NCBI GenBank assembly: GCA_016865015.1
Contig: CP018226.1
Location: 1 to 64,000, forward strand
Source of the DNA: Rhizobiales bacterium IMCC20636
Lineage (GTDB): Bacteria > Pseudomonadota > Alphaproteobacteria > Rhizobiales > GCA-2746425
Length of the DNA stretch: 64,000 bases
Direction of reading: 5' to 3'
The notes under the pieces were generated by a model. That model had not been told where the DNA came from, made no database searches, and saw only the letters and a list, made by a program, of their open reading frames with translations. Positions 1-64,000 of the stretch are shown here, piece after piece. Positions within the stretch are counted from its first letter, which is position 1, and every line of letters starts with the position of its first letter. Made by a program: the position numbers and the translations under genes.

Positions 1-270
1 GGCGAGATAGGACCGTGTGAGTTGTGGGCGATTTTTTATTTTGGCTGTGCTTCGAAAGTGCGGATCAGGCAGCAGCCTGTTCGACTCTTTTGCATTGATC
101 GTCTGTCTTTGTGACCCAGGATGTTATTCCGGGTTCGAGGCAGTGGGCGACGACACTTGATAAATGGGCAGGCTAATGTCTGTGCCCGTCTGGTGCGTGT
201 GTCGCTCTAATGAATGTGTCTGTCGTGGCATAAAGAATAACGGGCCGCTTCTGGCCAAACAGAGATGTAG
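1..270. other. Upstream region of the rhodanese gene, no gene seen
   Basis: I find no credible reading frame on either strand and no RNA gene. No clear DnaA box (TTWTNCACA) was seen by eye, so I do not call an origin here. The stretch probably carries the promoter of the rhodanese gene and may include the end of an intergenic region that starts outside the window. Confidence 0.4.
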
Positions 271-816
271 ATGGAAATGACTGATCCCGAGAATGACCCC
301 ACATCAGCCTCTCCATCGGATATCCAAGACTTCAAGAATCAGGAAAACCGGCTTTCGGACAACGCAGTTCAGGAAACTGTCAATGCCAAGGGCTATGCCG
401 GTGATGTGGCTTCGCCTCAGGCCTATGCCGCTCTTGCTGACAAGGCCGTGATTGTCGATGTCCGGACTGTGGCGGAATGGAATTTTGTGGGACTTCCCGC
501 CTTGTCACCGGAGCAGTTGGCAGTGTGTGAATGGCTAAGATACCCGGACATGCAACCGAACCCCGAATTTGCTGCAAAAGTGACCGAGGAAATTCTGGCA
601 CGCAGCCATGTGAGCGATCCGGCTGATGCACCGGATGTGTATTTTCTGTGCCGGTCAGGAGCGCGCAGCCGATCAGCTGCGATTGCCATGACCCAGGCCG
701 GATTTCCAAGATGCTTTAATATCAAGAACGGTTTCGAAGGTGATCCGGATGCTGACGGACATCGGGGCACCGTCAATGGCTGGAAGGTCGACGGATTGCC
801 GTGGCGGCAGGGTTAA
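271..816 (+). CDS. Rhodanese-like domain protein
   Basis: Single rhodanese domain of 181 aa, probably a cytosolic sulfurtransferase. After a polar N-terminus of about 45 residues, the domain carries the active-site loop CRSGARS at residues 127-133; Cys127 is the expected persulfide-bearing residue. IVDVRT (61-66) is the usual CH2A-like motif. An ATG two codons downstream (277) is an equally possible start. The gene lies 25 bp before the longest dnaA frame on the same strand and may share its transcript. The physiological sulfur acceptor cannot be told from sequence. Confidence 0.85.
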   Translation: MEMTDPENDPTSASPSDIQDFKNQENRLSDNAVQETVNAKGYAGDVASPQAYAALADKAVIVDVRTVAEWNFVGLPALSPEQLAVCEWLRYPDMQPNPEFAAKVTEEILARSHVSDPADAPDVYFLCRSGARSRSAAIAMTQAGFPRCFNIKNGFEGDPDADGHRGTVNGWKVDGLPWRQG

Positions 817-841
817 ACAGAGAAATGGAATCAACTGAATA

Positions 842-2689
842 ATGGGCGACGATGAATTGAATGTGCGTCAAGGCGCAGATGAACTTTTGGGCGATTTTGG
901 ATTTTTTGGGGGCGTTATGGATGGCACGGGCGATGTTGAAGGGCAGCAGATTGATCTGCAGATCAAAACAAATCAAAGGTCTGCTGACGATCCAGCAACA
1001 CGGTCATCTTCGGACGCCGGAAAAGCGACACCCAAGAACATCAATGCATCATCGGGGCCTTCCGATTTGAAGACGCTTTCTGACACCACAGCCAAACGGA
1101 CCCTCCCGGACATGACCGATTGCGACGACAATAACGAAGACTTCCAGGAAATCTGGCAAGGGATTCTGGTTCGTCTGAGAGCCGAGCTTGGCGAGGATGT
1201 TTTCACGTCATGGTTCTTGCGCGTTGAGCTGGAAGGGATTTCCGGAGGGGTTGTTACCCTGTCAGCGGCCACCCGTTTTCTGCGCAATTGGATTATGTCG
1301 CATTTCAAGGAGACCTTGATCGAATTCTGGGCAGATCAGATCGGGACGGTTCACAAGCTTGATGTGCGCGTGCGCAGCAATCTGCATGTTCAGTCCCATG
1401 GTGCCAGAGCGGATGATCCGGAGAAGACAGGCCACGCCTCGGCGCAGTCTGGTCAATCTGCGTCCGCTCGTCGGCTGGCTGATATGCGTATCAATCCGGC
1501 CCATGTCGGGGATCAGCGTGGCACACGATTTGAAACCGGTGCTCGGGCTTACAAATCCGGTAAATCATCCGGTGGTTCATCCAACCCTCAAATGGGACTT
1601 GGTGGTCCGGCTGTTAGCGGTAATTCCCTGTCTCTGGTTCATTCTCTCAGCAGTGCGCTTGATCGGCGTTATGTGTTTGACAGTTTCTGCGCAGGTGCGG
1701 CCAACAAGGTGGCATTTGAAGCGGCCCGTTCCGTCGCCATGGCACTGCCAGGTGCGCCGGTTCTATATAATCCGCTCTATCTTCACGGCAGTGTCGGCCT
1801 TGGCAAGACCCATCTGTTGCAGGCCATTGCCAATCAGGCTGCCAGCACCGGAACACGGCAAGTGGTGTATCTGACTGCCGAACGGTTCATGTCGAATTTC
1901 GTCCAGGCCCTGCGCAGTGAGCGGGCTCTGCAGTTCAAGGAGCAATTGCGCGCCATTGACCTGTTGTTGATCGACGACATGCAATTCCTGACCGGAAAGG
2001 CGATCCAGCAGGAATTCTGTCATATGCTGAATGCGCTGATTGATGGCGGCAAGCAGGTTGTTGTTGCCGCAGATCGCCCGGCGTCGGAACTGGATGCGCT
2101 GGAAGAACGGGTGCGCTCTCGACTGCAGGGCGGTGCTGCGGTTCAGATTGACAAACCTGACACCCAATTGCGCCGGGATATCCTTGCGCGCCGGTGCCAG
2201 ACTGTCAGGGCCAATCATCCGAGCATGGATATCAGCGATACGGTGCTGGATTATGTGGCCAATCTGATTACCACCAACGGGCGGGATCTGGATGGTGCTC
2301 TCAACCGGCTGATCTGTCATGCACAGACCAGCCGGGAACCTGTCACCATTGCCGTTGCGGAAAAGGCTCTATCAGATTTGCTGGGTGTCCGTGAGCCACG
2401 GAAAGTGCGTATCGAGGATATTCAGAAAATCGTGTCGCAGCATTATAATGTTTCGCGCACTGATATGCTGTCAGCCCGGCGGACGCGGACAATTGTTCTT
2501 CCGCGCCAGATTGCAATGTATATTGCGAAAAATGTGACGCCCAGGTCCCTGCCGGAAATTGGCCGACGGTTCGGCAATCGCGATCACACCACGGTTCTGC
2601 ACGCTGTGCGCAAGATCGAAGGTCTGTTGCAGACCGATAAAAAGCTCAGTCAGGAAATCGAATTGCTGCGTCGACTGGTCGAAGAATAG
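842..2689 (+). CDS. dnaA: Chromosomal replication initiator DnaA
   Basis: Initiator ATPase that binds DnaA boxes and opens the origin. Domain I (helicase loading) begins near residue 100 of the longest frame (FQEIWQGILVRLRAELGED), followed by a long poor-complexity linker, the AAA+ domain (Walker A GSVGLGKTH about 315-323, Walker B LLLIDDMQ about 375-382) and the C-terminal DNA-binding domain with the signature RDHTTVLHAVRKIE near 580-593. The frame is 615 aa, longer than usual. The first ~90 residues have no recognisable domain and domain I follows directly on Met91, so ATG 1112 is a strong alternative start. dnaN follows after a hairpin. Confidence 0.97.
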   Translation: MGDDELNVRQGADELLGDFGFFGGVMDGTGDVEGQQIDLQIKTNQRSADDPATRSSSDAGKATPKNINASSGPSDLKTLSDTTAKRTLPDMTDCDDNNEDFQEIWQGILVRLRAELGEDVFTSWFLRVELEGISGGVVTLSAATRFLRNWIMSHFKETLIEFWADQIGTVHKLDVRVRSNLHVQSHGARADDPEKTGHASAQSGQSASARRLADMRINPAHVGDQRGTRFETGARAYKSGKSSGGSSNPQMGLGGPAVSGNSLSLVHSLSSALDRRYVFDSFCAGAANKVAFEAARSVAMALPGAPVLYNPLYLHGSVGLGKTHLLQAIANQAASTGTRQVVYLTAERFMSNFVQALRSERALQFKEQLRAIDLLLIDDMQFLTGKAIQQEFCHMLNALIDGGKQVVVAADRPASELDALEERVRSRLQGGAAVQIDKPDTQLRRDILARRCQTVRANHPSMDISDTVLDYVANLITTNGRDLDGALNRLICHAQTSREPVTIAVAEKALSDLLGVREPRKVRIEDIQKIVSQHYNVSRTDMLSARRTRTIVLPRQIAMYIAKNVTPRSLPEIGRRFGNRDHTTVLHAVRKIEGLLQTDKKLSQEIELLRRLVEE

Positions 2690-2780
2690 GCCTTTACGGG
2701 GCCTCTCCACCAACAAGAATGACGAGAAATCCGAATAGCCCTTGCACTTTTGGCTCTGGCACGCCAAATTTGGGTAAATC

Positions 2781-2809
2781 AAAGGCCTCCGTTCAAAGCG
2801 GAGGTCTTT
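2781..2809 (+). terminator. Intrinsic terminator or attenuator between dnaA and dnaN
   Basis: Positions 2781-2791 pair with 2799-2809 (AAAGGCCTCCG against CGGAGGTCTTT, one G-T pair) around a 7-nt loop, ending in TTT. It sits 92 bp after the dnaA stop and 34 bp before the dnaN start. It could end or attenuate dnaA transcription, so dnaN may also have its own promoter. Confidence 0.6.
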
Positions 2810-2842
2810 CGTGTCTTTAAGTTTTAAAAATCGGTTATTTCC

Positions 2843-3961
2843 ATGAAAGCCACTCTGGAACGCTCCCAACTGCTGAAATCACTCGGTCATGTGCATCGTG
2901 TGGTGGAACGTCGCAATACTATTCCAATCCTGTCCAATGTGCTGATCAGAAGCGTAGAAGGCAATGTCGAGTTGAAGGCCACTGATCTCGATCTGGAAGT
3001 TGTGGAACATGTCCCCGCGATGGTGGAACAGCCCGGCGCAACCACAGTGCCTGCGCATATTCTGCATGATATCATTCGCAAGCTGCCTGACGGGGTAGAA
3101 GTCAGCCTCGACAGTGGCGGTTCTGACGGCACCATGGCGCTCACAGCCGGGAAATCCCGCTTCACCCTGCAAATGCTGCCAGACAGCGAATTCCCGGATA
3201 TTACTGCGGGCGAGTTCAGCCATACATTTTCACTGGATGCGAAGGAGTTCAAGAAACTCATCGACCGGACCCAGTTTGCGATTTCAACAGAAGAAACACG
3301 GTATTATCTGAACGGCATCTACCTGCATGCTGAAGACAATGCCGGCGAATTGGTGTTACGCGCCGTTGCCACTGACGGCCACCGTCTGGCTCTGGCTGAC
3401 ATTCCGGCACCAGCAGGTTGTGAAAACATGCCGGGCATCATTGTGCCGCGCAAGGCGGTTGGTGAAATCCAGAAATTGCTGGATGGCTCGGAAGAGCGGG
3501 TTCAGGTGGAACTGTCAGACAGTAAAATCCGAATCACACTTGGCACGGTTGTTCTGACCAGCAAGCTGATCGACGGAACCTTTCCCGATTATGAGCGCGT
3601 CATTCCGCGCAACAATGACCGCGAATTGCGCCTCGACCGCGCGACCTTTGAAAAAGCCGTCGACCGCGTATCAACCATTTCCAGCGAGCGCGGGCGGGCG
3701 GTGAAACTGTCGCTGAGCGACGATCAGCTGGTATTGAGTGTGACCAATCCCGATTCGGGAACTGCGACTGAGGAACTGGCAGTGCAATATGCGGCCGAAG
3801 GCCTTGAGATCGGTTTCAACGCCAAATATCTGCTGGATATTGCCGGACAGTTGAAAAGCGACGCGGCGCTGTTCAAGTTTTCTGACCCGGGCATGCCAAC
3901 ACTGGTGTGCGACGAAGCTGATCCAACGACCTTGTTCGTCTTGATGCCAATGCGGGTTTAG
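2843..3961 (+). CDS. dnaN: DNA polymerase III subunit beta (sliding clamp)
   Basis: Ring-shaped processivity clamp of the replicative polymerase. The 372-aa length is standard, and the three DnaN-type domains are seen in order from MKATLERSQLLKSLGHV to the typical C-terminus TLFVLMPMRV. The ATG at 2843 starts directly at the conserved first strand. recF follows 6 bp after the stop codon, so the two are almost certainly co-transcribed. No anomaly seen. Confidence 0.98.
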   Translation: MKATLERSQLLKSLGHVHRVVERRNTIPILSNVLIRSVEGNVELKATDLDLEVVEHVPAMVEQPGATTVPAHILHDIIRKLPDGVEVSLDSGGSDGTMALTAGKSRFTLQMLPDSEFPDITAGEFSHTFSLDAKEFKKLIDRTQFAISTEETRYYLNGIYLHAEDNAGELVLRAVATDGHRLALADIPAPAGCENMPGIIVPRKAVGEIQKLLDGSEERVQVELSDSKIRITLGTVVLTSKLIDGTFPDYERVIPRNNDRELRLDRATFEKAVDRVSTISSERGRAVKLSLSDDQLVLSVTNPDSGTATEELAVQYAAEGLEIGFNAKYLLDIAGQLKSDAALFKFSDPGMPTLVCDEADPTTLFVLMPMRV

Positions 3962-3967
3962 GCACAC

Positions 3968-5116
3968 TTGGCAGAGGCGCCCTATATCAGCCGTCTGTCG
4001 CTGACAGGGTTTCGCAATTATGACCATCTGTCCCTGACGCTCGACACGCGTCCTGTGGTGCTGACCGGTGCCAATGGGGCTGGCAAGACCAACCTTCTGG
4101 AAGCGGTATCGTTTCTGTCGCCGGGGCGCGGTTTGCGCCGTGCGGCGCAGGATCAGGTGGCGCGCGTTTCCGGCGACGGCCAATGGGCTGTTTCGGTGGA
4201 TATTTCAGAAGGCGACGAGCTGACCCGGATTGGCATTGGTCTGCAGACCGCAGCCAATGGGTCTGAACGCAGCAAACGACTGCGCATCAACAAGGCCAAC
4301 GCCACCAGTTCCGAGGCCCTTCTGGAATATTTGCGGGTTCTGTGGCTGACACCGGCGATGGATGGGCTGTTTACCGGACCTGCTGGTGACCGGAGGCGGT
4401 TTCTCGACAGGCTGGTACTGGCGGGAGATCCGGGCCACGGCCGCCGCGTCAGTGCCTATGAAAAAGCCCTGTCCGGTCGCAACCGGCTGCTCGATGCACC
4501 CCAGCGCGACGGGTCCTGGCTGGACGGGCTTGAAAGCCAGATTGCAGAACTGGGCGTTGCCATTGGCTTTGCCCGCCAACAATTGGTGGAACAGCTGGAT
4601 GCCAGGCTGGCTGCAGACCAGCGCCCATCCGATGCCTTTCCCAGCGCTGTGCTGGCTTTGTCCGGACCGTTTGAAGAACTGTTGAGCATCCCGAAGCGGC
4701 CAGCGCTTGAGGTCGAGGAATCATTTCGCACGCTGCTGCGCAACAATCGCCGCCGAGATGCCGCCGCTGGGCGGACCCTGGATGGACCGCAGCGCAGCGA
4801 TCTGCTGGTCCGCCACCGCGAGAAAGACATGCCTGCCGCGCTGGCCTCCACGGGCGAGCAGAAAGCCCTTCTGATCGGGCTGGTGCTGGCACATGCAAAG
4901 CTGGTCAGCGAGATTGACGGGCGCAGCCCGGTTCTGTTGCTTGACGAAATTGCCGCCCATCTCGACCCGGTCCGCCGCGCCGCTCTGTTTGATGCTCTGC
5001 TGGCCTTGGGCGGACAGGCCTGGATGACGGGCACCGACCCGATCCTGTTTGAAGCGCTGGGTGATCGTGCCCAGCAGTTTCGCGTTGATCAGGGCTCTGT
5101 AATTTCGCTCAATTGA
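3968..5116 (+). CDS. recF: DNA replication and repair protein RecF
   Basis: SMC-like ATPase that helps load RecA at single-strand gaps. The 382-aa protein has an N-terminal Walker A GANGAGKTNLLE (about 35-46), an ABC-like signature around STGEQKALLIG, and Walker B PVLLLDEIAAHLD near residue 320. The start is TTG at 3968: it gives AEAPYISRLSLTGFRNY, the conserved RecF N-terminus, and no ATG lies nearby. Only 6 bp separate it from dnaN. Confidence 0.97.
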   Translation: MAEAPYISRLSLTGFRNYDHLSLTLDTRPVVLTGANGAGKTNLLEAVSFLSPGRGLRRAAQDQVARVSGDGQWAVSVDISEGDELTRIGIGLQTAANGSERSKRLRINKANATSSEALLEYLRVLWLTPAMDGLFTGPAGDRRRFLDRLVLAGDPGHGRRVSAYEKALSGRNRLLDAPQRDGSWLDGLESQIAELGVAIGFARQQLVEQLDARLAADQRPSDAFPSAVLALSGPFEELLSIPKRPALEVEESFRTLLRNNRRRDAAAGRTLDGPQRSDLLVRHREKDMPAALASTGEQKALLIGLVLAHAKLVSEIDGRSPVLLLDEIAAHLDPVRRAALFDALLALGGQAWMTGTDPILFEALGDRAQQFRVDQGSVISLN

Positions 5117-7862
<2,746 letters not shown>

Positions 7863-7933
7863 GCCGTTTTGCCATACTTTTGCCGCACCGCAGCATAAAA
7901 CGTTGCGCATCCAAAACCAGATAAAGAAAAACC

Positions 7934-8338
7934 ATGATTAAACTCGTTTTCGCAGCCTACGGGCTGATGATACTGGCCATGCTTGGTCTTAACTCAACTC
8001 CGGCCGAGGCTGCTGCTCCCACGCAATGTGGAAAAGCTTCCTGGTATGCGCTGTACAGCCAGACCGCCAGCGGCGAGATGATGAATCCGACGCTGTTGAC
8101 AGCCGCTCACCGCTCCCTTCCATTTGGCACCCGCGTCCAGGTGACAAATATGAAAAATGGCAAATCCGTTGTGGTGCGCATCAATGACCGTGGTCCTTTC
8201 ATCAAGGGCCGTGTGATTGACGTTTCCAAAGGTGCCGCCAAGAAAATTGGTTTGGTCCGGGCAGGCGTTGCCCCGGTCAAGGTCACCACCATGAACGGCA
8301 AACTCATCAAAGGCGCGCGCGGCTGTGTAAACAGCTAA
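7934..8338 (+). CDS. RlpA-like septal ring lytic transglycosylase domain protein
   Basis: Small 134-aa exported protein with a signal peptide (about residues 1-27, ending at AEAAA) and one double-psi beta-barrel domain. The RlpA signature is clear: GKASWYAL near 33-40 and [11 protein letters not shown]...[16 protein letters not shown] in the second half. RlpA family members cleave denuded peptidoglycan glycan strands, but this protein lacks the SPOR domain and lipobox of full RlpA, so its exact role is uncertain. A terminator-like hairpin follows at 8364. Confidence 0.85.
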
Positions 8339-8339
8339 A

Positions 8340-9155
8340 CTAGCTTTGATTATCTCTATTTTGAAGCGCCTGGAGAAAAATCTTCAGGCGTTTTACTTTG
8401 GACTTGGCAAATTCATGCGCATAGCGGATTCCCAACAGACCTCCGGTGATATGCCTGCGTCCAAACAGATAGCGGAACAGGCTGACCGGATATTCGATCA
8501 ACAGCCGCGCTTTCAGGCCCAGTACCGAGCGTTTATGAGCCTTTTCATGGACCTGCTGACGGGCATAGCTGTCCATTTTTGGCGCGATGTCAGCAATCTT
8601 CCTGAAACTGTAATGCCAGACTGGCCCATTGATCTGGCCGAGTTCCTGACCGCCATCGAGCACCCGATCATCCGTGCGGCTGTCTGAATAGCGCATCCTG
8701 ACGCGGTCATAGAGCCGGTTGATGCGGTAAAAATCTGCAAAAGGTCTCGGCCGTGTCTTGCCGGGATAGATTGTCACCACATTCAAATAATAGCCCGGTT
8801 TTGGCGGTGCACCATTGGCGAACAGGGCCCTGATCTCATCGATGGCCTGATCGCTCAGAACTTCATCGGCATCGAGATTGAGCAGCCAGTCATGGCAGCA
8901 TTGCTCTTCGGCAAAGCGTTTTTGCGGGCCAAAGCCCCGCCAGTCATTATGAATCACCCGGGCGCCCAGTTTTTCGGCAACGGCAATCGTATCATCATTC
9001 GAGCCACTATCGACCACCACCAGATCATCAGACAGTTTGCGGGCTGCTTCCAACGTCGCGCCAAGCCGGTCTGCTTCATTCAGCGTTATGACGAAAACAG
9101 AGAGCGGACAAGGGTCAGTCATGGCTTGCAACAGCCGGGTGGGATTTGAAGGCAA
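8340..9155 (-). CDS. Family 2 glycosyltransferase (WaaE/KdtX-like)
   Basis: 271-aa GT-A fold glycosyltransferase, probably cytoplasmic or membrane-associated, adding a sugar to lipopolysaccharide core or another envelope glycan. The N-terminal motif SVFVITLNEADRLGATLEA, DDLVVVDSGSNDDT (about 43-56) and the metal-binding DAD at 95-97 within WLLNLDADEV are typical of the WaaE/KdtX branch. An alternative start at ATG 9122 trims eleven residues and begins just before the first beta strand. The gene is convergent with the RlpA-like gene. The sugar donor cannot be told. Confidence 0.85.
   Translation of the reverse strand: MPSNPTRLLQAMTDPCPLSVFVITLNEADRLGATLEAARKLSDDLVVVDSGSNDDTIAVAEKLGARVIHNDWRGFGPQKRFAEEQCCHDWLLNLDADEVLSDQAIDEIRALFANGAPPKPGYYLNVVTIYPGKTRPRPFADFYRINRLYDRVRMRYSDSRTDDRVLDGGQELGQINGPVWHYSFRKIADIAPKMDSYARQQVHEKAHKRSVLGLKARLLIEYPVSLFRYLFGRRHITGGLLGIRYAHEFAKSKVKRLKIFLQALQNRDNQS
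8364..8394 (+). terminator. Rho-independent terminator after the RlpA-like gene
   Basis: AAGCGCCTGGAGA (8364-8376) pairs with TCTTCAGGCGTTT (8381-8393) around an AAAA loop and runs into TTTT. It lies 26 bp past the RlpA-like stop but inside the 3' coding end of the convergent glycosyltransferase gene, so coding and terminator functions overlap. Confidence 0.65.
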
Positions 9156-9285
9156 AGCGGGTCAACATCCAGTCGTCTTAAGCGTCCTGTTGCTCGGAAT
9201 CAATGTGAAGATTTTTATCGAGTTCGGCAAAGCTTGTGCTATTATTAATGAAGGGGCTTGAAGGAATACAGCAGGAGATCTGTAT

Positions 9286-9609
9286 ATGAAACTGACCCGA
9301 CCCATCACATCATCCATTGCCATTCTGGCTGTCACTCTAGGTTTTGCTGCCCTGTCAGGCAGCGCCGCTGACGCGCGACCCAATACGCAGGACTTCACCT
9401 GCGAAGGCGTGCGTGCCTTTATTGATCAAAAAGGCACTGTGGTGATGAACACCAAGAACAGCAATGTCTATCGCAAGTTTTACTCACCCGATTATCAATG
9501 CCCGTTTTCAAACGTGCACACGCGATACGACGCACCGACCAAGAGCGGTATGTGTACGCTTTACATCTGTCGCGAGCCACGCAGGCCGATGTTTGACCGG
9601 TTCAACTGA
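9286..9609 (+). CDS. Small secreted protein of unknown function
   Basis: 107 aa with a clear signal peptide (MKLTRPITSSIAILAVTLGF..., cleavage after about residue 30 at ADARP). The mature part of ~77 residues has four cysteines (TCEGV, YQCPF, GMCTL, YICRE), which suggests two disulfides in the periplasm. I do not recognise a named family, though short cysteine-containing secreted proteins of this kind are common in Hyphomicrobiales. It stands alone, with a minus-strand gene upstream and a convergent gene downstream. Confidence 0.7.
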   Translation: MKLTRPITSSIAILAVTLGFAALSGSAADARPNTQDFTCEGVRAFIDQKGTVVMNTKNSNVYRKFYSPDYQCPFSNVHTRYDAPTKSGMCTLYICREPRRPMFDRFN

Positions 9610-9644
9610 TCAGCGGTCTGGACAGGGCGCTCAAAGGGCACTCA

Positions 9645-10517
9645 TCAGGGTTTTGACGGTGTGCCGATCAAGTCGGTGAGCACATTGGTGATGATACCAT
9701 TTTCGTCGCGCAATTCATCCAGAATTGAGTAGTGATTTCTGTCCGGGACCAGATGATGCGTGACCTTTTGTCCAAGCCGGTTCAATCGGCTGGCGTAGTC
9801 TCTGGTTTGTCGCTGCAATTCCGGCAATTCCAGCGCGCCTGCGAACAACACCAATTCTGTGTCCAATGGCACGTCCCGATTCATCGGGCTTAATGCGGTG
9901 ATTTCATCTGATGTCAGCGTCAGTTTTTCATCCAGATAACACAGGGAAATTGGCATCAGATCAAATATGCCGCTGATTGGCGCAACGCCTTTGACAGCGG
10001 GGTGTTCTGCCAGAATAGCTGACAGATGCCCCCCTGCGGACCAGCCACCCACAACCACATTGCCGGGATCAAAACCCAATTCCTGGTGCCGTGCGATCAG
10101 CATATCAACAGCCGCAAATACTTCGGCAACAATGTCACTCAGCGAGGCGTGCGGGGCCAGCGTATAACCGATGGTCGCAACATTTATGTTCCGTGCGCAC
10201 AGGCCTGCCGAAACGAAAGCAAACATGGTCTTGCTGTTGCGCTGCCAGTAGCCGCCATGAATGAAGATGAACAGGCCTTGACCCGGCGAACCGGTTTTGA
10301 AGAAATCACATTTATTCGCAGGCGCGTCACCATAGGCGATGTCAAGAATTGCGTTGTCTGCCTGGCGCAACCGGGTACTTTGCTCGACCCAATCGTCCAT
10401 GCGCTGGTGGCTGTCCGATACGGCTTCGGTGTTGTTGTAAGCTGCATCAAGCTGGCGTCTGGTCATGTCCCCAAACACAGGTGTATCTGTGTCCGGGGCG
10501 GCTGTATCATGTGTCAT
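9645..10517 (-). CDS. Alpha/beta hydrolase, arylformamidase-like
   Basis: 290-aa alpha/beta hydrolase related to kynurenine formamidase and BD-FAE-type esterases. HGGYW at 87-91 is the oxyanion-hole motif of the group, the nucleophile Ser160 lies in GWSAGG, and DRNHYSI near residue 265 carries the likely catalytic His. It follows the ABC ATPase gene by 19 bp on the same strand, so it probably belongs to that operon and may hydrolyse the imported compound, for example an N-formyl amide or ester. No tryptophan catabolic gene is near, so a KynB role is not implied. Confidence 0.8.
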   Translation of the reverse strand: MTHDTAAPDTDTPVFGDMTRRQLDAAYNNTEAVSDSHQRMDDWVEQSTRLRQADNAILDIAYGDAPANKCDFFKTGSPGQGLFIFIHGGYWQRNSKTMFAFVSAGLCARNINVATIGYTLAPHASLSDIVAEVFAAVDMLIARHQELGFDPGNVVVGGWSAGGHLSAILAEHPAVKGVAPISGIFDLMPISLCYLDEKLTLTSDEITALSPMNRDVPLDTELVLFAGALELPELQRQTRDYASRLNRLGQKVTHHLVPDRNHYSILDELRDENGIITNVLTDLIGTPSKP

Positions 10518-10536
10518 GTCTGCGGCTTTCGGAGTT

Positions 10537-11361
10537 TCAGGCTTCAGCCAGCTGGCTTTTCCTGAGAGCAGGTGCGATATGGCTTCTCAGCTGATTGCTG
10601 ACATCCCGTCGCACGTCGTTGAATGGGATCGATGCCGGGTCACGCGGCCGGGCCAGATCGACGGAAATATCGGTTTCGATGTGGCCGGGACCAGCCCCCA
10701 TCACCACAATCCTGTCGGACAAAATGACGGCTTCCTCGACAGAATGGGTGACAAAGATGATGGTCAATCTGGTGCGTTCCCAGATTTCCAGCAATTCCTC
10801 CTGAAGCTTTGCCCGGGTCAGCGCATCAAGCGCCGCAAAAGGTTCGTCCATCAGCAGAATGTCTGCATCATTTGCCAGCACCCGCGCAATGGCGACGCGC
10901 TGTTTCATGCCGCCGGACAATGCGTTGGGATAGGTGTTGCGAAAGCCGGTCAGCCCAACCATCTCCATGAATTTGTCGGTGACCTCAGCGGTCTCTGCGC
11001 GAGTCCGCCCCTGATGCTTTGGGCCAAAGGCAATGTTTTCCTCGACCGTCAGCCACGGGAACAGGGCATAGTCCTGAAACACCATGCCCCGATCAGGCCC
11101 GGGTCCCTTTATGGCAGAGCCGTAAATCTCGGCATGGCCGGAGCTTGGACCTTCAAAGCCGCCGATGATTCGCAACAATGTCGACTTGCCACAGCCCGAG
11201 GCGCCCAGAAGACAGACGAACTCTCCCTTGGACACGGTCAGATCGACACCCTTCAGGGCCGTTACATTGCCCTTGTCAGACAGGAAGGTCTTGTCGAGGT
11301 TCCGGATTGTCAAAATGGGCACCGCCGGCTTTGACAGGCCGCTAATTTTGCGATCAGACAT
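10537..11361 (-). CDS. ABC transporter ATP-binding protein (taurine/nitrate/sulfonate type)
   Basis: 274-aa ATPase of the TauB/SsuB/NrtD group. Walker A LLGASGCGKSTLL is near residues 52-64, the signature LSGGMKQRVAIARVL near 153-167, Walker B ILLMDEPFAALD just after, and the switch His in FVTHSVEEAV. It overlaps the permease gene by 8 bp, which indicates translational coupling. It should power import of the ligand bound by the periplasmic protein encoded at 12245-13207. Confidence 0.92.
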   Translation of the reverse strand: MSDRKISGLSKPAVPILTIRNLDKTFLSDKGNVTALKGVDLTVSKGEFVCLLGASGCGKSTLLRIIGGFEGPSSGHAEIYGSAIKGPGPDRGMVFQDYALFPWLTVEENIAFGPKHQGRTRAETAEVTDKFMEMVGLTGFRNTYPNALSGGMKQRVAIARVLANDADILLMDEPFAALDALTRAKLQEELLEIWERTRLTIIFVTHSVEEAVILSDRIVVMGAGPGHIETDISVDLARPRDPASIPFNDVRRDVSNQLRSHIAPALRKSQLAEA

Positions 11362-12238
11362 GATGTTGAGGGCTCCATTTCAACAGATAATTATTGGCCA
11401 GCACGATCAACCGGTCCGACAGAAAGCCGGTGATGCCGATGACGATCATGCCGGTGATGACGAGGTCGGTGCGCGACAGGGTTCGTCCATCCATGATGAC
11501 GGCGCCAAGGCCCTCGGGAACACCGGTCATTTCGCCGACGACAATCAGAATCCAGGCAAACCCCAGACCGAGACGCAGCCCGTTGAAAATCTGGGGCGTT
11601 GCGGCTGGAATGACCACGGATCTGAACAATTGTGATCCATTGCAGCCGAGCATGGCTGCGGCTTCAAAGAGTTTGTCATCGACCGATTTCACGCCGAAAA
11701 TCGTGTTCAGCAAGATCGGATAGAACGCACCCAGAAACACCAGAAAGATTGCCGATTTCGGACCCAGCCCGAAAAAGATCATCGACAAGGGCAGCCAAGC
11801 GGTGACCGGCACCGGACGCAGAAGCGACAGGGTGGGATCGAGCATCGCCTTCAGCAATGGAAACCGCCCGATCATGAGGCCCAGCGGTACCGCCAGAACG
11901 ACGGCCAGCAGGAACCCGCCATAAACCCGCTGCACCGAGACCCAGAAATGGGTGGGAAGCGAGGCGCTGAAGGCATCGTCGTAGATGCCCCCAAACGCAA
12001 AATCCCACATCATCACGGCGACCTGATAGGGCGGTGGTATCAACCGCGTTCCGGTCCAGCGGACACCCAGTTCCCACAACAGGATCAGGCACACCGGGAC
12101 GATGGCCCCCAGCGCCACCTTGTTGATCTTGCGCCGTGTGGCCGATGACAATAGCTGCACCGATTGTGCCGCTTTATCACTTTGGGCCTGCTGAGATGCT
12201 GACGGCGTTGGGCTGGGGGTGAGTTCCTGGATGGACAT
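11354..12238 (-). CDS. ABC transporter permease (TauC/SsuC type)
   Basis: 294-aa inner-membrane permease with about six transmembrane segments and the ATPase-coupling EAA loop (LFEAAAMLGCNGSQLFRSVV). The first ~35 residues are polar and low in complexity before the first helix. It lies 6 bp after the substrate-binding protein gene and overlaps the ATPase gene, so binding protein, permease, ATPase and hydrolase form one operon. Confidence 0.92.
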   Translation of the reverse strand: MSIQELTPSPTPSASQQAQSDKAAQSVQLLSSATRRKINKVALGAIVPVCLILLWELGVRWTGTRLIPPPYQVAVMMWDFAFGGIYDDAFSASLPTHFWVSVQRVYGGFLLAVVLAVPLGLMIGRFPLLKAMLDPTLSLLRPVPVTAWLPLSMIFFGLGPKSAIFLVFLGAFYPILLNTIFGVKSVDDKLFEAAAMLGCNGSQLFRSVVIPAATPQIFNGLRLGLGFAWILIVVGEMTGVPEGLGAVIMDGRTLSRTDLVITGMIVIGITGFLSDRLIVLANNYLLKWSPQHHV

Positions 12239-12244
12239 GCCAGC

Positions 12245-13207
12245 CTATTCCGCTTCGATCGCGTTTACAAAAGACGGATCGATGAAGCTGGCATAATCCG
12301 GCAACTGACGAATCTGCTTCTTGTCCAGCATCTGGGTGCCGTAATAATTGGCCTGCTCAATGAATTTGTCGTCAATCTTCCAGGTCAGTTCCACATTGGG
12401 CGCTGCCTTTTCAATGGAATCCTGCTTCTGACCCAGCTTGTTCATGGCGACTTTGACGAATTCATCGCGGTTGGCCATGGCATATTCGGTGGCCTGCATA
12501 TGGACATTCAACAGCATTTCCAGCAATTCGCTGTTGTTGTCGATGTTATCCTGACTGGTGGTCAGCACCATATTCAAAGAGCCGGTCGGGGTAGAGTAGG
12601 GATATTCCACGATCTTGCCGACACCTTTTGCAAGAGAAATACCGGGGCCGGGTTCCGCGCCGACATAGGCATCCAGATCACCGCGCTCCAGCGCAGACGC
12701 CATGTCACTGAATGAAACCCGGATCGGCTGAATGTCCTTGATGGACATGCCTTCCGCAGCCAGACGGTCGAGAATGACAACTTCCTGTGTGGAGCCAGGC
12801 CAGATGCCGACTTTCTTGCCCGCCAGATCCTTGATGGTGTTGATCGGCGAATCAATGCCAGAAACCACGGCCATGCCCCTGTTGCAGGCAGCGCCCACAA
12901 CGACAACAGGTTCACCGGCAGCCGCTCCAAGGGTGGCAGCGGCAAGACCGTAAATGCCCATATCGACCGTGCCGGTTACGACTGCGTTCTTGCCATCAGT
13001 CGGGCTTTCAAAGGGAATAACTTCAATGGTGATGCCGTCCGGGACAAATTTCTCGTAGAAATAGGGGGTGATTCCGTGGATCAGCTTCAATGTGCCGATC
13101 CGGATGACCCGGTCCTGGGCGAGCGCGGACATGGATGGAACAGACAGGGCAGCGAGGGATACACCTGCTGCGGCAAGGCCGAGAAATATGCGACGAGTGG
13201 CTGTCAT
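12245..13207 (-). CDS. ABC transporter substrate-binding protein (NMT1/TauA-like)
   Basis: 320-aa periplasmic binding protein. The N-terminus MTATRRIFLGLAAAG has a twin-arginine-like RRxFLG motif before a hydrophobic stretch ending at ALAQD, so Tat export is likely. The mature part matches the NMT1/THI5-TauA-SsuA fold (IRIGTLKLIHGITPYF, KDLAGKKVGIWPGSTQE). Ligands of this class are sulfonates, nitrate, pyrimidine precursors or aromatic acids; the ligand is unknown here. It is the first gene of the operon and divergent from a LysR regulator. Confidence 0.9.
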   Translation of the reverse strand: MTATRRIFLGLAAAGVSLAALSVPSMSALAQDRVIRIGTLKLIHGITPYFYEKFVPDGITIEVIPFESPTDGKNAVVTGTVDMGIYGLAAATLGAAAGEPVVVVGAACNRGMAVVSGIDSPINTIKDLAGKKVGIWPGSTQEVVILDRLAAEGMSIKDIQPIRVSFSDMASALERGDLDAYVGAEPGPGISLAKGVGKIVEYPYSTPTGSLNMVLTTSQDNIDNNSELLEMLLNVHMQATEYAMANRDEFVKVAMNKLGQKQDSIEKAAPNVELTWKIDDKFIEQANYYGTQMLDKKQIRQLPDYASFIDPSFVNAIEAE

Positions 13208-13282
13208 TCTTTAGTCTCCTGAAAGGATGGAAGGAAAATGCTGCGTTGCACCAAACCTAGGCGAAGTGAGTTTCATCGTAAA

Positions 13283-13297
13283 ATTTATTCTTTAAAT
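13283..13297. promoter_or_regulatory. Candidate LysR box between the ABC operon and its regulator
   Basis: ATTTA-N5-TAAAT is an interrupted dyad fitting the T-N11-A LysR pattern. It lies in the 113-bp divergent region between the binding-protein gene and the LysR gene. The region is AT-rich overall, so chance is possible. Confidence 0.35.
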
Positions 13298-13320
13298 CAG
13301 CTTCATAAATCTATTTAATA

Positions 13321-14238
13321 GTGCAGATGAAACAGCCCCTTGATCCAAAATTGTTGCAGGCCTTTGTTCTTCTGGTGGAAACCGGCAGCGTTTCCGAAAC
13401 CGCGCGCAAGGTCGGGCGCACGCAGCCCGCGGTCACCCTGCAAATTCAACGCCTTGAAACCGCAGTGAATGCAAAGCTGTTCACCATGGTGGGGCGCAAA
13501 TTCGTGCTGACATCGGAAGGCGAGTTGCTGCTGGGGTATGCGCGCACCATCCTGAGTCTGCAGAATGAAGTTCATCTGCGCCTCAGTGCGCCAAAACTGA
13601 GCGGAAAGGTCATTCTGGGCATTCCCGATCTGTATGCGGCCGGTCTGCTGCCTGATATTTTATCGGCTTTCTTTGCTGCCTTTCCGAATGTGGAGGTGGA
13701 GGTGAGATCGCGTCTGTCCGGTGTGCTGCTGTCTCAGGTCCAGAAGAACGAGATCGATCTGGCGCTTGTCACCGGCATGCGCGCGTTTCCCGATGGCGAA
13801 GTGGTTGCAGAAGAGCAACTGGTCTGGGTCGCTGCCGACATGAAGCCGGAATTCAATGGCGGGGTCCTGCCGCTGGCGCTCCTGCCGCCGGGAAATGTGT
13901 TTCGCGACATCGCTCTGGAGGCCCTGCAGACAACCGGACGCCAATGGAAGGTCGTGCTGGTCAGCGAAGGCATGGCCGGGCTGCAGGCGGCTGTGATCAG
14001 CGGCAGCGCCGTCAGCGTGATTGCCAAATGCGCGGTGACACCGGGGATGCGGGTTCTGGGGCGCGCAGAGAGTTTTCCTCTGCTCTCAAAGGTTCAGTTG
14101 GTGCTGCATCGCGCCGGTGGCCGGACCAATGCTGCTGCCGATGCGCTTGGTGATCTGATAACCTCGCACTTTGCCGGCTCACGGGTTGATCCAATGGCAC
14201 ATAAGGGCCGAACTCAGGCCGGTAGTGGCTCATTCTGA
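13321..14238 (+). CDS. LysR-family transcriptional regulator
   Basis: 305 aa. The N-terminal winged helix-turn-helix (LLQAFVLLVETGSVSETARK, QPAVTLQIQRLE) is followed by a LysR substrate-binding domain. The start is GTG 13321 or ATG 13327; both fit. The gene is divergent from the taurine-type ABC operon with a 113-bp shared regulatory region, so it most likely controls that operon in response to the transported compound or its hydrolysis product. Confidence 0.9.
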   Translation: MQMKQPLDPKLLQAFVLLVETGSVSETARKVGRTQPAVTLQIQRLETAVNAKLFTMVGRKFVLTSEGELLLGYARTILSLQNEVHLRLSAPKLSGKVILGIPDLYAAGLLPDILSAFFAAFPNVEVEVRSRLSGVLLSQVQKNEIDLALVTGMRAFPDGEVVAEEQLVWVAADMKPEFNGGVLPLALLPPGNVFRDIALEALQTTGRQWKVVLVSEGMAGLQAAVISGSAVSVIAKCAVTPGMRVLGRAESFPLLSKVQLVLHRAGGRTNAAADALGDLITSHFAGSRVDPMAHKGRTQAGSGSF

Positions 14239-14250
14239 AAGACATGGATG

Positions 14251-14606
14251 TCAGCCTTGTTGAGAGTGCTGTTTGCACCACCGCCAGGCTATCCCGATAA
14301 TGGCAATTAAGGCGATCAACTGAATACCCATGAAAAAGACATTGTCGAGGTCAGGGTCGCGGTTCATCGCGACGATTATGGCAATCGTAAAAAGACCCAC
14401 CCCGATGTTCGCCCATCGATTAATCACATAGGGCAAGAGCACCGCGAGAACTGTCATCAAGATCGGGATCTCTATCAATATCCCCCCAAACAGCATCAGG
14501 AATTCCGTTACTTTCACCCCATCAATTGTGCCGGAAATCATTTGCTCCAAAGGGCCGATAAGAGGACGCGGGAATTATCGTTGTTGCGCATCATGTCAGG
14601 TCTCAT
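14251..14606 (-). pseudogene. DUF6326-like membrane protein, apparently disrupted by an internal deletion
   Basis: The open part (14251-14550, 99 aa from TTG) contains three hydrophobic helices beginning GTIDGVKVTEFLMLFGG, which I relate from memory to the later part of DUF6326 proteins. Just upstream, in another frame, ATG 14606 opens a 22-codon stretch ending RVLLSALWSK then stop; LSALW resembles the start of the first helix of that family. The two pieces meet at about 14548-14560 in different frames, as if the first helix had been lost. ATG 14606 overlaps the stop of the DUF2306 gene, the arrangement expected for an originally coupled gene. A functional short protein from TTG cannot be excluded. 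Confidence 0.5.
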
Positions 14607-15297
14607 TTCCAGGTGTTGAAGGCGATATAGCGTGCAGTGACAACTGCTTATGCGGTCGCTTTGCCGGCCTTAGCATTGACCAGATCAAAATTTCTGCCAC
14701 CAGCAGATTAAGCACCCAGGCGAAGATCATCAGCCCGTCGCGTAGGGGTCCCATCGCTTCGGAGCCGACAGCAATGATCCAGGCAATGCCCAAGACAGCT
14801 TGGGTCGATGCACCTTGGCCGATGGCGTAGGCCCGCAACATCGACGCGCTATGTTGAAAGATTTTCCGAGATTTGATTGCGATCACAGCCCAGATGATGG
14901 ACCCGATCATTGCTGTGCCCAGAACGATCCGCAGCCAATAAAGTGAGACACCCTGAAGCGCTTCGGGAAAGACAAAAAAATGCGTCATCCACAGGCCAGT
15001 GAGCGCGGAAACACTCCCCGCCATCACAATCACTCGTCCGATGACGCGATGCGCCGCCGGACATTGGCGGCGAATGCTTGGCAGGAATTGTAGTGAACCG
15101 ACAACACAGAATAGAAAGCTGCTGAGGATGTGGAGCGTAATGGGCAACGGAGCAAGCAATGCCCGAGGGTTTTCTGGTGCGATTTGTGGGCCGCCTGCAA
15201 GCTCAAGGACCCGGATCAACCCACCAACGGCCGGAATGAACGAATAGACAAGGATCATGCTAAGGACGGCCCATTCGGATTTGCTTAGACGCACCAT
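14596..15297 (-). CDS. DUF2306-type multi-helix membrane protein
   Basis: From ATG 15297 (MVRLSKSEWAVLSMILVYSF) the protein has 233 aa and about six to seven transmembrane segments, resembling DUF2306 proteins: a His in the helix PITLHILSSFLFCVVG, a following HRVIGR, and HSASMLRAYA later. The longer upstream frame (to 15417) overlaps the methyltransferase gene and adds an unlikely leader. Function is unknown. It lies between a methyltransferase gene and a DUF6326-like gene on the same strand. Confidence 0.7.
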   Translation of the reverse strand: MVRLSKSEWAVLSMILVYSFIPAVGGLIRVLELAGGPQIAPENPRALLAPLPITLHILSSFLFCVVGSLQFLPSIRRQCPAAHRVIGRVIVMAGSVSALTGLWMTHFFVFPEALQGVSLYWLRIVLGTAMIGSIIWAVIAIKSRKIFQHSASMLRAYAIGQGASTQAVLGIAWIIAVGSEAMGPLRDGLMIFAWVLNLLVAEILIWSMLRPAKRPHKQLSLHAISPSTPGNET

Positions 15298-15323
15298 GGG
15301 GGAACCTTTCGATTTGGGGGAGG

Positions 15324-16081
15324 TCACTGGGGCCGTCGCGCCCAAAAGGCCGTGCTTGCGACGCCAGCACAGGAGCTGAGGTGAACCGGTTGGTAACCGA
15401 CATCGGCAAGCTGACAATCATGCAGCCACGCAACGCCCTGTTGTTCTGTGATCGCCCATGTGCGCCACCTGAATTGGACAAGTACGCCGAAAAGTGAGTG
15501 CCGCGTTACACAAATGAACACCATCCCGCCCGGTTTTAGAGCGCGGGTCATCTCTTTGAGCGCGCGCTGCGGATCCGGCAGATGTTCAAGGACATGCGCG
15601 GCCATAACCACGTCAAAAGACTGATCATCATAAGGCAATGACAGAACATCAGCTTGCTCAAGGTGCGCGCGCAGCCCGGCGTGCTGCATCGTGGAGCTGG
15701 CCTGCACCAGCATCTCGGCAGAGGTATCAATACCGTGATATTCCACCGGGCTCGTCAGGATACTATTGAGAGCCATCGACAGACTTCCATTCCCGACGCC
15801 GCAATCAAGGATCCGTGCTTGTGGACCAACCTGCATAAGTACTGCTGCGACCTGAGAGGCCACAAGCGGTTTTCGATACGCGACTTCCAGTTGAAAGCGA
15901 CGCGCCGTCCGCTCCCAACTACCCGCGACAGCGTCGTAACGGCTGGCAAGGTCCGCAGAGGAGAGGGGTCGCCTGCTGATCGGACTTCCCAGGAGCCAAT
16001 GCGACGAGAGGCCATGGGGATTGCCTTCTCGATCGCAGGGGAGTGCGATGGCCTGAGGCTTTTGCTGTCTAGCTGCGTCAT
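15324..16081 (-). pseudogene. Class I SAM-dependent methyltransferase, probable frameshift near the 5' end
   Basis: The main frame (15324-15863, 179 aa from GTG) holds a methyltransferase core: motif I ILDCGVGNGSLSMAL, the acidic YHGIDTSAEM, and DVVMAAHVLEHLPDP. The typical N-terminal segment continues upstream in the same frame (SADLASRYDAVAGSWERTA, about 15970-15910) but has no ATG, GTG or TTG before an in-frame TAG. Another frame opens with ATG 16081 (MTQLDSKSLRPS) and would join if one indel around 15950-15975 were undone. I therefore read it as a frameshifted gene, or a sequencing error. Substrate unknown. Confidence 0.6.
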
Positions 16082-16174
16082 ATCTTTTGCCTGCCTAAAG
16101 TTGGTCGATGGCAAACTATAGAATGCAGTTTACCGTTACAGAATTGCATATCTCTCTTGGTTTGGTATACGTAA

Positions 16175-17071
16175 ATGATGGAGTGGAAACGATCAGCTTT
16201 CGACTGGAATCAAGCGCGGGCGTTTCTTGTGACCGCAGAGGAAGGGTCGCTGTCTGCGGCCGCGCGTGCGCTTGGGCTGACGCAACCAACGCTGAGCCGT
16301 CAGGTCGCGGGCCTCGAAGAGGCGCTTGGCGTGACACTCTTTGAACGAACACCGCGCGCGCTTATGCTGACACAATCAGGCGTAGAGTTGCTTGCGCATT
16401 TTCGGACGATGGGCGATGCGGCAAACAATATATCCGTTACCGCAACAGGCCAATCCCAAGCTGTGACCGGACATGTGTTGATTTCGGCCACAAACCTGAT
16501 GGCAACGCATTTTCTGCCGCCCGTCCTTAAAGAACTGACCAAAACCGCGCCAGATCTTCAGATCGAGATTATCGCATCAAATGAGTTAAGCGATTTGCGG
16601 CGGCGTGAAGCTGACATCGCAATCCGTCATAGTCGACCCAAAGACGAGACCCTGTTTGCAAAACGGCTTCGGGACACAAGGGCACATCTTTTTGCGTCAA
16701 AACAGTACCTTGACGAAGTTGGCCGCCCAACAACGCTCGCCGATCTTGAAGGGCTGAAGTTTGTCGGTTTCGACCAGCCAGAACTGCGGCTCGGCATGTT
16801 GGCGTCACGTGGGCTGAACCTGACGACCGCAAATTTCAATTTTTCGACCTCAAGTGCCACGCTGGCCCTCGAACTTGTCCGGCAAGGCTATGGGATCGGC
16901 ATTCTTCCGATCGAGATCGGCGAGCTTTATCCAGAACTCGAAAACCCCTGTTTGGCGTTTGAGCCTATCAGCATAGAGACCTGGTTGGTGGCCCACCGAG
17001 AGCTGAGAACAAACCTGCGTATCCGCTTGGTTTTTGATGTGTTAGCTAAAGGCATTGGATCGAAACATTGA
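16175..17071 (+). CDS. LysR-family transcriptional regulator
   Basis: 298 aa with the N-terminal winged HTH (FDWNQARAFLVTAEEGSLSA, TQPTLSRQVAGLEEALG) and a LysR effector domain of the type often found next to small accessory operons. It is divergent from the methyltransferase-DUF2306-DUF6326 cluster with about 90 bp between the two start regions, so it probably regulates that cluster. If the cluster is decaying, this may be an orphaned regulator. The gene itself is intact. Confidence 0.9.
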   Translation: MMEWKRSAFDWNQARAFLVTAEEGSLSAAARALGLTQPTLSRQVAGLEEALGVTLFERTPRALMLTQSGVELLAHFRTMGDAANNISVTATGQSQAVTGHVLISATNLMATHFLPPVLKELTKTAPDLQIEIIASNELSDLRRREADIAIRHSRPKDETLFAKRLRDTRAHLFASKQYLDEVGRPTTLADLEGLKFVGFDQPELRLGMLASRGLNLTTANFNFSTSSATLALELVRQGYGIGILPIEIGELYPELENPCLAFEPISIETWLVAHRELRTNLRIRLVFDVLAKGIGSKH

Positions 17072-17289
17072 AACGCATTCCTCATCTGGAATGCTTGACA
17101 GTTCGACTGCGAAATTTTCAACATGTAAGACTTTGAATGCGCCCTTTGTCCGCAACCCGGACCTTGTCCCGTTTTTCGCCAGTGTCGGCTCACGGTCAAA
17201 ACTGCCATTGGCGCAGGGAGCTGTCTAAAGGCCCGGTTCTCAGACGACGTTTTGAATTCCCGGCGCTGTCGGCTATAGACCTGCCATCT

Positions 17290-17303
17290 GTTCTGGACAG
17301 AAC
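17290..17303. promoter_or_regulatory. Palindrome upstream of the TetR gene
   Basis: GTTCTG-GA-CAGAAC is a perfect 6+2+6 inverted repeat 18 bp before the TetR start codon. It could be an autoregulatory operator, but it differs from the GTAACCA repeat found at the target promoters. The other ~200 bp of the 17072-17321 gap show nothing I can name. Confidence 0.35.
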
Positions 17304-17321
17304 GGTAGGGGTGGAATCGAT

Positions 17322-17972
17322 ATGCCGACGCCTTCTGGGGCCAATAAACAACCAAGCACGACCCGCGATCCAAAACGCAGTCGCAGAGCTATTCTGAAAG
17401 CCGCGACCGATGAGTTTGTGGCGCATGGGTTTTCCGGCGCGAGCGTGAATGAAATTGCCGCGCGGGCCGCCATCAACAAGCGCATGCTTTATCATTATTT
17501 CGGCAACAAGGAAGAGCTGTTTCTGGCTGTTCTGGAAGCCGCTTATGAGCGGATTCGGACCGGTGAACGTACGCTTGAACTGGATCATCTGGAACCGATG
17601 CAAGCCATCGAGCGCCTCGTCCGCTTCAGCTATGACCACTTTTTCGAGCACCCCGATTTTCTGATTCTGCTGAACATTGAAAACATGTATCAGGCGCAGC
17701 ATCTGAAGAAATCCGCCAAGGTCCAGCGGATGCATTCGCCATTGGTCGCTCAAATTCAGGATGTTCTGCTGCGCGGTCAGGCCGATAATGTGTTGCGAAA
17801 GGATGTTGATCCGGTCGAGCTTTATATCACGATTGCCTCCCTGTGCTTTTTTCACCTGTCGAACCGCCACACCTTGTCGGTTATTTTCAATCAGGAACTG
17901 TCCACGCCGGAGCGTCTGGACCGCCGCCGTGAACATGTGGTTTCTGTTATCACCGGGTTCCTGCGCGCCTGA
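17322..17972 (+). CDS. TetR/AcrR-family transcriptional regulator
   Basis: 216 aa with a TetR N-terminal HTH (AILKAATDEFVAHGFSGASV, AINKRMLYHYFGNKEELFLA) and a C-terminal ligand domain. It lies immediately upstream of, and in the same direction as, the epimerase-TTT transporter operon, separated by about 95 bp that hold a perfect 7-2-7 inverted repeat. It is the probable repressor of that operon, derepressed by a sugar-acid-like substrate or intermediate. This role is inferred from position and the repeats. Confidence 0.9.
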   Translation: MPTPSGANKQPSTTRDPKRSRRAILKAATDEFVAHGFSGASVNEIAARAAINKRMLYHYFGNKEELFLAVLEAAYERIRTGERTLELDHLEPMQAIERLVRFSYDHFFEHPDFLILLNIENMYQAQHLKKSAKVQRMHSPLVAQIQDVLLRGQADNVLRKDVDPVELYITIASLCFFHLSNRHTLSVIFNQELSTPERLDRRREHVVSVITGFLRA

Positions 17973-18021
17973 TCTGGAGCTGGTTTTCGTCGCTTGACAC
18001 ACCGCTTCCGACACCCCTATT

Positions 18022-18037
18022 GTAACCAACTGGTTAC
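18022..18037. promoter_or_regulatory. Probable TetR operator 1, GTAACCA-N2-TGGTTAC
   Basis: GTAACCAACTGGTTAC is a perfect 7-bp inverted repeat with a 2-bp centre, 29 bp before the epimerase start codon. The same element recurs upstream of the TTT substrate-binding gene at 20239-20254, which supports a shared operator. Confidence 0.7.
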
Positions 18038-18066
18038 TTATGAATTTGACGCTCTGGGAGGACCCT

Positions 18067-19110
18067 ATGACACAAAATGATCCGGCCCGCGGACCCTTCA
18101 CGGATGAAGCCGCGCTTGAAATGGCTCTTGCCACGCCAGACGATGCATTGCGTGCAGATCTCGCGAAGACCTCTGGCGATCTGATCATTCTCGGCGTGGG
18201 TGGCAAGATGGGGCCAAGCCTTGCCCGGCTCGCCCGCAACACCCTGGCAGACGACCGGAAAGTCATCGCTGTTGCACGGTTCTCGGAAAGCGGATTGCGC
18301 GAAGCGCTGGAGCAGGACGGCATAGAAACAATCGCAACCGATCTGCTGGACCGTGATGCGGTGGCAGCATTGCCAGATGCGGAAAATGTTCTGTTCATGG
18401 CTGGCCGCAAATTTGGCTCATCGGGTGCAGAACATTTGACCTGGGCCATGAACGGCCTTTGCCCTGCTCTGGTGGCGGAACGCTATGCCAGCTCGCGCAT
18501 CATCGCGTTTTCCACCGGCTGTGTTTATCCGTTCTGGCCTGTGAATGCAGAATCCGGCCCGACCGAAGAGGTGGCTCCCAATCCACCGCCCGGTGACTAT
18601 GCCTGGTCGTGTGTGGCGCGGGAGCGCATGTTTGAACATATGAGCGTGGTTCACAATACGCCGGGGCGGCTGTTCCGGCTGAACTATGCCATTGATGTAC
18701 GCTATGGCGTGCTGCACGATCTGGCGCAAAAGGTGCTGGCGGGCGATCCGATTGATGTCTCGATGGGCCATGTGACACTGATCTGGCAACGAGATGCCAA
18801 CGCCCGAGCCCTGCGCAGTCTGGCGCATACGACCACCCCGACCAGTCCGATCAATGTCACCGGCGCGGATGTGATTGCGGTGCGCGATATTGTAGAAGCC
18901 TTCGCAAAACGCTTTGACAAGCCGGTCAATATTGTCGGAGAGGAAGCGCCAACCGCCTGGCTGAATGATGCGAGCGCCTCGATGAAGCTGTTCGGCGCCC
19001 TGACGGTGTCGCTTGAGGACATGATTGACTGGCAGGCGGATTGGCTGATGCGGGGTGGCCGAAGTCTGGACAAGCCGACCCATTTTGAAGCGCGTGACGG
19101 AAAATATTGA
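18067..19110 (+). CDS. NAD-dependent epimerase/dehydratase family protein
   Basis: 347-aa extended-SDR protein with an N-terminal Rossmann fold (LIILGVGGKMGPSLARLA, glycine-rich GxGGxxG). I prefer ATG 18067 over ATG 18040 because GGGAGGA lies 4-10 bp upstream of it. The active-site region reads GDYAWSCVARERM: the Tyr of YxxxK is present but the Lys position is Cys, so the catalytic mechanism may differ from classical epimerases. It is the first gene of a catabolic operon whose other members suggest a sugar-acid substrate. Confidence 0.85.
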   Translation: MTQNDPARGPFTDEAALEMALATPDDALRADLAKTSGDLIILGVGGKMGPSLARLARNTLADDRKVIAVARFSESGLREALEQDGIETIATDLLDRDAVAALPDAENVLFMAGRKFGSSGAEHLTWAMNGLCPALVAERYASSRIIAFSTGCVYPFWPVNAESGPTEEVAPNPPPGDYAWSCVARERMFEHMSVVHNTPGRLFRLNYAIDVRYGVLHDLAQKVLAGDPIDVSMGHVTLIWQRDANARALRSLAHTTTPTSPINVTGADVIAVRDIVEAFAKRFDKPVNIVGEEAPTAWLNDASASMKLFGALTVSLEDMIDWQADWLMRGGRSLDKPTHFEARDGKY

Positions 19111-19111
19111 A

Positions 19112-20173
19112 ATGAACATTGATGATCTTCCTGACGATATCCGCCAACTGATTGCCGATGGCACCGCCATTCCGGCGCATCCGCTGGCGCTTGATGCGGA
19201 CCGAGTGCTGGATCGCCGTAGACAGCGCGCGCTGTCGCGCTATTACATTGATGCCGGTAGCGGCGGTCTGGCCGTTGGCGTGCACACCACACAATTTGAA
19301 ATTCGGGACGTCGGCCTTTATGCGCCTGTGCTGGAACTGGCGGCTCAGACAGCAGCTGACTGGTCAGATCGTCCACTGGCGATGATTGCCGGTGTTGCCG
19401 GTAGAACCGAACAAGCGGTGGCAGAAGCAAAAACCGCTCGGGCGCTGGGGTATCATGCTGCGCTGGTCAGTCCGGCTCCGTTCCGCACTGCCAGTGAAGA
19501 CGAGTTGATTGCCCATTGCCGCGCCGTTGCTGACATCATGCCGATTATCGGGTTCTATCTGCAGCCAGCGGTTGGTGGCCGTGTGCTCTCGGTGGATTTC
19601 TGGCAAAGATTTGCTTCACTCGACAATGTGATCGCGATCAAGATCGCGCCCTTTCATCGACACCGGACGATTGATGTGGTGCGCGGCGTTATTGCTGCCA
19701 ATGCGGAAGACCGAGTTGCGCTTTACACCGGCAATGATGATCATATTGTCGCTGATTTGCTGCTGCCGTTTACCCATAAACGCAATGGTGAGGACGTCAC
19801 CTTGCGCATTGTTGGTGGTCTGCTTGGCCAATGGTCGGTCTGGACCAAAGCGGCTGTTGATCTGCACACGCGATGTCGAACCGCAGTTCAGGGAGAAGCT
19901 GATCTGCCTGCAGACCTGCTCGCACTCGACTCGCAGATGACAGATATCAACGCGGCCGTGTTTGATGTGGCCAATGATTTTGCCGGTGTGATTGCCGGCT
20001 GTCACGAGATTTTGCGGCGACAGGGTTTGCTGGAGGGCATCTGGTGTCTTGACCCTGCCGAAACACTGTCTCCCGGACAGGCGGATGAGCTGACACGTGT
20101 GACCCGGGACTATCCGCATCTGACAGATGATGCCTTTGTGGCTGCCCATCTGGAGCGCTGGCTAAATGATTGA
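19112..20173 (+). CDS. Dihydrodipicolinate synthase (DapA)-superfamily protein
   Basis: TIM-barrel protein of 353 aa from ATG 19112, which follows the epimerase stop directly. An upstream start at 19055 would overlap the epimerase and add an unrelated leader. The candidate Schiff-base Lys lies in NVIAIKIAPFHRHRT, and GFYLQPAVGG replaces the usual YNxP motif. DapA relatives in catabolic operons are aldolases or dehydratases acting on 2-keto-3-deoxy acids. The protein is longer than the usual ~300 aa. Its reaction is unknown. Confidence 0.8.
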   Translation: MNIDDLPDDIRQLIADGTAIPAHPLALDADRVLDRRRQRALSRYYIDAGSGGLAVGVHTTQFEIRDVGLYAPVLELAAQTAADWSDRPLAMIAGVAGRTEQAVAEAKTARALGYHAALVSPAPFRTASEDELIAHCRAVADIMPIIGFYLQPAVGGRVLSVDFWQRFASLDNVIAIKIAPFHRHRTIDVVRGVIAANAEDRVALYTGNDDHIVADLLLPFTHKRNGEDVTLRIVGGLLGQWSVWTKAAVDLHTRCRTAVQGEADLPADLLALDSQMTDINAAVFDVANDFAGVIAGCHEILRRQGLLEGIWCLDPAETLSPGQADELTRVTRDYPHLTDDAFVAAHLERWLND

Positions 20174-20238
20174 TTAAAGAGCATCTTTATTGTGAGATTG
20201 AGATGCTTGACATGGACTGAGGACCGTTTCATTCTGCC

Positions 20239-20254
20239 ATAACCAGCTGGTTAC
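20239..20254. promoter_or_regulatory. Probable TetR operator 2
   Basis: ATAACCAGCTGGTTAC keeps the arms TAACCA and TGGTTA with the same 2-bp centre as operator 1 (one outer mismatch). It lies about 60 bp upstream of the TTT substrate-binding gene, in the only sizeable gap of the operon, which suggests an internal promoter under the same repressor. Confidence 0.65.
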
Positions 20255-20312
20255 TTGCGCGCCGGTAACGCGCGCTATACCGGTTCCGAAATTCAACAGG
20301 AGGACAATTCGC

Positions 20313-21329
20313 ATGAGCATCAAAACCATATCAGGACTATTTCTCGGGGCGGGCCTTGCGCTCGGCGCGGCAGCCGGTTCGGCTGCGGCCGCGGACTGGA
20401 AGCCAGAAAAACCGATTAACATCATTGTACCGTGGTCAGCCGGTGGCTCAACCGATCAGGTGACCCGCGTTGTGGCTGCCGAATTGGAAAAAGCGCTCGG
20501 TGCCACCGTTGTGGTTCAAAACCAGCCCGGAGCTTCCGGTTCCATCGGTTCCAAAAGTGCGCTGGAATCAGAGCCCGATGGCTACACATGGACAGCTGGC
20601 GCTGCGCAGGATCTTGGCACCTACAAGGTTCTTGGCATGCTGGACACCACAATTGGTGACTGGAATGTTTATCTCGACGTTGCCAATGTGGCGGTTATCG
20701 GCGTGAATGCCGATTCCCCATATCAGACAATGGACGATTTTCTTCAGGCCATGAAGGACGATCCGAATGCCATTTCCGTGGCAACGGCGGGTCTCAATTC
20801 CGGTGGTCACAACGCTATGGAAGCGGTGAAATCGGCTGCCGGTGGTGGTTACAAGCATGTCACTTATGATGGCGGCAACCCTGCTGTTATCGCTACTGTT
20901 TCCGGTGAAACCGTTGCGACCACTCAGTTGGCTGTTGAGCAGGCTGAGATGATCCGCGCCAAGCGCATTCGTCCTCTGGCTGTTCTGAACGGCGAACCAT
21001 TGGTGCTGGAAGGCTATGGTGAAATCCCACCGATCACAGATTTTGTCGATGGTGTGCCAATTGCTCCGAACTATTTCGGCATTTTCGTGCCCGGCACAGC
21101 GCCTGCTGAAGTCGTGGCAGCGCTGGACAAGGTCTGGGCAGAATCCATCGCCAACAGTCAGACTCTGAAAGATTATGCCGCCGGTCGCGGCGCAGTGTTT
21201 GCACCGTTCTATGGTGAAGATGCTCAAAAGCGCGTCCTGCCTGCGATCCAGAACAATGCCTATCTGCTGTTTGACGCTGGCAAAGCCAAAGTCGATCCTG
21301 CTACAATCGGCATTGAACGCATGAAATAA
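20313..21329 (+). CDS. Tripartite tricarboxylate (TTT) transporter substrate-binding protein, TctC/Bug family
   Basis: 338-aa periplasmic protein with a signal peptide (residues about 1-28, ending SAAAADW). The Bug fold is recognisable from PINIIVPWSAGGSTDQVTR and VVVQNQPGASGSIGS, which form the ligand pocket in this family. Ligands are typically carboxylates. GGAGG sits just upstream of the ATG. A strong hairpin follows the stop, and tctB and tctA come next. Confidence 0.93.
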   Translation: MSIKTISGLFLGAGLALGAAAGSAAAADWKPEKPINIIVPWSAGGSTDQVTRVVAAELEKALGATVVVQNQPGASGSIGSKSALESEPDGYTWTAGAAQDLGTYKVLGMLDTTIGDWNVYLDVANVAVIGVNADSPYQTMDDFLQAMKDDPNAISVATAGLNSGGHNAMEAVKSAAGGGYKHVTYDGGNPAVIATVSGETVATTQLAVEQAEMIRAKRIRPLAVLNGEPLVLEGYGEIPPITDFVDGVPIAPNYFGIFVPGTAPAEVVAALDKVWAESIANSQTLKDYAAGRGAVFAPFYGEDAQKRVLPAIQNNAYLLFDAGKAKVDPATIGIERMK

Positions 21330-21354
21330 GCCTTTCTCTGAAAGGCAGATATGC

Positions 21355-21382
21355 CCCGGCGGGTTGCTACTGATCCGCCGGG
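21355..21382 (+). terminator. Hairpin between tctC-like and tctB-like genes
   Basis: CCCGGCGG (21355-21362) pairs with CCGCCGGG (21375-21382) around a 12-nt loop. There is no T tract, so it more likely stabilises the binding-protein mRNA or partly attenuates transcription than ends it fully. This would give more binding protein than membrane subunits. Confidence 0.5.
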
Positions 21383-21411
21383 CACTCTCGTAGCGGAGGT
21401 CACTCGGCATC

Positions 21412-21960
21412 ATGGTCGATGATAATGGCGTAACGGTCTCGGAAGTCCCGCCAACTTCTGATCAGCCCACAAGAGCAGATGCCTTGATGGGCCTTGTTTT
21501 TGTCTTTTTCGGGCTTGTGATTGCCTTCGAATCCTGGCGTATGCCACGGATGGAGGAATTCGGTTCCAACATCTGGTCCGCTCCAGGTGTCGTTCCCGGC
21601 ATGATCGGTCTGTGTCTGGCCGTGATGGGTTTCCTGCTGTTTGTCCGCTCCCGGCCGGGATTGGGTATCACACCGCCCAAAGGTGAGGCGGGCTCAAAAA
21701 CCCGCGTCCTGATCACATTGGCCCTGTGCTTCGGGTTTGCCTTTGTCGCTGTGGGGCTGATTCCCTTTGTTCTGGCAGCGTTTCTGTTTTTGTTTTCCTT
21801 CATCATGATCTTTGATCTTCAGGACCGACGTGTCGAGGGCAGGGCGCTGGTTGGCAAGGCGTTGTTGAAACGCATAGCACTTGCGCTTGTCGTTGCCGGC
21901 GTCGCAGCCTGGGTCATTACCACCGTCTTTGAAGACATTTTCTACGTGCGTCTGCCATGA
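21412..21960 (+). CDS. TTT transporter small membrane subunit, TctB family
   Basis: 182 aa with four predicted transmembrane segments (GLVFVFFGLVIAFESW, VPGMIGLCLAVMGFLLF, ITLALCFGFAFVAVGL, and a C-terminal one), the topology of TctB. Its stop overlaps the tctA-like start by 4 bp (ATGA), so the subunits are translationally coupled. It should form a complex with the TctA-like protein for sodium- or proton-driven uptake. Confidence 0.88.
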   Translation: MVDDNGVTVSEVPPTSDQPTRADALMGLVFVFFGLVIAFESWRMPRMEEFGSNIWSAPGVVPGMIGLCLAVMGFLLFVRSRPGLGITPPKGEAGSKTRVLITLALCFGFAFVAVGLIPFVLAAFLFLFSFIMIFDLQDRRVEGRALVGKALLKRIALALVVAGVAAWVITTVFEDIFYVRLP

Positions 21961-23486
21961 GCGGTCTCGGTTTTTTCCTCGACGCGCTGGGCGCATTTCT
22001 GACCAGTCCGATGACGCTGTTCAATGTGGCATGGGCCACATTTCTTGGTATTATTGTCGGCTCATTGCCGGGCCTGACAGCCACACTTGGCATTGCGCTT
22101 TTGACCACCCTCACCTTCCGCATGGACGGCACCCAGGCGATTCTCATTCTGATCTGCATGTATGTCGGCGCGATTTATGGCGGATCACGCTCTGCCATCT
22201 TGCTGAACATCCCCGGCACACCGGCCAATGCGGCGACAGCACTTGACGGCTTTCCACTGGCACGATCCGGCCAGGCCGGACGGGCCATGGGTATCGCCAC
22301 GGCCGGGTCCTTTGCCGGCGGCATGATCGGCATGCTGGCGCTGGCGCTGGTGGCACCGGTTCTGGGCGATTTCGCCCTGTCCTTCGGCTCATTCGAGTTT
22401 TTCTGGCTGGCCCTGTTTGGCGTTCTGATCTCCGGACAGATCACAACCACAGGCGATTCTCTGAAAGGCTGGATTGCCGGTTTCATCGGGCTGTTCGTCG
22501 CCATGATCGGACAGGAAGGCATTCATTCCTATCAACGCTTTTCCTATGGCTCGTCAGATCTTGCTGGCGGTATCGGATTGCTGCCAGCCCTTGTGGGTGC
22601 GTTCGGCTTTGCTGAAATCCTGACCGTCATGAAGGCGCGCGGCTTTCAGTCTGTTCGGGATGCTTCTGACCGGATTCTGCCGCGCTTTGCTGATGTTTGG
22701 CGTCACAAACGCACCATTGTCCGGTCCGGCCTGATTGGCACCTTCATGGGGCTGCTGCCTGGCGTTGGTGAAGATATGGGAGCCTGGATGTCCTATGCCG
22801 CTGCCAAACGTGCCAGCAAGGTGAAGGAAACCTTTGGCAAGGGCTCACTGGACGGCTTGATGGCCGCAGAGACCGGCAATAATGCCGCCGTTCCCGGTGC
22901 CATTATCCCGGTCCTGACACTGGCTGTTCCCGGCTCTGCACCCGCTGCCGTATTGCTGGCGGCGATGTTCATTCACGGTATCCGGCCCGGACCGATGATC
23001 ATGATCGAATATCCGGCCTTCGTGTTTGAAGTTGTTGCCATGGTGGCGATGGCAATGGTCGCCATGCTGATCATCGGCCTGTTGCTGACCCGGCCCCTAT
23101 TGCTGGTTCTGGCCGTGCCCCGTGCTTTCCTGATGCCGCTGATCTTCACGCTGTGCACCATCGGCTCATTCGCGATTGCCGGACGAGTGTTTGATATTCA
23201 GGTGATGCTGGCGTTTGGCCTTATCGGGTTCGTCCTGCGGGAAATGAATTATCCCATGGCACCGCTGGTCCTGGGCATCGTGCTGGGTGATCTGCTGGAC
23301 AAGAGTTTCCGCCGGGGCATGACGCTGTCAGATGGTGATTTTGTCGCCTTTCTCACCCGGCCGATTTCAGCCTTTCTGGCCATTGCCTGTGTGCTGATGC
23401 TGCTTGGTGCCATTCCACCTGTGCGTCGGCGCGTATCATCACTCCTCGCCTCGCTGCGGAAAAAACCATCCGAGCCATCAACATGA
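21957..23486 (+). CDS. TTT transporter large membrane subunit, TctA family
   Basis: 509-aa inner-membrane protein with about 11-12 hydrophobic segments and the two duplicated TctA signatures: GSLPGLTATLGIALLTTLTF near residue 36 and GLLPGVGEDMGAWMSY near 263. Length and spacing match the family. It is the main translocation pore for the compound caught by the binding protein at 20313. Confidence 0.95.
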   Translation: MSGLGFFLDALGAFLTSPMTLFNVAWATFLGIIVGSLPGLTATLGIALLTTLTFRMDGTQAILILICMYVGAIYGGSRSAILLNIPGTPANAATALDGFPLARSGQAGRAMGIATAGSFAGGMIGMLALALVAPVLGDFALSFGSFEFFWLALFGVLISGQITTTGDSLKGWIAGFIGLFVAMIGQEGIHSYQRFSYGSSDLAGGIGLLPALVGAFGFAEILTVMKARGFQSVRDASDRILPRFADVWRHKRTIVRSGLIGTFMGLLPGVGEDMGAWMSYAAAKRASKVKETFGKGSLDGLMAAETGNNAAVPGAIIPVLTLAVPGSAPAAVLLAAMFIHGIRPGPMIMIEYPAFVFEVVAMVAMAMVAMLIIGLLLTRPLLLVLAVPRAFLMPLIFTLCTIGSFAIAGRVFDIQVMLAFGLIGFVLREMNYPMAPLVLGIVLGDLLDKSFRRGMTLSDGDFVAFLTRPISAFLAIACVLMLLGAIPPVRRRVSSLLASLRKKPSEPST

Positions 23487-23496
23487 AGATTGCACC

Positions 23497-24336
23497 ATGA
23501 AAATTTCACTCTGCAACGAAGTCATCCGCGACTGGGAGATTGGTCGACAGGCGGGCTTTGCCGCAGCCCTTGGCTATGATGGTCTGGAGATTGCACCCTT
23601 CACACTGAATGATGGAGGGCCTGCCGCGCTTGATGCAGCAGATCTGGATAAAATCCGCAGCACAGTGGAAGCGGAAGGCGTTGCCATTTCCGGGCTGCAC
23701 TGGCTGCTGATTGCGCCGGAGGGATTATCTGTGACCAGCGCTGATCCAGCCATTGCACAGCGCACCCGTGATACAATGGAGGCTCTGGTCGAAATGTGCG
23801 CTGCGCTTGGCGGCAGCTATCTGATTCACGGCTCTCCGGCGCAGCGGGTTTTGCCGGAAACGGACGCTGATGCCGCCAAAGCCCGTGCGCTGGATCACTT
23901 CCGTGCCGCTGGACAAGCTGCCAACAAGGCAAAGGTGCATTATCTGCTGGAGCCATTATCCCGGGCGCAGACAGCCTTTGTGAACACGCTGGAGGATGCA
24001 GCCGCCATTGTGGGTGATGTGAATCAGCCCAATTTTTCTGCGATGATTGATTGTTGTTCCGCTGCGCAAACAGAAACCGCCTCGATTCCCGATCTACTGT
24101 CACAGCATCTGCCAAGCGGTCTGATCCGCCACGTTCATTTCAATGATCCCAACAAGCGCTCGCCCGGACAGGGCGATCTCAATTTCTTTCCAATCGTGCA
24201 ACGTTTATTGGACCTGAATTATGATGGCTGGATCGGAGTCGAACCGTTCGACTATGTGCCTGATGGCCCTGCGTCTGCTGCCCGTGCCATTGGCACCATA
24301 AGGGCGCTGGAGCAGGCTGCGCAGGCCGAACATTGA
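23497..24336 (+). CDS. Sugar phosphate isomerase/epimerase family protein (TIM barrel)
   Basis: 279 aa from ATG 23497, 10 bp after the tctA-like stop. It has the xylose-isomerase-like AP-endonuclease-2 fold: MKISLCNEVIRDW, YDGLEIAPF, YLLEPLSRAQTAF and GWIGVEPFDYVPDG place the metal-binding Glu, Asp and His residues (IDCCS, HVHFNDPN) as in sugar isomerases and epimerases. It may isomerise or epimerise a keto-sugar acid from the transporter. The frame stays open upstream to 23404, but that part overlaps tctA. Confidence 0.85.
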   Translation: MKISLCNEVIRDWEIGRQAGFAAALGYDGLEIAPFTLNDGGPAALDAADLDKIRSTVEAEGVAISGLHWLLIAPEGLSVTSADPAIAQRTRDTMEALVEMCAALGGSYLIHGSPAQRVLPETDADAAKARALDHFRAAGQAANKAKVHYLLEPLSRAQTAFVNTLEDAAAIVGDVNQPNFSAMIDCCSAAQTETASIPDLLSQHLPSGLIRHVHFNDPNKRSPGQGDLNFFPIVQRLLDLNYDGWIGVEPFDYVPDGPASAARAIGTIRALEQAAQAEH

Positions 24337-24338
24337 TC

Positions 24339-25766
24339 ATGAGCGACAAAACCCCATCCATTGAAGTCCGTTCGGTTGCCTTGTTTGAGCGCCCGGTGAC
24401 CTTGCGCCTGCCCTTCAAGTTTGGCGCGGTGACCTTGAGAGAGACCCCTCAATTGTTCGTTCGTGCAATTGTGGCTGTTGATGGCACGGAAGTAACTGGT
24501 GTTGCAGCGGAATTGCTCGCGCCGAAATGGTTCGACAAGAATCCGGACCTGTCCAATGAAGATAATTTTGAGCAATTGCGCAGCTCCATGCGCCTTGCCG
24601 CAATACGCTATCAGACAGCCGGCAAGTTTCCCTCTGCCTTCGCCCTTCATACCGCCTGCGAAGCCAGCCATTATGCTGCCTGCGCCGCGCAGGAATTGAA
24701 CGGTCTGATCGCCGCCTATGGCACCGCCCTGATGGACCGCGCGGTGCTGGATGCTTTGTGCAAAGCACAAGAGGTTTCGATTTTTGAAGCGGTTCAATCC
24801 AATCTGCCCGGCATTGATGCAACCACCACACCGGATCTGTACGGCGTTGACATTGACAGCTATCTGAAAACGCTTCCGGCACCGGACCGAATTGCCATAC
24901 GGCATACGGTTGGCATGGCTGATGCCATCACGGAAGCGGATTTGACGACCCGCATCAATGACGGCCTTCCGGAAAGTCTGGAAGCTGTGATCGCGCGCTA
25001 CAAACATCGCTATTTCAAGCTGAAAGTCAGTGGTGACACGGCAGCGGACATCACGCGGCTGAGCCAGATTGCCAAGCTGCTGGATGGTGGCGGTGATGCC
25101 TATCAGGTCAGCCTTGATGGCAATGAACAATTTACCGATGCCGATGCTGTTGTAGACTGGATTGATGCGGTTGAAAACGAGCCGCAACTGGCAAATCTGT
25201 GGGCCTCAACGCTGTATCTGGAGCAACCCATTGCCCGTGCCAGTGCGCTGGAAAAACCGGTCCATGCCATTGCCAGCCACAAGCCGGTGGCTGTCGATGA
25301 ATCCGACGCTCATATTGGCGTTTTCCCGGTCGCCCGGGCTCTTGGCTATCGCGGCATGTCCTCGAAATCCTGCAAGGGATTCTACAAGGCCATTCTGAAC
25401 ACCATCCGTGTGCGCCACTGGAACGCCGTTGATGGAACAATCGATCACTTCATGATCGCGGAAGATCTCACCACCATGCCAGGCATTTCCGTGCAGCAGG
25501 ATTTCGCGCTGGCCGCCCTGACCGGTGCAACCCATGTGGAACGCAACGGACATCATTACGTCAATGGGTTTGGTGAAGCACCACTGGCAGAACAGCAGCG
25601 CTACGCCGCTGCGCATCGCGATCTTTACACGACAGGCGCGGATGGGCGGGTGCGGCTGAAAATAGAAGATGGCTCCGTTTCGCTGGCATCCCTCACCGTT
25701 CCAGGGCTTGGCGTGGCCACCGATCCGGACTGGGATTCATTGACCTGCCTTGAAAACATAAACTGA
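24339..25766 (+). CDS. Enolase-superfamily (mandelate racemase/muconate lactonizing) protein
   Basis: 475 aa from ATG 24339, directly after the isomerase stop (TTG 24333 is possible). The capping domain begins VTLRLPFKFGAVTLRE. In the barrel I see the KxK-type FKLKVSG, metal ligands in SLDGNEQF, LEQPIAR and VDESDA, and SKSCKGFYK with a likely second catalytic Lys. This pattern fits acid-sugar dehydratases or cycloisomerases, but the exact reaction is unknown and the protein is longer than typical (350-400 aa). Last gene of the TetR operon. Confidence 0.82.
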   Translation: MSDKTPSIEVRSVALFERPVTLRLPFKFGAVTLRETPQLFVRAIVAVDGTEVTGVAAELLAPKWFDKNPDLSNEDNFEQLRSSMRLAAIRYQTAGKFPSAFALHTACEASHYAACAAQELNGLIAAYGTALMDRAVLDALCKAQEVSIFEAVQSNLPGIDATTTPDLYGVDIDSYLKTLPAPDRIAIRHTVGMADAITEADLTTRINDGLPESLEAVIARYKHRYFKLKVSGDTAADITRLSQIAKLLDGGGDAYQVSLDGNEQFTDADAVVDWIDAVENEPQLANLWASTLYLEQPIARASALEKPVHAIASHKPVAVDESDAHIGVFPVARALGYRGMSSKSCKGFYKAILNTIRVRHWNAVDGTIDHFMIAEDLTTMPGISVQQDFALAALTGATHVERNGHHYVNGFGEAPLAEQQRYAAAHRDLYTTGADGRVRLKIEDGSVSLASLTVPGLGVATDPDWDSLTCLENIN

Positions 25767-25881
25767 ATACCTGCATTGTTTATTCAGTCGATCAACTGAC
25801 TCATAATCTAATCACCAAAATGAGTCCAATCGCTTAGATATCGGGTTGCTTGGCGGCGTTATGCCTGCACTGGAAATTTTT

Positions 25882-25929
25882 GAAAAAAGAAGGCCGGGCC
25901 GCGCAATCTTGTTGTTGCGGTGCCCGGCC
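25882..25929 (-). terminator. Terminator of the PLDc_N gene transcript
   Basis: Read on the minus strand, GCCGGGC (25923-25929) pairs with GCCCGGC (25893-25899), with further imperfect pairing inside the loop, and is followed by CTTCTTTTTTC. The T-rich tract supports rho-independent termination of transcripts from 26.0-27.2 kb. The rest of the 25767-26026 gap shows nothing else. Confidence 0.6.
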
Positions 25930-26026
25930 ATCGCCGCGTTTCATTCAAGATCTGCAGGGAGGGACTGCGTGATGAACCTGAACGTTTCACGGCTGAACCT
26001 GCTTTGAGTATCAGGCTAGGTGCGGA

Positions 26027-26215
26027 TCATATGGTGACGCTTTGGCCGCCTTTGGGACCGGCCAGAAGCCAGACAATGAAACCGACAACAGGAAAGACCA
26101 GGATACCAAGAACCCACAGAAGCTTGGCTCCGGTGCTGGCGCCGCTTTGGAGGGTCTTCACAATTGCGTAGATATCCGCAATGACCACGAGGACGCCGAT
26201 AATACCATATTCCAT
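26027..26215 (-). CDS. Small PLDc_N-domain membrane protein
   Basis: 62 aa with two transmembrane helices (IIGVLVVIADIYAIVKTL and LLWVLGILVFPVVGFIVWLL) joined by a short polar loop, the pattern of the PLDc_N domain found alone in many bacteria. It lacks any catalytic phospholipase domain. The family is often stress-induced in Hyphomicrobiales, and a candidate EcfG promoter (GGAAC-N16-GGTT) lies about 33-57 bp upstream. Confidence 0.8.
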   Translation of the reverse strand: MEYGIIGVLVVIADIYAIVKTLQSGASTGAKLLWVLGILVFPVVGFIVWLLAGPKGGQSVTI

Positions 26216-26247
26216 GATTGATCTCCGTTTGTTTAATCTGTGTTATC

Positions 26248-26272
26248 AACCCCTGTCAGCCGGATCGGTTCC
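26248..26272 (-). promoter_or_regulatory. Weak EcfG-type promoter upstream of the PLDc_N gene
   Basis: On the minus strand GGAAC (26272-26268), a 16-bp spacer, then GGTT (26251-26248). The -35 is perfect and the -10 differs by one base from CGTT. It would place the PLDc_N gene in the general stress regulon encoded 4-6 kb away. Confidence 0.4.
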
Positions 26273-26300
26273 CGATCTGCCGAAAAAAAATTTGATGACC

Positions 26301-27191
26301 TCAGATTTCTTCCCGGACCTGCGCATAAACAATGATGGCGAACAGGGCGCTGCCACCGATGATGTTTCCGGCAAGCGCGGGCAGCAAAAAGCCCAGAATG
26401 CTCTCGCTCCAGGAGATATCTCCATGGAACACCAATAAAAACACCTCGACAGATCCCGCCACGACATGCGCAAGCTCCGCAAGCGCAATCAGATAGGTCA
26501 TCAACACGATAACCAGAATACTGCCATTGCCGGAACTCGGCAGCAGCCACACCAGTGTCGCGATGATCCAACCTGCGGCTATGCCGCGCGTGAACATCTG
26601 AGCCGGTTCCAGGGCAAACAGATGGCGGGAGATTTCTAGGAAAGCGGCTTGTGCTGCTGGCGCAAAGAACAGTCCCGACGACAGGCCCCAGGCAAATATC
26701 AGAGCGCCCACCATATTGGCTGTGAAGACAATTCCCCAGAGCCGTAAGGTCATGCCCAGATGTGTCAGGGACGGAGACGCCACGAGTGGCAGGACTGCAG
26801 TCAATGTATTCTCAGTGAACAATTGCTGACGGGCCAGAATGACGATCAAAAAGCCGACCGAGTAGCCCAGATTATCGACCAGTGGCCGCCAGCTCGCATC
26901 CGGCAGATGCGCCAGCAACAGACCCTCGGCCACGACCGAGAAACCAATCGACAGGCCGGCAGCGATACCGGACCACCAGAGGCTGACCGGCTTTCGCGCC
27001 AACTCTTCTTCGCCTTCCTGGCGAATGATCTCATAGACAACCGCCGCCCGCAGGCGGAGCCGGTTTTCTACATTAACAAGATCATCCTGACTCAGGCGCG
27101 TGCCTTCTTCCTGAAGCCTCTCTTCAGTAACTGCATGCGGATCGGTTGTTTCGCGATCATCTCTCGGGACAGGCCGCTGTTTTCCGGACAT
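26301..27191 (-). CDS. Formate/nitrite transporter (FNT) family protein
   Basis: 296 aa from ATG 27191 (MSGKQRPVPRDD); an upstream start at 27224 adds 11 residues. A charged cytoplasmic N-terminus of about 75 residues precedes six hydrophobic segments, starting VSLWWSGIAAGLSIGFSVVA. ARQQLFTENTLTAVLPL matches the conserved FNT pore motif. The long polar leader resembles YfdC-like members rather than FocA/NirC, so the substrate is open. It lies among stress genes. Confidence 0.85.
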   Translation of the reverse strand: MSGKQRPVPRDDRETTDPHAVTEERLQEEGTRLSQDDLVNVENRLRLRAAVVYEIIRQEGEEELARKPVSLWWSGIAAGLSIGFSVVAEGLLLAHLPDASWRPLVDNLGYSVGFLIVILARQQLFTENTLTAVLPLVASPSLTHLGMTLRLWGIVFTANMVGALIFAWGLSSGLFFAPAAQAAFLEISRHLFALEPAQMFTRGIAAGWIIATLVWLLPSSGNGSILVIVLMTYLIALAELAHVVAGSVEVFLLVFHGDISWSESILGFLLPALAGNIIGGSALFAIIVYAQVREEI

Positions 27192-27359
27192 GCGTCCCCC
27201 TTTGTCGGTCGTCAGCCCGCACATATTCGGGGACAGAATTCTGGTTGTTTGTCGTTTGTGAGGTGACGGCTCAGTTCATCGGTCAAGCGTCAGACGAATC
27301 GAAGCCATGTTCGGGATTGGTGAGGAGATTCAGGCTTGTTCCTGCTCGGACAGCCTGCA

Positions 27360-27470
27360 TCAGCCTTTATGCCAGAAGCCGTCAGTTCTGGAATCTTCGT
27401 ATTTACCAGCGTCGTACACATAAAACATATATGCGAAAATGGAGGCCATAACTGCAAATGCGATAATCAT
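27360..27470 (-). CDS. Possible small single-helix membrane protein (36 aa)
   Basis: ATG 27470 opens a 36-codon frame starting MIIAFAVMASIFAYMFYVYD and ending FWHKG then TGA. AGGAG lies about 11 bp upstream on the minus strand. The product would have one N-terminal transmembrane helix and a charged tail (GKYEDSRTDGFWHKG). I do not recognise a family. It is the only gene candidate in the 458-bp gap between the FNT gene and the CHASE kinase gene; otherwise that gap shows nothing. Confidence 0.45.
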   Translation of the reverse strand: MIIAFAVMASIFAYMFYVYDAGKYEDSRTDGFWHKG

Positions 27471-27649
27471 GATTCAGTGTCTCCTGTTGGACTCAGCCGC
27501 TTGTCTGTCGGGCTGTTGTTCGTTGTTCCAAAAGTAAACGCACCGATTTGGAAAAGGTTGCAATTGGGTAAATAATTGGGTGAATTTCGATATCTGATGT
27601 CTGTGAATTACGGTGTCAGTGGTTGGATTGGGCCAGTTTCCGGCCAAAC

Positions 27650-29278
27650 CTATCCGACAATTTCGTACGGAATATCGATACGGATGGTCATGCCATTGGC
27701 ATGAAACGCGCGATCAATCTTGCCGCCCAACTCTCCTCGGATATTCGCGTCGATGAGCCGCGTGCCAAAACCGGTGTGCTCGGGGGCATCGACCGTGTTT
27801 GAAAATTCCTCTATCCACTCGATCAGAAGCCGGCTCTTCTTTGATTTGCCCTGCTTCTTCCAGCGAATGGTCAGACGCCCGGTGTCGGTCGACATGGCAC
27901 CATATTTCATCGCATTGGTTGCAAGTTCGTGGAAGGTCAGTCCAAGTGCCTGCGTGGATTTTTCGTCGAGCAGAACCGCTGGTCCCTCCAAGCTGCTGCG
28001 GATGCCATCATCATCAAACACCTGTGGCAATTCATTCTTGAGCAAATCGCCCAGTTCTGCCCTGTTCCACTTCGACCGGGTCAGCATGTCCTGGGCATTT
28101 GCCATGGCCTGAATGCGGGCTGAAAATGACTTTGAGAATTCATCCAGAGAATCTGAATTTGAAACAGTCTGACGCGAAATCGCAAGCACCCGCGACAGGG
28201 AATTCTTGATGCGGTGCTTCATTTCCTGAAGCATCAGTTCCTTTTCTTCCACCGTCTTCTGAGAGACAGCCTGCAGTTTTTTTGCCGCGTCCACTGCTCT
28301 CAATTGGGACCGTGCAGAGACGGCGAGAGCTGCGGCCAGAAAGAGTGAAACCGCACCGAGCAGATAAACACTGAGGAAAGACGCCTGCCCACCCACCTTG
28401 CGTGTTGACTTGATCACCACCGCCCAATCCCGGCCCGCTACATTCAACTCGCGCTCGACACTGTAATGCTGCGCATCTGCATAATCGTCGAAATTACCCG
28501 AGCGAAACAACAATGTATCACCGCCACCCGTGACGTCATGTGTCTCAACGACGGTCGGTCGCCTTGGATACCGGTTCAACGCAGCCATGTGCAGATCTCC
28601 GGCTCTGAAGGGGGCGTATACGAACCCGTCCAGATCATTTTTCCCGGTCATCTCCTGACTTCCGGAAACCAGACCCAGCGGCAGTGACAGGTACACAAGA
28701 AAACCGGCCTGTTTTTGACTGGTCACCTCCTGAACAAGTTCCACCGGACCGCTTGCCTGGGGAAACCCGGTGATTGCGGCCAGATCCATGGCCGTACGAC
28801 GGACATCGTCGCTGTACATGTCAAAGCCGATGGCCTGGCGGTTGCGCTCATCAAATGGTTCCAGCAAGACGATGGGCGCCCGATAGGGCTCAGTCGTTTC
28901 GGGCCAAACAGCAACGTCCATGCCATAGTCGGCCGAAATCGCAGTTTCAATGGCACTTTCCCCGCCGCTCGGAATGAACCGCGCAAATCCAACGCCCTGA
29001 AGGCCTTCGAATTTACCATCAAGATCAAGGCCGGCGACGAAATTGCTGAAAGCCTCTCGCGATACGATCCCGTCGCTGGCGACGAACAACGATCTGGTCG
29101 CGACCAGAAGCGCGACATGCTGGCTGACACGTTCCTGAATACGATCAACCACATCGTCAGCCACGATTTCGAACCGGGCCAACTCCGCTGTCTGGACAAA
29201 ACGGTAGACCGTATAGGTCATTCCAAGTCCGACAGAAATCGTGACTATGAACACCACAAAAGGCAGGAAACGGTTCAA
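27650..29278 (-). CDS. CHASE-domain HWE-family sensor histidine kinase
   Basis: 542-aa membrane sensor: helix 1 near residues 5-25, a periplasmic CHASE domain (about 60-290, with FEGLQGVGFARFIPSG), helix 2 near 303-322, a short coiled segment, then an HWE/HisKA_2 kinase. The phospho-acceptor is His355 (KHRIKNSLSRVLAIS), the N-box is HELATN (450-455), and the G-box TGFGTRLIDANI is intact, so the kinase looks active. Its position next to phyR suggests it feeds the general stress phosphorelay. No EcfG motif was seen upstream. Confidence 0.9.
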   Translation of the reverse strand: MNRFLPFVVFIVTISVGLGMTYTVYRFVQTAELARFEIVADDVVDRIQERVSQHVALLVATRSLFVASDGIVSREAFSNFVAGLDLDGKFEGLQGVGFARFIPSGGESAIETAISADYGMDVAVWPETTEPYRAPIVLLEPFDERNRQAIGFDMYSDDVRRTAMDLAAITGFPQASGPVELVQEVTSQKQAGFLVYLSLPLGLVSGSQEMTGKNDLDGFVYAPFRAGDLHMAALNRYPRRPTVVETHDVTGGGDTLLFRSGNFDDYADAQHYSVERELNVAGRDWAVVIKSTRKVGGQASFLSVYLLGAVSLFLAAALAVSARSQLRAVDAAKKLQAVSQKTVEEKELMLQEMKHRIKNSLSRVLAISRQTVSNSDSLDEFSKSFSARIQAMANAQDMLTRSKWNRAELGDLLKNELPQVFDDDGIRSSLEGPAVLLDEKSTQALGLTFHELATNAMKYGAMSTDTGRLTIRWKKQGKSKKSRLLIEWIEEFSNTVDAPEHTGFGTRLIDANIRGELGGKIDRAFHANGMTIRIDIPYEIVG

Positions 29279-29413
29279 GGACAGCTCTCTTTCAAACCAC
29301 TACCGAATAAATGGAAGGATGTTGGCACGCATTTAACTAAAACATACACGGCAACACTTTTCCTGAATAGACGACATGCTGACAGAGACGCCATCGATCG
29401 GCACCCTTTTTTG

Positions 29414-30529
29414 CTAGCCTTGGGTGTCGATCGGATCGTTCAGTGGAAATTCGATGATATAGATCAGATTACCATTCTCGTGACAGTACTTCGCACGCCC
29501 CTGCACAGAGGCGGGTACAACTTTTTCCAGCAAAGCCTGGCTGAAATCCGGTTCGTCGGCCTCGTCCCCTTCCACAATGCCGTCCTTGTGCTCGGCAGTA
29601 TCGGGCATTTTCCAGGTAATTTCCAAAGCCGGTTTTCCGCCAATTGTGGTTTTTTCGGACCGGACGGTCACCAGGGCTTCATCCATCGCAAACGATGTTG
29701 CCCTGGTCGCTTTCATGACCAGTTCATGGAGCGCGAGGCCAAGGTGCATAGAGACATTTGGCGCAAGGCGTACATTGGCACCCTTGAACTCAATCTGCCG
29801 CGCATCGGGCAAATATCTCTCAACCTGGTCATGGAGCAGTTCCTGCAGCATGGCGCCCCGCCAGCTGGAATCCGTGATCAAATCCTGCGCCTGTGACAGC
29901 GCATGCAGCCGTCCCCTGAATTTCTCTGTAAAGCTGCCTATGGAGCCGCTGGTACGGGCGGTTTGTGATGCAAGGCTCTGAATGATCGCCAGCAGGTTCT
30001 TGGACCGGTGACTGACCTCGCGCAGCAGCGCTTTCGTGACGCGCTCAGCAGTTCTCTTTTCCGACAGATCAAGAACGCGGGTCAGGAGAACCGGCGCTCC
30101 CTCGGTCTTGATCATTTCAACTGTAAAATCCAGGCTGCGCTCATCGTCGGTAACGATTTCGGCCTGTTTGACGCCTTCTTCCGCAAGCGCGTCATCTTTC
30201 AGCGCTTTCAGCCGGTCGGCAATTTCGGGCCCGAATAATCCGACATCTGTCGGGTTGCCATCCGAAGGGATGTCGGCATCGTCGAACATATTGGCGATGT
30301 AGAGATAGTCGCGATTGGCGTTCTGGACCGTAATACACAATCCAGAGCGTTCCAACGCTGTCACCAGATAGCTCTGGATCTCTGTTCCATCCTGTCCCAT
30401 CCGCTGCCACGCACCCCGTTTCGACACAGTCTTGTCTCTTCCTGATTTTCTATGTTCCTGCTGACTCACCTGACCGGCCCTTTCTGCAAGATCATGTGGG
30501 CGCGGTGCATTAAAACCGTCAAACCCCAC
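29414..30529 (-). CDS. HWE/HisKA_2-type histidine kinase with degenerate ATP-binding domain
   Basis: 371-aa soluble protein: a PAS-like sensor region (about 50-155), a HisKA_2 dimerisation domain with His174 (SHRSKNLLAIIQSLAS), and a C-terminal domain where the N-box reads HELVMK (268-273): the metal-binding Asn is Lys273. The G-box (normally GFG) reads DFSQALLE. The protein may thus lack kinase activity and act as a phosphatase, phosphotransfer protein or scaffold for PhyR. Alternative start ATG 30400. It lies 3 bp past the DUF1328 stop on the same strand, so the two are probably co-transcribed. Confidence 0.82.
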   Translation of the reverse strand: MGFDGFNAPRPHDLAERAGQVSQQEHRKSGRDKTVSKRGAWQRMGQDGTEIQSYLVTALERSGLCITVQNANRDYLYIANMFDDADIPSDGNPTDVGLFGPEIADRLKALKDDALAEEGVKQAEIVTDDERSLDFTVEMIKTEGAPVLLTRVLDLSEKRTAERVTKALLREVSHRSKNLLAIIQSLASQTARTSGSIGSFTEKFRGRLHALSQAQDLITDSSWRGAMLQELLHDQVERYLPDARQIEFKGANVRLAPNVSMHLGLALHELVMKATRATSFAMDEALVTVRSEKTTIGGKPALEITWKMPDTAEHKDGIVEGDEADEPDFSQALLEKVVPASVQGRAKYCHENGNLIYIIEFPLNDPIDTQG

Positions 30530-30532
30530 ATG

Positions 30533-30700
30533 TCAGCGGGAGCGCCTTACAAATCCCATAACCAGCGAAACGATCAACGCCAGAAGGAAGATGTAAAACA
30601 GGATCTGTGCGATACCGGCATACGCACCGGCGATGCCCCCGAAACCTAAAACAGCGGAGGCCATGGCGATGATCAGAAAGACAATGGCATAATACAACAT
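30533..30700 (-). CDS. DUF1328-family small membrane protein
   Basis: 55 aa from ATG 30700 ([20 protein letters not shown]), with two hydrophobic segments and a basic tail FVRRSR, matching the usual DUF1328 length of about 54 aa. A longer frame to 30736 adds residues not typical of the family. Such proteins are recurrent general-stress targets in Hyphomicrobiales, and an EcfG-like promoter lies 32-56 bp upstream. Molecular function is unknown. Confidence 0.85.
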
Positions 30701-30731
30701 ATGTTCTCTCCGATTAGAAGTGTGCTGAGAC

Positions 30732-30756
30732 AACATCCATTCTCCGATTTAGTTCC
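30732..30756 (-). promoter_or_regulatory. EcfG-type promoter upstream of DUF1328 gene
   Basis: Minus strand GGAAC (30756-30752), 16-bp spacer, TGTT (30735-30732). The -35 is perfect and the -10 has one mismatch to CGTT. The distance to the start codon (about 30 bp) is suitable. Confidence 0.6.
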
Positions 30757-30770
30757 AAAAAATCGACATT

Positions 30771-31565
30771 TCAGGCAGCCACATCGGCATTCTCGTCAAA
30801 AAACAGTGCCTGGCTGATCAGTGCCTTGACCATGATCGGGTTGAACGGCTTGGTGATCAGGAAGGCGGGCTCCGGCCGCTCACCGGTCAAAAGACGCTCG
30901 GGAAAGGCCGTTATGAAGATCACGGGAAGACTGACATCTTTCAGGATATCATTGACCGCATCAATGCCGGAACTTCCATCTGCGAGCTGAATATCGGCGA
31001 GAACCATTCCAGGTTTGGTGCTATGATAAAGATCAACCGCTTCATCACGGGTCCGCGCTATGCCGGTAACGGTGTGGCCAAGTTCGGTCACAATCTGCTC
31101 GATATCCATGGCGATCAGAGGCTCATCCTCAATGATCATGATGCTTGTTGCGATCTGATGCGAAATCTCTTCCGACGCCGTTTCCAGAAATTCCTCGAAT
31201 TCGTCCTTGCTGACATCCAGGATGAAAGCTGCATCATCATCAGAGAATTCTTCGACCGCTGTCAGCAGAAATGCCTGACGGGGCATTGCAGGTATGGCCG
31301 CCAGATTGCTTGCTGCTCTGCGCTCCCATGAAAAAGGCGATGGTTTTGAATCAAGTTCCACTGTGAGGGAACCAAAGGTAGAGCAGAAGAGTTTGTACAG
31401 TGAACGCCGGTCGTCACCTGTATCCGGGAACATGCTTACATCAGCGATCAAAGCCTCCAACGTCGCTGCGACATAAGCGTCGCCAGATTTTTGAGAGCCA
31501 GTAAAAGCTCTCGCATATCGCCGCAGCAACGGCAGATAAGGTGCGATCCGTGTGGACAGTGACAT
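30771..31565 (-). CDS. phyR: General stress response regulator PhyR
   Basis: 264 aa: an N-terminal sigma-like domain (residues about 1-130; RQAFLLTAVEEFSDDDAAFI mimics sigma region 4) and a C-terminal receiver (about 142-258) with acidic pair ED in IIEDEPL, phospho-acceptor Asp191 (VLADIQL) and Lys239 (ITKPF). When phosphorylated, PhyR binds NepR and frees EcfG. It is divergent from nepR-ecfG, and both sides carry perfect EcfG promoters, giving positive feedback. All key residues are present. Confidence 0.95.
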   Translation of the reverse strand: MSLSTRIAPYLPLLRRYARAFTGSQKSGDAYVAATLEALIADVSMFPDTGDDRRSLYKLFCSTFGSLTVELDSKPSPFSWERRAASNLAAIPAMPRQAFLLTAVEEFSDDDAAFILDVSKDEFEEFLETASEEISHQIATSIMIIEDEPLIAMDIEQIVTELGHTVTGIARTRDEAVDLYHSTKPGMVLADIQLADGSSGIDAVNDILKDVSLPVIFITAFPERLLTGERPEPAFLITKPFNPIMVKALISQALFFDENADVAA

Positions 31566-31609
31566 TTGGGCTCTCTCCTTGAGGGTGTTTTGCGTGTAAG
31601 ATGTCTACA

Positions 31610-31634
31610 AACGTTGCAGGTGGAAAAAAGTTCC
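31610..31634 (-). promoter_or_regulatory. EcfG promoter of phyR
   Basis: Minus strand GGAAC (31634-31630), 16-bp spacer, CGTT (31613-31610): exact match to the alphaproteobacterial GSR consensus. The -10 is 45 bp before the phyR start codon. Confidence 0.85.
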
Positions 31635-31643
31635 GAAAAATAT

Positions 31644-31668
31644 GGAACTTTTTTTCAACAGCCACGTT
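31644..31668 (+). promoter_or_regulatory. EcfG promoter of nepR-ecfG
   Basis: Plus strand GGAAC (31644-31648), 16-bp spacer, CGTT (31665-31668): exact GSR consensus. It starts only 10 bp from the -35 of the divergent phyR promoter, so the two promoters are back to back. Confidence 0.85.
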
Positions 31669-31706
31669 AACATACGAAATTCAAGCAAACAGCGTGTAAA
31701 TTTTAA

Positions 31707-31901
31707 ATGGGTATTGATAAGAAAAAGCATCAAAGGGCCAAGGATATGAACAGCGGTATGGACCCACACAGCGAGATTTCGCGCAATTTGCGCGCCGTCT
31801 ATCAGGAAGTTGAGTCCGAAGAGATACCGGCACATTTTCTTGACCTGCTGGAGCAGCTCGACGCAGCAGAACGCTCGCAGAGCAAGAAGGACACCGAGTG
31901 A
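31707..31901 (+). CDS. nepR: Anti-sigma factor NepR
   Basis: 64 aa with the NepR core ISRNLRAVYQEVESEEIPAH, two predicted helices that clamp EcfG, then FLDLLEQLDAAE. In unstressed cells it sequesters EcfG; phosphorylated PhyR takes it away. Its TGA overlaps the GTG start of ecfG by 3 bp (GTGA), so the anti-sigma and sigma factors are translationally coupled. Length and position are typical. Confidence 0.93.
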   Translation: MGIDKKKHQRAKDMNSGMDPHSEISRNLRAVYQEVESEEIPAHFLDLLEQLDAAERSQSKKDTE

Positions 31902-32461
31902 CACAGGTGAATGAACGTCCCGACAGCTTCAAGCGAGAGCTTTTGCAGGCGCTTCCCAGCCTGCGCGCCTTCGCGATGTCCCTGATCGGCAACCCTCATA
32001 ATGCTGATGATCTTGTGCAGGACACAATCATGAAAGCCTGGGCCAAACAGAGTTCGTTCGAGATGGGAACGAACATGAAGGCCTGGTTGTTCACAATCCT
32101 GCGCAACAATTTTTACAGCAAGATGCGGACGCGCGGGCGCGAAATTCAGGACACAGATGGTCTGTTCACTGAGCGCCTCTCGGTTCATCCGGAGCAGCAT
32201 GGCGCTCTTGATTTGAAGGACTTTCGCAAGGCTCTCGACACGTTGCCAGACGATCAGAGAGAAGCTATCGTTCTTGTCGGTGCATCGGGTTTTTCCTATG
32301 AGGAAGCTGCAGACATCTGCGAGTGTGCGGTGGGCACAATCAAGAGCCGCGTCAGTCGTGCACGCAATTCGCTGCAGGTCCTGCTGAAAATTGAAAGCGA
32401 ATCCGACTACGGACCAGATGCAGTTTCAATTTCCCAGATCAGCAGTTCGGCGGTGAAGTAA
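31898..32461 (+). CDS. ecfG: General stress ECF sigma factor EcfG
   Basis: 187-aa ECF sigma factor of the EcfG (ECF15) group. Region 2 is visible in LPSLRAFAMSLIGNPHNADD and DTIMKAWAKQSSFEMGTNMK, region 4 in LPDDQREAIVLVGASGFSYE and GTIKSRVSRARNSL. The start is GTG 31898 overlapping nepR. It recognises GGAAC-N16-CGTT, found at four exact and two near-exact sites in this window. The last 23 bp overlap the convergent receiver-like gene. Confidence 0.94.
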   Translation: MTQVNERPDSFKRELLQALPSLRAFAMSLIGNPHNADDLVQDTIMKAWAKQSSFEMGTNMKAWLFTILRNNFYSKMRTRGREIQDTDGLFTERLSVHPEQHGALDLKDFRKALDTLPDDQREAIVLVGASGFSYEEAADICECAVGTIKSRVSRARNSLQVLLKIESESDYGPDAVSISQISSSAVK

Positions 32462-32858
32462 ATCGGTCACACAGGCCATGGTTCGGCCCGGCCATGTGTG
32501 CCGGGTTGAACAGAGACATGACGATGGTCTCCAGAGTTTCGCTGTGAAACGGTTTCAAGACCACCGGAACACCCTCGTACCCAGGGATGCCCGACACATA
32601 GTCCCGGTCCGCGACAGAAAATATCAAATGGGATGCGGACCCGCGCACCAGATCCACATTCGCGTGAAAATCCAGTTGGCTTTCACAAAAATTCAACACT
32701 GCAAGATCGTATCGTTTCCGCCGGACAAGCTTTTTGGCGATCAACGGCGTTGCCACCGTGACAGCACATCCGAACGCATCGCCAAGTATCCGTTCCACAT
32801 CCATACCGATCAGGTATTGACTGTCTACAGCCAGCACCTTGAGGCGTTTCATGAGCAT
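32439..32858 (-). CDS. Stand-alone receiver-like protein lacking the phospho-acceptor Asp
   Basis: 139 aa with a receiver fold pattern: LKVLAVDSQYLIGMDVERIL at the N-terminus (one Asp of the acidic pair), then DLAVLNF where the expected phospho-acceptor Asp is Asn56, and VVLKPF with the conserved Lys102. It therefore probably works without phosphorylation, for example as a decoy or adaptor in the PhyR phosphorelay. Its 3' end overlaps the end of ecfG by 23 bp on the opposite strand. I know no named family for it. Confidence 0.75.
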   Translation of the reverse strand: MLMKRLKVLAVDSQYLIGMDVERILGDAFGCAVTVATPLIAKKLVRRKRYDLAVLNFCESQLDFHANVDLVRGSASHLIFSVADRDYVSGIPGYEGVPVVLKPFHSETLETIVMSLFNPAHMAGPNHGLCDRFTSPPNC

Positions 32859-32938
32859 GTATAATCACCTCCAATGGGCCAATTTCTAGACCGTTAGTCA
32901 GGCCGCGTCATTTAACTTTGACATAGAGCTGGATCACG

Positions 32939-32963
32939 GGAACAAAAAACGTTCACGGTCGTT
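32939..32963 (+). promoter_or_regulatory. EcfG promoter of the Crp/Fnr-type regulator gene
   Basis: GGAAC (32939-32943), 16-bp spacer, CGTT (32960-32963): exact GSR consensus, with the -10 ending 29 bp before the ATG at 32993. This puts the regulator downstream of EcfG. Confidence 0.8.
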
Positions 32964-32992
32964 GGTTTTGGACAGCACAGCAAAGGCGCGCA

Positions 32993-33748
32993 ATGGCAAG
33001 CAGGAAAAATGGAACCACAGCACGTACCCGATGCGAGCAATGCCCCTTGCGGGACTTCAAGCCATTCAGAGAGTTCAGCAGCGATGAATTGTCTTTCGTG
33101 TCCAATTTCAAAACCGGTGAATTGACAACAGATAGCGGTTCCACCGTGTTGGTGGAGGGCGCGCACAGTGCGCATCTCTACACGATTCTTGATGGCTGGG
33201 CGTTCCGCTACAAGATTCTGGAAGATGGACGTCGGCAAATCCTCAATTACGGGATGCCCGGCGACCTGCTTGGACTTCAGGGAAGCCTGATGGGGGAAAT
33301 GCAACATTCCGTCGAGGCGCTGACACCTCTGACATTGTGTGTTTTTGAACGCGACCGCATCACCGAACTGTTTGAGAACCAACCCACACTGGCCTATGAC
33401 GTGACGTGGATTGCGTCCAGGGAAGAAGCCATTCTGGACGAGCATCTGTTGAGCGTCGGACGACGTTCTGCGCTTGAGCGCGCGGCCTATCTGCTGGCAT
33501 TTCTTCAAAAGAAAGCACTGTCGGTCAATCTGGTTGGAGAAAATTCAGGCACACTCCCGATTACCCAGCAGCACGTCGCCGATACGCTTGGATTGTCGAT
33601 TGTTCATACCAATAAAACCCTGCGAAAACTGGCCAATCGTGATTTGATCCATTGGCTGGACCGGGGATGCGAAGTGATCGACGCGGATGGTCTGGCCGAA
33701 ATCGCCGATTGGGAATTTGAAGTATCAACCAATCGCCCCTTCATCTAG
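32993..33748 (+). CDS. Crp/Fnr-family transcriptional regulator
   Basis: 251 aa: an N-terminal CxxC (RCEQCPLR, Cys14 and Cys17), a cyclic-nucleotide-binding-like barrel (about 35-150, with GWAFRYKILEDGRRQILNY), and a C-terminal winged HTH (TQQHVADTLGLSIVHTNKTL). Two other cysteines exist, but the four-Cys cluster spacing of FNR is not seen, so an oxygen-sensing cluster is doubtful. A perfect EcfG promoter precedes it, making it a likely second-tier regulator of the stress response. Confidence 0.88.
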   Translation: MASRKNGTTARTRCEQCPLRDFKPFREFSSDELSFVSNFKTGELTTDSGSTVLVEGAHSAHLYTILDGWAFRYKILEDGRRQILNYGMPGDLLGLQGSLMGEMQHSVEALTPLTLCVFERDRITELFENQPTLAYDVTWIASREEAILDEHLLSVGRRSALERAAYLLAFLQKKALSVNLVGENSGTLPITQQHVADTLGLSIVHTNKTLRKLANRDLIHWLDRGCEVIDADGLAEIADWEFEVSTNRPFI

Positions 33749-33828
33749 TTGTGCGCGTCTCTTTGCTGTTGCAGTGACTGACAAAATGCTGAAAGATTTC
33801 AGCTAACCTCAACGCGCCCTGCATCGGT

Positions 33829-34950
33829 ATGCAAGCCGCGCGATACCGAAAGCGAGCGACCCGGCAGATGGCATTCTGGATCCTTCTCACGCTCGCTGGC
33901 CTTTGCCTGTTGACCAGTCTCCTGCCCCTCGTGCGGCAGCCCCACGGCATTTTCCGGGTGTTCGATTTCCCACGCATGCAGATCTTTGTTGTCTGTCTGC
34001 TCACTGGCGGTTTTGCGCTGGCTCTGGTTCCGTTTGGCAGCGAATTGCTGCTGATACTCGGGCTGCTGGGCTGCGCCCTGGTCATTCAACTCATTCATAT
34101 CTTGCGGTTTTCACCGATCTGGCCGCGCAGCGTGCGCAACTTTGCCGGCGCGTCCGGATCAGCACCGAAACTGCGCATGCTGGTGGCCAATGTGAAGCAG
34201 AGCAACACTGATTATCAGCGCCTGATTGATGTGGTGAAGCGCACGCAGCCCGACATCGCTCTGTTCATGGAGACCGATGCAAAATGGGCCAAGGCGCTTC
34301 AGCCGATTGCCGAAGATCTGGAAACCTGCATCGCGCACCCGCTCGACAACTCATACGGCATGGTTCTCTATTCGCGTTTGAAAATCCGCAAACAGCAGAT
34401 CCGGTTTCTGACCAATGAGGAAGTGCCCAGTTTCGACTGTGTTGTGGAACTGGATGATGGCACTGTTTTCCGACTGCTGACCGTCCATCCGGAGCCGCCT
34501 GTGGTACATGGTGACACAATTGGGCGCGATGCGGAGATTGCCAAAGTTGCCAAACTGGTGCGAGCAGAGGACGGAGCCGTCATCGTGACAGGTGATCTCA
34601 ATGATGTTGCCTGGTCACCGGGCACCCGTCGGTTTGTGCGGATTTCGCGCCTGCTCGATCCGCGCGAAGGCCGCGGCCCATATAATTCCTTTGATGCGCG
34701 GTATTTCTTCCTGCGCTGGCCGCTTGATCATATATTTCTGTCATCGCATTTTCAGGTGATTGCGATGAAACGGATGCCCTTTGTCGGATCAGATCATTTC
34801 CCAATGCTCTATGAACTGGCATTGCTGCCCGACGGCCAACCCTATCGCGAGCCAGAGCCCACCAGCAGCTCTGATATCGAGCAGGCCGACGATCTGGTTG
34901 AAACCGAAGAGGCGCGTGACAGGCGCCCGGTCGGGCATGACTGGGAATAA
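33829..34950 (+). CDS. Endonuclease/exonuclease/phosphatase-fold membrane protein
   Basis: 373 aa. Three N-terminal hydrophobic segments (MAFWILLTLAGLCLL, IFVVCLLTGGFALALV, LLLILGLLGCALVIQLI) are followed by an EEP-fold domain from LRMLVANVKQSNTDY onward, with ALFMETDAKW (catalytic Glu), VIVTGDLNDVAWSP (Asp, Asn) and VGSDHFPM (Asp-His). The combination resembles YafD-like proteins of unknown substrate. Met14 (33868) is an alternative start. It follows the Crp/Fnr gene by 80 bp and may share its transcript. Confidence 0.85.
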   Translation: MQAARYRKRATRQMAFWILLTLAGLCLLTSLLPLVRQPHGIFRVFDFPRMQIFVVCLLTGGFALALVPFGSELLLILGLLGCALVIQLIHILRFSPIWPRSVRNFAGASGSAPKLRMLVANVKQSNTDYQRLIDVVKRTQPDIALFMETDAKWAKALQPIAEDLETCIAHPLDNSYGMVLYSRLKIRKQQIRFLTNEEVPSFDCVVELDDGTVFRLLTVHPEPPVVHGDTIGRDAEIAKVAKLVRAEDGAVIVTGDLNDVAWSPGTRRFVRISRLLDPREGRGPYNSFDARYFFLRWPLDHIFLSSHFQVIAMKRMPFVGSDHFPMLYELALLPDGQPYREPEPTSSSDIEQADDLVETEEARDRRPVGHDWE

Positions 34951-34989
34951 GACGAGGACTGAAAGGGTGCAGTGGCGTCAGCGGAATGT

Positions 34990-36126
34990 TTACCGACGTC
35001 GTGAATTTTCAGTAGTAGCGTCGTCATCGGTCGCGGCAACTGGAGTGCTCTCTCCAGAGAGAAAGGCGTTGAAGCGCTCCAACCCTTCCACCCGCTCGCA
35101 CAGAACCTTGAATACGATGAGAAGCGGGACAGCGAGAAGCACCCCGATTGCGCCCCACATGAAGCCCCAAAAGGCGATTGACACCAGAATCACGACCGTA
35201 TTCAGAGAGAAACGTCGTCCGAGGACCAAGGGCGTTACAAACTGGCCTTCAATCACGGTGAGCAGCAGATAGGCTGCAGCCGGCACTATCGCCTGACCCA
35301 GCGTGTCGAAGGTAATGGCTGCCACTCCAAAGCTGGCAAGCACGCCGATCATGCCGCCAACATATGGCAGGAAATTCAGCAATGCGACCAGAACCACCCA
35401 GAGCAACGGAGATGGCATGTCCAGCACCATGAAGATCGATCCAACGATCAGACCCAGACCGACATTGATGATGGCGACGGTCAGCAGATATTTCGATACG
35501 TCATGCTCAATATCCTTGACCAGGGCGAGAACCCGCTTCTTTTCGCTCAAGCGCGGGAAAATCTGAATGGTTTTGCCAACGAACAGGTCTCGCGATACCA
35601 ACAGAAAGAAACTCAGGACGAACACCAGCACGGTGGTTGCAAAGATGGCAATCACATCGTCAGCCGCCCGGGTGATCAGCCCCGGTTGCTTCACGACAAC
35701 CTGTCTGGCCTCGGTGTCTTTTTCGGATTGGGTGATGTTCTCAACCTGCTCGCCAACACGGTTGATGGATTCTACCGGCGCTTTGATCGCGTTGAGACGG
35801 TCCTTTAACTGAGCCCCTATTTGTGGCGCATCATTGACCAGTTGCGCGAAGGGCGCGGCCAGGGTCAATGCGGCGGCGAACACGCCAAGACTGCACACCA
35901 CAACAAGCAAAGCTGCCGAAACGGTACTGGGGATCTTGATGTAGCGCAGCGCCTGAACCACCGGTCCAAGGGTCAGGGCGACGAACACCGCCACAACCAC
36001 GGGGATGAAAAATGCGCTGGCGAAATACAGCGTGGAACACACTGCAATCAGGGCAATGATCTTGACGGAAAATGGCGCAACCATCTTCTGTGCGCCGTCA
36101 TGACGCGGGTTTTGCGGTGTATCCAT
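34990..36126 (-). CDS. AI-2E family transporter (PerM-like)
   Basis: 378 aa from ATG 36126 (MDTPQNPRHDG); a longer frame to 36210 adds a Cys-rich leader that looks non-coding. About eight transmembrane segments in the AI-2E/PerM arrangement, with FLPYVGGMIGVLASFGVA and VIEGQFVTPLVLGRR as family signatures, and a central soluble stretch (about residues 85-140). The exported substrate is unknown in this family. A polar C-terminal tail ends ATTENSRRR. Confidence 0.88.
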   Translation of the reverse strand: MDTPQNPRHDGAQKMVAPFSVKIIALIAVCSTLYFASAFFIPVVVAVFVALTLGPVVQALRYIKIPSTVSAALLVVVCSLGVFAAALTLAAPFAQLVNDAPQIGAQLKDRLNAIKAPVESINRVGEQVENITQSEKDTEARQVVVKQPGLITRAADDVIAIFATTVLVFVLSFFLLVSRDLFVGKTIQIFPRLSEKKRVLALVKDIEHDVSKYLLTVAIINVGLGLIVGSIFMVLDMPSPLLWVVLVALLNFLPYVGGMIGVLASFGVAAITFDTLGQAIVPAAAYLLLTVIEGQFVTPLVLGRRFSLNTVVILVSIAFWGFMWGAIGVLLAVPLLIVFKVLCERVEGLERFNAFLSGESTPVAATDDDATTENSRRR

Positions 36127-36355
36127 CTGATCCAAAATTGAACTTTGCCCCCGAAAGGCGGTGCTTGCTTCCTTTGAACAGGTTGCCGCACGCGCCATAT
36201 GTTTATTCATTCAACAACGCAGTTGCCGCGGAAAGGTTGCCTGCTGCGCTGCATCTTTTATTCTTTCAAACAAAAACGCGGCAACAAAAGTCACCGCGAT
36301 TTTCGGGAAATGGCAGCGGGGTTGTTCTACCCGCCGATCTGCCATCAGAATTGCA

Positions 36356-36856
36356 TCAGGACGACAAAAGCGCGTTCAGCATCCAGATCGCTTTTTCATG
36401 AAAGGCGATCCGTGCTGTCAGCATGTCTTCCGTCACCACATCACCCGCATCACCGGCGCGCTGTGCCGCGTCACGGAATCGGCGTGCCACCTTTTCGTGG
36501 TCACTGACCAGGTTTTTCACCATGTTCTCTGTGGTTGGTATCTCCGCGCTTTCTTCCAGACCCGATAGACTGATCATCTCGGTGATGCTCGAAGGCGCAG
36601 GATATCCAAGGGCACGAATGCGCTCGGCGAGTTCATCGATGGCCGGGAACATGTTTTCATAATGTTCTTCGGTCAGCACATGAATGGAATGAAACAGCGG
36701 ACCAACCACATTCCAGTGATAGCCTTGTGTCTTGGCCATAAGAAGATAGCTGTCTGACAGGCAAGCGGACATGTCTGCTGCAACCATCTTGCGGTCATCA
36801 ATGCCGGTTTCCAAATCCTCAACACTGGGGCGCATGTTCAATACTTCACTGGTCAT
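36356..36856 (-). CDS. dps: Dps-family DNA-binding ferritin-like protein
   Basis: 166 aa from ATG 36856, preceded by GGAG at 8-11 bp; the ATG at 36877 lacks such a site. Dps forms dodecamers that oxidise ferrous iron with peroxide and protect DNA. Ferroxidase motifs are clear: LMAKTQGYHWNVVGPLFHSI, LTEEHYENMFPAIDELAERI. An exact EcfG promoter lies 115-139 bp upstream, so it is a general stress gene. Confidence 0.92.
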   Translation of the reverse strand: MTSEVLNMRPSVEDLETGIDDRKMVAADMSACLSDSYLLMAKTQGYHWNVVGPLFHSIHVLTEEHYENMFPAIDELAERIRALGYPAPSSITEMISLSGLEESAEIPTTENMVKNLVSDHEKVARRFRDAAQRAGDAGDVVTEDMLTARIAFHEKAIWMLNALLSS

Positions 36857-36970
36857 AAAAGACTCCATCACTGTCAAAGTTTACAATTTCAAGAGGACGC
36901 CAAACTTGGTCGGCTCAACACAGCGTCGGTATTGCCGCGACGGCCATCGTTTCGGCTTTCCTAGTTTTCA

Positions 36971-36995
36971 AACGCGGTGAAGCGAGCAAGGTTCC
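36971..36995 (-). promoter_or_regulatory. EcfG promoter of dps
   Basis: Minus strand GGAAC (36995-36991), 16-bp spacer, CGTT (36974-36971): exact GSR consensus. The leader to the dps start codon would be about 105 nt. Confidence 0.75.
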
Positions 36996-37154
36996 GAACT
37001 ATTTCCGTAAAACACATTCCAGCAGGAACGCCACAAACCCTGCGTCGGCTGGTCAAGGTCGTGACTCATGAATGCGATTCAAGGTTGCAGATATCGACGA
37101 TTTCTTAATTGTTTGGTTGTAGGACCTCTAAAGCTTCGGTGTGAAGGATCGATT

Positions 37155-39464
37155 TTGATACGAAAAAGCCCAACTCTGACAGCAGTCCTGCTGGCGATTT
37201 GCGTATTCGGCGTGACCATTGGCGTGCGGACCCTCGCGAGAATGGAAGCCAGAGACAGTTACGAACAGAAGATCGATTTGCACATCGACGCTGCAACCGA
37301 TGCTGTATCGTCCGCTCTGAACATGAATTTTCAGGTACTACGCAACATCGAAGTTGTAATATCTCATGCGACAGTCGCCGGAGTCTCCCTAACGCAAGCA
37401 TTCCACAGCTATGTCGGTGGCACAGATATCATTGCTGAATTCCCGGCGCTTCGTGGCATGGCAATCTTCGAATATGTGAACGATGGTGGTCTTGACGACC
37501 TTTTGGCGCGCCGGAATGCGGACAAGTTCCGAAGCGAACTGGGCTATCCAGCCATGGTTTACAAACAATTGGCGGATGGCCCGCAACACGCAATCATCAC
37601 GACCTTCGCCCCTTTGGCGCGCGGCCTGCCAGAAATAGGGGTGGATCTTCTGGCGCGGGATCGTGGAGCGATCCTCAATCAGGCCATCGATAGTCGGGCG
37701 CTTACGATCTCCGCTCCGTTCACGCTTTTTACCGGTGAAATGGCGGTATCGATCTTTCGTCCATACTACATCGATAAAGATGCACCGGCCCCTGCCGGGT
37801 TCGTCGGAACGGCGCTTGCAACAGATATCCTTCTGGGCCAGTTGAGAGAGCAGCTTGCCCCCTATGACCTTCAGTTTTCCATCGCCGATATCGGAAGATC
37901 AGATGCTTCGCCCGGCACTGGGGAAGAGGTCCAACTGGGCAGCACTATTGTTGGGTCTGATCGCACGACTGTCCGTGAACTCGATGTGGGTGGGCGGATA
38001 TGGAGATTGCGCGTTCGACCTGCCATCGGGCCGCCCGCCTTGTTCGAATTTGATGTCATAACGATTCTTGCGGGCATTACGTCCATGCTTTCTGGTCTTC
38101 TCTTGTTTCGCTCCCTTGGCGCGGCTGCGGTTCTGAATGCCGAAGTTGATCGCAGGACGTCGCAACTTGATGAAGAACGCCAGGAGGCCATCGATAAGGC
38201 CAAACACGATTCTTTGACCGGACTACTCAACCGGCGTGGGCTGGAAATTGAACACAGCGTGGCAATCAGCTCGAATAAAACTCACCTACCTGCGCTGATA
38301 AGCTTCGACCTCGATAATTTCAAACAGATCAACGATACGCTTGGCCACGTGTCCGGTGACAGACTTCTATGCGCGTTTGCGTCTAAATTACGTAACTTCA
38401 GCCCCGAAGGATCGCTTACCGCGCGTTTCGGAGGAGATGAATTTTGCGTGTTCCTATTTGCACCGTTGGATGAAGTTTATCGATTTGCGGAATCCATTTT
38501 GGAGTGGTCGCGCAATCCACTTCAAATTGGTGATGATCGTGTGCTTTTCGGCGTCAGTGCAGGCATAGCAACCAGCGAAACTCAAACCCGCAAGCTGGCC
38601 GAGCTTATCGTGAACGCTGATATCGCGCTCTATTCTGCTAAAGAAAAGGGTCGAGATGCGATTCAAACATTTACCGACGACATGCGCCAGCGTGTGGTGG
38701 AAACAAAACGCCTTGCTGACGATATTCGGCGCGGGATCGACAATGACGAGTTCATCCCGTATTTTCAGACCCAACACGACGCCAAGACCCACGCGATTGT
38801 AGGGGTTGAAGCCCTTGTTCGCTGGATTCATCCCCATAGTGGAGTTCTTGCGCCAGCAGCTTTTCTTGATACTGCAAGAAAAATGGGTGCCCTGACGTCT
38901 ATTGACCAGCGCACTCTGGAGCTCACTGCTGCGGCCATGGCGCGGCTCGAAGCAGTCGGGATTGATATTCCAAAGTTTAGCGTCAACGCCAGCCTTGATC
39001 GCCTGATCGACCCTAATTTGACAGCGTCTCTTGCTGAGCTGCCGAGCACCAAAGCCCAACTCTGTTTCGAAATCATCGAATCGGATTTCCTCGATGATCC
39101 GAGCGACGAACTGCTCTTTACACTTGATACCTTACGTGAAATGAACATCGGGCTTGAGGTCGATGATTTCGGAAGTGGCCGCGCTTCCGTCATCGCGCTC
39201 AAACACCTCAATCCGGATCGACTGAAAATTGACAAATCTCTGATCCTGCCAATGTGCACCGATCCACATCACCGGCAACTTGTCATCCTGATCGTCGAGA
39301 TGGGAAGAGCCCTTGGCATGGCGGTAACTGCCGAAGGTGTGGAAACCGCAGAGCACTCGAGGGTGCTGGCGGACATTGGCGTTGACACGTTTCAGGGTTT
39401 CCACTTCAGCAAACCCTGTTCCGAAGACGAATTGAAGCGAATTTACATGTCAGACGCTGCTTGA
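37155..39464 (+). CDS. CHASE-GGDEF-EAL protein (cyclic di-GMP synthesis and/or degradation)
   Basis: 769 aa from TTG 37155, chosen for GAAGGA 6-11 bp upstream and because the first helix (TAVLLAICVFGVTIGVRTLA) follows directly; ATG 37068 is an alternative. Order: helix, periplasmic CHASE domain, helix near residue 300, GGDEF domain with intact RFGGDEFCVF, EAL domain with GVEALVRWIHP, FEIIESDFLDD, VDDFGSGRAS, KIDKSL and TAEGVE. All main metal-binding and catalytic EAL residues seem present, so both activities are possible. The periplasmic ligand is unknown. Confidence 0.92.
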   Translation: MIRKSPTLTAVLLAICVFGVTIGVRTLARMEARDSYEQKIDLHIDAATDAVSSALNMNFQVLRNIEVVISHATVAGVSLTQAFHSYVGGTDIIAEFPALRGMAIFEYVNDGGLDDLLARRNADKFRSELGYPAMVYKQLADGPQHAIITTFAPLARGLPEIGVDLLARDRGAILNQAIDSRALTISAPFTLFTGEMAVSIFRPYYIDKDAPAPAGFVGTALATDILLGQLREQLAPYDLQFSIADIGRSDASPGTGEEVQLGSTIVGSDRTTVRELDVGGRIWRLRVRPAIGPPALFEFDVITILAGITSMLSGLLLFRSLGAAAVLNAEVDRRTSQLDEERQEAIDKAKHDSLTGLLNRRGLEIEHSVAISSNKTHLPALISFDLDNFKQINDTLGHVSGDRLLCAFASKLRNFSPEGSLTARFGGDEFCVFLFAPLDEVYRFAESILEWSRNPLQIGDDRVLFGVSAGIATSETQTRKLAELIVNADIALYSAKEKGRDAIQTFTDDMRQRVVETKRLADDIRRGIDNDEFIPYFQTQHDAKTHAIVGVEALVRWIHPHSGVLAPAAFLDTARKMGALTSIDQRTLELTAAAMARLEAVGIDIPKFSVNASLDRLIDPNLTASLAELPSTKAQLCFEIIESDFLDDPSDELLFTLDTLREMNIGLEVDDFGSGRASVIALKHLNPDRLKIDKSLILPMCTDPHHRQLVILIVEMGRALGMAVTAEGVETAEHSRVLADIGVDTFQGFHFSKPCSEDELKRIYMSDAA

Positions 39465-39574
39465 GGGATGCCGGGTGTGTTGATCACATGGAGATAGGTA
39501 TCAGACGGGCACCTGGCCATTTTTGACGCAGGGCGCGTTCAAAACTTCACTGGTCAAAACATATTTGACGCCGC

Positions 39575-39766
39575 TAGAGCATTTCTCGTTCATACGGAAG
39601 CATTTGACCGAATTTGCGCGTTCGATGGCAAGGCACGGCCCACCAATTGCGTTAGCCAGCTTGCCCGATGCGCCGCCCCTAACACTTTTGGGCGCTGCGC
39701 TGACTGCCTGGCTGGATGAGCTGTTTCGGGACATCAAATGATTCCGTATGAACGAAAAATGCTCTA
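39575..39766. repeat. MITE-like element with 33-bp terminal inverted repeats
   Basis: The left arm 39575-39607 (begins TAGAGCATTTCTCGTTCATA) is the inverse of the right arm 39734-39766 with two mismatches. Both outer ends carry TA, as expected for a TA target duplication of IS630/Tc1-mariner type elements. The element is 192 bp with no transposase; the frame running through it is not a credible gene. It ends 10 bp before the AraC-type start codon. I saw no second copy in this window. Confidence 0.75.
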
Positions 39767-39776
39767 ATATCCACCC

Positions 39777-40799
39777 ATGGAAGACTTTCCCATTACATGG
39801 CTGGTCAGTGTCATAACAGCAGTTGCAGCCTATGTGCTTGCCTGGAACGCACGCCTTCCGGCGCGGGCGCGCGTGTTCTTCTGCATTTTCCTCCTTTGTC
39901 TATCCGTTATCGCAGTGCTGCTGGGGATGCGCGTCTCATTTGATTGGCTGTGGCCCGCCCGGATGCAGCCCTTTGTCGCCATTCTTCCCGCCCCTGCTGC
40001 CTATCTCGGATTTGTGGCGCTGACGCAGGACAACGGGTCACGCTGGAACAAGACCTTGCGCCTCAATGGAACCCTTGTCGGGCTGGCGCTGCTGGGCCTG
40101 CTCGCGCCGCTACCAGTTTCACCGGATGTGATCATTTTGGCCATCAACAGCCTCTATCTTATCGGGCTGGCCAGACTGCTAAGCGCTGCTCCGGATGATT
40201 TCCCGTCCGTACCGGGTCATGCAACACAGGTGTTGCACATAGCGATGTATTCCACGATTTTTCTGATCGGTCTGATGGTTGCTGCCGATGGTTTGATCTT
40301 TGCGGTCAGCCTGGTTGGCAGAGACACTGAACTGCTGGCACTTCTCACCGGGGTGTCGGGCCTGTTGGCCGGTTTTGTGTTTGTTGTCGTTTTGGTAGGC
40401 GTACCTTTTCTGTTGCGTGCAAGCAAAGACGCGCGGACCAGCGTTGCTCCGCCATCGGATGCAGATCACGCCTTGATGCAGGCTCTTGACGACATCATGA
40501 TCAGCAAGGAGCTGTTTCGTGACAGCAACCTCACCCTGGCGCGGGTCGCAAAACGACTGTCCGTTCCAGCACGGGACCTGTCTGGTGCCACGAACCGGGT
40601 TACGGGCGAGAATTTTTCCCGACTGATTAATAGCTATCGTATCGCTTATGCGCAGAAGGCTCTGCTGACGTCGCAACTGCCCGTCACCGAAATCATGTTT
40701 GAAGCCGGGTTCCTGTCAAAATCTAGTTTCAACACTGAATTCCGGCGCGTGACCGGACAGACGCCATCGCAATTTCGGGCAAGGGGCGCAACCACATGA
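39777..40799 (+). CDS. Membrane-bound AraC-family transcriptional regulator
   Basis: 340 aa. The N-terminal ~215 residues contain about seven hydrophobic segments (ITWLVSVITAVAAYVLAW, VFFCIFLLCLSVIAVLLG and others). A short linker leads to an AraC double HTH (LTLARVAKRLSVPARDLSG, LPVTEIMFEAGFLSKSSFNT, FRRVTGQTPSQFRARG). It is an integral-membrane regulator that may sense a membrane or periplasmic signal. The inverted-repeat element ends 10 bp upstream, so its promoter or leader may derive from that repeat. The start codon is therefore somewhat uncertain. Confidence 0.85.
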   Translation: MEDFPITWLVSVITAVAAYVLAWNARLPARARVFFCIFLLCLSVIAVLLGMRVSFDWLWPARMQPFVAILPAPAAYLGFVALTQDNGSRWNKTLRLNGTLVGLALLGLLAPLPVSPDVIILAINSLYLIGLARLLSAAPDDFPSVPGHATQVLHIAMYSTIFLIGLMVAADGLIFAVSLVGRDTELLALLTGVSGLLAGFVFVVVLVGVPFLLRASKDARTSVAPPSDADHALMQALDDIMISKELFRDSNLTLARVAKRLSVPARDLSGATNRVTGENFSRLINSYRIAYAQKALLTSQLPVTEIMFEAGFLSKSSFNTEFRRVTGQTPSQFRARGATT

Positions 40800-40832
40800 C
40801 AGTTGCGCGCCCTCGCCGTTTGTTGCCTCCGG

Positions 40833-41405
40833 CTAGGCTGGATGGCAGCTGACGCTTTTTGTCTTTACGCCAAAAATGTCACTGAGAATGTTGCTTCCAG
40901 GATTTATGACGAAGCCAAAACTTTCATCGAGCCCGGATTGCAGCACGATTTCGGCCTCCGGATCACTGTCCCCGCTGACGCGGTGGGTATCGCTGACAAC
41001 GTCCTGGCCGCGCTGCAAGGTCTCGGCGACACGCTTACTGTTGATGATAAGTTGGATGGGCGTCGACACATGTCCCGAGATCGAGGCGCCGCCAAAATCT
41101 CCGGCTACAAACCGAATGGGAAGTATCAGACAGGTTCCAGCTTCATCACTACGGAGGATGACCTCGCCATAGCCGCCTATGCCGCGCAAATGCAACAGAG
41201 TGACTTCGCGGGGTCGGTCGACCGTTAGTACACCAAAGGTGCCCGCCGGAATGCTCTGGCCCGTGGCCGTCAGCGTTATGTTTTGCATCATCGATGCATC
41301 GTTCAGGGGTGCCGCCCCAGATGGTGCGAGAAAGCCCTGAAACAAACAGAGCAGGAAAACTGGCAGGCGTAGAGAGTGTGCGTGTAGAATTGACATCGTT
41401 TTCAT
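40833..41405 (-). CDS. Secreted protein of unknown function
   Basis: 190 aa with a likely signal peptide (SLRLPVFLLCLFQGFLAPSG, cleavage about residue 32 at GAAPL). The mature part is rich in beta-forming residues, with TLTATGQSIPAGTFGVLTV and EVILRSDEAGTCLILP, reminiscent of small pilin-like or beta-sandwich exported proteins, but I assign no family. It converges with the membrane AraC gene (33 bp between stops), so a functional link is only a guess. Confidence 0.6.
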   Translation of the reverse strand: MKTMSILHAHSLRLPVFLLCLFQGFLAPSGAAPLNDASMMQNITLTATGQSIPAGTFGVLTVDRPREVTLLHLRGIGGYGEVILRSDEAGTCLILPIRFVAGDFGGASISGHVSTPIQLIINSKRVAETLQRGQDVVSDTHRVSGDSDPEAEIVLQSGLDESFGFVINPGSNILSDIFGVKTKSVSCHPA

Positions 41406-41590
41406 CCTTGAAAGAAATTCACATGCGCGGCAATCGCGACGGATGAAATCAATGAGACAATCGAACGCTAATTGCGTCCGGATACCTGATCAAGAACGTT
41501 CTGGATCGTGTTTTGGAACGGATTGGTGATGGTGTGCAGTTGGAACGGCTGCCGGTTCAGCTACCCACAGATTCCAAACCAACAGTTGGA

Positions 41591-42970
41591 TTACAGATCG
41601 GTCAGCGTGCCCAATGCCCGTTCTGATGCGAAAGCAATTGTTTCGGAGAGTGTGGGATGGGCGTGCACCGTCAAGGCAATGTCTTCCAGTGTGGCACCCA
41701 TTTCCATTGCCAGCACCAGTTCGGCCAACAACTCTCCAGCATTGCGGCCAATGATCGTCGCGCCAAGGATGCGTTTTGTGTCGGGATCATAGACAAGTTT
41801 CGTCATGCCATCGCCGCCGCCCGATGCCAGATTGCGACCGCTGGCCGCCCAGGGAAAACGCGACACCTTATGCGGGATGCCACGTTCCTTAGCCGTGGCT
41901 GCGATCAATCCTACCCAGGCAAGCTCGGGAGATGTGTAGGCAACCGAGGGGATAAAATCAGTATCAAGAGCGCCAGCATGGCCACAGGCAACTTCTGCTG
42001 CCACATGGCCCTGATGGGTTGCGCGGTGGGCCAGCATCGGGTTCCCGGTGACGTCACCAATTGCGAAAATATTGTCCACATTGGTTCGGCACGTAGCATC
42101 AACCGCAATAATTCCGCGCGCATCGATTGCGACACCGGCTGCCTGCGGGTTCACCAAATGGCCATTAGCACTGCGTCCGACAGCCTGAATAACGGCATCG
42201 GCCTTGACCTCGCCGTCAAAGACACCCTCACATGAGAGCCCAAGCGCAGCTTTCGTCGCCTTTACCTCGACCACCTTCGTGCCTGTGTGGATGATGACAC
42301 CCTGCTGTTGCAGCACGTCGTGCAAAATCCGGACGGCCTCAGCATCGGCACCCGGTGCAATCTGTTCCATGAATTCGATGATGGTGACATTGCTGCCAAG
42401 CGCGGCATAGATCGTCGCCATCTCAAGCCCGATGATCCCGCCGCCGACAATCGCCAGCCGTTTGGGCACCTGACGCAATTCCAGCGCGCTGCCGGAGTCC
42501 CAGATCCGCTCATCATCTGGCCAGCCAGGCAGCCGCACCGGAGAAGATCCAACCGCGATCACCGCCTGATCAAAGCTCCAGGCCGCGCCGTCAATCTCCA
42601 GACCGGTCGGCCCGGTGAAACTGGCGGTTCCACGCACAACATTGACCTTGCGTCTTTTCGCAAGGCCGGTCAGGCCATCGGTCAGATGTTTGACGATCCC
42701 GTTCTTTTTCTCTCTCAGTTTGTTCAGATCGATTTTCGGCTCGCCAAAGGAAATGCCCCAGTCGCCAACATGGCGCGCTTCCCGAATCACTTCGGCAGCA
42801 TGGAGCAAGGCCTTGGATGGAATACAGCCCTCGTTCAGACACACACCGCCAAGGTCTGCGCGCGGGTCGACAAGAGTGACATTAAGCCCCAGATCGGCTG
42901 CACGAAAGGCGCAGGCATACCCGCCTGGACCTGCACCCAGCACGACGAATTCTGCATGATTGACTGCCAT
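41591..42970 (-). CDS. lpdA: Dihydrolipoyl dehydrogenase (E3)
   Basis: 459 aa from ATG 42970, preceded by GGAG; an earlier ATG at 42988 lacks one. FAD-dependent enzyme re-oxidising the dihydrolipoyl arm of the E2 component. FAD motif VVLGAGPGGYACAFRA, redox disulfide GGVCLNEGCIPSK, NAD motif LAIVGGGIIGLEMATIYAAL and the C-terminal active-site HAHPTLSET are all intact. Last gene of the M24-2-oxoacid dehydrogenase operon, 39 bp after the E2 core gene; an extra E3 dedicated to this complex is likely. Confidence 0.95.
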   Translation of the reverse strand: MAVNHAEFVVLGAGPGGYACAFRAADLGLNVTLVDPRADLGGVCLNEGCIPSKALLHAAEVIREARHVGDWGISFGEPKIDLNKLREKKNGIVKHLTDGLTGLAKRRKVNVVRGTASFTGPTGLEIDGAAWSFDQAVIAVGSSPVRLPGWPDDERIWDSGSALELRQVPKRLAIVGGGIIGLEMATIYAALGSNVTIIEFMEQIAPGADAEAVRILHDVLQQQGVIIHTGTKVVEVKATKAALGLSCEGVFDGEVKADAVIQAVGRSANGHLVNPQAAGVAIDARGIIAVDATCRTNVDNIFAIGDVTGNPMLAHRATHQGHVAAEVACGHAGALDTDFIPSVAYTSPELAWVGLIAATAKERGIPHKVSRFPWAASGRNLASGGGDGMTKLVYDPDTKRILGATIIGRNAGELLAELVLAMEMGATLEDIALTVHAHPTLSETIAFASERALGTLTDL

Positions 42971-43009
42971 TGGTGTCTCCGAGTGCATTACTTGATTTTA
43001 CGGAACGCT

Positions 43010-43888
43010 CTAGACCATGATCCGGCGCGGATCGGCGATAAGATTCACCAGATAGGTCGTGAACCGTGCGGCATCGGCCCCGTTGATGACGCGATGATCG
43101 TAACTCAGATCAAGCGGCACCATGGGCACTGGCTGAAACATCTCGCCATCCCATATGGGCGTGATTTCTGCGCGGGTGATGCCAAGAATGGCCAGCTCCG
43201 GCGGATTGACAATCGGTGAGAATGCGGTGCCGCCAATGCCACCCAGATTGGTGATTGTCATGGAAGCACCACCCATTTCATTGGGACGCACCTTGCGTTC
43301 CTGTGCGCGGGCAGCGAGATCGCCGATATCTGCGGCAATCTCCCAAAGCCCCTTTTTGTCGACATCCCTGATCACCGGTACCGACAATCCAAACGGCGAA
43401 TCCACGGCAATGCCGATATGGATGTAATGCTTCAGTGTCAGGGTCTTGCCATCTGCACTCAAAGAGGCGTTGAACCGCGGAAATTCCTTGAGGGCACGCG
43501 CGAGTGCCTTCACCTGAAAGGCCAGGCCGGTGAGTTTGACGCCGCGTGCCTCGGCTTCCGGCTTCAAGGCTTTTCGAAACGTCTCAATCGCCGAGACATC
43601 GGCACGATCATGATGCGTCACGGCGGGAATAAGCGTCTGTGCCGCTGCCAGATTTTGCGCAGCAACCTGGGCAAAGCGGCTCATGGGCTCTTCGCTGACA
43701 GGACCGTATTGACTGTGGTCGACATCCCAATAGATCGTGCCATCTGCTGCGGCAGGGCCAGAGGCACCAGCGGCGACATCTTCGCGCGTCAGGGTGGTGC
43801 GGCCCAGATCCTTTGCCAGTATTTCAAGGTCGATCTGTTTTTCGCGCGCCAATGCCCGCACAGACGGAGAGGCAGTCACATCAGACAT
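43010..43888 (-). CDS. 2-oxoacid dehydrogenase E2 acyltransferase core without lipoyl domain
   Basis: 292 aa. A peripheral-subunit-binding domain (about 7-42, SPSVRALAREKQIDLEILAK) and a catalytic core with SYDHRVINGADAARF; His265 and Asn269 correspond to the catalytic pair of AceF-type E2p. No lipoyl domain is present, so the swinging arm must come from elsewhere, most simply the lipoyl protein encoded two genes upstream. ITNLGGIGGTAFSPIVNPPE is a core signature. It transfers an acyl group to CoA; the acyl group is unknown. Confidence 0.88.
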   Translation of the reverse strand: MSDVTASPSVRALAREKQIDLEILAKDLGRTTLTREDVAAGASGPAAADGTIYWDVDHSQYGPVSEEPMSRFAQVAAQNLAAAQTLIPAVTHHDRADVSAIETFRKALKPEAEARGVKLTGLAFQVKALARALKEFPRFNASLSADGKTLTLKHYIHIGIAVDSPFGLSVPVIRDVDKKGLWEIAADIGDLAARAQERKVRPNEMGGASMTITNLGGIGGTAFSPIVNPPELAILGITRAEITPIWDGEMFQPVPMVPLDLSYDHRVINGADAARFTTYLVNLIADPRRIMV

Positions 43889-43897
43889 GTTTGTCTC

Positions 43898-45325
43898 CTA
43901 CCAACTTGCCGAAATATACTGGGTTTCCATGAATTCGAGCATGCCCTCATGCCCGCCTTCCCGGCCCAGACCGGATTGCTTGACCCCGCCAAATGGCGCA
44001 GCAGGATCGCTGACCAGACCACGATTGAGACCGACCATGCCGTATTCCAGCTGTTCACATACTTTCAGCCCGCGCTTCATGTTCTCTGTGAAGACATAGG
44101 CCACAAGGCCGTATTGCGTGTCGTTCGCCTGCGCAATGACTGCGTCCTGATCAGTGAAGGTCTGGATCGCTGCAACCGGTCCAAAAATCTCGTCCTGCAG
44201 ACAGTCGGCATTGTCCGGCACGTTGCTGAGAACGGTGGGCGGATAGAAAAATCCGGGTCCGTCGGGTTTGACGCCGCCCAGGCGGATTTCGGCCCCCTTG
44301 GCAACAGCGTCATCGACGAAGGCGGCAACCTTGTCGCGGGTATCGGCATTGACCAAAGGTCCGACATCAACGTCCTTATCAAGCCCGTTGCCCATCTTCA
44401 GCGCGGCCATTGCGGCGGTGAATTTGGTGGTGAAAGCTTCGGCGATATCTTCATGTATGTAGAAGCGGTTGGCAGCCGTACATGCCTCCCCCAAATTGCG
44501 CATTTTGGCGATCATTGCGTTTTCGACCGCCACATCCACATCGGCATCTTCAAAGACGATCAGGGGTGCGTTGCCACCCAGTTCCATCGCCGGTTTTAGG
44601 ACCTGATCTGCCGCACCATGCAACAGTTTGACGCCGACACTGGTGGAACCGGTGAAGCTGACAACGCGCACCCGTGGATCGTGCAACATGTGATCCACCA
44701 ATGCACCCGTGCGGCGCGAGGGCAGAACATTGACCAGCCCTGCCGGCACGCCGGCCTCTTCAAGCAATGGCATCAATGCCAGCATTGTCAGCGGTGTTTC
44801 GGAGGCGGGTTTGATGATAACGGCGCAGCCTGCAGCCAGCGCAGGTGCAATTTTCCGCGTGCCCATGGCTGCCGGATAGTTCCAGGGTGTGATGAGCACA
44901 GCCAGCCCGGCCGGCTTGTGTTGCACCATGATCCGCGCACCTGAACTTGGCGCATGGGTGAGCAGGCCATCAGCACGCACGGCTTCTTCACTGAACCAGC
45001 GAAAAAACTCTGCAGCATAGGTGGCTTCGCCGATGGCATCGGCATGGGCCTTGCCGTTTTCCAGGGTGATCAGCCGAGCAAATTCCGGCAATCTGGCTGT
45101 CATCAGTTCCCAGGCTTTGCGCAGCACTTCGGCGCGCGCACGCGGGGTCCGCGCGGCCCAATCGGCCATCGCCGCTTCGGCCGCATCAAGCGCAGCGTCT
45201 GCATCAGCGATTTCAGCGGAGGCAACCGAGGCCAAAACGGTCTCGTCGGCCGGATTGAACACGTCAAACCGCTGACCCTCAGACCCTTCGCGCCATTCGC
45301 CATTGATATAAAGATCGGTTTTCAT
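43898..45325 (-). CDS. NAD(P)-dependent aldehyde dehydrogenase, succinate-semialdehyde dehydrogenase-like
   Basis: 475 aa from ATG 45325 (MKTDLYINGEWREG); a longer frame upstream overlaps the lipoyl gene and is not convincing. Catalytic Cys282 in LGEACTAANR, general base Glu248 in ELGGNAPLI, and the cofactor motif FTGSTSVG are present. The C-terminus LGREGGHEGMLEFMETQYIS is typical of the GabD/SSADH group. It sits between the two E2 genes, so it probably oxidises an aldehyde produced in the same pathway. Confidence 0.9.
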   Translation of the reverse strand: MKTDLYINGEWREGSEGQRFDVFNPADETVLASVASAEIADADAALDAAEAAMADWAARTPRARAEVLRKAWELMTARLPEFARLITLENGKAHADAIGEATYAAEFFRWFSEEAVRADGLLTHAPSSGARIMVQHKPAGLAVLITPWNYPAAMGTRKIAPALAAGCAVIIKPASETPLTMLALMPLLEEAGVPAGLVNVLPSRRTGALVDHMLHDPRVRVVSFTGSTSVGVKLLHGAADQVLKPAMELGGNAPLIVFEDADVDVAVENAMIAKMRNLGEACTAANRFYIHEDIAEAFTTKFTAAMAALKMGNGLDKDVDVGPLVNADTRDKVAAFVDDAVAKGAEIRLGGVKPDGPGFFYPPTVLSNVPDNADCLQDEIFGPVAAIQTFTDQDAVIAQANDTQYGLVAYVFTENMKRGLKVCEQLEYGMVGLNRGLVSDPAAPFGGVKQSGLGREGGHEGMLEFMETQYISASW

Positions 45326-45341
45326 TGAAACATCCTTCGGG

Positions 45342-46346
45342 TCAGAGCAGATGACGCAGTGGCTCATCAAGTCGCGCGGCAAATCCGTCAAGCAAACGTA
45401 TGGCTGTGTCGATATCCGCCAGATCGAGCGCATAGGTCAAGGTCAGTGCAAAATTATCGCCGTCCCTGCAAATGGTCAAAACAGGCGCGTCTTCCGCGCC
45501 GGACGAACCACCGGTAATGCGACTGGAGGTCAGATCGCGCAGGATCAAAGACACCTGCAACGCATCGCCAGGCAAAGCATGAGACAGCGAACCCAGATCC
45601 GGATCGGCAAAGAAACTTGAAATGCGCAGTGTTGGTTGATCAACACGAATATTGACGGTTTCGGCTTTGCTTGCTGCGCGCAGACTGGCCGCTGCGAAGC
45701 TCGCCCAAATCGTCTCGACCGGTACCGCTGCCGTTTCAGTAAGCCAGCTTTGAAACGCCGTAAACCCATCCTGAGAGACACGGGCTGTCAGTTGAGATAT
45801 GGCAGCCGTATTGAGCGTCGTTGCTTTGGCGGGCCGCGCTTTCAGGGTCTCGATATCGCTCGCATGATAGGGCTGGGGCACACCATCAGCGGCCAGATCA
45901 GCCAGATCAAGCCCTTGCTCAAGTGCCAGACGCCGCGCCTTGGGTGACGCAAGAATGCGTCCGTCTGTCCGCAAATCCACCGGCATCGGTTTGGGCGTCG
46001 GCTTTGGTGCATCGTCACCTGGTGATGTGACCTCTTCCGAAGGGGCGGCAGCTGGTTCGCTTGCTTCCGGCTTTTTAACCAGTCGGCTCTGCGTCGGGTT
46101 GTCCGGCTTGCTGTCCGAGATCACGGCAATGACCTGTCCGACCGGCGCGTCTTCACCTTCTCCGGCGAGCAGGGCTTCGATAAACCCGTCATGCGCCGCC
46201 TCGACTTCCATCGTGGCCTTGTCAGTTTCAACCTCAAACAGCACATCACCCACCGCCACAGCGTCACCGGGTTTCTTGTGCCACGCGACAATCAGGCCGG
46301 AATCCTGGGTCATGCCCAAGGCAGGCATGATCACATCATGCGGCAT
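45342..46346 (-). CDS. Lipoyl-domain E2-like protein with degenerate acyltransferase domain
   Basis: 334 aa: an N-terminal lipoyl domain (about 1-80; lipoyl-Lys43 in VETDKATMEVEA), a Pro/Glu-rich linker, a subunit-binding domain (about 130-165; ILASPKARRLALEQGLDLAD), and a C-terminal region that resembles an E2 core in length but lacks the HxxxD/N active-site motif. It probably supplies the swinging arm to the separate catalytic E2 encoded at 43010. It overlaps the E1-beta gene end by 11 bp. Confidence 0.85.
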   Translation of the reverse strand: MPHDVIMPALGMTQDSGLIVAWHKKPGDAVAVGDVLFEVETDKATMEVEAAHDGFIEALLAGEGEDAPVGQVIAVISDSKPDNPTQSRLVKKPEASEPAAAPSEEVTSPGDDAPKPTPKPMPVDLRTDGRILASPKARRLALEQGLDLADLAADGVPQPYHASDIETLKARPAKATTLNTAAISQLTARVSQDGFTAFQSWLTETAAVPVETIWASFAAASLRAASKAETVNIRVDQPTLRISSFFADPDLGSLSHALPGDALQVSLILRDLTSSRITGGSSGAEDAPVLTICRDGDNFALTLTYALDLADIDTAIRLLDGFAARLDEPLRHLL

Positions 46347-47331
46347 GGATCATCTCCCCGGACATCAGCTTGCGTGCGTTTGCGGCGACCCCTTCAGGTG
46401 TCGGTACGGTGATATCTTCAAGGGCGGGAGAAAAAGGGATTGGTACATCCATTGCGCCCATCCGCAGAACCGGCGCGTCGAGATAATAAAACGCCTTCTC
46501 GTTGATGCGACTGGCGATCTCAGCTGTCACGCCATAGCTTTGATGGCCTTCATCAACCACGATGACGCGTGACGTCTTGCGTGCAGATTTCAGCAGGCCC
46601 TCTTCATCCAGCGGCACGATTGTGCGTGGATCGATGACTTCTGCCGAGATATTCTCGGCGGCCAGGATTTCAGCAGCTTTCTGGCAGACCTGAACCATCG
46701 AGGAGGTTCCGATCAGGGTGATGTCCGTGCCTTCGCGCAGAACATTCGCCACGCCAAAGGGGATCAGATACTCCTCCTCCGGCACCGGTGCCTTGTCATT
46801 ATACATCAGCTTGTCTTCGAAAATGACGACCGGGTTATTTTCCCGGATTGCCGTTTTCATCAGACCCTTGGCCTCATAGGCGGAGCTGGGCATGGCTACC
46901 TTCAGCCCGGGAATATGCGCCACCAAAGCGTGGAGGGATTGCGAATGCTGTGCCGCCGAGCGCCGGGTTGCGCCCATATTGGTGCGCAGCACCAACGGGA
47001 CGCTGAGCCTGCCGCCAGACATATAGTGGGTCTTGGCCGCCTGGTTGCACAATTGGTCCATGATCAGGAAAATGAAGTCACCAAACATCAGATCGACAAT
47101 CGGCCGTGCGCCGGTCATGGCCGCGCCCACGGCAATCCCCATGAAGCCGGGTTCCGCTATTGGTGTGTCGACCACACGTGCCGTGCCAAACTCTTCAACC
47201 AGGCCCGACAAGACCTTGAACGGCGTGCCCGCTTCAGCCACATCTTCACCGATGATGAAGGTGGTTGGGTCGCGGCGCATTTCTTCGGCCAGAGCTTCGT
47301 TTACGGCTTGAGATAACGTAATTTCACGCAT
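46336..47331 (-). CDS. 2-oxoacid dehydrogenase E1 component, beta subunit
   Basis: 331 aa, full length for PdhB/AcoB-type subunits: MREITLSQAVNEALAEEMRR, FIIGEDVAEAGTPFKV, then SLHALVAHIPGLKVAMPSSA and VIVVDEGHQSYGVTAEI. It pairs with the E1-alpha gene 9 bp upstream to make a thiamine-diphosphate heterotetramer that decarboxylates a 2-oxoacid. The alpha2-beta2 type is shared by pyruvate, acetoin and branched-chain complexes. The substrate is not evident; acetoin- or pyruvate-type is the closest by pattern. Confidence 0.92.
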   Translation of the reverse strand: MREITLSQAVNEALAEEMRRDPTTFIIGEDVAEAGTPFKVLSGLVEEFGTARVVDTPIAEPGFMGIAVGAAMTGARPIVDLMFGDFIFLIMDQLCNQAAKTHYMSGGRLSVPLVLRTNMGATRRSAAQHSQSLHALVAHIPGLKVAMPSSAYEAKGLMKTAIRENNPVVIFEDKLMYNDKAPVPEEEYLIPFGVANVLREGTDITLIGTSSMVQVCQKAAEILAAENISAEVIDPRTIVPLDEEGLLKSARKTSRVIVVDEGHQSYGVTAEIASRINEKAFYYLDAPVLRMGAMDVPIPFSPALEDITVPTPEGVAANARKLMSGEMIHAA

Positions 47332-47340
47332 GTTTTTTCC

Positions 47341-48357
47341 TCAGCCTCCAACTGTCAGGGATGCAGGGTCGGTCGGTGCATAGACATGCATGTCGACCTC
47401 ACTAATATCTGGATACTTGGCAGCCAAAGCGTATTCAACTGCTGTCTTGGCATCATCCTTCACCCCGGCGCTGATGGCGTCGAGTTCCTCGGAGGTGGCA
47501 ATGCCTTCTTTCGTCAGCCAGGCGCTGAACAGCGTGATCGGATCGCGCTCTTCTTTCCAATGCTTCTCTTCGTCTTTGGTGCGGTAATATTCTCGGTTGA
47601 TGTCACCCACATGGTGGCCGTGATAGCGGTAGGTCATCAACTCTATGAAGAACGGACCTTCACCATTGCGCGCCCTTGCGACAAGTTTTTGCGCCAATGT
47701 GTTGACGGCCAGCACGTCCTGGCCGTCAACCTGATGCGCTTCAATACCAAAGGCTTCTGCGCGCGCGGTGATGGAACCGGCCGCGATTTCCTCCGTGCGG
47801 GTATATTCGGAATAGCCATTGTTTTCACAGGCATAGATGACCGGCAGATTCCACAGGGCAGCCATGTTCATGACTTCGTACATCAGGCCCTGTGCGGTGG
47901 CGCCATCGCCGAAGAAACAGACGGTGACATCGTCCTTGCCAAGCAATTTGGCGGTGAATGCGGCACCGGTTGCAATGCCCATGGACCCACCAACAATTGC
48001 ATTGGCCCCAAGGTTGCCATGGCTCTGATCCGCGATATGCATGGACCCGCCCTTGCCACGGCAATAGCCTTCTTCCTTGCCCAGCAACTCGCAGAACATC
48101 TGCTTGAAGTTTGCACCCTTGGCAACACAATGGCCATGACCGCGATGGGTCGAGGTAATCTTGTCGTCGTCGGTCAGCGCCTCACAAATGCCAACTGCGA
48201 CAGCTTCCTCACCGGAATACATATGCGTCAGACCCGGCATCTTGGCCGTCAGATAAAGCTGATTGGCATTGTCCTCAAATGTGCGGATGCGCACCATCTG
48301 GGTATACATGCGCAAATATTCTTCGGAATTGGTCTTGGTGTTTTTTGCGGGGCTCAT
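47341..48357 (-). CDS. 2-oxoacid dehydrogenase E1 component, alpha subunit
   Basis: 338 aa from ATG 48357 (MSPAKNTKTNSEEY); a longer frame to 48432 overlaps the M24 gene and lacks support. The thiamine-diphosphate motif spans FFGDGATAQGLMYEVMNMAA to CENNGYSEYT, and the regulatory-loop region reads TYRYHGHHVGD. The pattern is close to PdhA/AcoA. First of the four complex genes, 58 bp after the M24 gene. Confidence 0.92.
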   Translation of the reverse strand: MSPAKNTKTNSEEYLRMYTQMVRIRTFEDNANQLYLTAKMPGLTHMYSGEEAVAVGICEALTDDDKITSTHRGHGHCVAKGANFKQMFCELLGKEEGYCRGKGGSMHIADQSHGNLGANAIVGGSMGIATGAAFTAKLLGKDDVTVCFFGDGATAQGLMYEVMNMAALWNLPVIYACENNGYSEYTRTEEIAAGSITARAEAFGIEAHQVDGQDVLAVNTLAQKLVARARNGEGPFFIELMTYRYHGHHVGDINREYYRTKDEEKHWKEERDPITLFSAWLTKEGIATSEELDAISAGVKDDAKTAVEYALAAKYPDISEVDMHVYAPTDPASLTVGG

Positions 48358-48415
48358 CTTCAAAGTCTCTCTAGGGGAGGAGCCTGACCCATATGGGCCA
48401 AGCTCCCCAGGGAGG

Positions 48416-49717
48416 TTAGTAACGATTGGCAATTGGCAGATGTTGTGCCGGGAAGAGCGAAATGACTTCGCAACCCTTATCCGTCACCACAACTTCTTCT
48501 TCGATCCGGGCGGCCGAGTAGCCGTCTGTTGCCGGGCAATAGGTCTCAAGCGCAAAGACCATGCCGGTCTGGATTTCCATCGGATTTTCCAGTGAGACCG
48601 CACGACTGATGATCGGACGCTCATGCAGGGCAAGACCCAGACCATGGCCGAATTGAAGACCGAAGGCAGACAGCTCGTCCGGGAAGCCGAACTCTTCGGC
48701 TTTCGGCCAGGCCTTGGCGACAACATCAGTGCTGACACCCGGCTTGATCAGGGCAATCGAGGCGTCAATCCATTCACGTGCTTTCACATAGGCATCGTTT
48801 TGCGAGGGTGTCGAGAAGCCGATATTGAAGGTTCTGTAGTAGCAGGTGCGATAGCCCTGATAGCTTTGCAGAATATCAAAGAAGGCCTGATCACCCGGCC
48901 GGAATTGACGGTCGGTGAAATTGTGCGGATGCGGGTTGCAACGCTCGCCGGAGATCGCATTGATGGCTTCCACATCATCGGAGCCCCATTCATAAAGCAG
49001 CTTGTTGGACAGAGCGACGATTTCGTTCTCCTTGACGCCGGGCTTCAGCTCTTCATAGATCGCATGATAAACACCATCGACCATGCTGGCCGCCTGATTG
49101 AGCAGCTGAATTTCATCGATGTTCTTGATCTCACGGGCGGACAACATGACCTGCTGACCATCCACAACATGCAACCCGGCTTCCTGCAGGGCAAAGAACA
49201 TGGCTGTTTCAGCATAATCGACACCGACGGGCATGTCGGCCATGCCTGCCTTTTTGATCAGCGATGCAATTTCTTCGGCATAACGTTTCATCAGGCCAAA
49301 GCTTGGCGGAATGGTGCCGCGCATGCCGACAACACCGGCACGCATGCGCTCAGGGTCCAGCCAATCGCAATATTCGCGGTGATGCACAGCTGCAGATCCA
49401 AAGTCCCAGACATAGGGTTCTTCATCACCAGCCAGCAAAGCGAACCGGCACATCTTGTCGCGTTCCCACTCACCAATCTTGGTGCCGGTGACATAGCGAA
49501 TATTGTTCACGTCAAACAGCAGCATCGAGCCGAGATTTGACTTCTTCAGCGCATCTTTGGAGCGGCTCAGGCGGTAGCGGCGCAGCCTGTCATGATCGAC
49601 CCGGCGTTCAAAATCCACCGCAGTGTGGCCCAAAGCGGGGATGTGACGATCCCACCGCCAGCGTGGATCCATATCACCTGGCTGCAGGATTCTCGGGTTA
49701 AGGGCATTGTTGTTCAT
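48416..49717 (-). CDS. Atypical M24-family (creatinase/Xaa-Pro peptidase fold) hydrolase
   Basis: 433 aa from ATG 49717, which has GGAGG 7-11 bp upstream (inside the ATGGAGG of the alternative start 49729). An N-terminal creatinase-like domain (SMLLFDVNNIRYVTGT) and a pita-bread C-terminal domain. Of the five metal ligands, Asp281 (QAFFDILQ), His358 (GHGLGLALHE) and the two Glu (ALETYCP, ARIEEEVV) are kept, but the second Asp of the usual GYxSDxTRTF is Cys292 (GYRTCYYRTF). That argues against a standard aminopeptidase and for a specialised C-N, C-S or C-O cleaving enzyme. Related to DddP and creatinase only at superfamily level. Confidence 0.85.
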   Translation of the reverse strand: MNNNALNPRILQPGDMDPRWRWDRHIPALGHTAVDFERRVDHDRLRRYRLSRSKDALKKSNLGSMLLFDVNNIRYVTGTKIGEWERDKMCRFALLAGDEEPYVWDFGSAAVHHREYCDWLDPERMRAGVVGMRGTIPPSFGLMKRYAEEIASLIKKAGMADMPVGVDYAETAMFFALQEAGLHVVDGQQVMLSAREIKNIDEIQLLNQAASMVDGVYHAIYEELKPGVKENEIVALSNKLLYEWGSDDVEAINAISGERCNPHPHNFTDRQFRPGDQAFFDILQSYQGYRTCYYRTFNIGFSTPSQNDAYVKAREWIDASIALIKPGVSTDVVAKAWPKAEEFGFPDELSAFGLQFGHGLGLALHERPIISRAVSLENPMEIQTGMVFALETYCPATDGYSAARIEEEVVVTDKGCEVISLFPAQHLPIANRY

Positions 49718-49743
49718 AGTAGCCTCCATGCGCCCTGAGGCGC

Positions 49744-49757
49744 TGTATCGATTGCGT
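49744..49757. promoter_or_regulatory. Degenerate LacI operator before the M24 gene
   Basis: TGTATCGATTGCGT keeps the centre and right arm ATCGATTGCGT of the operator GCAATCGATTGC seen at 57016 and 58199; the left three bases differ. It lies 27-40 bp upstream of the M24 start codon, in the only promoter-sized gap between GST and M24. Confidence 0.55.
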
Positions 49758-49846
49758 TATGGGTCGGGAGGCGGAGCTCCCCCGGAAAACACCAACTTCA
49801 CCCGCAATGCAGTTTGTGAGTTCCGATCATTTCAAAGTCAGGTCGA

Positions 49847-50602
49847 TCAAGTCGTCTTCAGATGCGGATATTTCTCTGTCAGCAGCGAACCGGCGTAATA
49901 GGTCGGCTCATATTCCGGGGTTGCCTTGAGATCTTCAAGCCAGCGCGCGACTTCGGGAAATTCATCCCAATATGTCGCGAGGCCAATATCGTCCATTCTG
50001 ACGATGATCGGCATCAGCGCAATGTCCGGAAGCATAATTTTTTCGCCCATGATCCAGGGACCACCGCTTTCGGCGAGCCAGCCTGCCAGACGCTCAACTC
50101 CGCGTTTCAGACGCAGCAGGGCTTCCTCCATATCGCTTTCAGGAAAGCCCGTGCGTCCCATCCGCAGAAGGAATTCACGCCGCAGCGGCTTTGAATCCGC
50201 CAGCGCCTGAAATTCTTCTTCGCTCATGGCCTGATAGTGGGGCAGAAAGGCCATATTGTAGCTGGGTATGCGGATTGCAGGCGTCGGCACTTCATCAATG
50301 TAGCGCAGCATTGAGCGCATATGCGCCCGCTCCGCAGCATCTTCCGGGACAAGGGAATTTCCGGAAGACATTTCGTCAAGATATTCCATGATCACGGCGC
50401 TGTCGGTGACAATCGCGCCGTCAAAAATCAGTGTCGGCACGACGCCATTGGGATTGATTTTCAGATATTCCGGACGCAACTGGTCGCCGACGAACAGATC
50501 AAGCTTGTGTTCTTCGAACGTCCAGCCTTTGGCGTGGAGCGTATACCGCACACGTTGTGAACAGGTCGATTGAGGGGCGTTGTGCAAAACAATCTTTGGC
50601 AT
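49847..50602 (-). CDS. Glutathione S-transferase family protein
   Basis: 251 aa with an N-terminal thioredoxin-like GST domain (about 1-80; APQSTCSQRVRYTLHAKGW with a Ser/Cys near the thiol site, NPNGVVPTLIFDGAIVTDS with the cis-Pro and Ser) and a helical C-terminal domain. It starts 4 bp after the livM-like stop. It may cleave or isomerise a thioether or conjugate an electrophilic intermediate with glutathione; an OsmC protein and an enone reductase in the same regulon fit that idea. Confidence 0.88.
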   Translation of the reverse strand: MPKIVLHNAPQSTCSQRVRYTLHAKGWTFEEHKLDLFVGDQLRPEYLKINPNGVVPTLIFDGAIVTDSAVIMEYLDEMSSGNSLVPEDAAERAHMRSMLRYIDEVPTPAIRIPSYNMAFLPHYQAMSEEEFQALADSKPLRREFLLRMGRTGFPESDMEEALLRLKRGVERLAGWLAESGGPWIMGEKIMLPDIALMPIIVRMDDIGLATYWDEFPEVARWLEDLKATPEYEPTYYAGSLLTEKYPHLKTT

Positions 50603-50606
50603 GGCG

Positions 50607-51638
50607 CTAATCCCAGTTCAAAAAGCGGGGCAGACGGTTGTGTTTCGCCAATGTCCCGACAATGCCCAGGGGAAAGAAGATCAGGGCGAGCGCCATGACC
50701 AGACCTGAGGCAAGAATGTTGAGCTCGGACGCGCCAAGCGTGGCGACGAAGAACTCGTTGAATGCCACGATCATGATCGCTCCAATGACCGGACCTGCAA
50801 CCGTCCCCTTGCCACCCAGAATGCACATCAAGACCATGTTCACTGACACCAGAATGATCAGATAGATGTTGGGGCGGATATAGGTGAGGTATTCCCCCCA
50901 GACAGCGCCGGCCATACCGACAAAAAAGGCTGACAGTGCGAAGGCCAGTGCCTTGTAGAGCCGTGTGTCAATTCCAGCGCTTTCAGCCTTGATTTCATCC
51001 GACGCAATCGCACGCAATCCCATCCCGAATTTGGAGTGCTTGACCTTGTAGGACACCCAGACTGTGAAGGCAGCCATGAACACGAAAGCGTAATAGTAAG
51101 GCAGCTTGGCCCACTGAACCGGCAAATCTGTTGAGGGAAGTGCAACGCCGGCCGCACCACCGACAAATTCCCAATTGTCGAACAGGATACGGGCAATCAT
51201 CACCAGAGCCAGCGACGAGATGATGAATGACGGGCCGCGCACCTTCAACGTGATCTTGCCGATCACGAAGCCCAGCGCTGCGGCCAACAGACCCGCTATC
51301 GGTGCCAGAATGATTGTGGAGATTCCCATGCGGGCATAAATCATGCCTGCAAAATAGGCGCCCACTGCGAAAAACACATTGTGGCCGAGAGAGATGTAGC
51401 CGGTGAACCCGCCCAGAATGTTCCAGCCTGATGCCATCACGGCATAGCAGGCAGTGAACAGGATCATGTGGATCACGTAATTGTAGTTGCCGGTAAATTG
51501 CAACAGCGGCAGAGCCACGAACAGACCCAGCAGAAGCCATGGAAACCATGTTGCACGTGCCTTGTCGGTATGGGCTGCAATCTTTTCGTTGTGTTCTTTG
51601 CGGGCGGCGAGAACCTCAGTTGAGTTTTGAATAGCCAT
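50607..51638 (-). CDS. Branched-chain amino acid-type ABC permease, LivM family
   Basis: 343 aa from ATG 51638 (MAIQNSTEVLAARKEHNEK), 5 bp after the livH-like stop; the longer frame overlaps livH. About nine to ten transmembrane segments, with FTGYISLGHNVFFAVGAYFA and GKGTVAGPVIGA as LivM signatures. It partners the LivH-like permease at 51644. LIV-type systems carry many carboxylates, amides and aromatics besides amino acids. Confidence 0.92.
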   Translation of the reverse strand: MAIQNSTEVLAARKEHNEKIAAHTDKARATWFPWLLLGLFVALPLLQFTGNYNYVIHMILFTACYAVMASGWNILGGFTGYISLGHNVFFAVGAYFAGMIYARMGISTIILAPIAGLLAAALGFVIGKITLKVRGPSFIISSLALVMIARILFDNWEFVGGAAGVALPSTDLPVQWAKLPYYYAFVFMAAFTVWVSYKVKHSKFGMGLRAIASDEIKAESAGIDTRLYKALAFALSAFFVGMAGAVWGEYLTYIRPNIYLIILVSVNMVLMCILGGKGTVAGPVIGAIMIVAFNEFFVATLGASELNILASGLVMALALIFFPLGIVGTLAKHNRLPRFLNWD

Positions 51639-51643
51639 GGTGG

Positions 51644-52522
51644 TCACGCGAGCTCCGGTTTTTCGCCGAACAGCCCCTGGGGCCGAACAAGAAGAATGAT
51701 GAACAAAGCGAGGAAGAAGGTCATGGTTGACCATGTCGCTCCGATATAGGCGCCAACAAAGGCGGCAACGACTGACAACATGAACGCGGCGAGCACCGTA
51801 CCCAAAATTGATCCCATTCCGCCCAGAACGACCAGCGACATGAGGATGGCAATCCACTCCCAGTGTTTGGCGGGGAAGAAGGCGAACACGAAAGACACCA
51901 GCACGCCGGCGGCACCGGCCAGACCAATGCCTATGGCAAAGCTCACAACCCCAACCAGATTCACATTGACGCCGAGCAGTTGAGCCGCGTCGCGGTTTTG
52001 CGTGGTCGCTCTGATCGCGTTGCCAAAGCGCGAATATTTGAGGAACAGTGCCAGTGCCGAGATGATGGCAATGGAGATGATGCCGGCATAAAGCTGGCCA
52101 GTCGGGATGAATATGTCACCGATGAAAATCGCCTCGGTGGCGTAGCTGGGCGAGGTCACACGCTGGGTGTTGGTGAACATGCCGCCCAGAGCGCCTTCAA
52201 CGATCATCGCAACTGCGAATGTCAGCAGAACTGTCATTTCTGAATATTTGGCACTTTTGGCTTCACGCTCAAAAACGAGCTTGTAGAGCAGAACACCGAT
52301 TGCTGCCATTATCACTGTGGCAACAGGAAGCATCACAAGCGGATCGACGCCCCAAAGCTTGAAGGGCCAATAGGCGATATAGGCACCGGCAATTATGAGA
52401 GAGGGATGGGCGAGATTGACTATGCGCATGACGCCGAAAACCAGCGACAGGCCAGCGCCCATCAGTGAGAAAACGCCTCCAAGAGCAAGGCCGAGTATGA
52501 GAACCTGGATAATGTTTGACAT
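51644..52522 (-). CDS. Branched-chain amino acid-type ABC permease, LivH family
   Basis: 292-aa integral membrane protein with about eight hydrophobic segments. Signatures GLALGGVFSLMGAGLSLVFG at the N-terminus and GNAIRATTQNRDAAQLLGVN, the cytoplasmic loop that docks the ATPase. It follows the livF-like gene by 9 bp on the minus strand and precedes livM. Length is typical. Confidence 0.93.
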   Translation of the reverse strand: MSNIIQVLILGLALGGVFSLMGAGLSLVFGVMRIVNLAHPSLIIAGAYIAYWPFKLWGVDPLVMLPVATVIMAAIGVLLYKLVFEREAKSAKYSEMTVLLTFAVAMIVEGALGGMFTNTQRVTSPSYATEAIFIGDIFIPTGQLYAGIISIAIISALALFLKYSRFGNAIRATTQNRDAAQLLGVNVNLVGVVSFAIGIGLAGAAGVLVSFVFAFFPAKHWEWIAILMSLVVLGGMGSILGTVLAAFMLSVVAAFVGAYIGATWSTMTFFLALFIILLVRPQGLFGEKPELA

Positions 52523-52531
52523 GTGTTGCTC

Positions 52532-53260
52532 CTACGCAGCCTTGTTACTGCCGAGATAAAGTTCCTGGATCCGCGGATCAGCAAGAACCTCTTTCGCCGG
52601 TCCTTCAAACAGGGTACGACCAAGGTCCAGAACAACACCCCAATCGGCCTGTTTCAGCCCCATTTGCGCATTCTGCTCGACCAGCAGGACAGTGATGCCC
52701 TCTTGAGCCATCACATTCATGATATCGAACATCTCTTTGACGATTTTCGGCGCAAGTCCGAGGGAAGGCTCGTCCAGCATGACGATTTCGGGCTTGACGA
52801 TAAGTGTGCGGGCCATTGCAAGCGTTTGCTGTTGCCCCCCTGACATCGTTCCGGCGAGTTGGGCCCTGCGTTCCTTCAAGATCGGGAAGCGCTCCATAAC
52901 CTCGTCAACACGACGTTCCAGCTCAGTTTTATCTTCAAGGATGAAGCCGCCCATACGCAGGTTTTCACGCACGGTCATTTTGGGAAACAGAGCCCGTTCC
53001 TGAGGAACGAATGCAATCCCCTTGCGCATGATCTGGTCGGGGCGCAATCCGTTGATCGTCTCGCCCTTGTAGATCACTTCGCCTTCGCGAATGGCCAGCA
53101 TGCCGCAAATCGCCTTCAGCAGGGTGGATTTGCCCGCACCATTCGGCCCGATAATGCAGTGCACCTTGCCGGGTTCAACCGTCATGGTCGCGCCATCCAG
53201 AATTGCGGGTCCGTTGCCATATCCGGCAATGATGTTCTTGACTGTCAGAAGGTCCGTCAT
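52532..53260 (-). CDS. Branched-chain amino acid-type ABC ATPase, LivF family
   Basis: 242 aa. Walker A IGPNGAGKSTLLKAICG near residue 36, signature MSGGQQQTLAMARTL near 137, Walker B EIVMLDEPSLGLAP. The spacing and the GIAFVPQERALFPKMTV stretch mark the LivF subgroup. Its first base coincides with the last base of the livG-like stop (53260). It forms a heterodimer with the LivG-like ATPase. Confidence 0.94.
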   Translation of the reverse strand: MTDLLTVKNIIAGYGNGPAILDGATMTVEPGKVHCIIGPNGAGKSTLLKAICGMLAIREGEVIYKGETINGLRPDQIMRKGIAFVPQERALFPKMTVRENLRMGGFILEDKTELERRVDEVMERFPILKERRAQLAGTMSGGQQQTLAMARTLIVKPEIVMLDEPSLGLAPKIVKEMFDIMNVMAQEGITVLLVEQNAQMGLKQADWGVVLDLGRTLFEGPAKEVLADPRIQELYLGSNKAA

Positions 53261-54003
53261 TATGCCGCCTCCTCATCTACGCCACCAAGATAGGCATCAA
53301 GCACTTTGGGGTCTTTCTGGACCTCCTCAGGTGAGCCATTGGCGATCACCGAACCATGCGCCATGACAATAACCCGATGGGACAGCCGCATGATCAGTTC
53401 CATATTGTGTTCGACGATCAGAACCGTCAGACCTTGCTTGTTCAAAATTCGAATGTGAGACACAATTTCCTCAAGCAGCGTCGGGTTTACCCCGCCGGCG
53501 GGCTCGTCGAGCAGAATGATTTTTGGATCACTCATCAGCAGCGCCGCAAGATCCATGAGCTTCTTTTGTCCATAGGACAGATTGGCTCCGTCTTCATGCG
53601 CAATTCTGGTGATGCCCAGGAAGTCCAGTATTCCCATTGCCTTGTCGACTTCTGCCTTCGGCATTGCGGGCTTCATGAAATCCCGCCAACCGTTGATCTG
53701 TGCCTGGCAGATGATATTTTCCAGGACCGTCATATCGCTCAAATTCCGGGAAATCTGAAATGTGCGGGACAGACCGAGGCGGGTGATCTGGTGCGGCCGC
53801 AGCATGTCTATGCGCTGACCATCCAGATAAATCTCGCCGCTTGTGATCGGCACCGTTCGACTGATGCAATTGAATGCGGTCGTCTTTCCAGCGCCGTTTG
53901 GCCCGATGAGAGCTGTAATTGTACCTTTTTCCACTTCGAACGAACACTGATCGACGGCCTTGATGCCCCCGTAATGCTTACAAAGCTGACGAACTTCCAA
54001 CAT
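53260..54003 (-). CDS. Branched-chain amino acid-type ABC ATPase, LivG family
   Basis: 247 aa. Walker A LIGPNGAGKTTAFNCISR near residue 31, the LivG-typical RTFQISRNLSDMTVLENI, signature LSYGQKKLMDLAALL (Y instead of the second G, common in LivG), and Walker B IILLDEPAGGVNP. Followed directly by the livF-like gene and preceded by a hairpin after the binding-protein gene. Confidence 0.94.
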   Translation of the reverse strand: MLEVRQLCKHYGGIKAVDQCSFEVEKGTITALIGPNGAGKTTAFNCISRTVPITSGEIYLDGQRIDMLRPHQITRLGLSRTFQISRNLSDMTVLENIICQAQINGWRDFMKPAMPKAEVDKAMGILDFLGITRIAHEDGANLSYGQKKLMDLAALLMSDPKIILLDEPAGGVNPTLLEEIVSHIRILNKQGLTVLIVEHNMELIMRLSHRVIVMAHGSVIANGSPEEVQKDPKVLDAYLGGVDEEAA

Positions 54004-54022
54004 GCTTCACCTCCCTGGCGAG

Positions 54023-54049
54023 CGCCGCGCTCTTTTGGTGAGCGCGGCG
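54023..54049 (-). terminator. Hairpin between the LIV binding-protein gene and livG
   Basis: CGCCGCGCTC (54023-54032) pairs perfectly with GAGCGCGGCG (54040-54049) around a 7-nt loop. There is no T tract in the minus-strand direction, so it likely protects the upstream binding-protein mRNA or partly attenuates read-through. Confidence 0.5.
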
Positions 54050-54061
54050 TTATCTGTGCTT

Positions 54062-55333
54062 TTAGAATTTACCCTTTGGGTATGTCATCTTTGAAGCACC
54101 TTCGAATTCATCTGTCGGATAGACAAATTGAAGTTCGCCACCGTTCCACTGGGTCATGATGTAAGGCTTGTTGATCGGCAAGCCCCGCTCGTCCCAATGA
54201 AACCGACCAAGAACGGTTTGAACCGGAGCATCCTTGGTGCGTGCAGTGAGCCATTCGCCCATGGCAGCATTGTCTGTCGAGCCGGCACCAATGATGGCCT
54301 GTTCGATACCCTGACAAACAGCAAAAGGAATTGCGCTGTCTTCATCCGGCACGTCACCATTGGCCGCTTGATAGGCTGCAACGAAGTCGCTGTTTGAAAA
54401 GGCCTCGCCCGACAACACGGACTGGAAGTTCACGTCTTTATGCCAGGACGTATGGACAAGCACACCTTCTGCAGCATCCCCTGTGCCTTCCAGATATTCC
54501 GATTGCGTACCCTGAGACAGATAGACCAGTTTTGGCGTTGCACCGACAGTCTTCAAGGCGCGAGTCAACTGAACGGCTTCTTCAGCTGATGCGGTCAGAC
54601 CAACGATCAATTCAGCGCCGGAACGCTTGATCGAATTGGCAAGATTGAGCCAATCGTTGAAGCCTTCTTCCGGCCATTTCTCGGTGTAGACAACTTCAAT
54701 TCCTGTGCTGATCAGGAAGCCGGGCGCAAGATCTGCAACCAGACTGCCATCAGCAGGATCGGTGACTTCCAGGCCGAGCAAACCGGCTTCGACAGCATTG
54801 GCGAAGAAATCGTCAGCAGCGACGACAGCCACAGTGCTCGGTGCTTCGCCTTCAGGGATCAGGTCTTCAATGATACCTTTCAGTGTAGCACCGACATATT
54901 CCGCAACATTTGGCTGGAAATAGAAGATGTTCTTGTGACCCTGCGTGTAGATGCGCAACGCGCCGCCAGCAGGCAGCGGATGGACAAAACCGTTTTTCGC
55001 CAGGATGTTGGCGACCGGAAAGCTGAGGCGTGACGAAAATGTGCCGAACACAGCTTCGACGCCGTCAACATTGATGAAGCGTTCATACTGGTTGATGGCG
55101 GTTGCCGTATCGGAGCGGTTGTCCGAGATGATCAGATCAACCTGACGACCCAGAATACCGCCACGTTCGTTGATCATATCAACGCATAGCTGGTAACCAA
55201 GCTGGTGTTTTTCGCCGGCGATTGAAAAACCGCCGGTGAGTGGAAGTGATGCGCCAATTTTCAGATTGTCGGCATATGCCGTGCTGGCCATGAGCGACAT
55301 GGCCGCCGTTGCGGCAACAAGTAAGTTCTTCAT
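54062..55333 (-). CDS. LIV-type ABC substrate-binding protein
   Basis: 423-aa periplasmic protein with a signal peptide (MKNLLVAATAAMSLMASTAYA) and a type I periplasmic binding fold: LKIGASLPLTGGFSIAGEKH, then DMINERGGILGRQVDLIISD, the hallmark of LivK-like proteins. This group binds amides, aliphatic or aromatic acids and amino acids; the ligand is unknown. The gene lies between the 3-HIB-dehydrogenase-like gene and livG. Confidence 0.93.
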   Translation of the reverse strand: MKNLLVAATAAMSLMASTAYADNLKIGASLPLTGGFSIAGEKHQLGYQLCVDMINERGGILGRQVDLIISDNRSDTATAINQYERFINVDGVEAVFGTFSSRLSFPVANILAKNGFVHPLPAGGALRIYTQGHKNIFYFQPNVAEYVGATLKGIIEDLIPEGEAPSTVAVVAADDFFANAVEAGLLGLEVTDPADGSLVADLAPGFLISTGIEVVYTEKWPEEGFNDWLNLANSIKRSGAELIVGLTASAEEAVQLTRALKTVGATPKLVYLSQGTQSEYLEGTGDAAEGVLVHTSWHKDVNFQSVLSGEAFSNSDFVAAYQAANGDVPDEDSAIPFAVCQGIEQAIIGAGSTDNAAMGEWLTARTKDAPVQTVLGRFHWDERGLPINKPYIMTQWNGGELQFVYPTDEFEGASKMTYPKGKF

Positions 55334-55428
55334 TTTTTTCTCTCCCTAATTAGGCGCCGATCAAGTTCGGGCGACGCCAACCCGAATGGCGGCGCTACAC
55401 ATGAATGCAGCGCCGCAAGTTTTTACTC

Positions 55429-56391
55429 CTAAGACTTGGCTGGAACTTCCAAACCGGTTGGAACTGATACGTTTTCGCTTTCAAGTTTCATGCCCGAGGT
55501 CAGCGCCACGGTTTCCAAAACTGCAGCAAAATCTTCGGCCAGATAGGCGTCCGGATCATCCTTCAGCATGGCTGCGCCGAAATGCGCCTGAAAGGCTTCG
55601 CGTGTGGTTGCTGTGACAGGCATGGTGACGCCCAGCTTTCGGGCAGCAGCCAGGCCCAAATCGAGATCCTTGCGCATCAGAGCGGGGGTGAATGTGGTTG
55701 TCCAATCAAGATTGACCATCGCGTTTGATTTGTAGCGCGTGAAGACCGATCCCATGACGGACGCATTCATGAAACTCAGAAACGCATGACGGGGAACGCC
55801 TGCTTTTTCGCAAAGCAGCGTAACTTCGGCCAGGTTCTGAGTGACCACACCGAGAAATACATTATGTGCGATTTTGCAGAAACGGGCGAGTTCACCTTCA
55901 CCCACATAGGAAACACCGGAGCCAGCAACAGTCGCGATGAGCGCTTCGACTTTCTGGAATGCTTCCGCTGGCCCTGAACAAACGGCGCTCAGCTTGCCAG
56001 CGCGCACGCATTTGCCATTGCCACTGACCGGAGACGCTACAAGCTGCGCATTGCGCGCTGCAAGGCGCTCGCGAATATCAGCGGATTGCTCGGTGCCGAT
56101 TGACGAGCAATCGACGAAAATTGCGGGCGTTGCATCTCCGGATAGAACACCGTTCTCTCCGAAATAGACCTGTTCAACATCAGCGCCCGTTGACACCATG
56201 GTGAACACGATGTCGCATTCACCCAGATCGCTCGGCGAATCCACAAGTGTCGCGCCCAGATCGGCCAGCGGCTCTGCTTTCGAGCGTGTCCGGTTCCAGA
56301 CATAAACGTCGTTACCACCCCGAACCAGACGCTCCGCCATGGGGTAACCCATGCGGCCCATCCCGATCCAACCTATCTTCTTGCCAGCCAT
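55429..56391 (-). CDS. NAD(P)-dependent beta-hydroxyacid dehydrogenase (3-hydroxyisobutyrate dehydrogenase family)
   Basis: 320 aa. The N-terminal Rossmann motif IGWIGMGRMGYPMAERLVRG fits the family and is followed by VYVWNRT. The substrate loop reads SPVSGNGKCVRAGKLSAVCS and the catalytic Lys lies in FCKIAHNVFLG (about residue 178). Such enzymes oxidise 3-hydroxyacids to semialdehydes, which would suit the aldehyde dehydrogenase encoded downstream. It follows the OsmC gene by 55 bp and precedes the transporter operon. Confidence 0.9.
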   Translation of the reverse strand: MAGKKIGWIGMGRMGYPMAERLVRGGNDVYVWNRTRSKAEPLADLGATLVDSPSDLGECDIVFTMVSTGADVEQVYFGENGVLSGDATPAIFVDCSSIGTEQSADIRERLAARNAQLVASPVSGNGKCVRAGKLSAVCSGPAEAFQKVEALIATVAGSGVSYVGEGELARFCKIAHNVFLGVVTQNLAEVTLLCEKAGVPRHAFLSFMNASVMGSVFTRYKSNAMVNLDWTTTFTPALMRKDLDLGLAAARKLGVTMPVTATTREAFQAHFGAAMLKDDPDAYLAEDFAAVLETVALTSGMKLESENVSVPTGLEVPAKS

Positions 56392-56446
56392 GTTCTACTC
56401 CATATTTTCAGTTTTATTGAATTCTTGTGTGGGTTCTGCGTGAAGA

Positions 56447-56935
56447 TCAGTCGCTGCCGTGGACAATCCAGACCATGTCGACGCGAACCTGCGCATCCCG
56501 GATCAAATTGAGGACCGGGCATCGCACTTCGGTTTCCTCTACGACTTCCTGAAGCCGTGCAGCCGTTTCATCGGTAAACACGCGCGCTTCGACTTTCACA
56601 CTTTGAAAGTGCGGAACCACACCGCGTGCGCCCTGCCGTCCTCGCACGTCAATTGTAAAGGCAGCATCGAATGCAATGCGCTCATAGATGAAGTCCATCT
56701 CTGCAGCCGTGCGGCCGAATGTGACACCTTCACACGCACAAAGGGCTCCCAGGACAGCTTGGAGCGGCGACGCGCCCAGCCCGGTTCCGCCATGGGCAAT
56801 TGGCTCATCCATGGTGAAACAGCCGAATTCGCCAAAATCAACCGTGGTGGCAAGGGTCGCGCCATTTCTAGCGGACAGCGCCTTTCGGCGGATGAGTGGT
56901 GTGGAAAAATCTTTGGCTTCGACAACGGCTCCCAT
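56447..56935 (-). CDS. OsmC-family protein
   Basis: 162 aa from ATG 56935, preceded by GGGAGG; a longer frame to 57055 would run through both operator sites and is not credible. The two conserved cysteines of the OsmC/Ohr fold are visible in LGALCACEGVTFGR and EVRCPVLNLIRD, so it may reduce peroxides or bind an electrophilic or thioester-type metabolite. It is the first minus-strand gene after the divergent LacI promoter. Confidence 0.85.
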   Translation of the reverse strand: MGAVVEAKDFSTPLIRRKALSARNGATLATTVDFGEFGCFTMDEPIAHGGTGLGASPLQAVLGALCACEGVTFGRTAAEMDFIYERIAFDAAFTIDVRGRQGARGVVPHFQSVKVEARVFTDETAARLQEVVEETEVRCPVLNLIRDAQVRVDMVWIVHGSD

Positions 56936-56960
56936 GAGGCCTCCCAGCAAGTTAGGTTGT

Positions 56961-56972
56961 GCAATCGTTTGC
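56961..56972. promoter_or_regulatory. LacI operator (one mismatch)
   Basis: GCAATCGTTTGC differs by one base from the palindrome GCAATCGATTGC 55 bp away. It sits 26 bp upstream of the OsmC start codon, where it could block transcription of the minus-strand operon, or pair with the second site by looping. Confidence 0.65.
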
Positions 56973-57015
56973 ATGATTTGGTAACATCGGCAGAATTCAC
57001 TTGTCAAGACAATAT

Positions 57016-57027
57016 GCAATCGATTGC
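57016..57027. promoter_or_regulatory. LacI operator, perfect palindrome
   Basis: GCAATCGATTGC is a perfect 12-bp palindrome of the kind bound by LacI/GalR regulators with a central CG. It lies in the divergent region between the OsmC and LacI genes. The same 12 bases recur exactly at 58199-58210. Confidence 0.75.
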
Positions 57028-57087
57028 GTTTTGACTCGCACCTGCTAGGTTCCACCGAACAGTCAAGCGGGGAGTATCAAAGGAAGA

Positions 57088-58119
57088 ATGATGAATAAGC
57101 GACTTACATTGAAGGACGTGGCAAAGGCCGCAGACGTGCACGTCTCCACAGTGTCACGGGCCCTCGATCCAAACTCCAGCACATCTCTTTCCGAGGAAGT
57201 TTCCAATCGTATCAAGGTTGTCGCCAAGGAACTGGGCTACCGACCGAACAGAATTGCGGCTGGTCTTCGCACCAATAAATCCATGACTGTTGGAGTCATG
57301 ATCCCAGACATTACCAATACCTTGTTCCCACCGATTGTCAGAGGAATCGAGAGCACGCTCGAGCCCTTTGGCTACGCAACAATCCTTGTCAACACAGACA
57401 ACATACCCGAACGAGAATTGCGGTTGATAGAGGTCCTGAGAGAACGTGGCGTGGATGGCATCATCACCGTTGCGGCACACCGGAATGACCCTGGAATCGC
57501 CGAATTGATCGAACTTGGCATTCCCGTGATCTCATTGAACCGACGGCTGGATATTTCCACAGTTCCATATGTTATCAACGATGATAATGTTGGTATGAAA
57601 CTGCTTCTAAAGCATTTTTTCGATCTCGGTCATCGCAGGATCGGCCACATTGCCGGCCCCAGAGACCTGTCGACCGGGCAAATACGCGCCGCTGCTTTCA
57701 GCGAAGGCTGCAAAGCTCACGGGCTGCCGGACTGCGCCGATCTGATTTATTATTCTGATCGATTCGAGGAAGCAGAAGGCGAGCGCTGCACCGTTGAGCT
57801 GCTGCGCACCAACCCGGATATCACCGCCTTGCTTTGCGCCAATGATCGACTGGCGATTGGTGCTTATTCCGGCATCAGATCATTAGGGCTGCGCGTTCCG
57901 GAGGACATCTCCGTGACCGGCTTCAACGATTCGCCAATTCTGGAATCAATCCCGCCAAGGTTGACCACAGTCAGAATCCAGAAATTTGAAATTGGCCAGG
58001 CCGGAGCAAAACTTTTGCTGAATGCGTTGCAGGGAGGCGCCAAGGGCCCCATTGGAACAGTCCTTCCAGTTGAACTGATCATCCGCGACAGCACTTGCGC
58101 CCCGAGATCCGAATCATAA
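57088..58119 (+). CDS. LacI-family transcriptional regulator
   Basis: 343 aa (or from ATG 57091). The N-terminal HTH is canonical: LTLKDVAKAADVHVSTVSRA, then YRPNRIAAGLRTNKSMTVGV leading into the sugar-binding-like effector domain (residues about 65-340). It is divergent from the OsmC-transporter operon. Matching palindromes in front of three transcription units make it the likely repressor of the whole 41.6-60.1 kb set. The effector need not be a sugar. Confidence 0.93.
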   Translation: MMNKRLTLKDVAKAADVHVSTVSRALDPNSSTSLSEEVSNRIKVVAKELGYRPNRIAAGLRTNKSMTVGVMIPDITNTLFPPIVRGIESTLEPFGYATILVNTDNIPERELRLIEVLRERGVDGIITVAAHRNDPGIAELIELGIPVISLNRRLDISTVPYVINDDNVGMKLLLKHFFDLGHRRIGHIAGPRDLSTGQIRAAAFSEGCKAHGLPDCADLIYYSDRFEEAEGERCTVELLRTNPDITALLCANDRLAIGAYSGIRSLGLRVPEDISVTGFNDSPILESIPPRLTTVRIQKFEIGQAGAKLLLNALQGGAKGPIGTVLPVELIIRDSTCAPRSES

Positions 58120-58446
58120 AAGCAATAGAGCGCTCAAACAAAAACCTTTCTTCGCAAATTCAACCCGACCCATCATTGATACTCGCACATTTCGCATTGC
58201 AATCGATTGCGTAATCCAATAGAAAATTGCGCGAGTTACGGGCCGGTTTTACTGAAATCCGCCAGCCCAACCTGACGCTTGATGAGCAGACACATAATAC
58301 AATTTATAGTAGAACTATGAATTCGCTGAACGAAACCAGATGTTCATGCTTGCAACGCCTCTGCTTGATTTCGTGCCTGGCATGATAGTTGTGTAGCTCC
58401 ATTCTATCATCGCCGACAATGTGATTTCTTAACCCGGAGATTTCTG
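58120..58446. other. Intergenic region with a LacI operator
   Basis: 327 bp between the LacI gene and the DMT permease gene. It contains the exact operator at 58199 and an AT-rich stretch, but no hairpin terminator or gene I can support. A tiny frame (18 codons, from ATG 58339) shows no sign of being real. Confidence 0.45.
58199..58210. promoter_or_regulatory. LacI operator before the DMT permease gene
   Basis: GCAATCGATTGC, identical to the site at 57016, within TTGCAATCGATTGCGTAA. It lies about 237 bp upstream of the DMT gene start, so that transcript would have a long leader, or a further start site lies between. Confidence 0.7.
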
Positions 58447-58893
58447 GTGCATAACGCTCTTTATATGCTGGCTGCCATGCTGGTGGGGATTCTGATTTCC
58501 GCGCAACCGCCCCTGAATGCCGTTCTCGCCAGCCACATCGGCAGCTCCATCGGAGCCACCATCATTTCCATATTTGTGGCTTTGGTATGCATGCTGGCAA
58601 TTTCTATCCTTTTTGGTGCCGGTGAACTGACGCGCCAGACCCTGTCCAGTGTGCCCTGGTGGGCGTTTCTTGCCGGTGCAATCGGTGCGATTTTCGTCGC
58701 TTCCGGAGTCGTCATCACGCCCGTGACAGGTGCGCTGGTCTATTTTGTCTGCCTCATCGCCGGCCAGTTGATTGGCGCGATGCTTGTCGACCAATTTGGT
58801 GCGTTGGGACTGAACGTCAGAGAAATATCCATTCCAAGAATGATCGGAGTGGCTTTGGTCATTGCCGGTGCGGTTCTGGTCAGCTTTAAATAG
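58447..58893 (+). CDS. DMT-superfamily small transporter (DUF606/YdcZ-like)
   Basis: 148 aa starting with GTG. It has five hydrophobic segments (YMLAAMLVGILISAQPPLNA, IISIFVALVCMLAISILF, FLAGAIGAIFVASGVVI, ALVYFVCLIAGQLIGAML, and a C-terminal one), the half-size YdcZ arrangement that usually works as a dimer. GVVITPVTGALVYFVCL fits the family. It may export or import a pathway metabolite, and lies behind a LacI operator. Confidence 0.85.
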   Translation: MHNALYMLAAMLVGILISAQPPLNAVLASHIGSSIGATIISIFVALVCMLAISILFGAGELTRQTLSSVPWWAFLAGAIGAIFVASGVVITPVTGALVYFVCLIAGQLIGAMLVDQFGALGLNVREISIPRMIGVALVIAGAVLVSFK

Positions 58894-59029
58894 ATTTACG
58901 CTATCGCTCCATCGCGGATATCCAGGCCCTGTACAATTAGACAAGAGAGCTATTAAAGCTTGAGTGGCCATCTGCGAGATCAGCAGCAGATCACATGCAT
59001 TTGATGCAGAGAAAAGAAAGCACGGATTT

Positions 59030-60100
59030 ATGACTGAAAAGAACATCGCTCTCATCGTCGGCGCGACGGGTCTGTCAGGCAGTTACACGGGTCGCCTGCT
59101 CAAGGAGCAGGGCTGGACAGTCGTGACTGTCTCGCGCAGTGCTGTCAATCTGGATTTTTCGGATCGTCATATCGCGGCGGATCTGAAGGATGCTGAAGCC
59201 AGCCAGGCAGCGCTGGCGGCAGCTGGTGATGTGACCCACGTGTTTTACTGCACCTGGTCACGCGAAGCCAATGAAGATGAAAATGTCCGCGTCAATGCGC
59301 TGATGATCCGAAATCTGTTTGAGGGGATCGCCGATGCACCCGTGCGCCACGCGGCCTTGGTGACAGGTCTCAAGCATTATCTCGGCTCTTTCGAAGACTA
59401 CGCGAATGTAAAACCCTACACGCCGTTTCTGGAAAACAGCCCGCGTCTGTCCGGCCCCAATTTCTACTATGCGCAGGAAGATGTCCTGTTCGAGATGGCC
59501 GAACGGCAGGGTTTCAGCTGGTCCGTGCACCGCCCCCACACCATGATCGGTCTGGTCATCGGCAATGCCATGAACATGGCGGTGACACTGGCTGTCTACG
59601 CCTCGATCTGCAAACACACCGGCAGGCCGTTCGTCTATCCCGGCTCGCCAGAGCAATATAATGCGGTCACTGACGTGTCAGACGCGCGCATCGTGGCGGC
59701 CCAATTGCTTTGGGCAGCGACCACACCAGAGGCCGCGAATATGCCTTTCAACACGGTCAATGGCGATGTTTTCCGCTGGACGTGGCTGTGGCAGCAGATC
59801 GCAGACTACTTTGGTGTGGAAGCTGCGGACTATCCGGGCCACCCGACCCCGCTGGAAACCCAGATGGTCGACGCCCCCGGAATCTGGCCCGAGATCGTTG
59901 CCAAACACGGGCTTCAGGACATCCCGGTCGGCAAGCTTGCCTCCTGGTGGCACAGTGACGCTGATCTGGGCCGTGACATTGAGTGCTTCACCGACATGAC
60001 CAACAGCCGCGTCCTTGGCTTTGACGCCTATCAGCCGACACCTGACAGCTTCATCCAGGTATTCGATGAGTTGCGGGCACGCAAGATCATCCCATCCTGA
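59030..60100 (+). CDS. PRISE-type SDR (enone 5-beta-reductase-like)
   Basis: 356 aa from ATG 59030 (MTEKNIALIVGATG); ATG 58964 would add 22 unlikely residues. The extended Rossmann motif GATGLSGSYTGRLL, THVFYCTWSRE, the catalytic Lys in TGLKHYLGSFEDY, and Tyr in GPNFYYAQEDVLFE are hallmarks of the progesterone-5-beta-reductase/iridoid-synthase (PRISE) family, which reduces C=C bonds conjugated to carbonyls using NADPH. It lies 136 bp after the DMT gene. The substrate is unknown. Confidence 0.87.
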   Translation: MTEKNIALIVGATGLSGSYTGRLLKEQGWTVVTVSRSAVNLDFSDRHIAADLKDAEASQAALAAAGDVTHVFYCTWSREANEDENVRVNALMIRNLFEGIADAPVRHAALVTGLKHYLGSFEDYANVKPYTPFLENSPRLSGPNFYYAQEDVLFEMAERQGFSWSVHRPHTMIGLVIGNAMNMAVTLAVYASICKHTGRPFVYPGSPEQYNAVTDVSDARIVAAQLLWAATTPEAANMPFNTVNGDVFRWTWLWQQIADYFGVEAADYPGHPTPLETQMVDAPGIWPEIVAKHGLQDIPVGKLASWWHSDADLGRDIECFTDMTNSRVLGFDAYQPTPDSFIQVFDELRARKIIPS

Positions 60101-60334
60101 GACCGCACGAAGACGAGCAAAAGCGCTGCGTCATCTATGGTTCTGAACATGACGGTGCCGTTTAAGGGCGTTTCGAAAAAAGAATCTCTACACCGGATAG
60201 TTTAGGGTCAACCGATTACACTGCAAACTATCAACAACCCGATCGGCGCGAAAGTGTCACCCATGTCTTAGATACAAACTGTTCCCTATGTATCCAGGTG
60301 GGACAAAGGCCAACGCCAAAAGCGTCGTGGCGCA

Positions 60335-61717
60335 TTAATCCAGTTGGCGAACCGGACCAAGCAGGCCGAGGGATTGCAGTGCCGTGTGGACCTTAGTTGC
60401 CGCGAGTACGCCATGGTAAATATCCAATTCTTTGGATCCAGAGCTTAGATCCACTACAAATTGTTGAATGTCACGCAGTTGCGATTGGAGATCCACTAAT
60501 TCGTTTGCGCCCATAAGCCTCTTCATATGGGAATGGCTTGGGCCGAGGATTTCCCAATTTCCACGGGAACCGAGATCTTTGTAACTATCCGGGCAGGTGC
60601 CCACGAGGTTGGAAACGCAGCGATGACGGAGGGCGTCCATGATCTGGTCAACTGCATAACGCGCACCTGCAACGCGACTTGGGTGATCGGTGTCGGCAAC
60701 TGCATGTGGAAGAAGAAGCACACGACCTTCAAATTCTCTTTCAAGTAACAAATATGGTGCCAACGGACCGGTTGGTGCCTGCCCGGCGGACACGAATATG
60801 TCCGCGTCGATGGCCGCATGGCCGACCTTGTCACTGGCAAGTGCTGCGCATAATGCTGCAAGGTCGATAACCTCGCCTCGGTCAAAATTGATGACAAGAG
60901 CCCCATTGTTAAGAGCGGAGAGAACACCGCGATCGATGACACCGGAATTAGCGTAGCGGTCCGAATTCTGATCGGGAGGGCCGAGGCCGATATGAACGGA
61001 AAGGATATCCGCCTCTCTGGCGGCATCGGTTGCGGAGGCGGCATAGGAAAAACCACGGGCTTCAATCCAGTCGCGATGATGCGGTCGTGCATGTACGACC
61101 ACGTCCATGCCGAAAGCCTGGCCCAGTCGGGCAACTTCCCGGCCAATATTACCAAAGCCTATAACTGCAAGACGGTGGGTCTCAAGTGCGCGTGTGGGAT
61201 AATTGCGCAAATCTCGCCCAGTATCGAAGGCACCCATAGTAACCTTATCATGCAGCCTGTCGATGGGAAGATCGGGCCGGACACGCAGGATCGCTTTGAA
61301 GACCATTTGTGCAGTCGCCCGCGAATTGATGCCGGGCGTATTCATGAGCGGAGCCGCTCCGCCGGTGCCGCTGCTTCCGCCCCAGCATCTGGAACGCATA
61401 TTACCCGTGCCAGCACCGATACGAACACCGCCACGAGGGAACCGGGCCTCTGCAGGCACAATGGTCGCTGCGGCGATGACTGCGTCATAGCCTACCGCTG
61501 CTTCCTCATTGATTTCATCTTCGCTGCTGAGATCTGGGCAATAGAAAAAATGCACCAAGCCCGGTTCAGGGCGGCTTACTGTTCTGGCCGATCCAACATG
61601 AAAACGTCCGCCCTTTTCGATGATGTGGGCCTCAACCTCATGCGGCGATGGCTGACCGTCAGCACCGGGAGCCAGTCCAATCAGGTCGACAATAAGAACA
61701 CGGTGAGTATAGGTCAT
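60335..61717 (-). CDS. D-isomer-specific 2-hydroxyacid dehydrogenase family protein
   Basis: 460 aa from ATG 61717 (MTYTHRVLIVDLIGLA); a longer frame to 61957 overlaps the neighbouring hydratase gene. It has the split catalytic domain, LMNTPGINSRATAQM, the NAD motif LAVIGFGNIGREVARLG, substrate Arg in INFDRGEVIDL and His in LLLPHAVADTDH. The usual catalytic Glu (DVFExEP) is not obvious: the segment reads IDADIFVSAG. The ~110-residue C-terminal extension is unusual. Likely reduces a 2-oxoacid made by the neighbouring enzymes. Confidence 0.82.
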   Translation of the reverse strand: MTYTHRVLIVDLIGLAPGADGQPSPHEVEAHIIEKGGRFHVGSARTVSRPEPGLVHFFYCPDLSSEDEINEEAAVGYDAVIAAATIVPAEARFPRGGVRIGAGTGNMRSRCWGGSSGTGGAAPLMNTPGINSRATAQMVFKAILRVRPDLPIDRLHDKVTMGAFDTGRDLRNYPTRALETHRLAVIGFGNIGREVARLGQAFGMDVVVHARPHHRDWIEARGFSYAASATDAAREADILSVHIGLGPPDQNSDRYANSGVIDRGVLSALNNGALVINFDRGEVIDLAALCAALASDKVGHAAIDADIFVSAGQAPTGPLAPYLLLEREFEGRVLLLPHAVADTDHPSRVAGARYAVDQIMDALRHRCVSNLVGTCPDSYKDLGSRGNWEILGPSHSHMKRLMGANELVDLQSQLRDIQQFVVDLSSGSKELDIYHGVLAATKVHTALQSLGLLGPVRQLD

Positions 61718-61800
61718 CGATATGGAAATCACTTCCTGTATGGTCGAGCAGCGAAGCCGCTTTGTTGAAAGAGCGCGCAATGTGTATCGAGAGGGACCGT

Positions 61801-62526
61801 CTAATCCGTCACGAACTCGACAGAGCCCAACAATGAATTGACACGGTATGTTTTGCCCCCCTCGATCGGAAGGGCGCCGATCCGCGCACCAGTGATGACT
61901 GTGTCTCCAGCGTTCAGTGGCTGGCCCAACTCTGAGGCATAGTCTGCCAGCCAACAAAGCGGCACCAAAAGGTCGTTAAAAGACGGACCACCCTGCGACG
62001 TTGCGACGACAATTCCGTCTGCTTCAAGCGTGATCTTGAGCTCTGCCAGGGAAGGCAAGTTCTGCGCTGATAATCCCGAGCCCAAAATCACACCCGCATT
62101 GTTCAGATTGTCCGCCAGGATCAAGGGGAAAGGCATCTCATCAGGGCGAGTGTAGCGCGACTGGAACAGCTCTAAGGCCATACTGCAAGCCGACACCGCC
62201 AGTTCGGCCTGATCAACACTGGATCGCGCAGGCAATGCCGACCCAAGCGTGAATGCCACCTCAATTTCAATATCCGGAAGCACCCCGCTGAGACGGGCCG
62301 GTGAACTGATCACATCGCCTCGCAGTGGCGCGGCGGCCCAGCGGACACCATCGGGGCCCATGCCGACTTTCCACCCGGAGCTGGTGTGGCGGCGCAGGTA
62401 GGACGCCTGAACAGCACGCGCGTCTTCCACGCTGTGGGGAGTAACGTCCGCGGAAAGATTGTCTATCTTTGCACTACGGCGCCAAAGCTCATCGAGCAGG
62501 TCCGCCGTCTGATCAGCACTGTTCAT
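61801..62526 (-). CDS. 2-keto-4-pentenoate hydratase-like (fumarylacetoacetase-superfamily) protein
   Basis: 241 aa with the MhpD/FAH-like fold: GWKVGMGPDGVRWA, DIEIEVAFTLGSALPA with the metal-binding acidic cluster, and LGQPLNAGDTVITGARIG near the C-terminus. Such enzymes hydrate 2-oxo-4-enoic acids or decarboxylate oxoacids. Its ATG overlaps the DapA-type stop (62523-62526), indicating coupling. Function here is inferred only from the family. Confidence 0.82.
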   Translation of the reverse strand: MNSADQTADLLDELWRRSAKIDNLSADVTPHSVEDARAVQASYLRRHTSSGWKVGMGPDGVRWAAAPLRGDVISSPARLSGVLPDIEIEVAFTLGSALPARSSVDQAELAVSACSMALELFQSRYTRPDEMPFPLILADNLNNAGVILGSGLSAQNLPSLAELKITLEADGIVVATSQGGPSFNDLLVPLCWLADYASELGQPLNAGDTVITGARIGALPIEGGKTYRVNSLLGSVEFVTD

Positions 62527-63404
62527 GCAGATGCACTCCGTCGGAAATCCCCATCCAATGGCGGCATGGCGCGTCGCCAGGCGTCATCACCGGTGCGTGC
62601 GGCGAGTCGGTATTTTAGGGCCAGAAGACCACCCTCACGGTCGATATCGGCAATGCGCTCGGCCGCCAGCGCCGCGAGCTCTTCTGCCTTCGGCCCCTCG
62701 GGATCGTTGTAGAGCGCTACCAGATCGTCGACATAGAGATTGGGTAATCCGCCAATTATGCCCGCGCCGCCTGCCCGCAGCAGGCGCGGGAGCACGCGAT
62801 CATCTCCGGTAAAAATTGCAAGATCCGGAAATGCACTGACATATGCCAACCCACTCGCGATATTGCCGGTCGAGTCCTTAACGCCAGCAATGATTGTGCC
62901 AAGACGCTCTTGCAGCGCCCTGACAAGATCATGGGTGATGGTCACACCTGTCATTTGCGGAATATTGTAGAGCACAATGCGGATATTCGGCGACCCCGCA
63001 CGCGCGCAAACAGCGTCATAAAAGGACACCAGCCCCTCAAGGCTTGGATTCTTGTAGAAATAGGGCGGAAGCATGAGAATATCGCTGCACCCAAGGCTCA
63101 CCAGGTCCATCATTTCCTGCGCCGCGACTCCTACGGAAGGAGACATGATGGCTGGCAAGAGATGATGGGACTGAATATCAGCCTGCAAAAGCGCTTCAAC
63201 GGCCGCGCGTTTTTCGTCAGAGGTGAAGGCGACGCCTTCTCCGGTGCTGCCAAATGTCGACACACGGCTCCCGCCGCGCGCCAAGAGGTCACGGGCATGA
63301 GTTACAAGCCGGTTGATATCGATGGACAAATCTGGATGCAGAGGCGTCAAGATTGCTGTCATTATACCACTAAGCGGCGGGGCATTAGGCGCTGTAATAA
63401 TCAT
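62523..63404 (-). CDS. Dihydrodipicolinate synthase (DapA)-family aldolase/lyase
   Basis: 293 aa, normal length for the family. GSTGEGVAFTSDEKRA marks the oxyacid-binding loop, LYNIPQMTG carries the Tyr, and the Schiff-base Lys lies in IIAGVKDSTGN. Relatives with these motifs in catabolic operons act as 2-keto-3-deoxy-acid aldolases or N-acetylneuraminate-lyase-like enzymes. It follows the IclR gene by 20 bp on the same strand. Confidence 0.9.
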   Translation of the reverse strand: MIITAPNAPPLSGIMTAILTPLHPDLSIDINRLVTHARDLLARGGSRVSTFGSTGEGVAFTSDEKRAAVEALLQADIQSHHLLPAIMSPSVGVAAQEMMDLVSLGCSDILMLPPYFYKNPSLEGLVSFYDAVCARAGSPNIRIVLYNIPQMTGVTITHDLVRALQERLGTIIAGVKDSTGNIASGLAYVSAFPDLAIFTGDDRVLPRLLRAGGAGIIGGLPNLYVDDLVALYNDPEGPKAEELAALAAERIADIDREGGLLALKYRLAARTGDDAWRRAMPPLDGDFRRSASA

Positions 63405-63424
63405 TTTGCGTGTTCTTGATCAGG

Positions 63425-64000
63425 TTATGTTTGAGAGTATTTGGGTAAGGATGACGGGACGTATCCAAGATTGCGGGAAATATCCAAACATGCCGATACG
63501 AGAAGTTTGGAGATATCGGGAGTCCTACTTCTGATGATCTCCGGGTCCGTACCAGAAACGGAACATGCCGCTACCACCCGACCACTCGTGTCGTAAATTG
63601 GAGCGCCAACACAAAAGTTGCCGATCTCATTTTCCTGGTCGTCCAATGAGTATCCTCGCTCATGAATAATCTTGAGTTGATCAGTCAGCTCGGCGAGGTC
63701 GGTGATCGTATTTGCAGTCACCCGTGGCATGCCAGAACGCTCTAAAATGTCACGTGCGTTCTGCGGTGGCATGTGCGCAAGGATTGCCTTGCCAACTCCG
63801 GTACAGTGCATCGGCATACGGTCTCCAACAGCGGTGCGGGCCACCAGGCGTCGTGATGATTCAACCGCGTAGATGTAGAGGACCCTGTCTCCATCCAAAT
63901 AAGCCAGATAGACGGACTCTCCGGCATTATCGGCGAGGGCGCGCACATGCGGTGCCGCGCGATCGCGCACTTCAACATTAACCCTGACAGATTGGGTCAA
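63425..64000 (-). CDS. IclR-family transcriptional regulator (5' end outside the window)
   Basis: The 191 visible residues are an IclR effector domain: ARTAVGDRMPMHCTGVGKAI, RGYSLDDQENEIGNFCVGAP, SVSGTDPEII. The N-terminal HTH is missing because the gene runs past position 64000; the TTG at the edge is internal. As first gene of the minus-strand cluster it probably regulates the DapA-hydratase-dehydrogenase operon. It has the Cys in NFCVGAPI typical of IclR effector pockets. Confidence 0.9.
   Translation of the reverse strand: MTQSVRVNVEVRDRAAPHVRALADNAGESVYLAYLDGDRVLYIYAVESSRRLVARTAVGDRMPMHCTGVGKAILAHMPPQNARDILERSGMPRVTANTITDLAELTDQLKIIHERGYSLDDQENEIGNFCVGAPIYDTSGRVVAACSVSGTDPEIIRSRTPDISKLLVSACLDISRNLGYVPSSLPKYSQT

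Follow-up and report, generated by a model that had tools for sequence, protein, structure and literature searches.

A putative LacI-controlled import locus joined to a portable M24 and split-E2 dehydrogenase module

Introduction

Several described systems lie close to parts of the locus analyzed here. Within the M24 family, the peptidase PepQ holds its metals through Asp246, Asp257, His339, Glu384, and Glu423 (PMC4213023, in the excerpt on the metal site), and the DMSP lyase DddP has, according to the excerpt of PMC5395565, six metal ligands including three Asp residues, with two peptidase histidines exchanged for Asp and Phe. DddP, ectoine hydrolase, and creatinase are non-peptidase members of this family. 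The 2-oxoacid dehydrogenases most comparable to the one found here are acetoin and pyruvate dehydrogenase, and the mitochondrial E3-binding protein (protein X) is an E2-like protein that is not known to carry the catalytic motif. Hydroxyquinol and gamma-resorcylate clusters, together with the LigF-type beta-etherase, are the described systems closest to the remaining genes or to those of their relatives. Here we analyze a stretch of 64,000 nucleotides (the window) in which an M24 and 2-oxoacid dehydrogenase operon stands beside a LacI-linked import cluster. We found no description of this gene set in the open-licence PMC literature, judged from listings, in agreement with the initial annotation, which knew of no described pathway with it.

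Results

The LacI-family repressor gene (57088..58119, + strand; 343 aa; Pfam LacI and Peripla_BP_3), whose nearest NCBIfam models (RbsR, UriR, and CytR) all fall under cut-off, diverges from a row of genes on the - strand. These encode an OsmC-family protein (56447..56935; Pfam OsmC), a dehydrogenase of the HIBADH/beta-hydroxyacid dehydrogenase family (55429..56391), a LIV-type periplasmic binding protein (54062..55333; Peripla_BP_6), LivG-type and LivF-type ATPases (53260..54003 and 52532..53260), a LivH/UrtB-type permease (51644..52522), a LivM-type permease (50607..51638, its start put at 51638), and a glutathione S-transferase (GST; 49847..50602). On the same strand follow an M24-family enzyme (48416..49717), 2-oxoacid dehydrogenase E1 alpha (47341..48357) and E1 beta (46336..47331), a pseudo-E2 (45342..46346), an SSADH-type aldehyde dehydrogenase (ALDH; 43898..45325; 534 bits, cut-off 646), a lipoyl-less E2 acyltransferase (43010..43888), and an E3 dihydrolipoyl dehydrogenase (41591..42988; TIGR01350 above cut-off), so that the ALDH gene sits between the two E2 halves. 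A YdcZ-type DMT permease (58447..58893; Pfam DMT_YdcZ) and, downstream of it, a PRISE-family reductase (59030..60100) lie on the + strand. Family scans confirmed all of these gene calls and support the catabolic import-plus-oxidation content first proposed; since many matches score under the NCBIfam equivalog cut-offs, it is the family that is confirmed and not the exact function.

We searched the whole window for the palindrome GCAATCGATTGC and found it, as claimed in the initial annotation, exact at 57016..57027 and 58199..58210, with one mismatch at 56961..56972, and with three mismatches and a retained right arm at 49744..49755 (all unstranded). The putative operators at 56961 and 57016 lie 55 bp apart in the divergent LacI/OsmC gap, and both are intergenic because the OsmC start is best placed at 56935, with a ribosome-binding-like GGGAGG. 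The site at 58199 precedes the DMT gene (and PRISE beyond it), while the site before M24 is probably a degenerate operator. In the organism's own genome (4.79 Mb) the exact palindrome occurs three times, at 57016, at 58199, and within one unrelated coding gene. At up to three mismatches the window holds 36 copies versus 54.8 expected, which is not over chance, so site 49744 by itself carries little weight. The longer right arm ATCGATTGCGTT is exact in the window only at 49747 and 57019 and has one mismatch at 58202; at up to one mismatch these three copies compare with 0.74 expected, and 4 of 100 shuffles attain three. Furthermore, GCAAWCGWTTGC is present five times in the genome, three times in the cluster, always intergenic, and twice inside coding genes that read, by their sequence and not by family scan, as a GGDEF/EAL protein and an MFS transporter. 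In the region before M24 (49600-49900), promoter and terminator searches gave no hit. Two relatives (loci L035 and L037) have exact palindromes upstream of M24.

The predicted operators are conserved. Among the M24 matches listed (at least 80 loci, 81-96% identity), all 12 loci that bear LacI (42-56% identity) contain the palindrome in the LacI/OsmC-HIBADH gap, with 23 sites versus 0.11 expected, a chance control that covers these 12 M24-selected loci; many M24-selected relatives share the window's twin arrangement, with sites 53-56 bp apart. All ten loci selected by the LIV binding protein (LIV-selected loci) have the palindrome upstream of the operon, eight of them with twin sites at this spacing and eight with the LacI gene in the stretch. 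As in a LacI-type regulon, a LacI gene is thus linked to conserved central-CG palindromes before an operon. The stable core across relatives consists of LacI, the palindrome, the LIV importer, and GST; HIBADH is frequent, and OsmC and DMT occur in some, with DMT relatives directly after GST in seven M24 loci among the matches listed. These data suggest that a conserved gene set is probably switched by one putative repressor. PRISE, which had been counted as a regulon member, is no conserved neighbor of the LacI cluster: any match was present in 5 of the 15 genomes with the cluster or its relatives, and a close copy in two, neither adjoining. The 79% copy has a ribose-type permease and other oxidoreductases as neighbors, on a contig of its own apart from the cluster. 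The 62% copy shares a contig with its M24 but is some 22 kb distant from it, and no clear operator lies nearby.

Relatives of the LacI-LIV-GST part offer hints about its substrate. In two loci without M24 (L163 and L164), the genes after GST encode a hydroxyquinol-1,2-dioxygenase-like protein (that of L163 is closest, among solved structures, to PnpC and hydroxyquinol 1,2-dioxygenase), an SDR, a BKACE protein, and a quinone-reductase-like protein, and in L162 an aromatic-ring FAD hydroxylase gene diverges from LacI. Since M24-less relatives carry such genes, an aromatic compound is the probable substrate of the front end. A gamma-resorcylate-decarboxylase-like amidohydrolase is present in L031 (by family scan) and L062 (by likeness), and C-C-hydrolase-like genes occur in seven M24 loci among the matches listed; the best solved relative of the one protein scanned is 2,6-dihydroxypseudooxynicotine hydrolase. 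The amides, thioethers, and aromatic ethers suggested as candidate substrates in the initial annotation can be narrowed, since relatives under the same regulon carry ring-hydroxylation and ring-cleavage genes. Unlike these hydroxyquinol- and resorcylate-type relatives, the cluster in the window carries none of the genes just named, no ring-cleavage gene of any kind, and no hydroxyquinol 1,2-dioxygenase among the cluster genes scanned; the M24 module stands in their place. LigF is the best solved relative of the window GST, but the match is weak (76 bits), and the nearest NCBIfam model is maleylacetoacetate isomerase, also under cut-off.

We found that the M24 operon follows a history of its own. 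M24 is present in 6 of 398 genomes of a phylum-wide sample, the organism's own included. Among the M24 matches listed, in loci with enough sequence, it is followed by E1 alpha (77/79), E1 beta (70/72), the lipoyl E2 (69/72), ALDH (61/69), and the acyltransferase E2 (50/67). The module lies near only 3 of the 10 loci selected through LIV, and two of the seven others end early at a contig end. On the M24 tree, ribose-type (type-A) neighbors occupy 54 of 77 labelled rows, the B label of the front end switches at least six times, and front-end labels are more clustered than when shuffled (0 of 500 as low); the window's closest M24 relatives among the matches listed (95-96%) are in type-A loci. Judged from this tree, the predicted M24-E1-E2-ALDH operon is a separate module whose partner has changed repeatedly. 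The commoner ribose-type neighbors and SDRs speak for sugars or polyols, not aromatics, where the shared intermediate is concerned. The idea of one LacI regulon spanning the locus is supported for the LacI-LIV-GST part, with which the palindrome is co-conserved, while PRISE and the M24 operon are not stable members. Free separation of neighbors, named in the initial annotation as grounds for refutation, is seen for the M24 operon, present at so few LIV-selected loci and so often beside type-A neighbors, but not for the LacI-LIV-GST part, and bears on the M24 side alone. M24, an NAD(P)-dependent oxidoreductase, and E1/E2 genes also recur on a Streptomyces plasmid and a Paenarthrobacter plasmid, the latter with a single-chain, unsplit E2; no E1/E2 genes lie in the stretch shown around M24 on two other actinobacterial plasmids. 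The plasmid oxidoreductase reads as HIBADH-like.

The M24 enzyme departs from the described members of its family. Its metal set aligns as Asp281, Cys292, His358, Glu391, and Glu406, with Cys for the second metal-ligand Asp in 84 of 84 alignment rows and in six of six further relatives (four from actinobacterial plasmids, one haloarchaeal, one from another class of the same phylum). This clade is thus seen in Alphaproteobacteria, a second class of that phylum, Actinobacteria, and one haloarchaeon. Position 365 is His in all 84 rows and His (two), Trp (three), or Tyr (one) in the six distant relatives. We read the enzyme at sequence level, as its predicted structure was too poor for use. It lacks the Asp-Asp-His-Glu-Glu set of an M24 peptidase (PepQ/XPAP), as the excerpted source gives it, and the PepQ model scores 65 bits against a cut-off of 630. 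DddP, the best NCBIfam model, reaches 112.7 bits against 600, and the ectoine hydrolase DoeA 59.3 against 613; the window M24 shares the family and a catabolic setting with DddP, ectoine hydrolase, and creatinase, but its clade has Asp-Cys-His-Glu-Glu.

Like acetoin and pyruvate dehydrogenase, the window encodes E1 alpha and beta, a lipoyl carrier, an acyltransferase (here a separate chain), and E3. Unlike in those complexes, its E1 forms a clade of its own in the tree (E1 beta 100/98, E1 alpha 96/95), grouping there with neither the acetoin nor the pyruvate type, in a placement relative to PDH and AcoAB that hangs on long branches, and the E2 is split. The pseudo-E2 has a lipoyl carrier, an E3-binding domain, and a degraded E2 catalytic domain, which aligns to the acyltransferase E2 with a probability of 93%; its fold matches E2 cores. 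Its relatives retain the lipoyl motif ETDK[AS] (61/65) and have lost the catalytic DHRxxxG motif (0/65), while relatives of the partner, intact at DHRVINGAD in the window, keep the DHR motif (50/50) without a lipoyl-type TDK motif (0/50). The split E2 proposed at the outset is borne out. Sequence and fold comparisons of the pseudo-E2 turn up protein X, among other matches, and the two share lipoyl, E3-binding, and E2-like C-terminal domains; the pseudo-E2, unlike protein X, is bacterial, lies in a catabolic operon, and has a lipoyl-less partner acyltransferase. The likeness that we draw is one of domain layout. In sharing the E2 job between lipoyl carrier and acyltransferase, this bacterial system parallels the way in which mitochondria divide it between E2 and E3-binding protein.

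Discussion

The explanation of the whole locus that we favor, and would give about an even chance of being right, is a LacI-controlled, probably aromatic front end joined to a portable M24 lower module. It builds on gene content, the predicted operators and their conservation, modularity, and residue and domain changes. A substrate-responsive LacI would bind the twin operators in the gap that separates its gene from the OsmC-HIBADH-LIV-GST operon, where the spacing, about five helical turns, suits looping, and also one operator before DMT and one weak operator before the M24 operon; we infer repression, with LacI holding the route off until substrate or product is present. The compound imported by the LIV transporter would be small and is most probably an aromatic or heteroaromatic one, and GST, OsmC, and the HIBADH-type dehydrogenase may process it and its electrophilic intermediates, with relatives contributing ring hydroxylases, a molybdenum hydroxylase, and decarboxylase-like and C-C-hydrolase-like genes. 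In the organism's own genome the front-end product would pass to the lower module, where M24, as a hydrolase and not a peptidase, may cleave the shared intermediate; direct M24 action on the LIV-imported compound, as first envisaged, is not to be assumed. The dedicated E1-E2-E3 complex would make acyl-CoA from a small 2-oxoacid (or acyloin), and ALDH would oxidize the other M24 fragment. Several observations speak against this explanation: the cluster lacks a ring-cleavage gene, M24 is missing from most LIV-selected loci and more often has ribose-type neighbors and SDRs, the operator before M24 is degenerate with no promoter or terminator seen around it, some actinobacterial plasmids carry M24 without nearby E1/E2 genes or with an unsplit E2, and E1 groups with neither the acetoin nor the pyruvate type in the tree.

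A serious alternative, though one that we think clearly short of even, is that two independent systems adjoin, the LacI regulon ending at GST (plus DMT) and M24-E1-E2-ALDH-E3 answering to other control and another substrate. The infrequent linkage of M24 to LIV, the repeated B switches, the degenerate site at 49744, and the type-A setting of the closest M24 relatives fit such independence; the exact right arm at 49747, the exact palindromes that L035 and L037 carry ahead of M24, the clustering of front-end labels, and the co-directional GST-(DMT and/or hydrolase)-M24 order in several relatives argue against it. It is rather unlikely that the locus serves a sugar or polyol, with LIV as an alternative importer and SDRs or HIBADH making an acyloin that E1-E2 cleaves acetoin-style: the M24-less relatives carry aromatic ring-cleavage genes and E1 stands apart from AcoAB in the tree, even though most labelled M24 modules adjoin ribose-type transporter or regulator genes with SDRs, one SDR reaches 258.7 bits on the acetoin reductase model (cut-off 304), and LacI is nearest an RbsR model, under cut-off.

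Readings that keep a described M24 activity fare worse. Many plasmid records name M24 relatives Xaa-Pro peptidase family proteins, and by sequence an Xaa-Pro aminopeptidase comes closest among PDB entries; yet peptide or amino-acid use, with LIV importing the peptidase products, is very improbable given the invariant Cys, peptidase models far under cut-off, and a setting of catabolic oxidation with GST and OsmC. Least probable, and scarcely to be expected, is a DddP-like lyase whose acrylate-like product HIBADH and ALDH oxidize. DddP is the best-scoring model, but far under its cut-off; as described in the excerpt of PMC5395565, DddP requires three metal aspartates, one of which is Cys here, and His occupies position 365, which aligns close to the exchange in DddP, in all 84 rows. 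A more tentative idea, which we put forward as doubtful, is that the Asp-Cys-His-Glu-Glu clade forms a new non-peptidase class. Its members could, for instance, hydrolyze a cyclic or linear diketone by C-C cleavage or ring opening, with Cys292 serving as nucleophile or standing in for a metal ligand; in proteobacteria the enzyme might, with E1, pseudo-E2, and the free acyltransferase, be a portable catabolic hub to which front ends of both sugar and aromatic type have been coupled time and again.

Though the M24 module is widespread, we found no description of it in the open-licence PMC literature. Its substrate, once found, would re-annotate a family named Xaa-Pro peptidase in many records, and would reveal a compound valuable to marine and soil bacteria, which keep swapping routes into its breakdown.

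Conserved operators mark a LacI-LIV-GST core

The initial annotation proposed that a palindrome at 56961, 57016, 58199 and 49744 places the genes of 41591-60100 under one LacI protein, and we found the sites at these positions. GCAATCGATTGC has three copies in the whole 4.79-Mb genome, two within the cluster and one within a gene that reads as GGDEF/EAL, while the W-degenerate form GCAAWCGWTTGC has five copies genome-wide, three in the cluster and two within coding genes. Since allowing up to three mismatches gives no excess of the palindrome in the window (36 matches vs 54.8 expected), the 49744 site depends on the longer right arm ATCGATTGCGTT, which is matched exactly in the window only at this site and at 57019. 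The best start for OsmC is 56935, so the sites at 56961 and 57016 share the gap between LacI and OsmC. Promoter and terminator scans found none at 49600-49900 or 56900-57100, and upstream of the DMT gene the promoter scan gave three promoter-like matches against 0.8 expected. Family scans agreed with the initial gene list at the level of family; the best solved relative of GST is LigF (a weak match), and the PRISE gene product belongs to the progesterone-5-beta-reductase/iridoid-synthase family.

Relatives of the M24 enzyme came from a single scan across bacterial and archaeal genomes, and the best 80 loci encode M24 proteins that are 81-96% identical. Twelve of these loci carry LacI (at least 40% identity), and all twelve have at least one palindrome with two or fewer mismatches in the gap to OsmC/HIBADH. 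Overall, these gaps hold 23 sites in 3,006 bp where 0.11 would be expected at the rate of other-type loci. The sites are spaced by 53-55 bp in seven loci, as compared with 55 bp in the window, by 66 bp in two and are adjacent in one, while two loci have a single site. Within the stretch examined, HIBADH is present in 12 of these loci, GST in 11, the whole LIV set in 9, DMT in 6 and OsmC in 5.

Independently of M24, we searched for the LIV binding protein in a sample of 385 genomes of the class, 394 of the family of genome G087 and 17 of the family of genome G728. This search gave ten loci outside the window's own genome, one of which (L170) is the same locus as L019 (100% match). Palindromes with two or fewer mismatches lie upstream of the operon in all ten, in eight as a pair 53-56 bp apart; both palindromes of L168 carry two mismatches each. 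LacI was found in 8 of the loci, GST in 8, HIBADH in 6, OsmC in 4 and DMT in 2, where L167 ends at a contig end before GST and the stretches of L166 and L167 are both truncated. M24 is present in just three (L165, L169 and L170) and was not found in L161-L164 or L168, each with approximately 10 kb beyond the operon. These data confirm the LacI-LIV-GST core and count against M24 as a fixed member of the regulon.

The M24-E1-E2-ALDH genes form a portable module

Gene order 3' of M24 is well kept: among those of the best 80 loci with enough sequence, E1 alpha follows in 77/79, E1 beta in 70/72, the lipoyl E2 in 69/72, ALDH in 61/69 and the catalytic E2 in 50/67. The front ends differ. On a tree of 83 M24 rows, 54 are type A (at least one of a ribose-type binding protein, a ribose-type permease and an SBP-like regulator), 6 are of a second ribose-like type, A2, 6 are unlabelled and 17, including the window, are type B (LacI/LIV/GST/HIBADH), with L017 a hybrid that has a ribose-type transporter and L031, L032 and L042 having OsmC and HIBADH with no LIV genes in the stretch examined. 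The B label changes 10 times on this tree, and at least six changes are forced by well-supported branches; it is nevertheless clustered beyond shuffles (mean 15.5 changes, 0 of 500 as low as 10). Repeated changes of label, and differing front ends joined to a kept downstream order, indicate that M24-E1-E2-ALDH is a portable module.

Several neighbors of the module were also observed. Type A clusters encode a protein of approximately 610 amino acids (L029 7203-9035 and relatives, 63 loci in all among the best 80) whose middle and C-terminal regions match a Pfam extracellular solute-binding domain; the N-terminal region, which has no Pfam match, may be DNA-binding, and the protein is possibly a fused sugar-sensing regulator. 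A DRL-family oxidoreductase lies 3' of the module at L074 (14619-15932, scanned) and L079, where ALDH and the catalytic E2 are absent. Genes that read as sarcosine-oxidase-like subunits (by reading, no family scan) follow the M24-E1-E2-ALDH operon in L031 and L038. On a plasmid of Paenarthrobacter sp. R1 (L097), RidA, M24, an NAD(P)-dependent oxidoreductase, an SDR and lpdA lie approximately 2-7 kb from sulR, a sulfonamide-degradation flavin reductase gene.

The M24 enzyme and the E2 are unusual

The M24 enzyme (48416..49717, minus strand) scored far below the cut-off of every characterized model that it matched, the best being DddP (112.7 of 600), with ectoine hydrolase at 59.3 of 613. Cys292 stands where M24 peptidases have their second metal Asp in 84/84 rows (the window protein counted twice and the second copy of its own genome once), and Asp281, His358, Glu391 and Glu406 are kept. 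A Cys at this place is also found in 6/6 more distant relatives (four on actinobacterial plasmids, one haloarchaeal and one from a genome of the same phylum and another class), and two further M24 proteins near the module (L024 and L031) are without it. The five ligands of PepQ are described as Asp, Asp, His, Glu and Glu (PMC4213023), and those of DddP as three Asp, two Glu and one His, with two peptidase histidines exchanged (PMC5395565). On model scores and ligand residues we rejected the DMSP lyase and ectoine hydrolase readings, and Cys292 disfavors a peptidase. The AlphaFold model (mean pLDDT 54.9) is too poor to judge the role of Cys292, which may be a metal ligand or a nucleophile toward the substrate.

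E2 is split into a lipoyl chain (45342..46346) and a catalytic chain (43010..43888). Relatives of the lipoyl chain have the ETDK[AS] motif in 61/65 and the DHR motif in 0/65, while those of the catalytic chain have the DHR motif in 50/50 and the lipoyl-type TDK motif in 0/50. The C-terminus of the lipoyl chain aligns to the catalytic chain in profile comparison (probability 93%), and Foldseek matched its model (pLDDT 84, pTM 0.49) to E2 catalytic cores. An adjoining catalytic E2 is absent at 17 of the best 80 M24 loci. In 16 such genomes (L039 excluded), a catalytic E2 above 45% identity was found elsewhere in only two (68% and 46%) and the best matches in the remainder reached only 33-37%, where some genomes are metagenome bins that may be incomplete and L024 and L063 are also without E1 at the locus. 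It would therefore seem that many of these complexes either use an acyltransferase from elsewhere or work without one. The E2 on the Paenarthrobacter plasmid is a single chain with both lipoyl-type and DHR motifs, thus not every M24 cluster has a split E2. In a tree bearing on possible acetoin-type cleavage, the window E1 formed a clade separate from the AcoAB-like and PDH copies of its own genome, on long branches that make its relation to either tentative. The genome also has an acetoin-dehydrogenase-like E1/E2 set at 4610000-4622000 (L137), by look in a sugar cluster, with kinase and epimerase-like neighbors (by reading, no family scan).

Extent of the regulon and its setting in the genome

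We asked how far a single regulon extends beyond the core. Operators kept in relatives make one regulon of LacI and OsmC-HIBADH-LIV-GST a well-supported prediction; DMT is likely a member and, in the window's own genome, the M24 operon probably is. PRISE did not hold as a core member: among 15 genomes searched, five had any match and two a close one, neither beside the cluster. One close copy (79%, genome of L060) is on a different contig, where its neighbors are a ribose-type permease and genes read as Gfo/Idh and alcohol dehydrogenase; the other (62%, genome of L062) is on the same contig as M24, approximately 22 kb apart, and the 20 kb examined near it held three 2-mismatch matches, none shaped like the operators elsewhere. 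The weak case for PRISE membership therefore depends on its position downstream of the 58199 operator in the window's own genome.

A second M24 cluster in the same genome (L088, 824001-844000) encodes an M24 protein 87% identical to the first, a ribose-like importer, a FAH-family gene and a different LacI. It holds one operator-like site, GCAATCTATTGG, with two mismatches and no central CG, so it is unlikely to be part of the regulon. This cluster also has E1-E2-ALDH-E3, and its E1 alpha matches as two overlapping pieces in different frames and therefore looks frameshifted or mis-sequenced. M24 occurs in 2/5 genomes of the genus and HIBADH of the window cluster in 1/5, the window's alone; this distribution makes the cluster look acquired. 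Adjoining it is another catabolic cluster (60335-64000, minus strand) with a D-2-hydroxyacid dehydrogenase, a protein weakly like 2-oxopent-4-enoate hydratase, a DHDPS-family aldolase and an IclR regulator.

Related clusters point to a probable aromatic substrate

In L163 and L164, an intradiol dioxygenase lies 3' of GST, followed by an SDR, BKACE and a quinone-reductase-like protein (the last three called in L164 by likeness to L163); the best solved relatives of the L163 dioxygenase are PnpC and hydroxyquinol 1,2-dioxygenase. BKACE is also in L161, and L162 carries, divergent from LacI, an aromatic-ring FAD hydroxylase, as well as a member of the acetoacetate-decarboxylase family. Genes for a molybdenum hydroxylase were identified by scanning in L035 and L170 and by likeness in L037, L060 and L161; in L062 only the large subunit was found. 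A gamma-resorcylate-decarboxylase-like amidohydrolase is in L031 and, by likeness, L062. A C-C-hydrolase-like gene is found in seven of the best 80 M24 loci, and 2,6-dihydroxypseudooxynicotine hydrolase is the best solved relative of the one that was compared. These neighbors suggest that the LacI-LIV-GST front end serves an aromatic or heteroaromatic compound; no ring-cleavage gene was found in the window's own cluster, so this reading comes from kinship. The initial annotation knew of no published pathway that combines these genes, and our searches of the open-licence PMC literature showed none. The system described here is conserved and orphan, with a substrate that is probably aromatic, and is coupled to a portable module in which both the M24 enzyme and the E2 are unusual.
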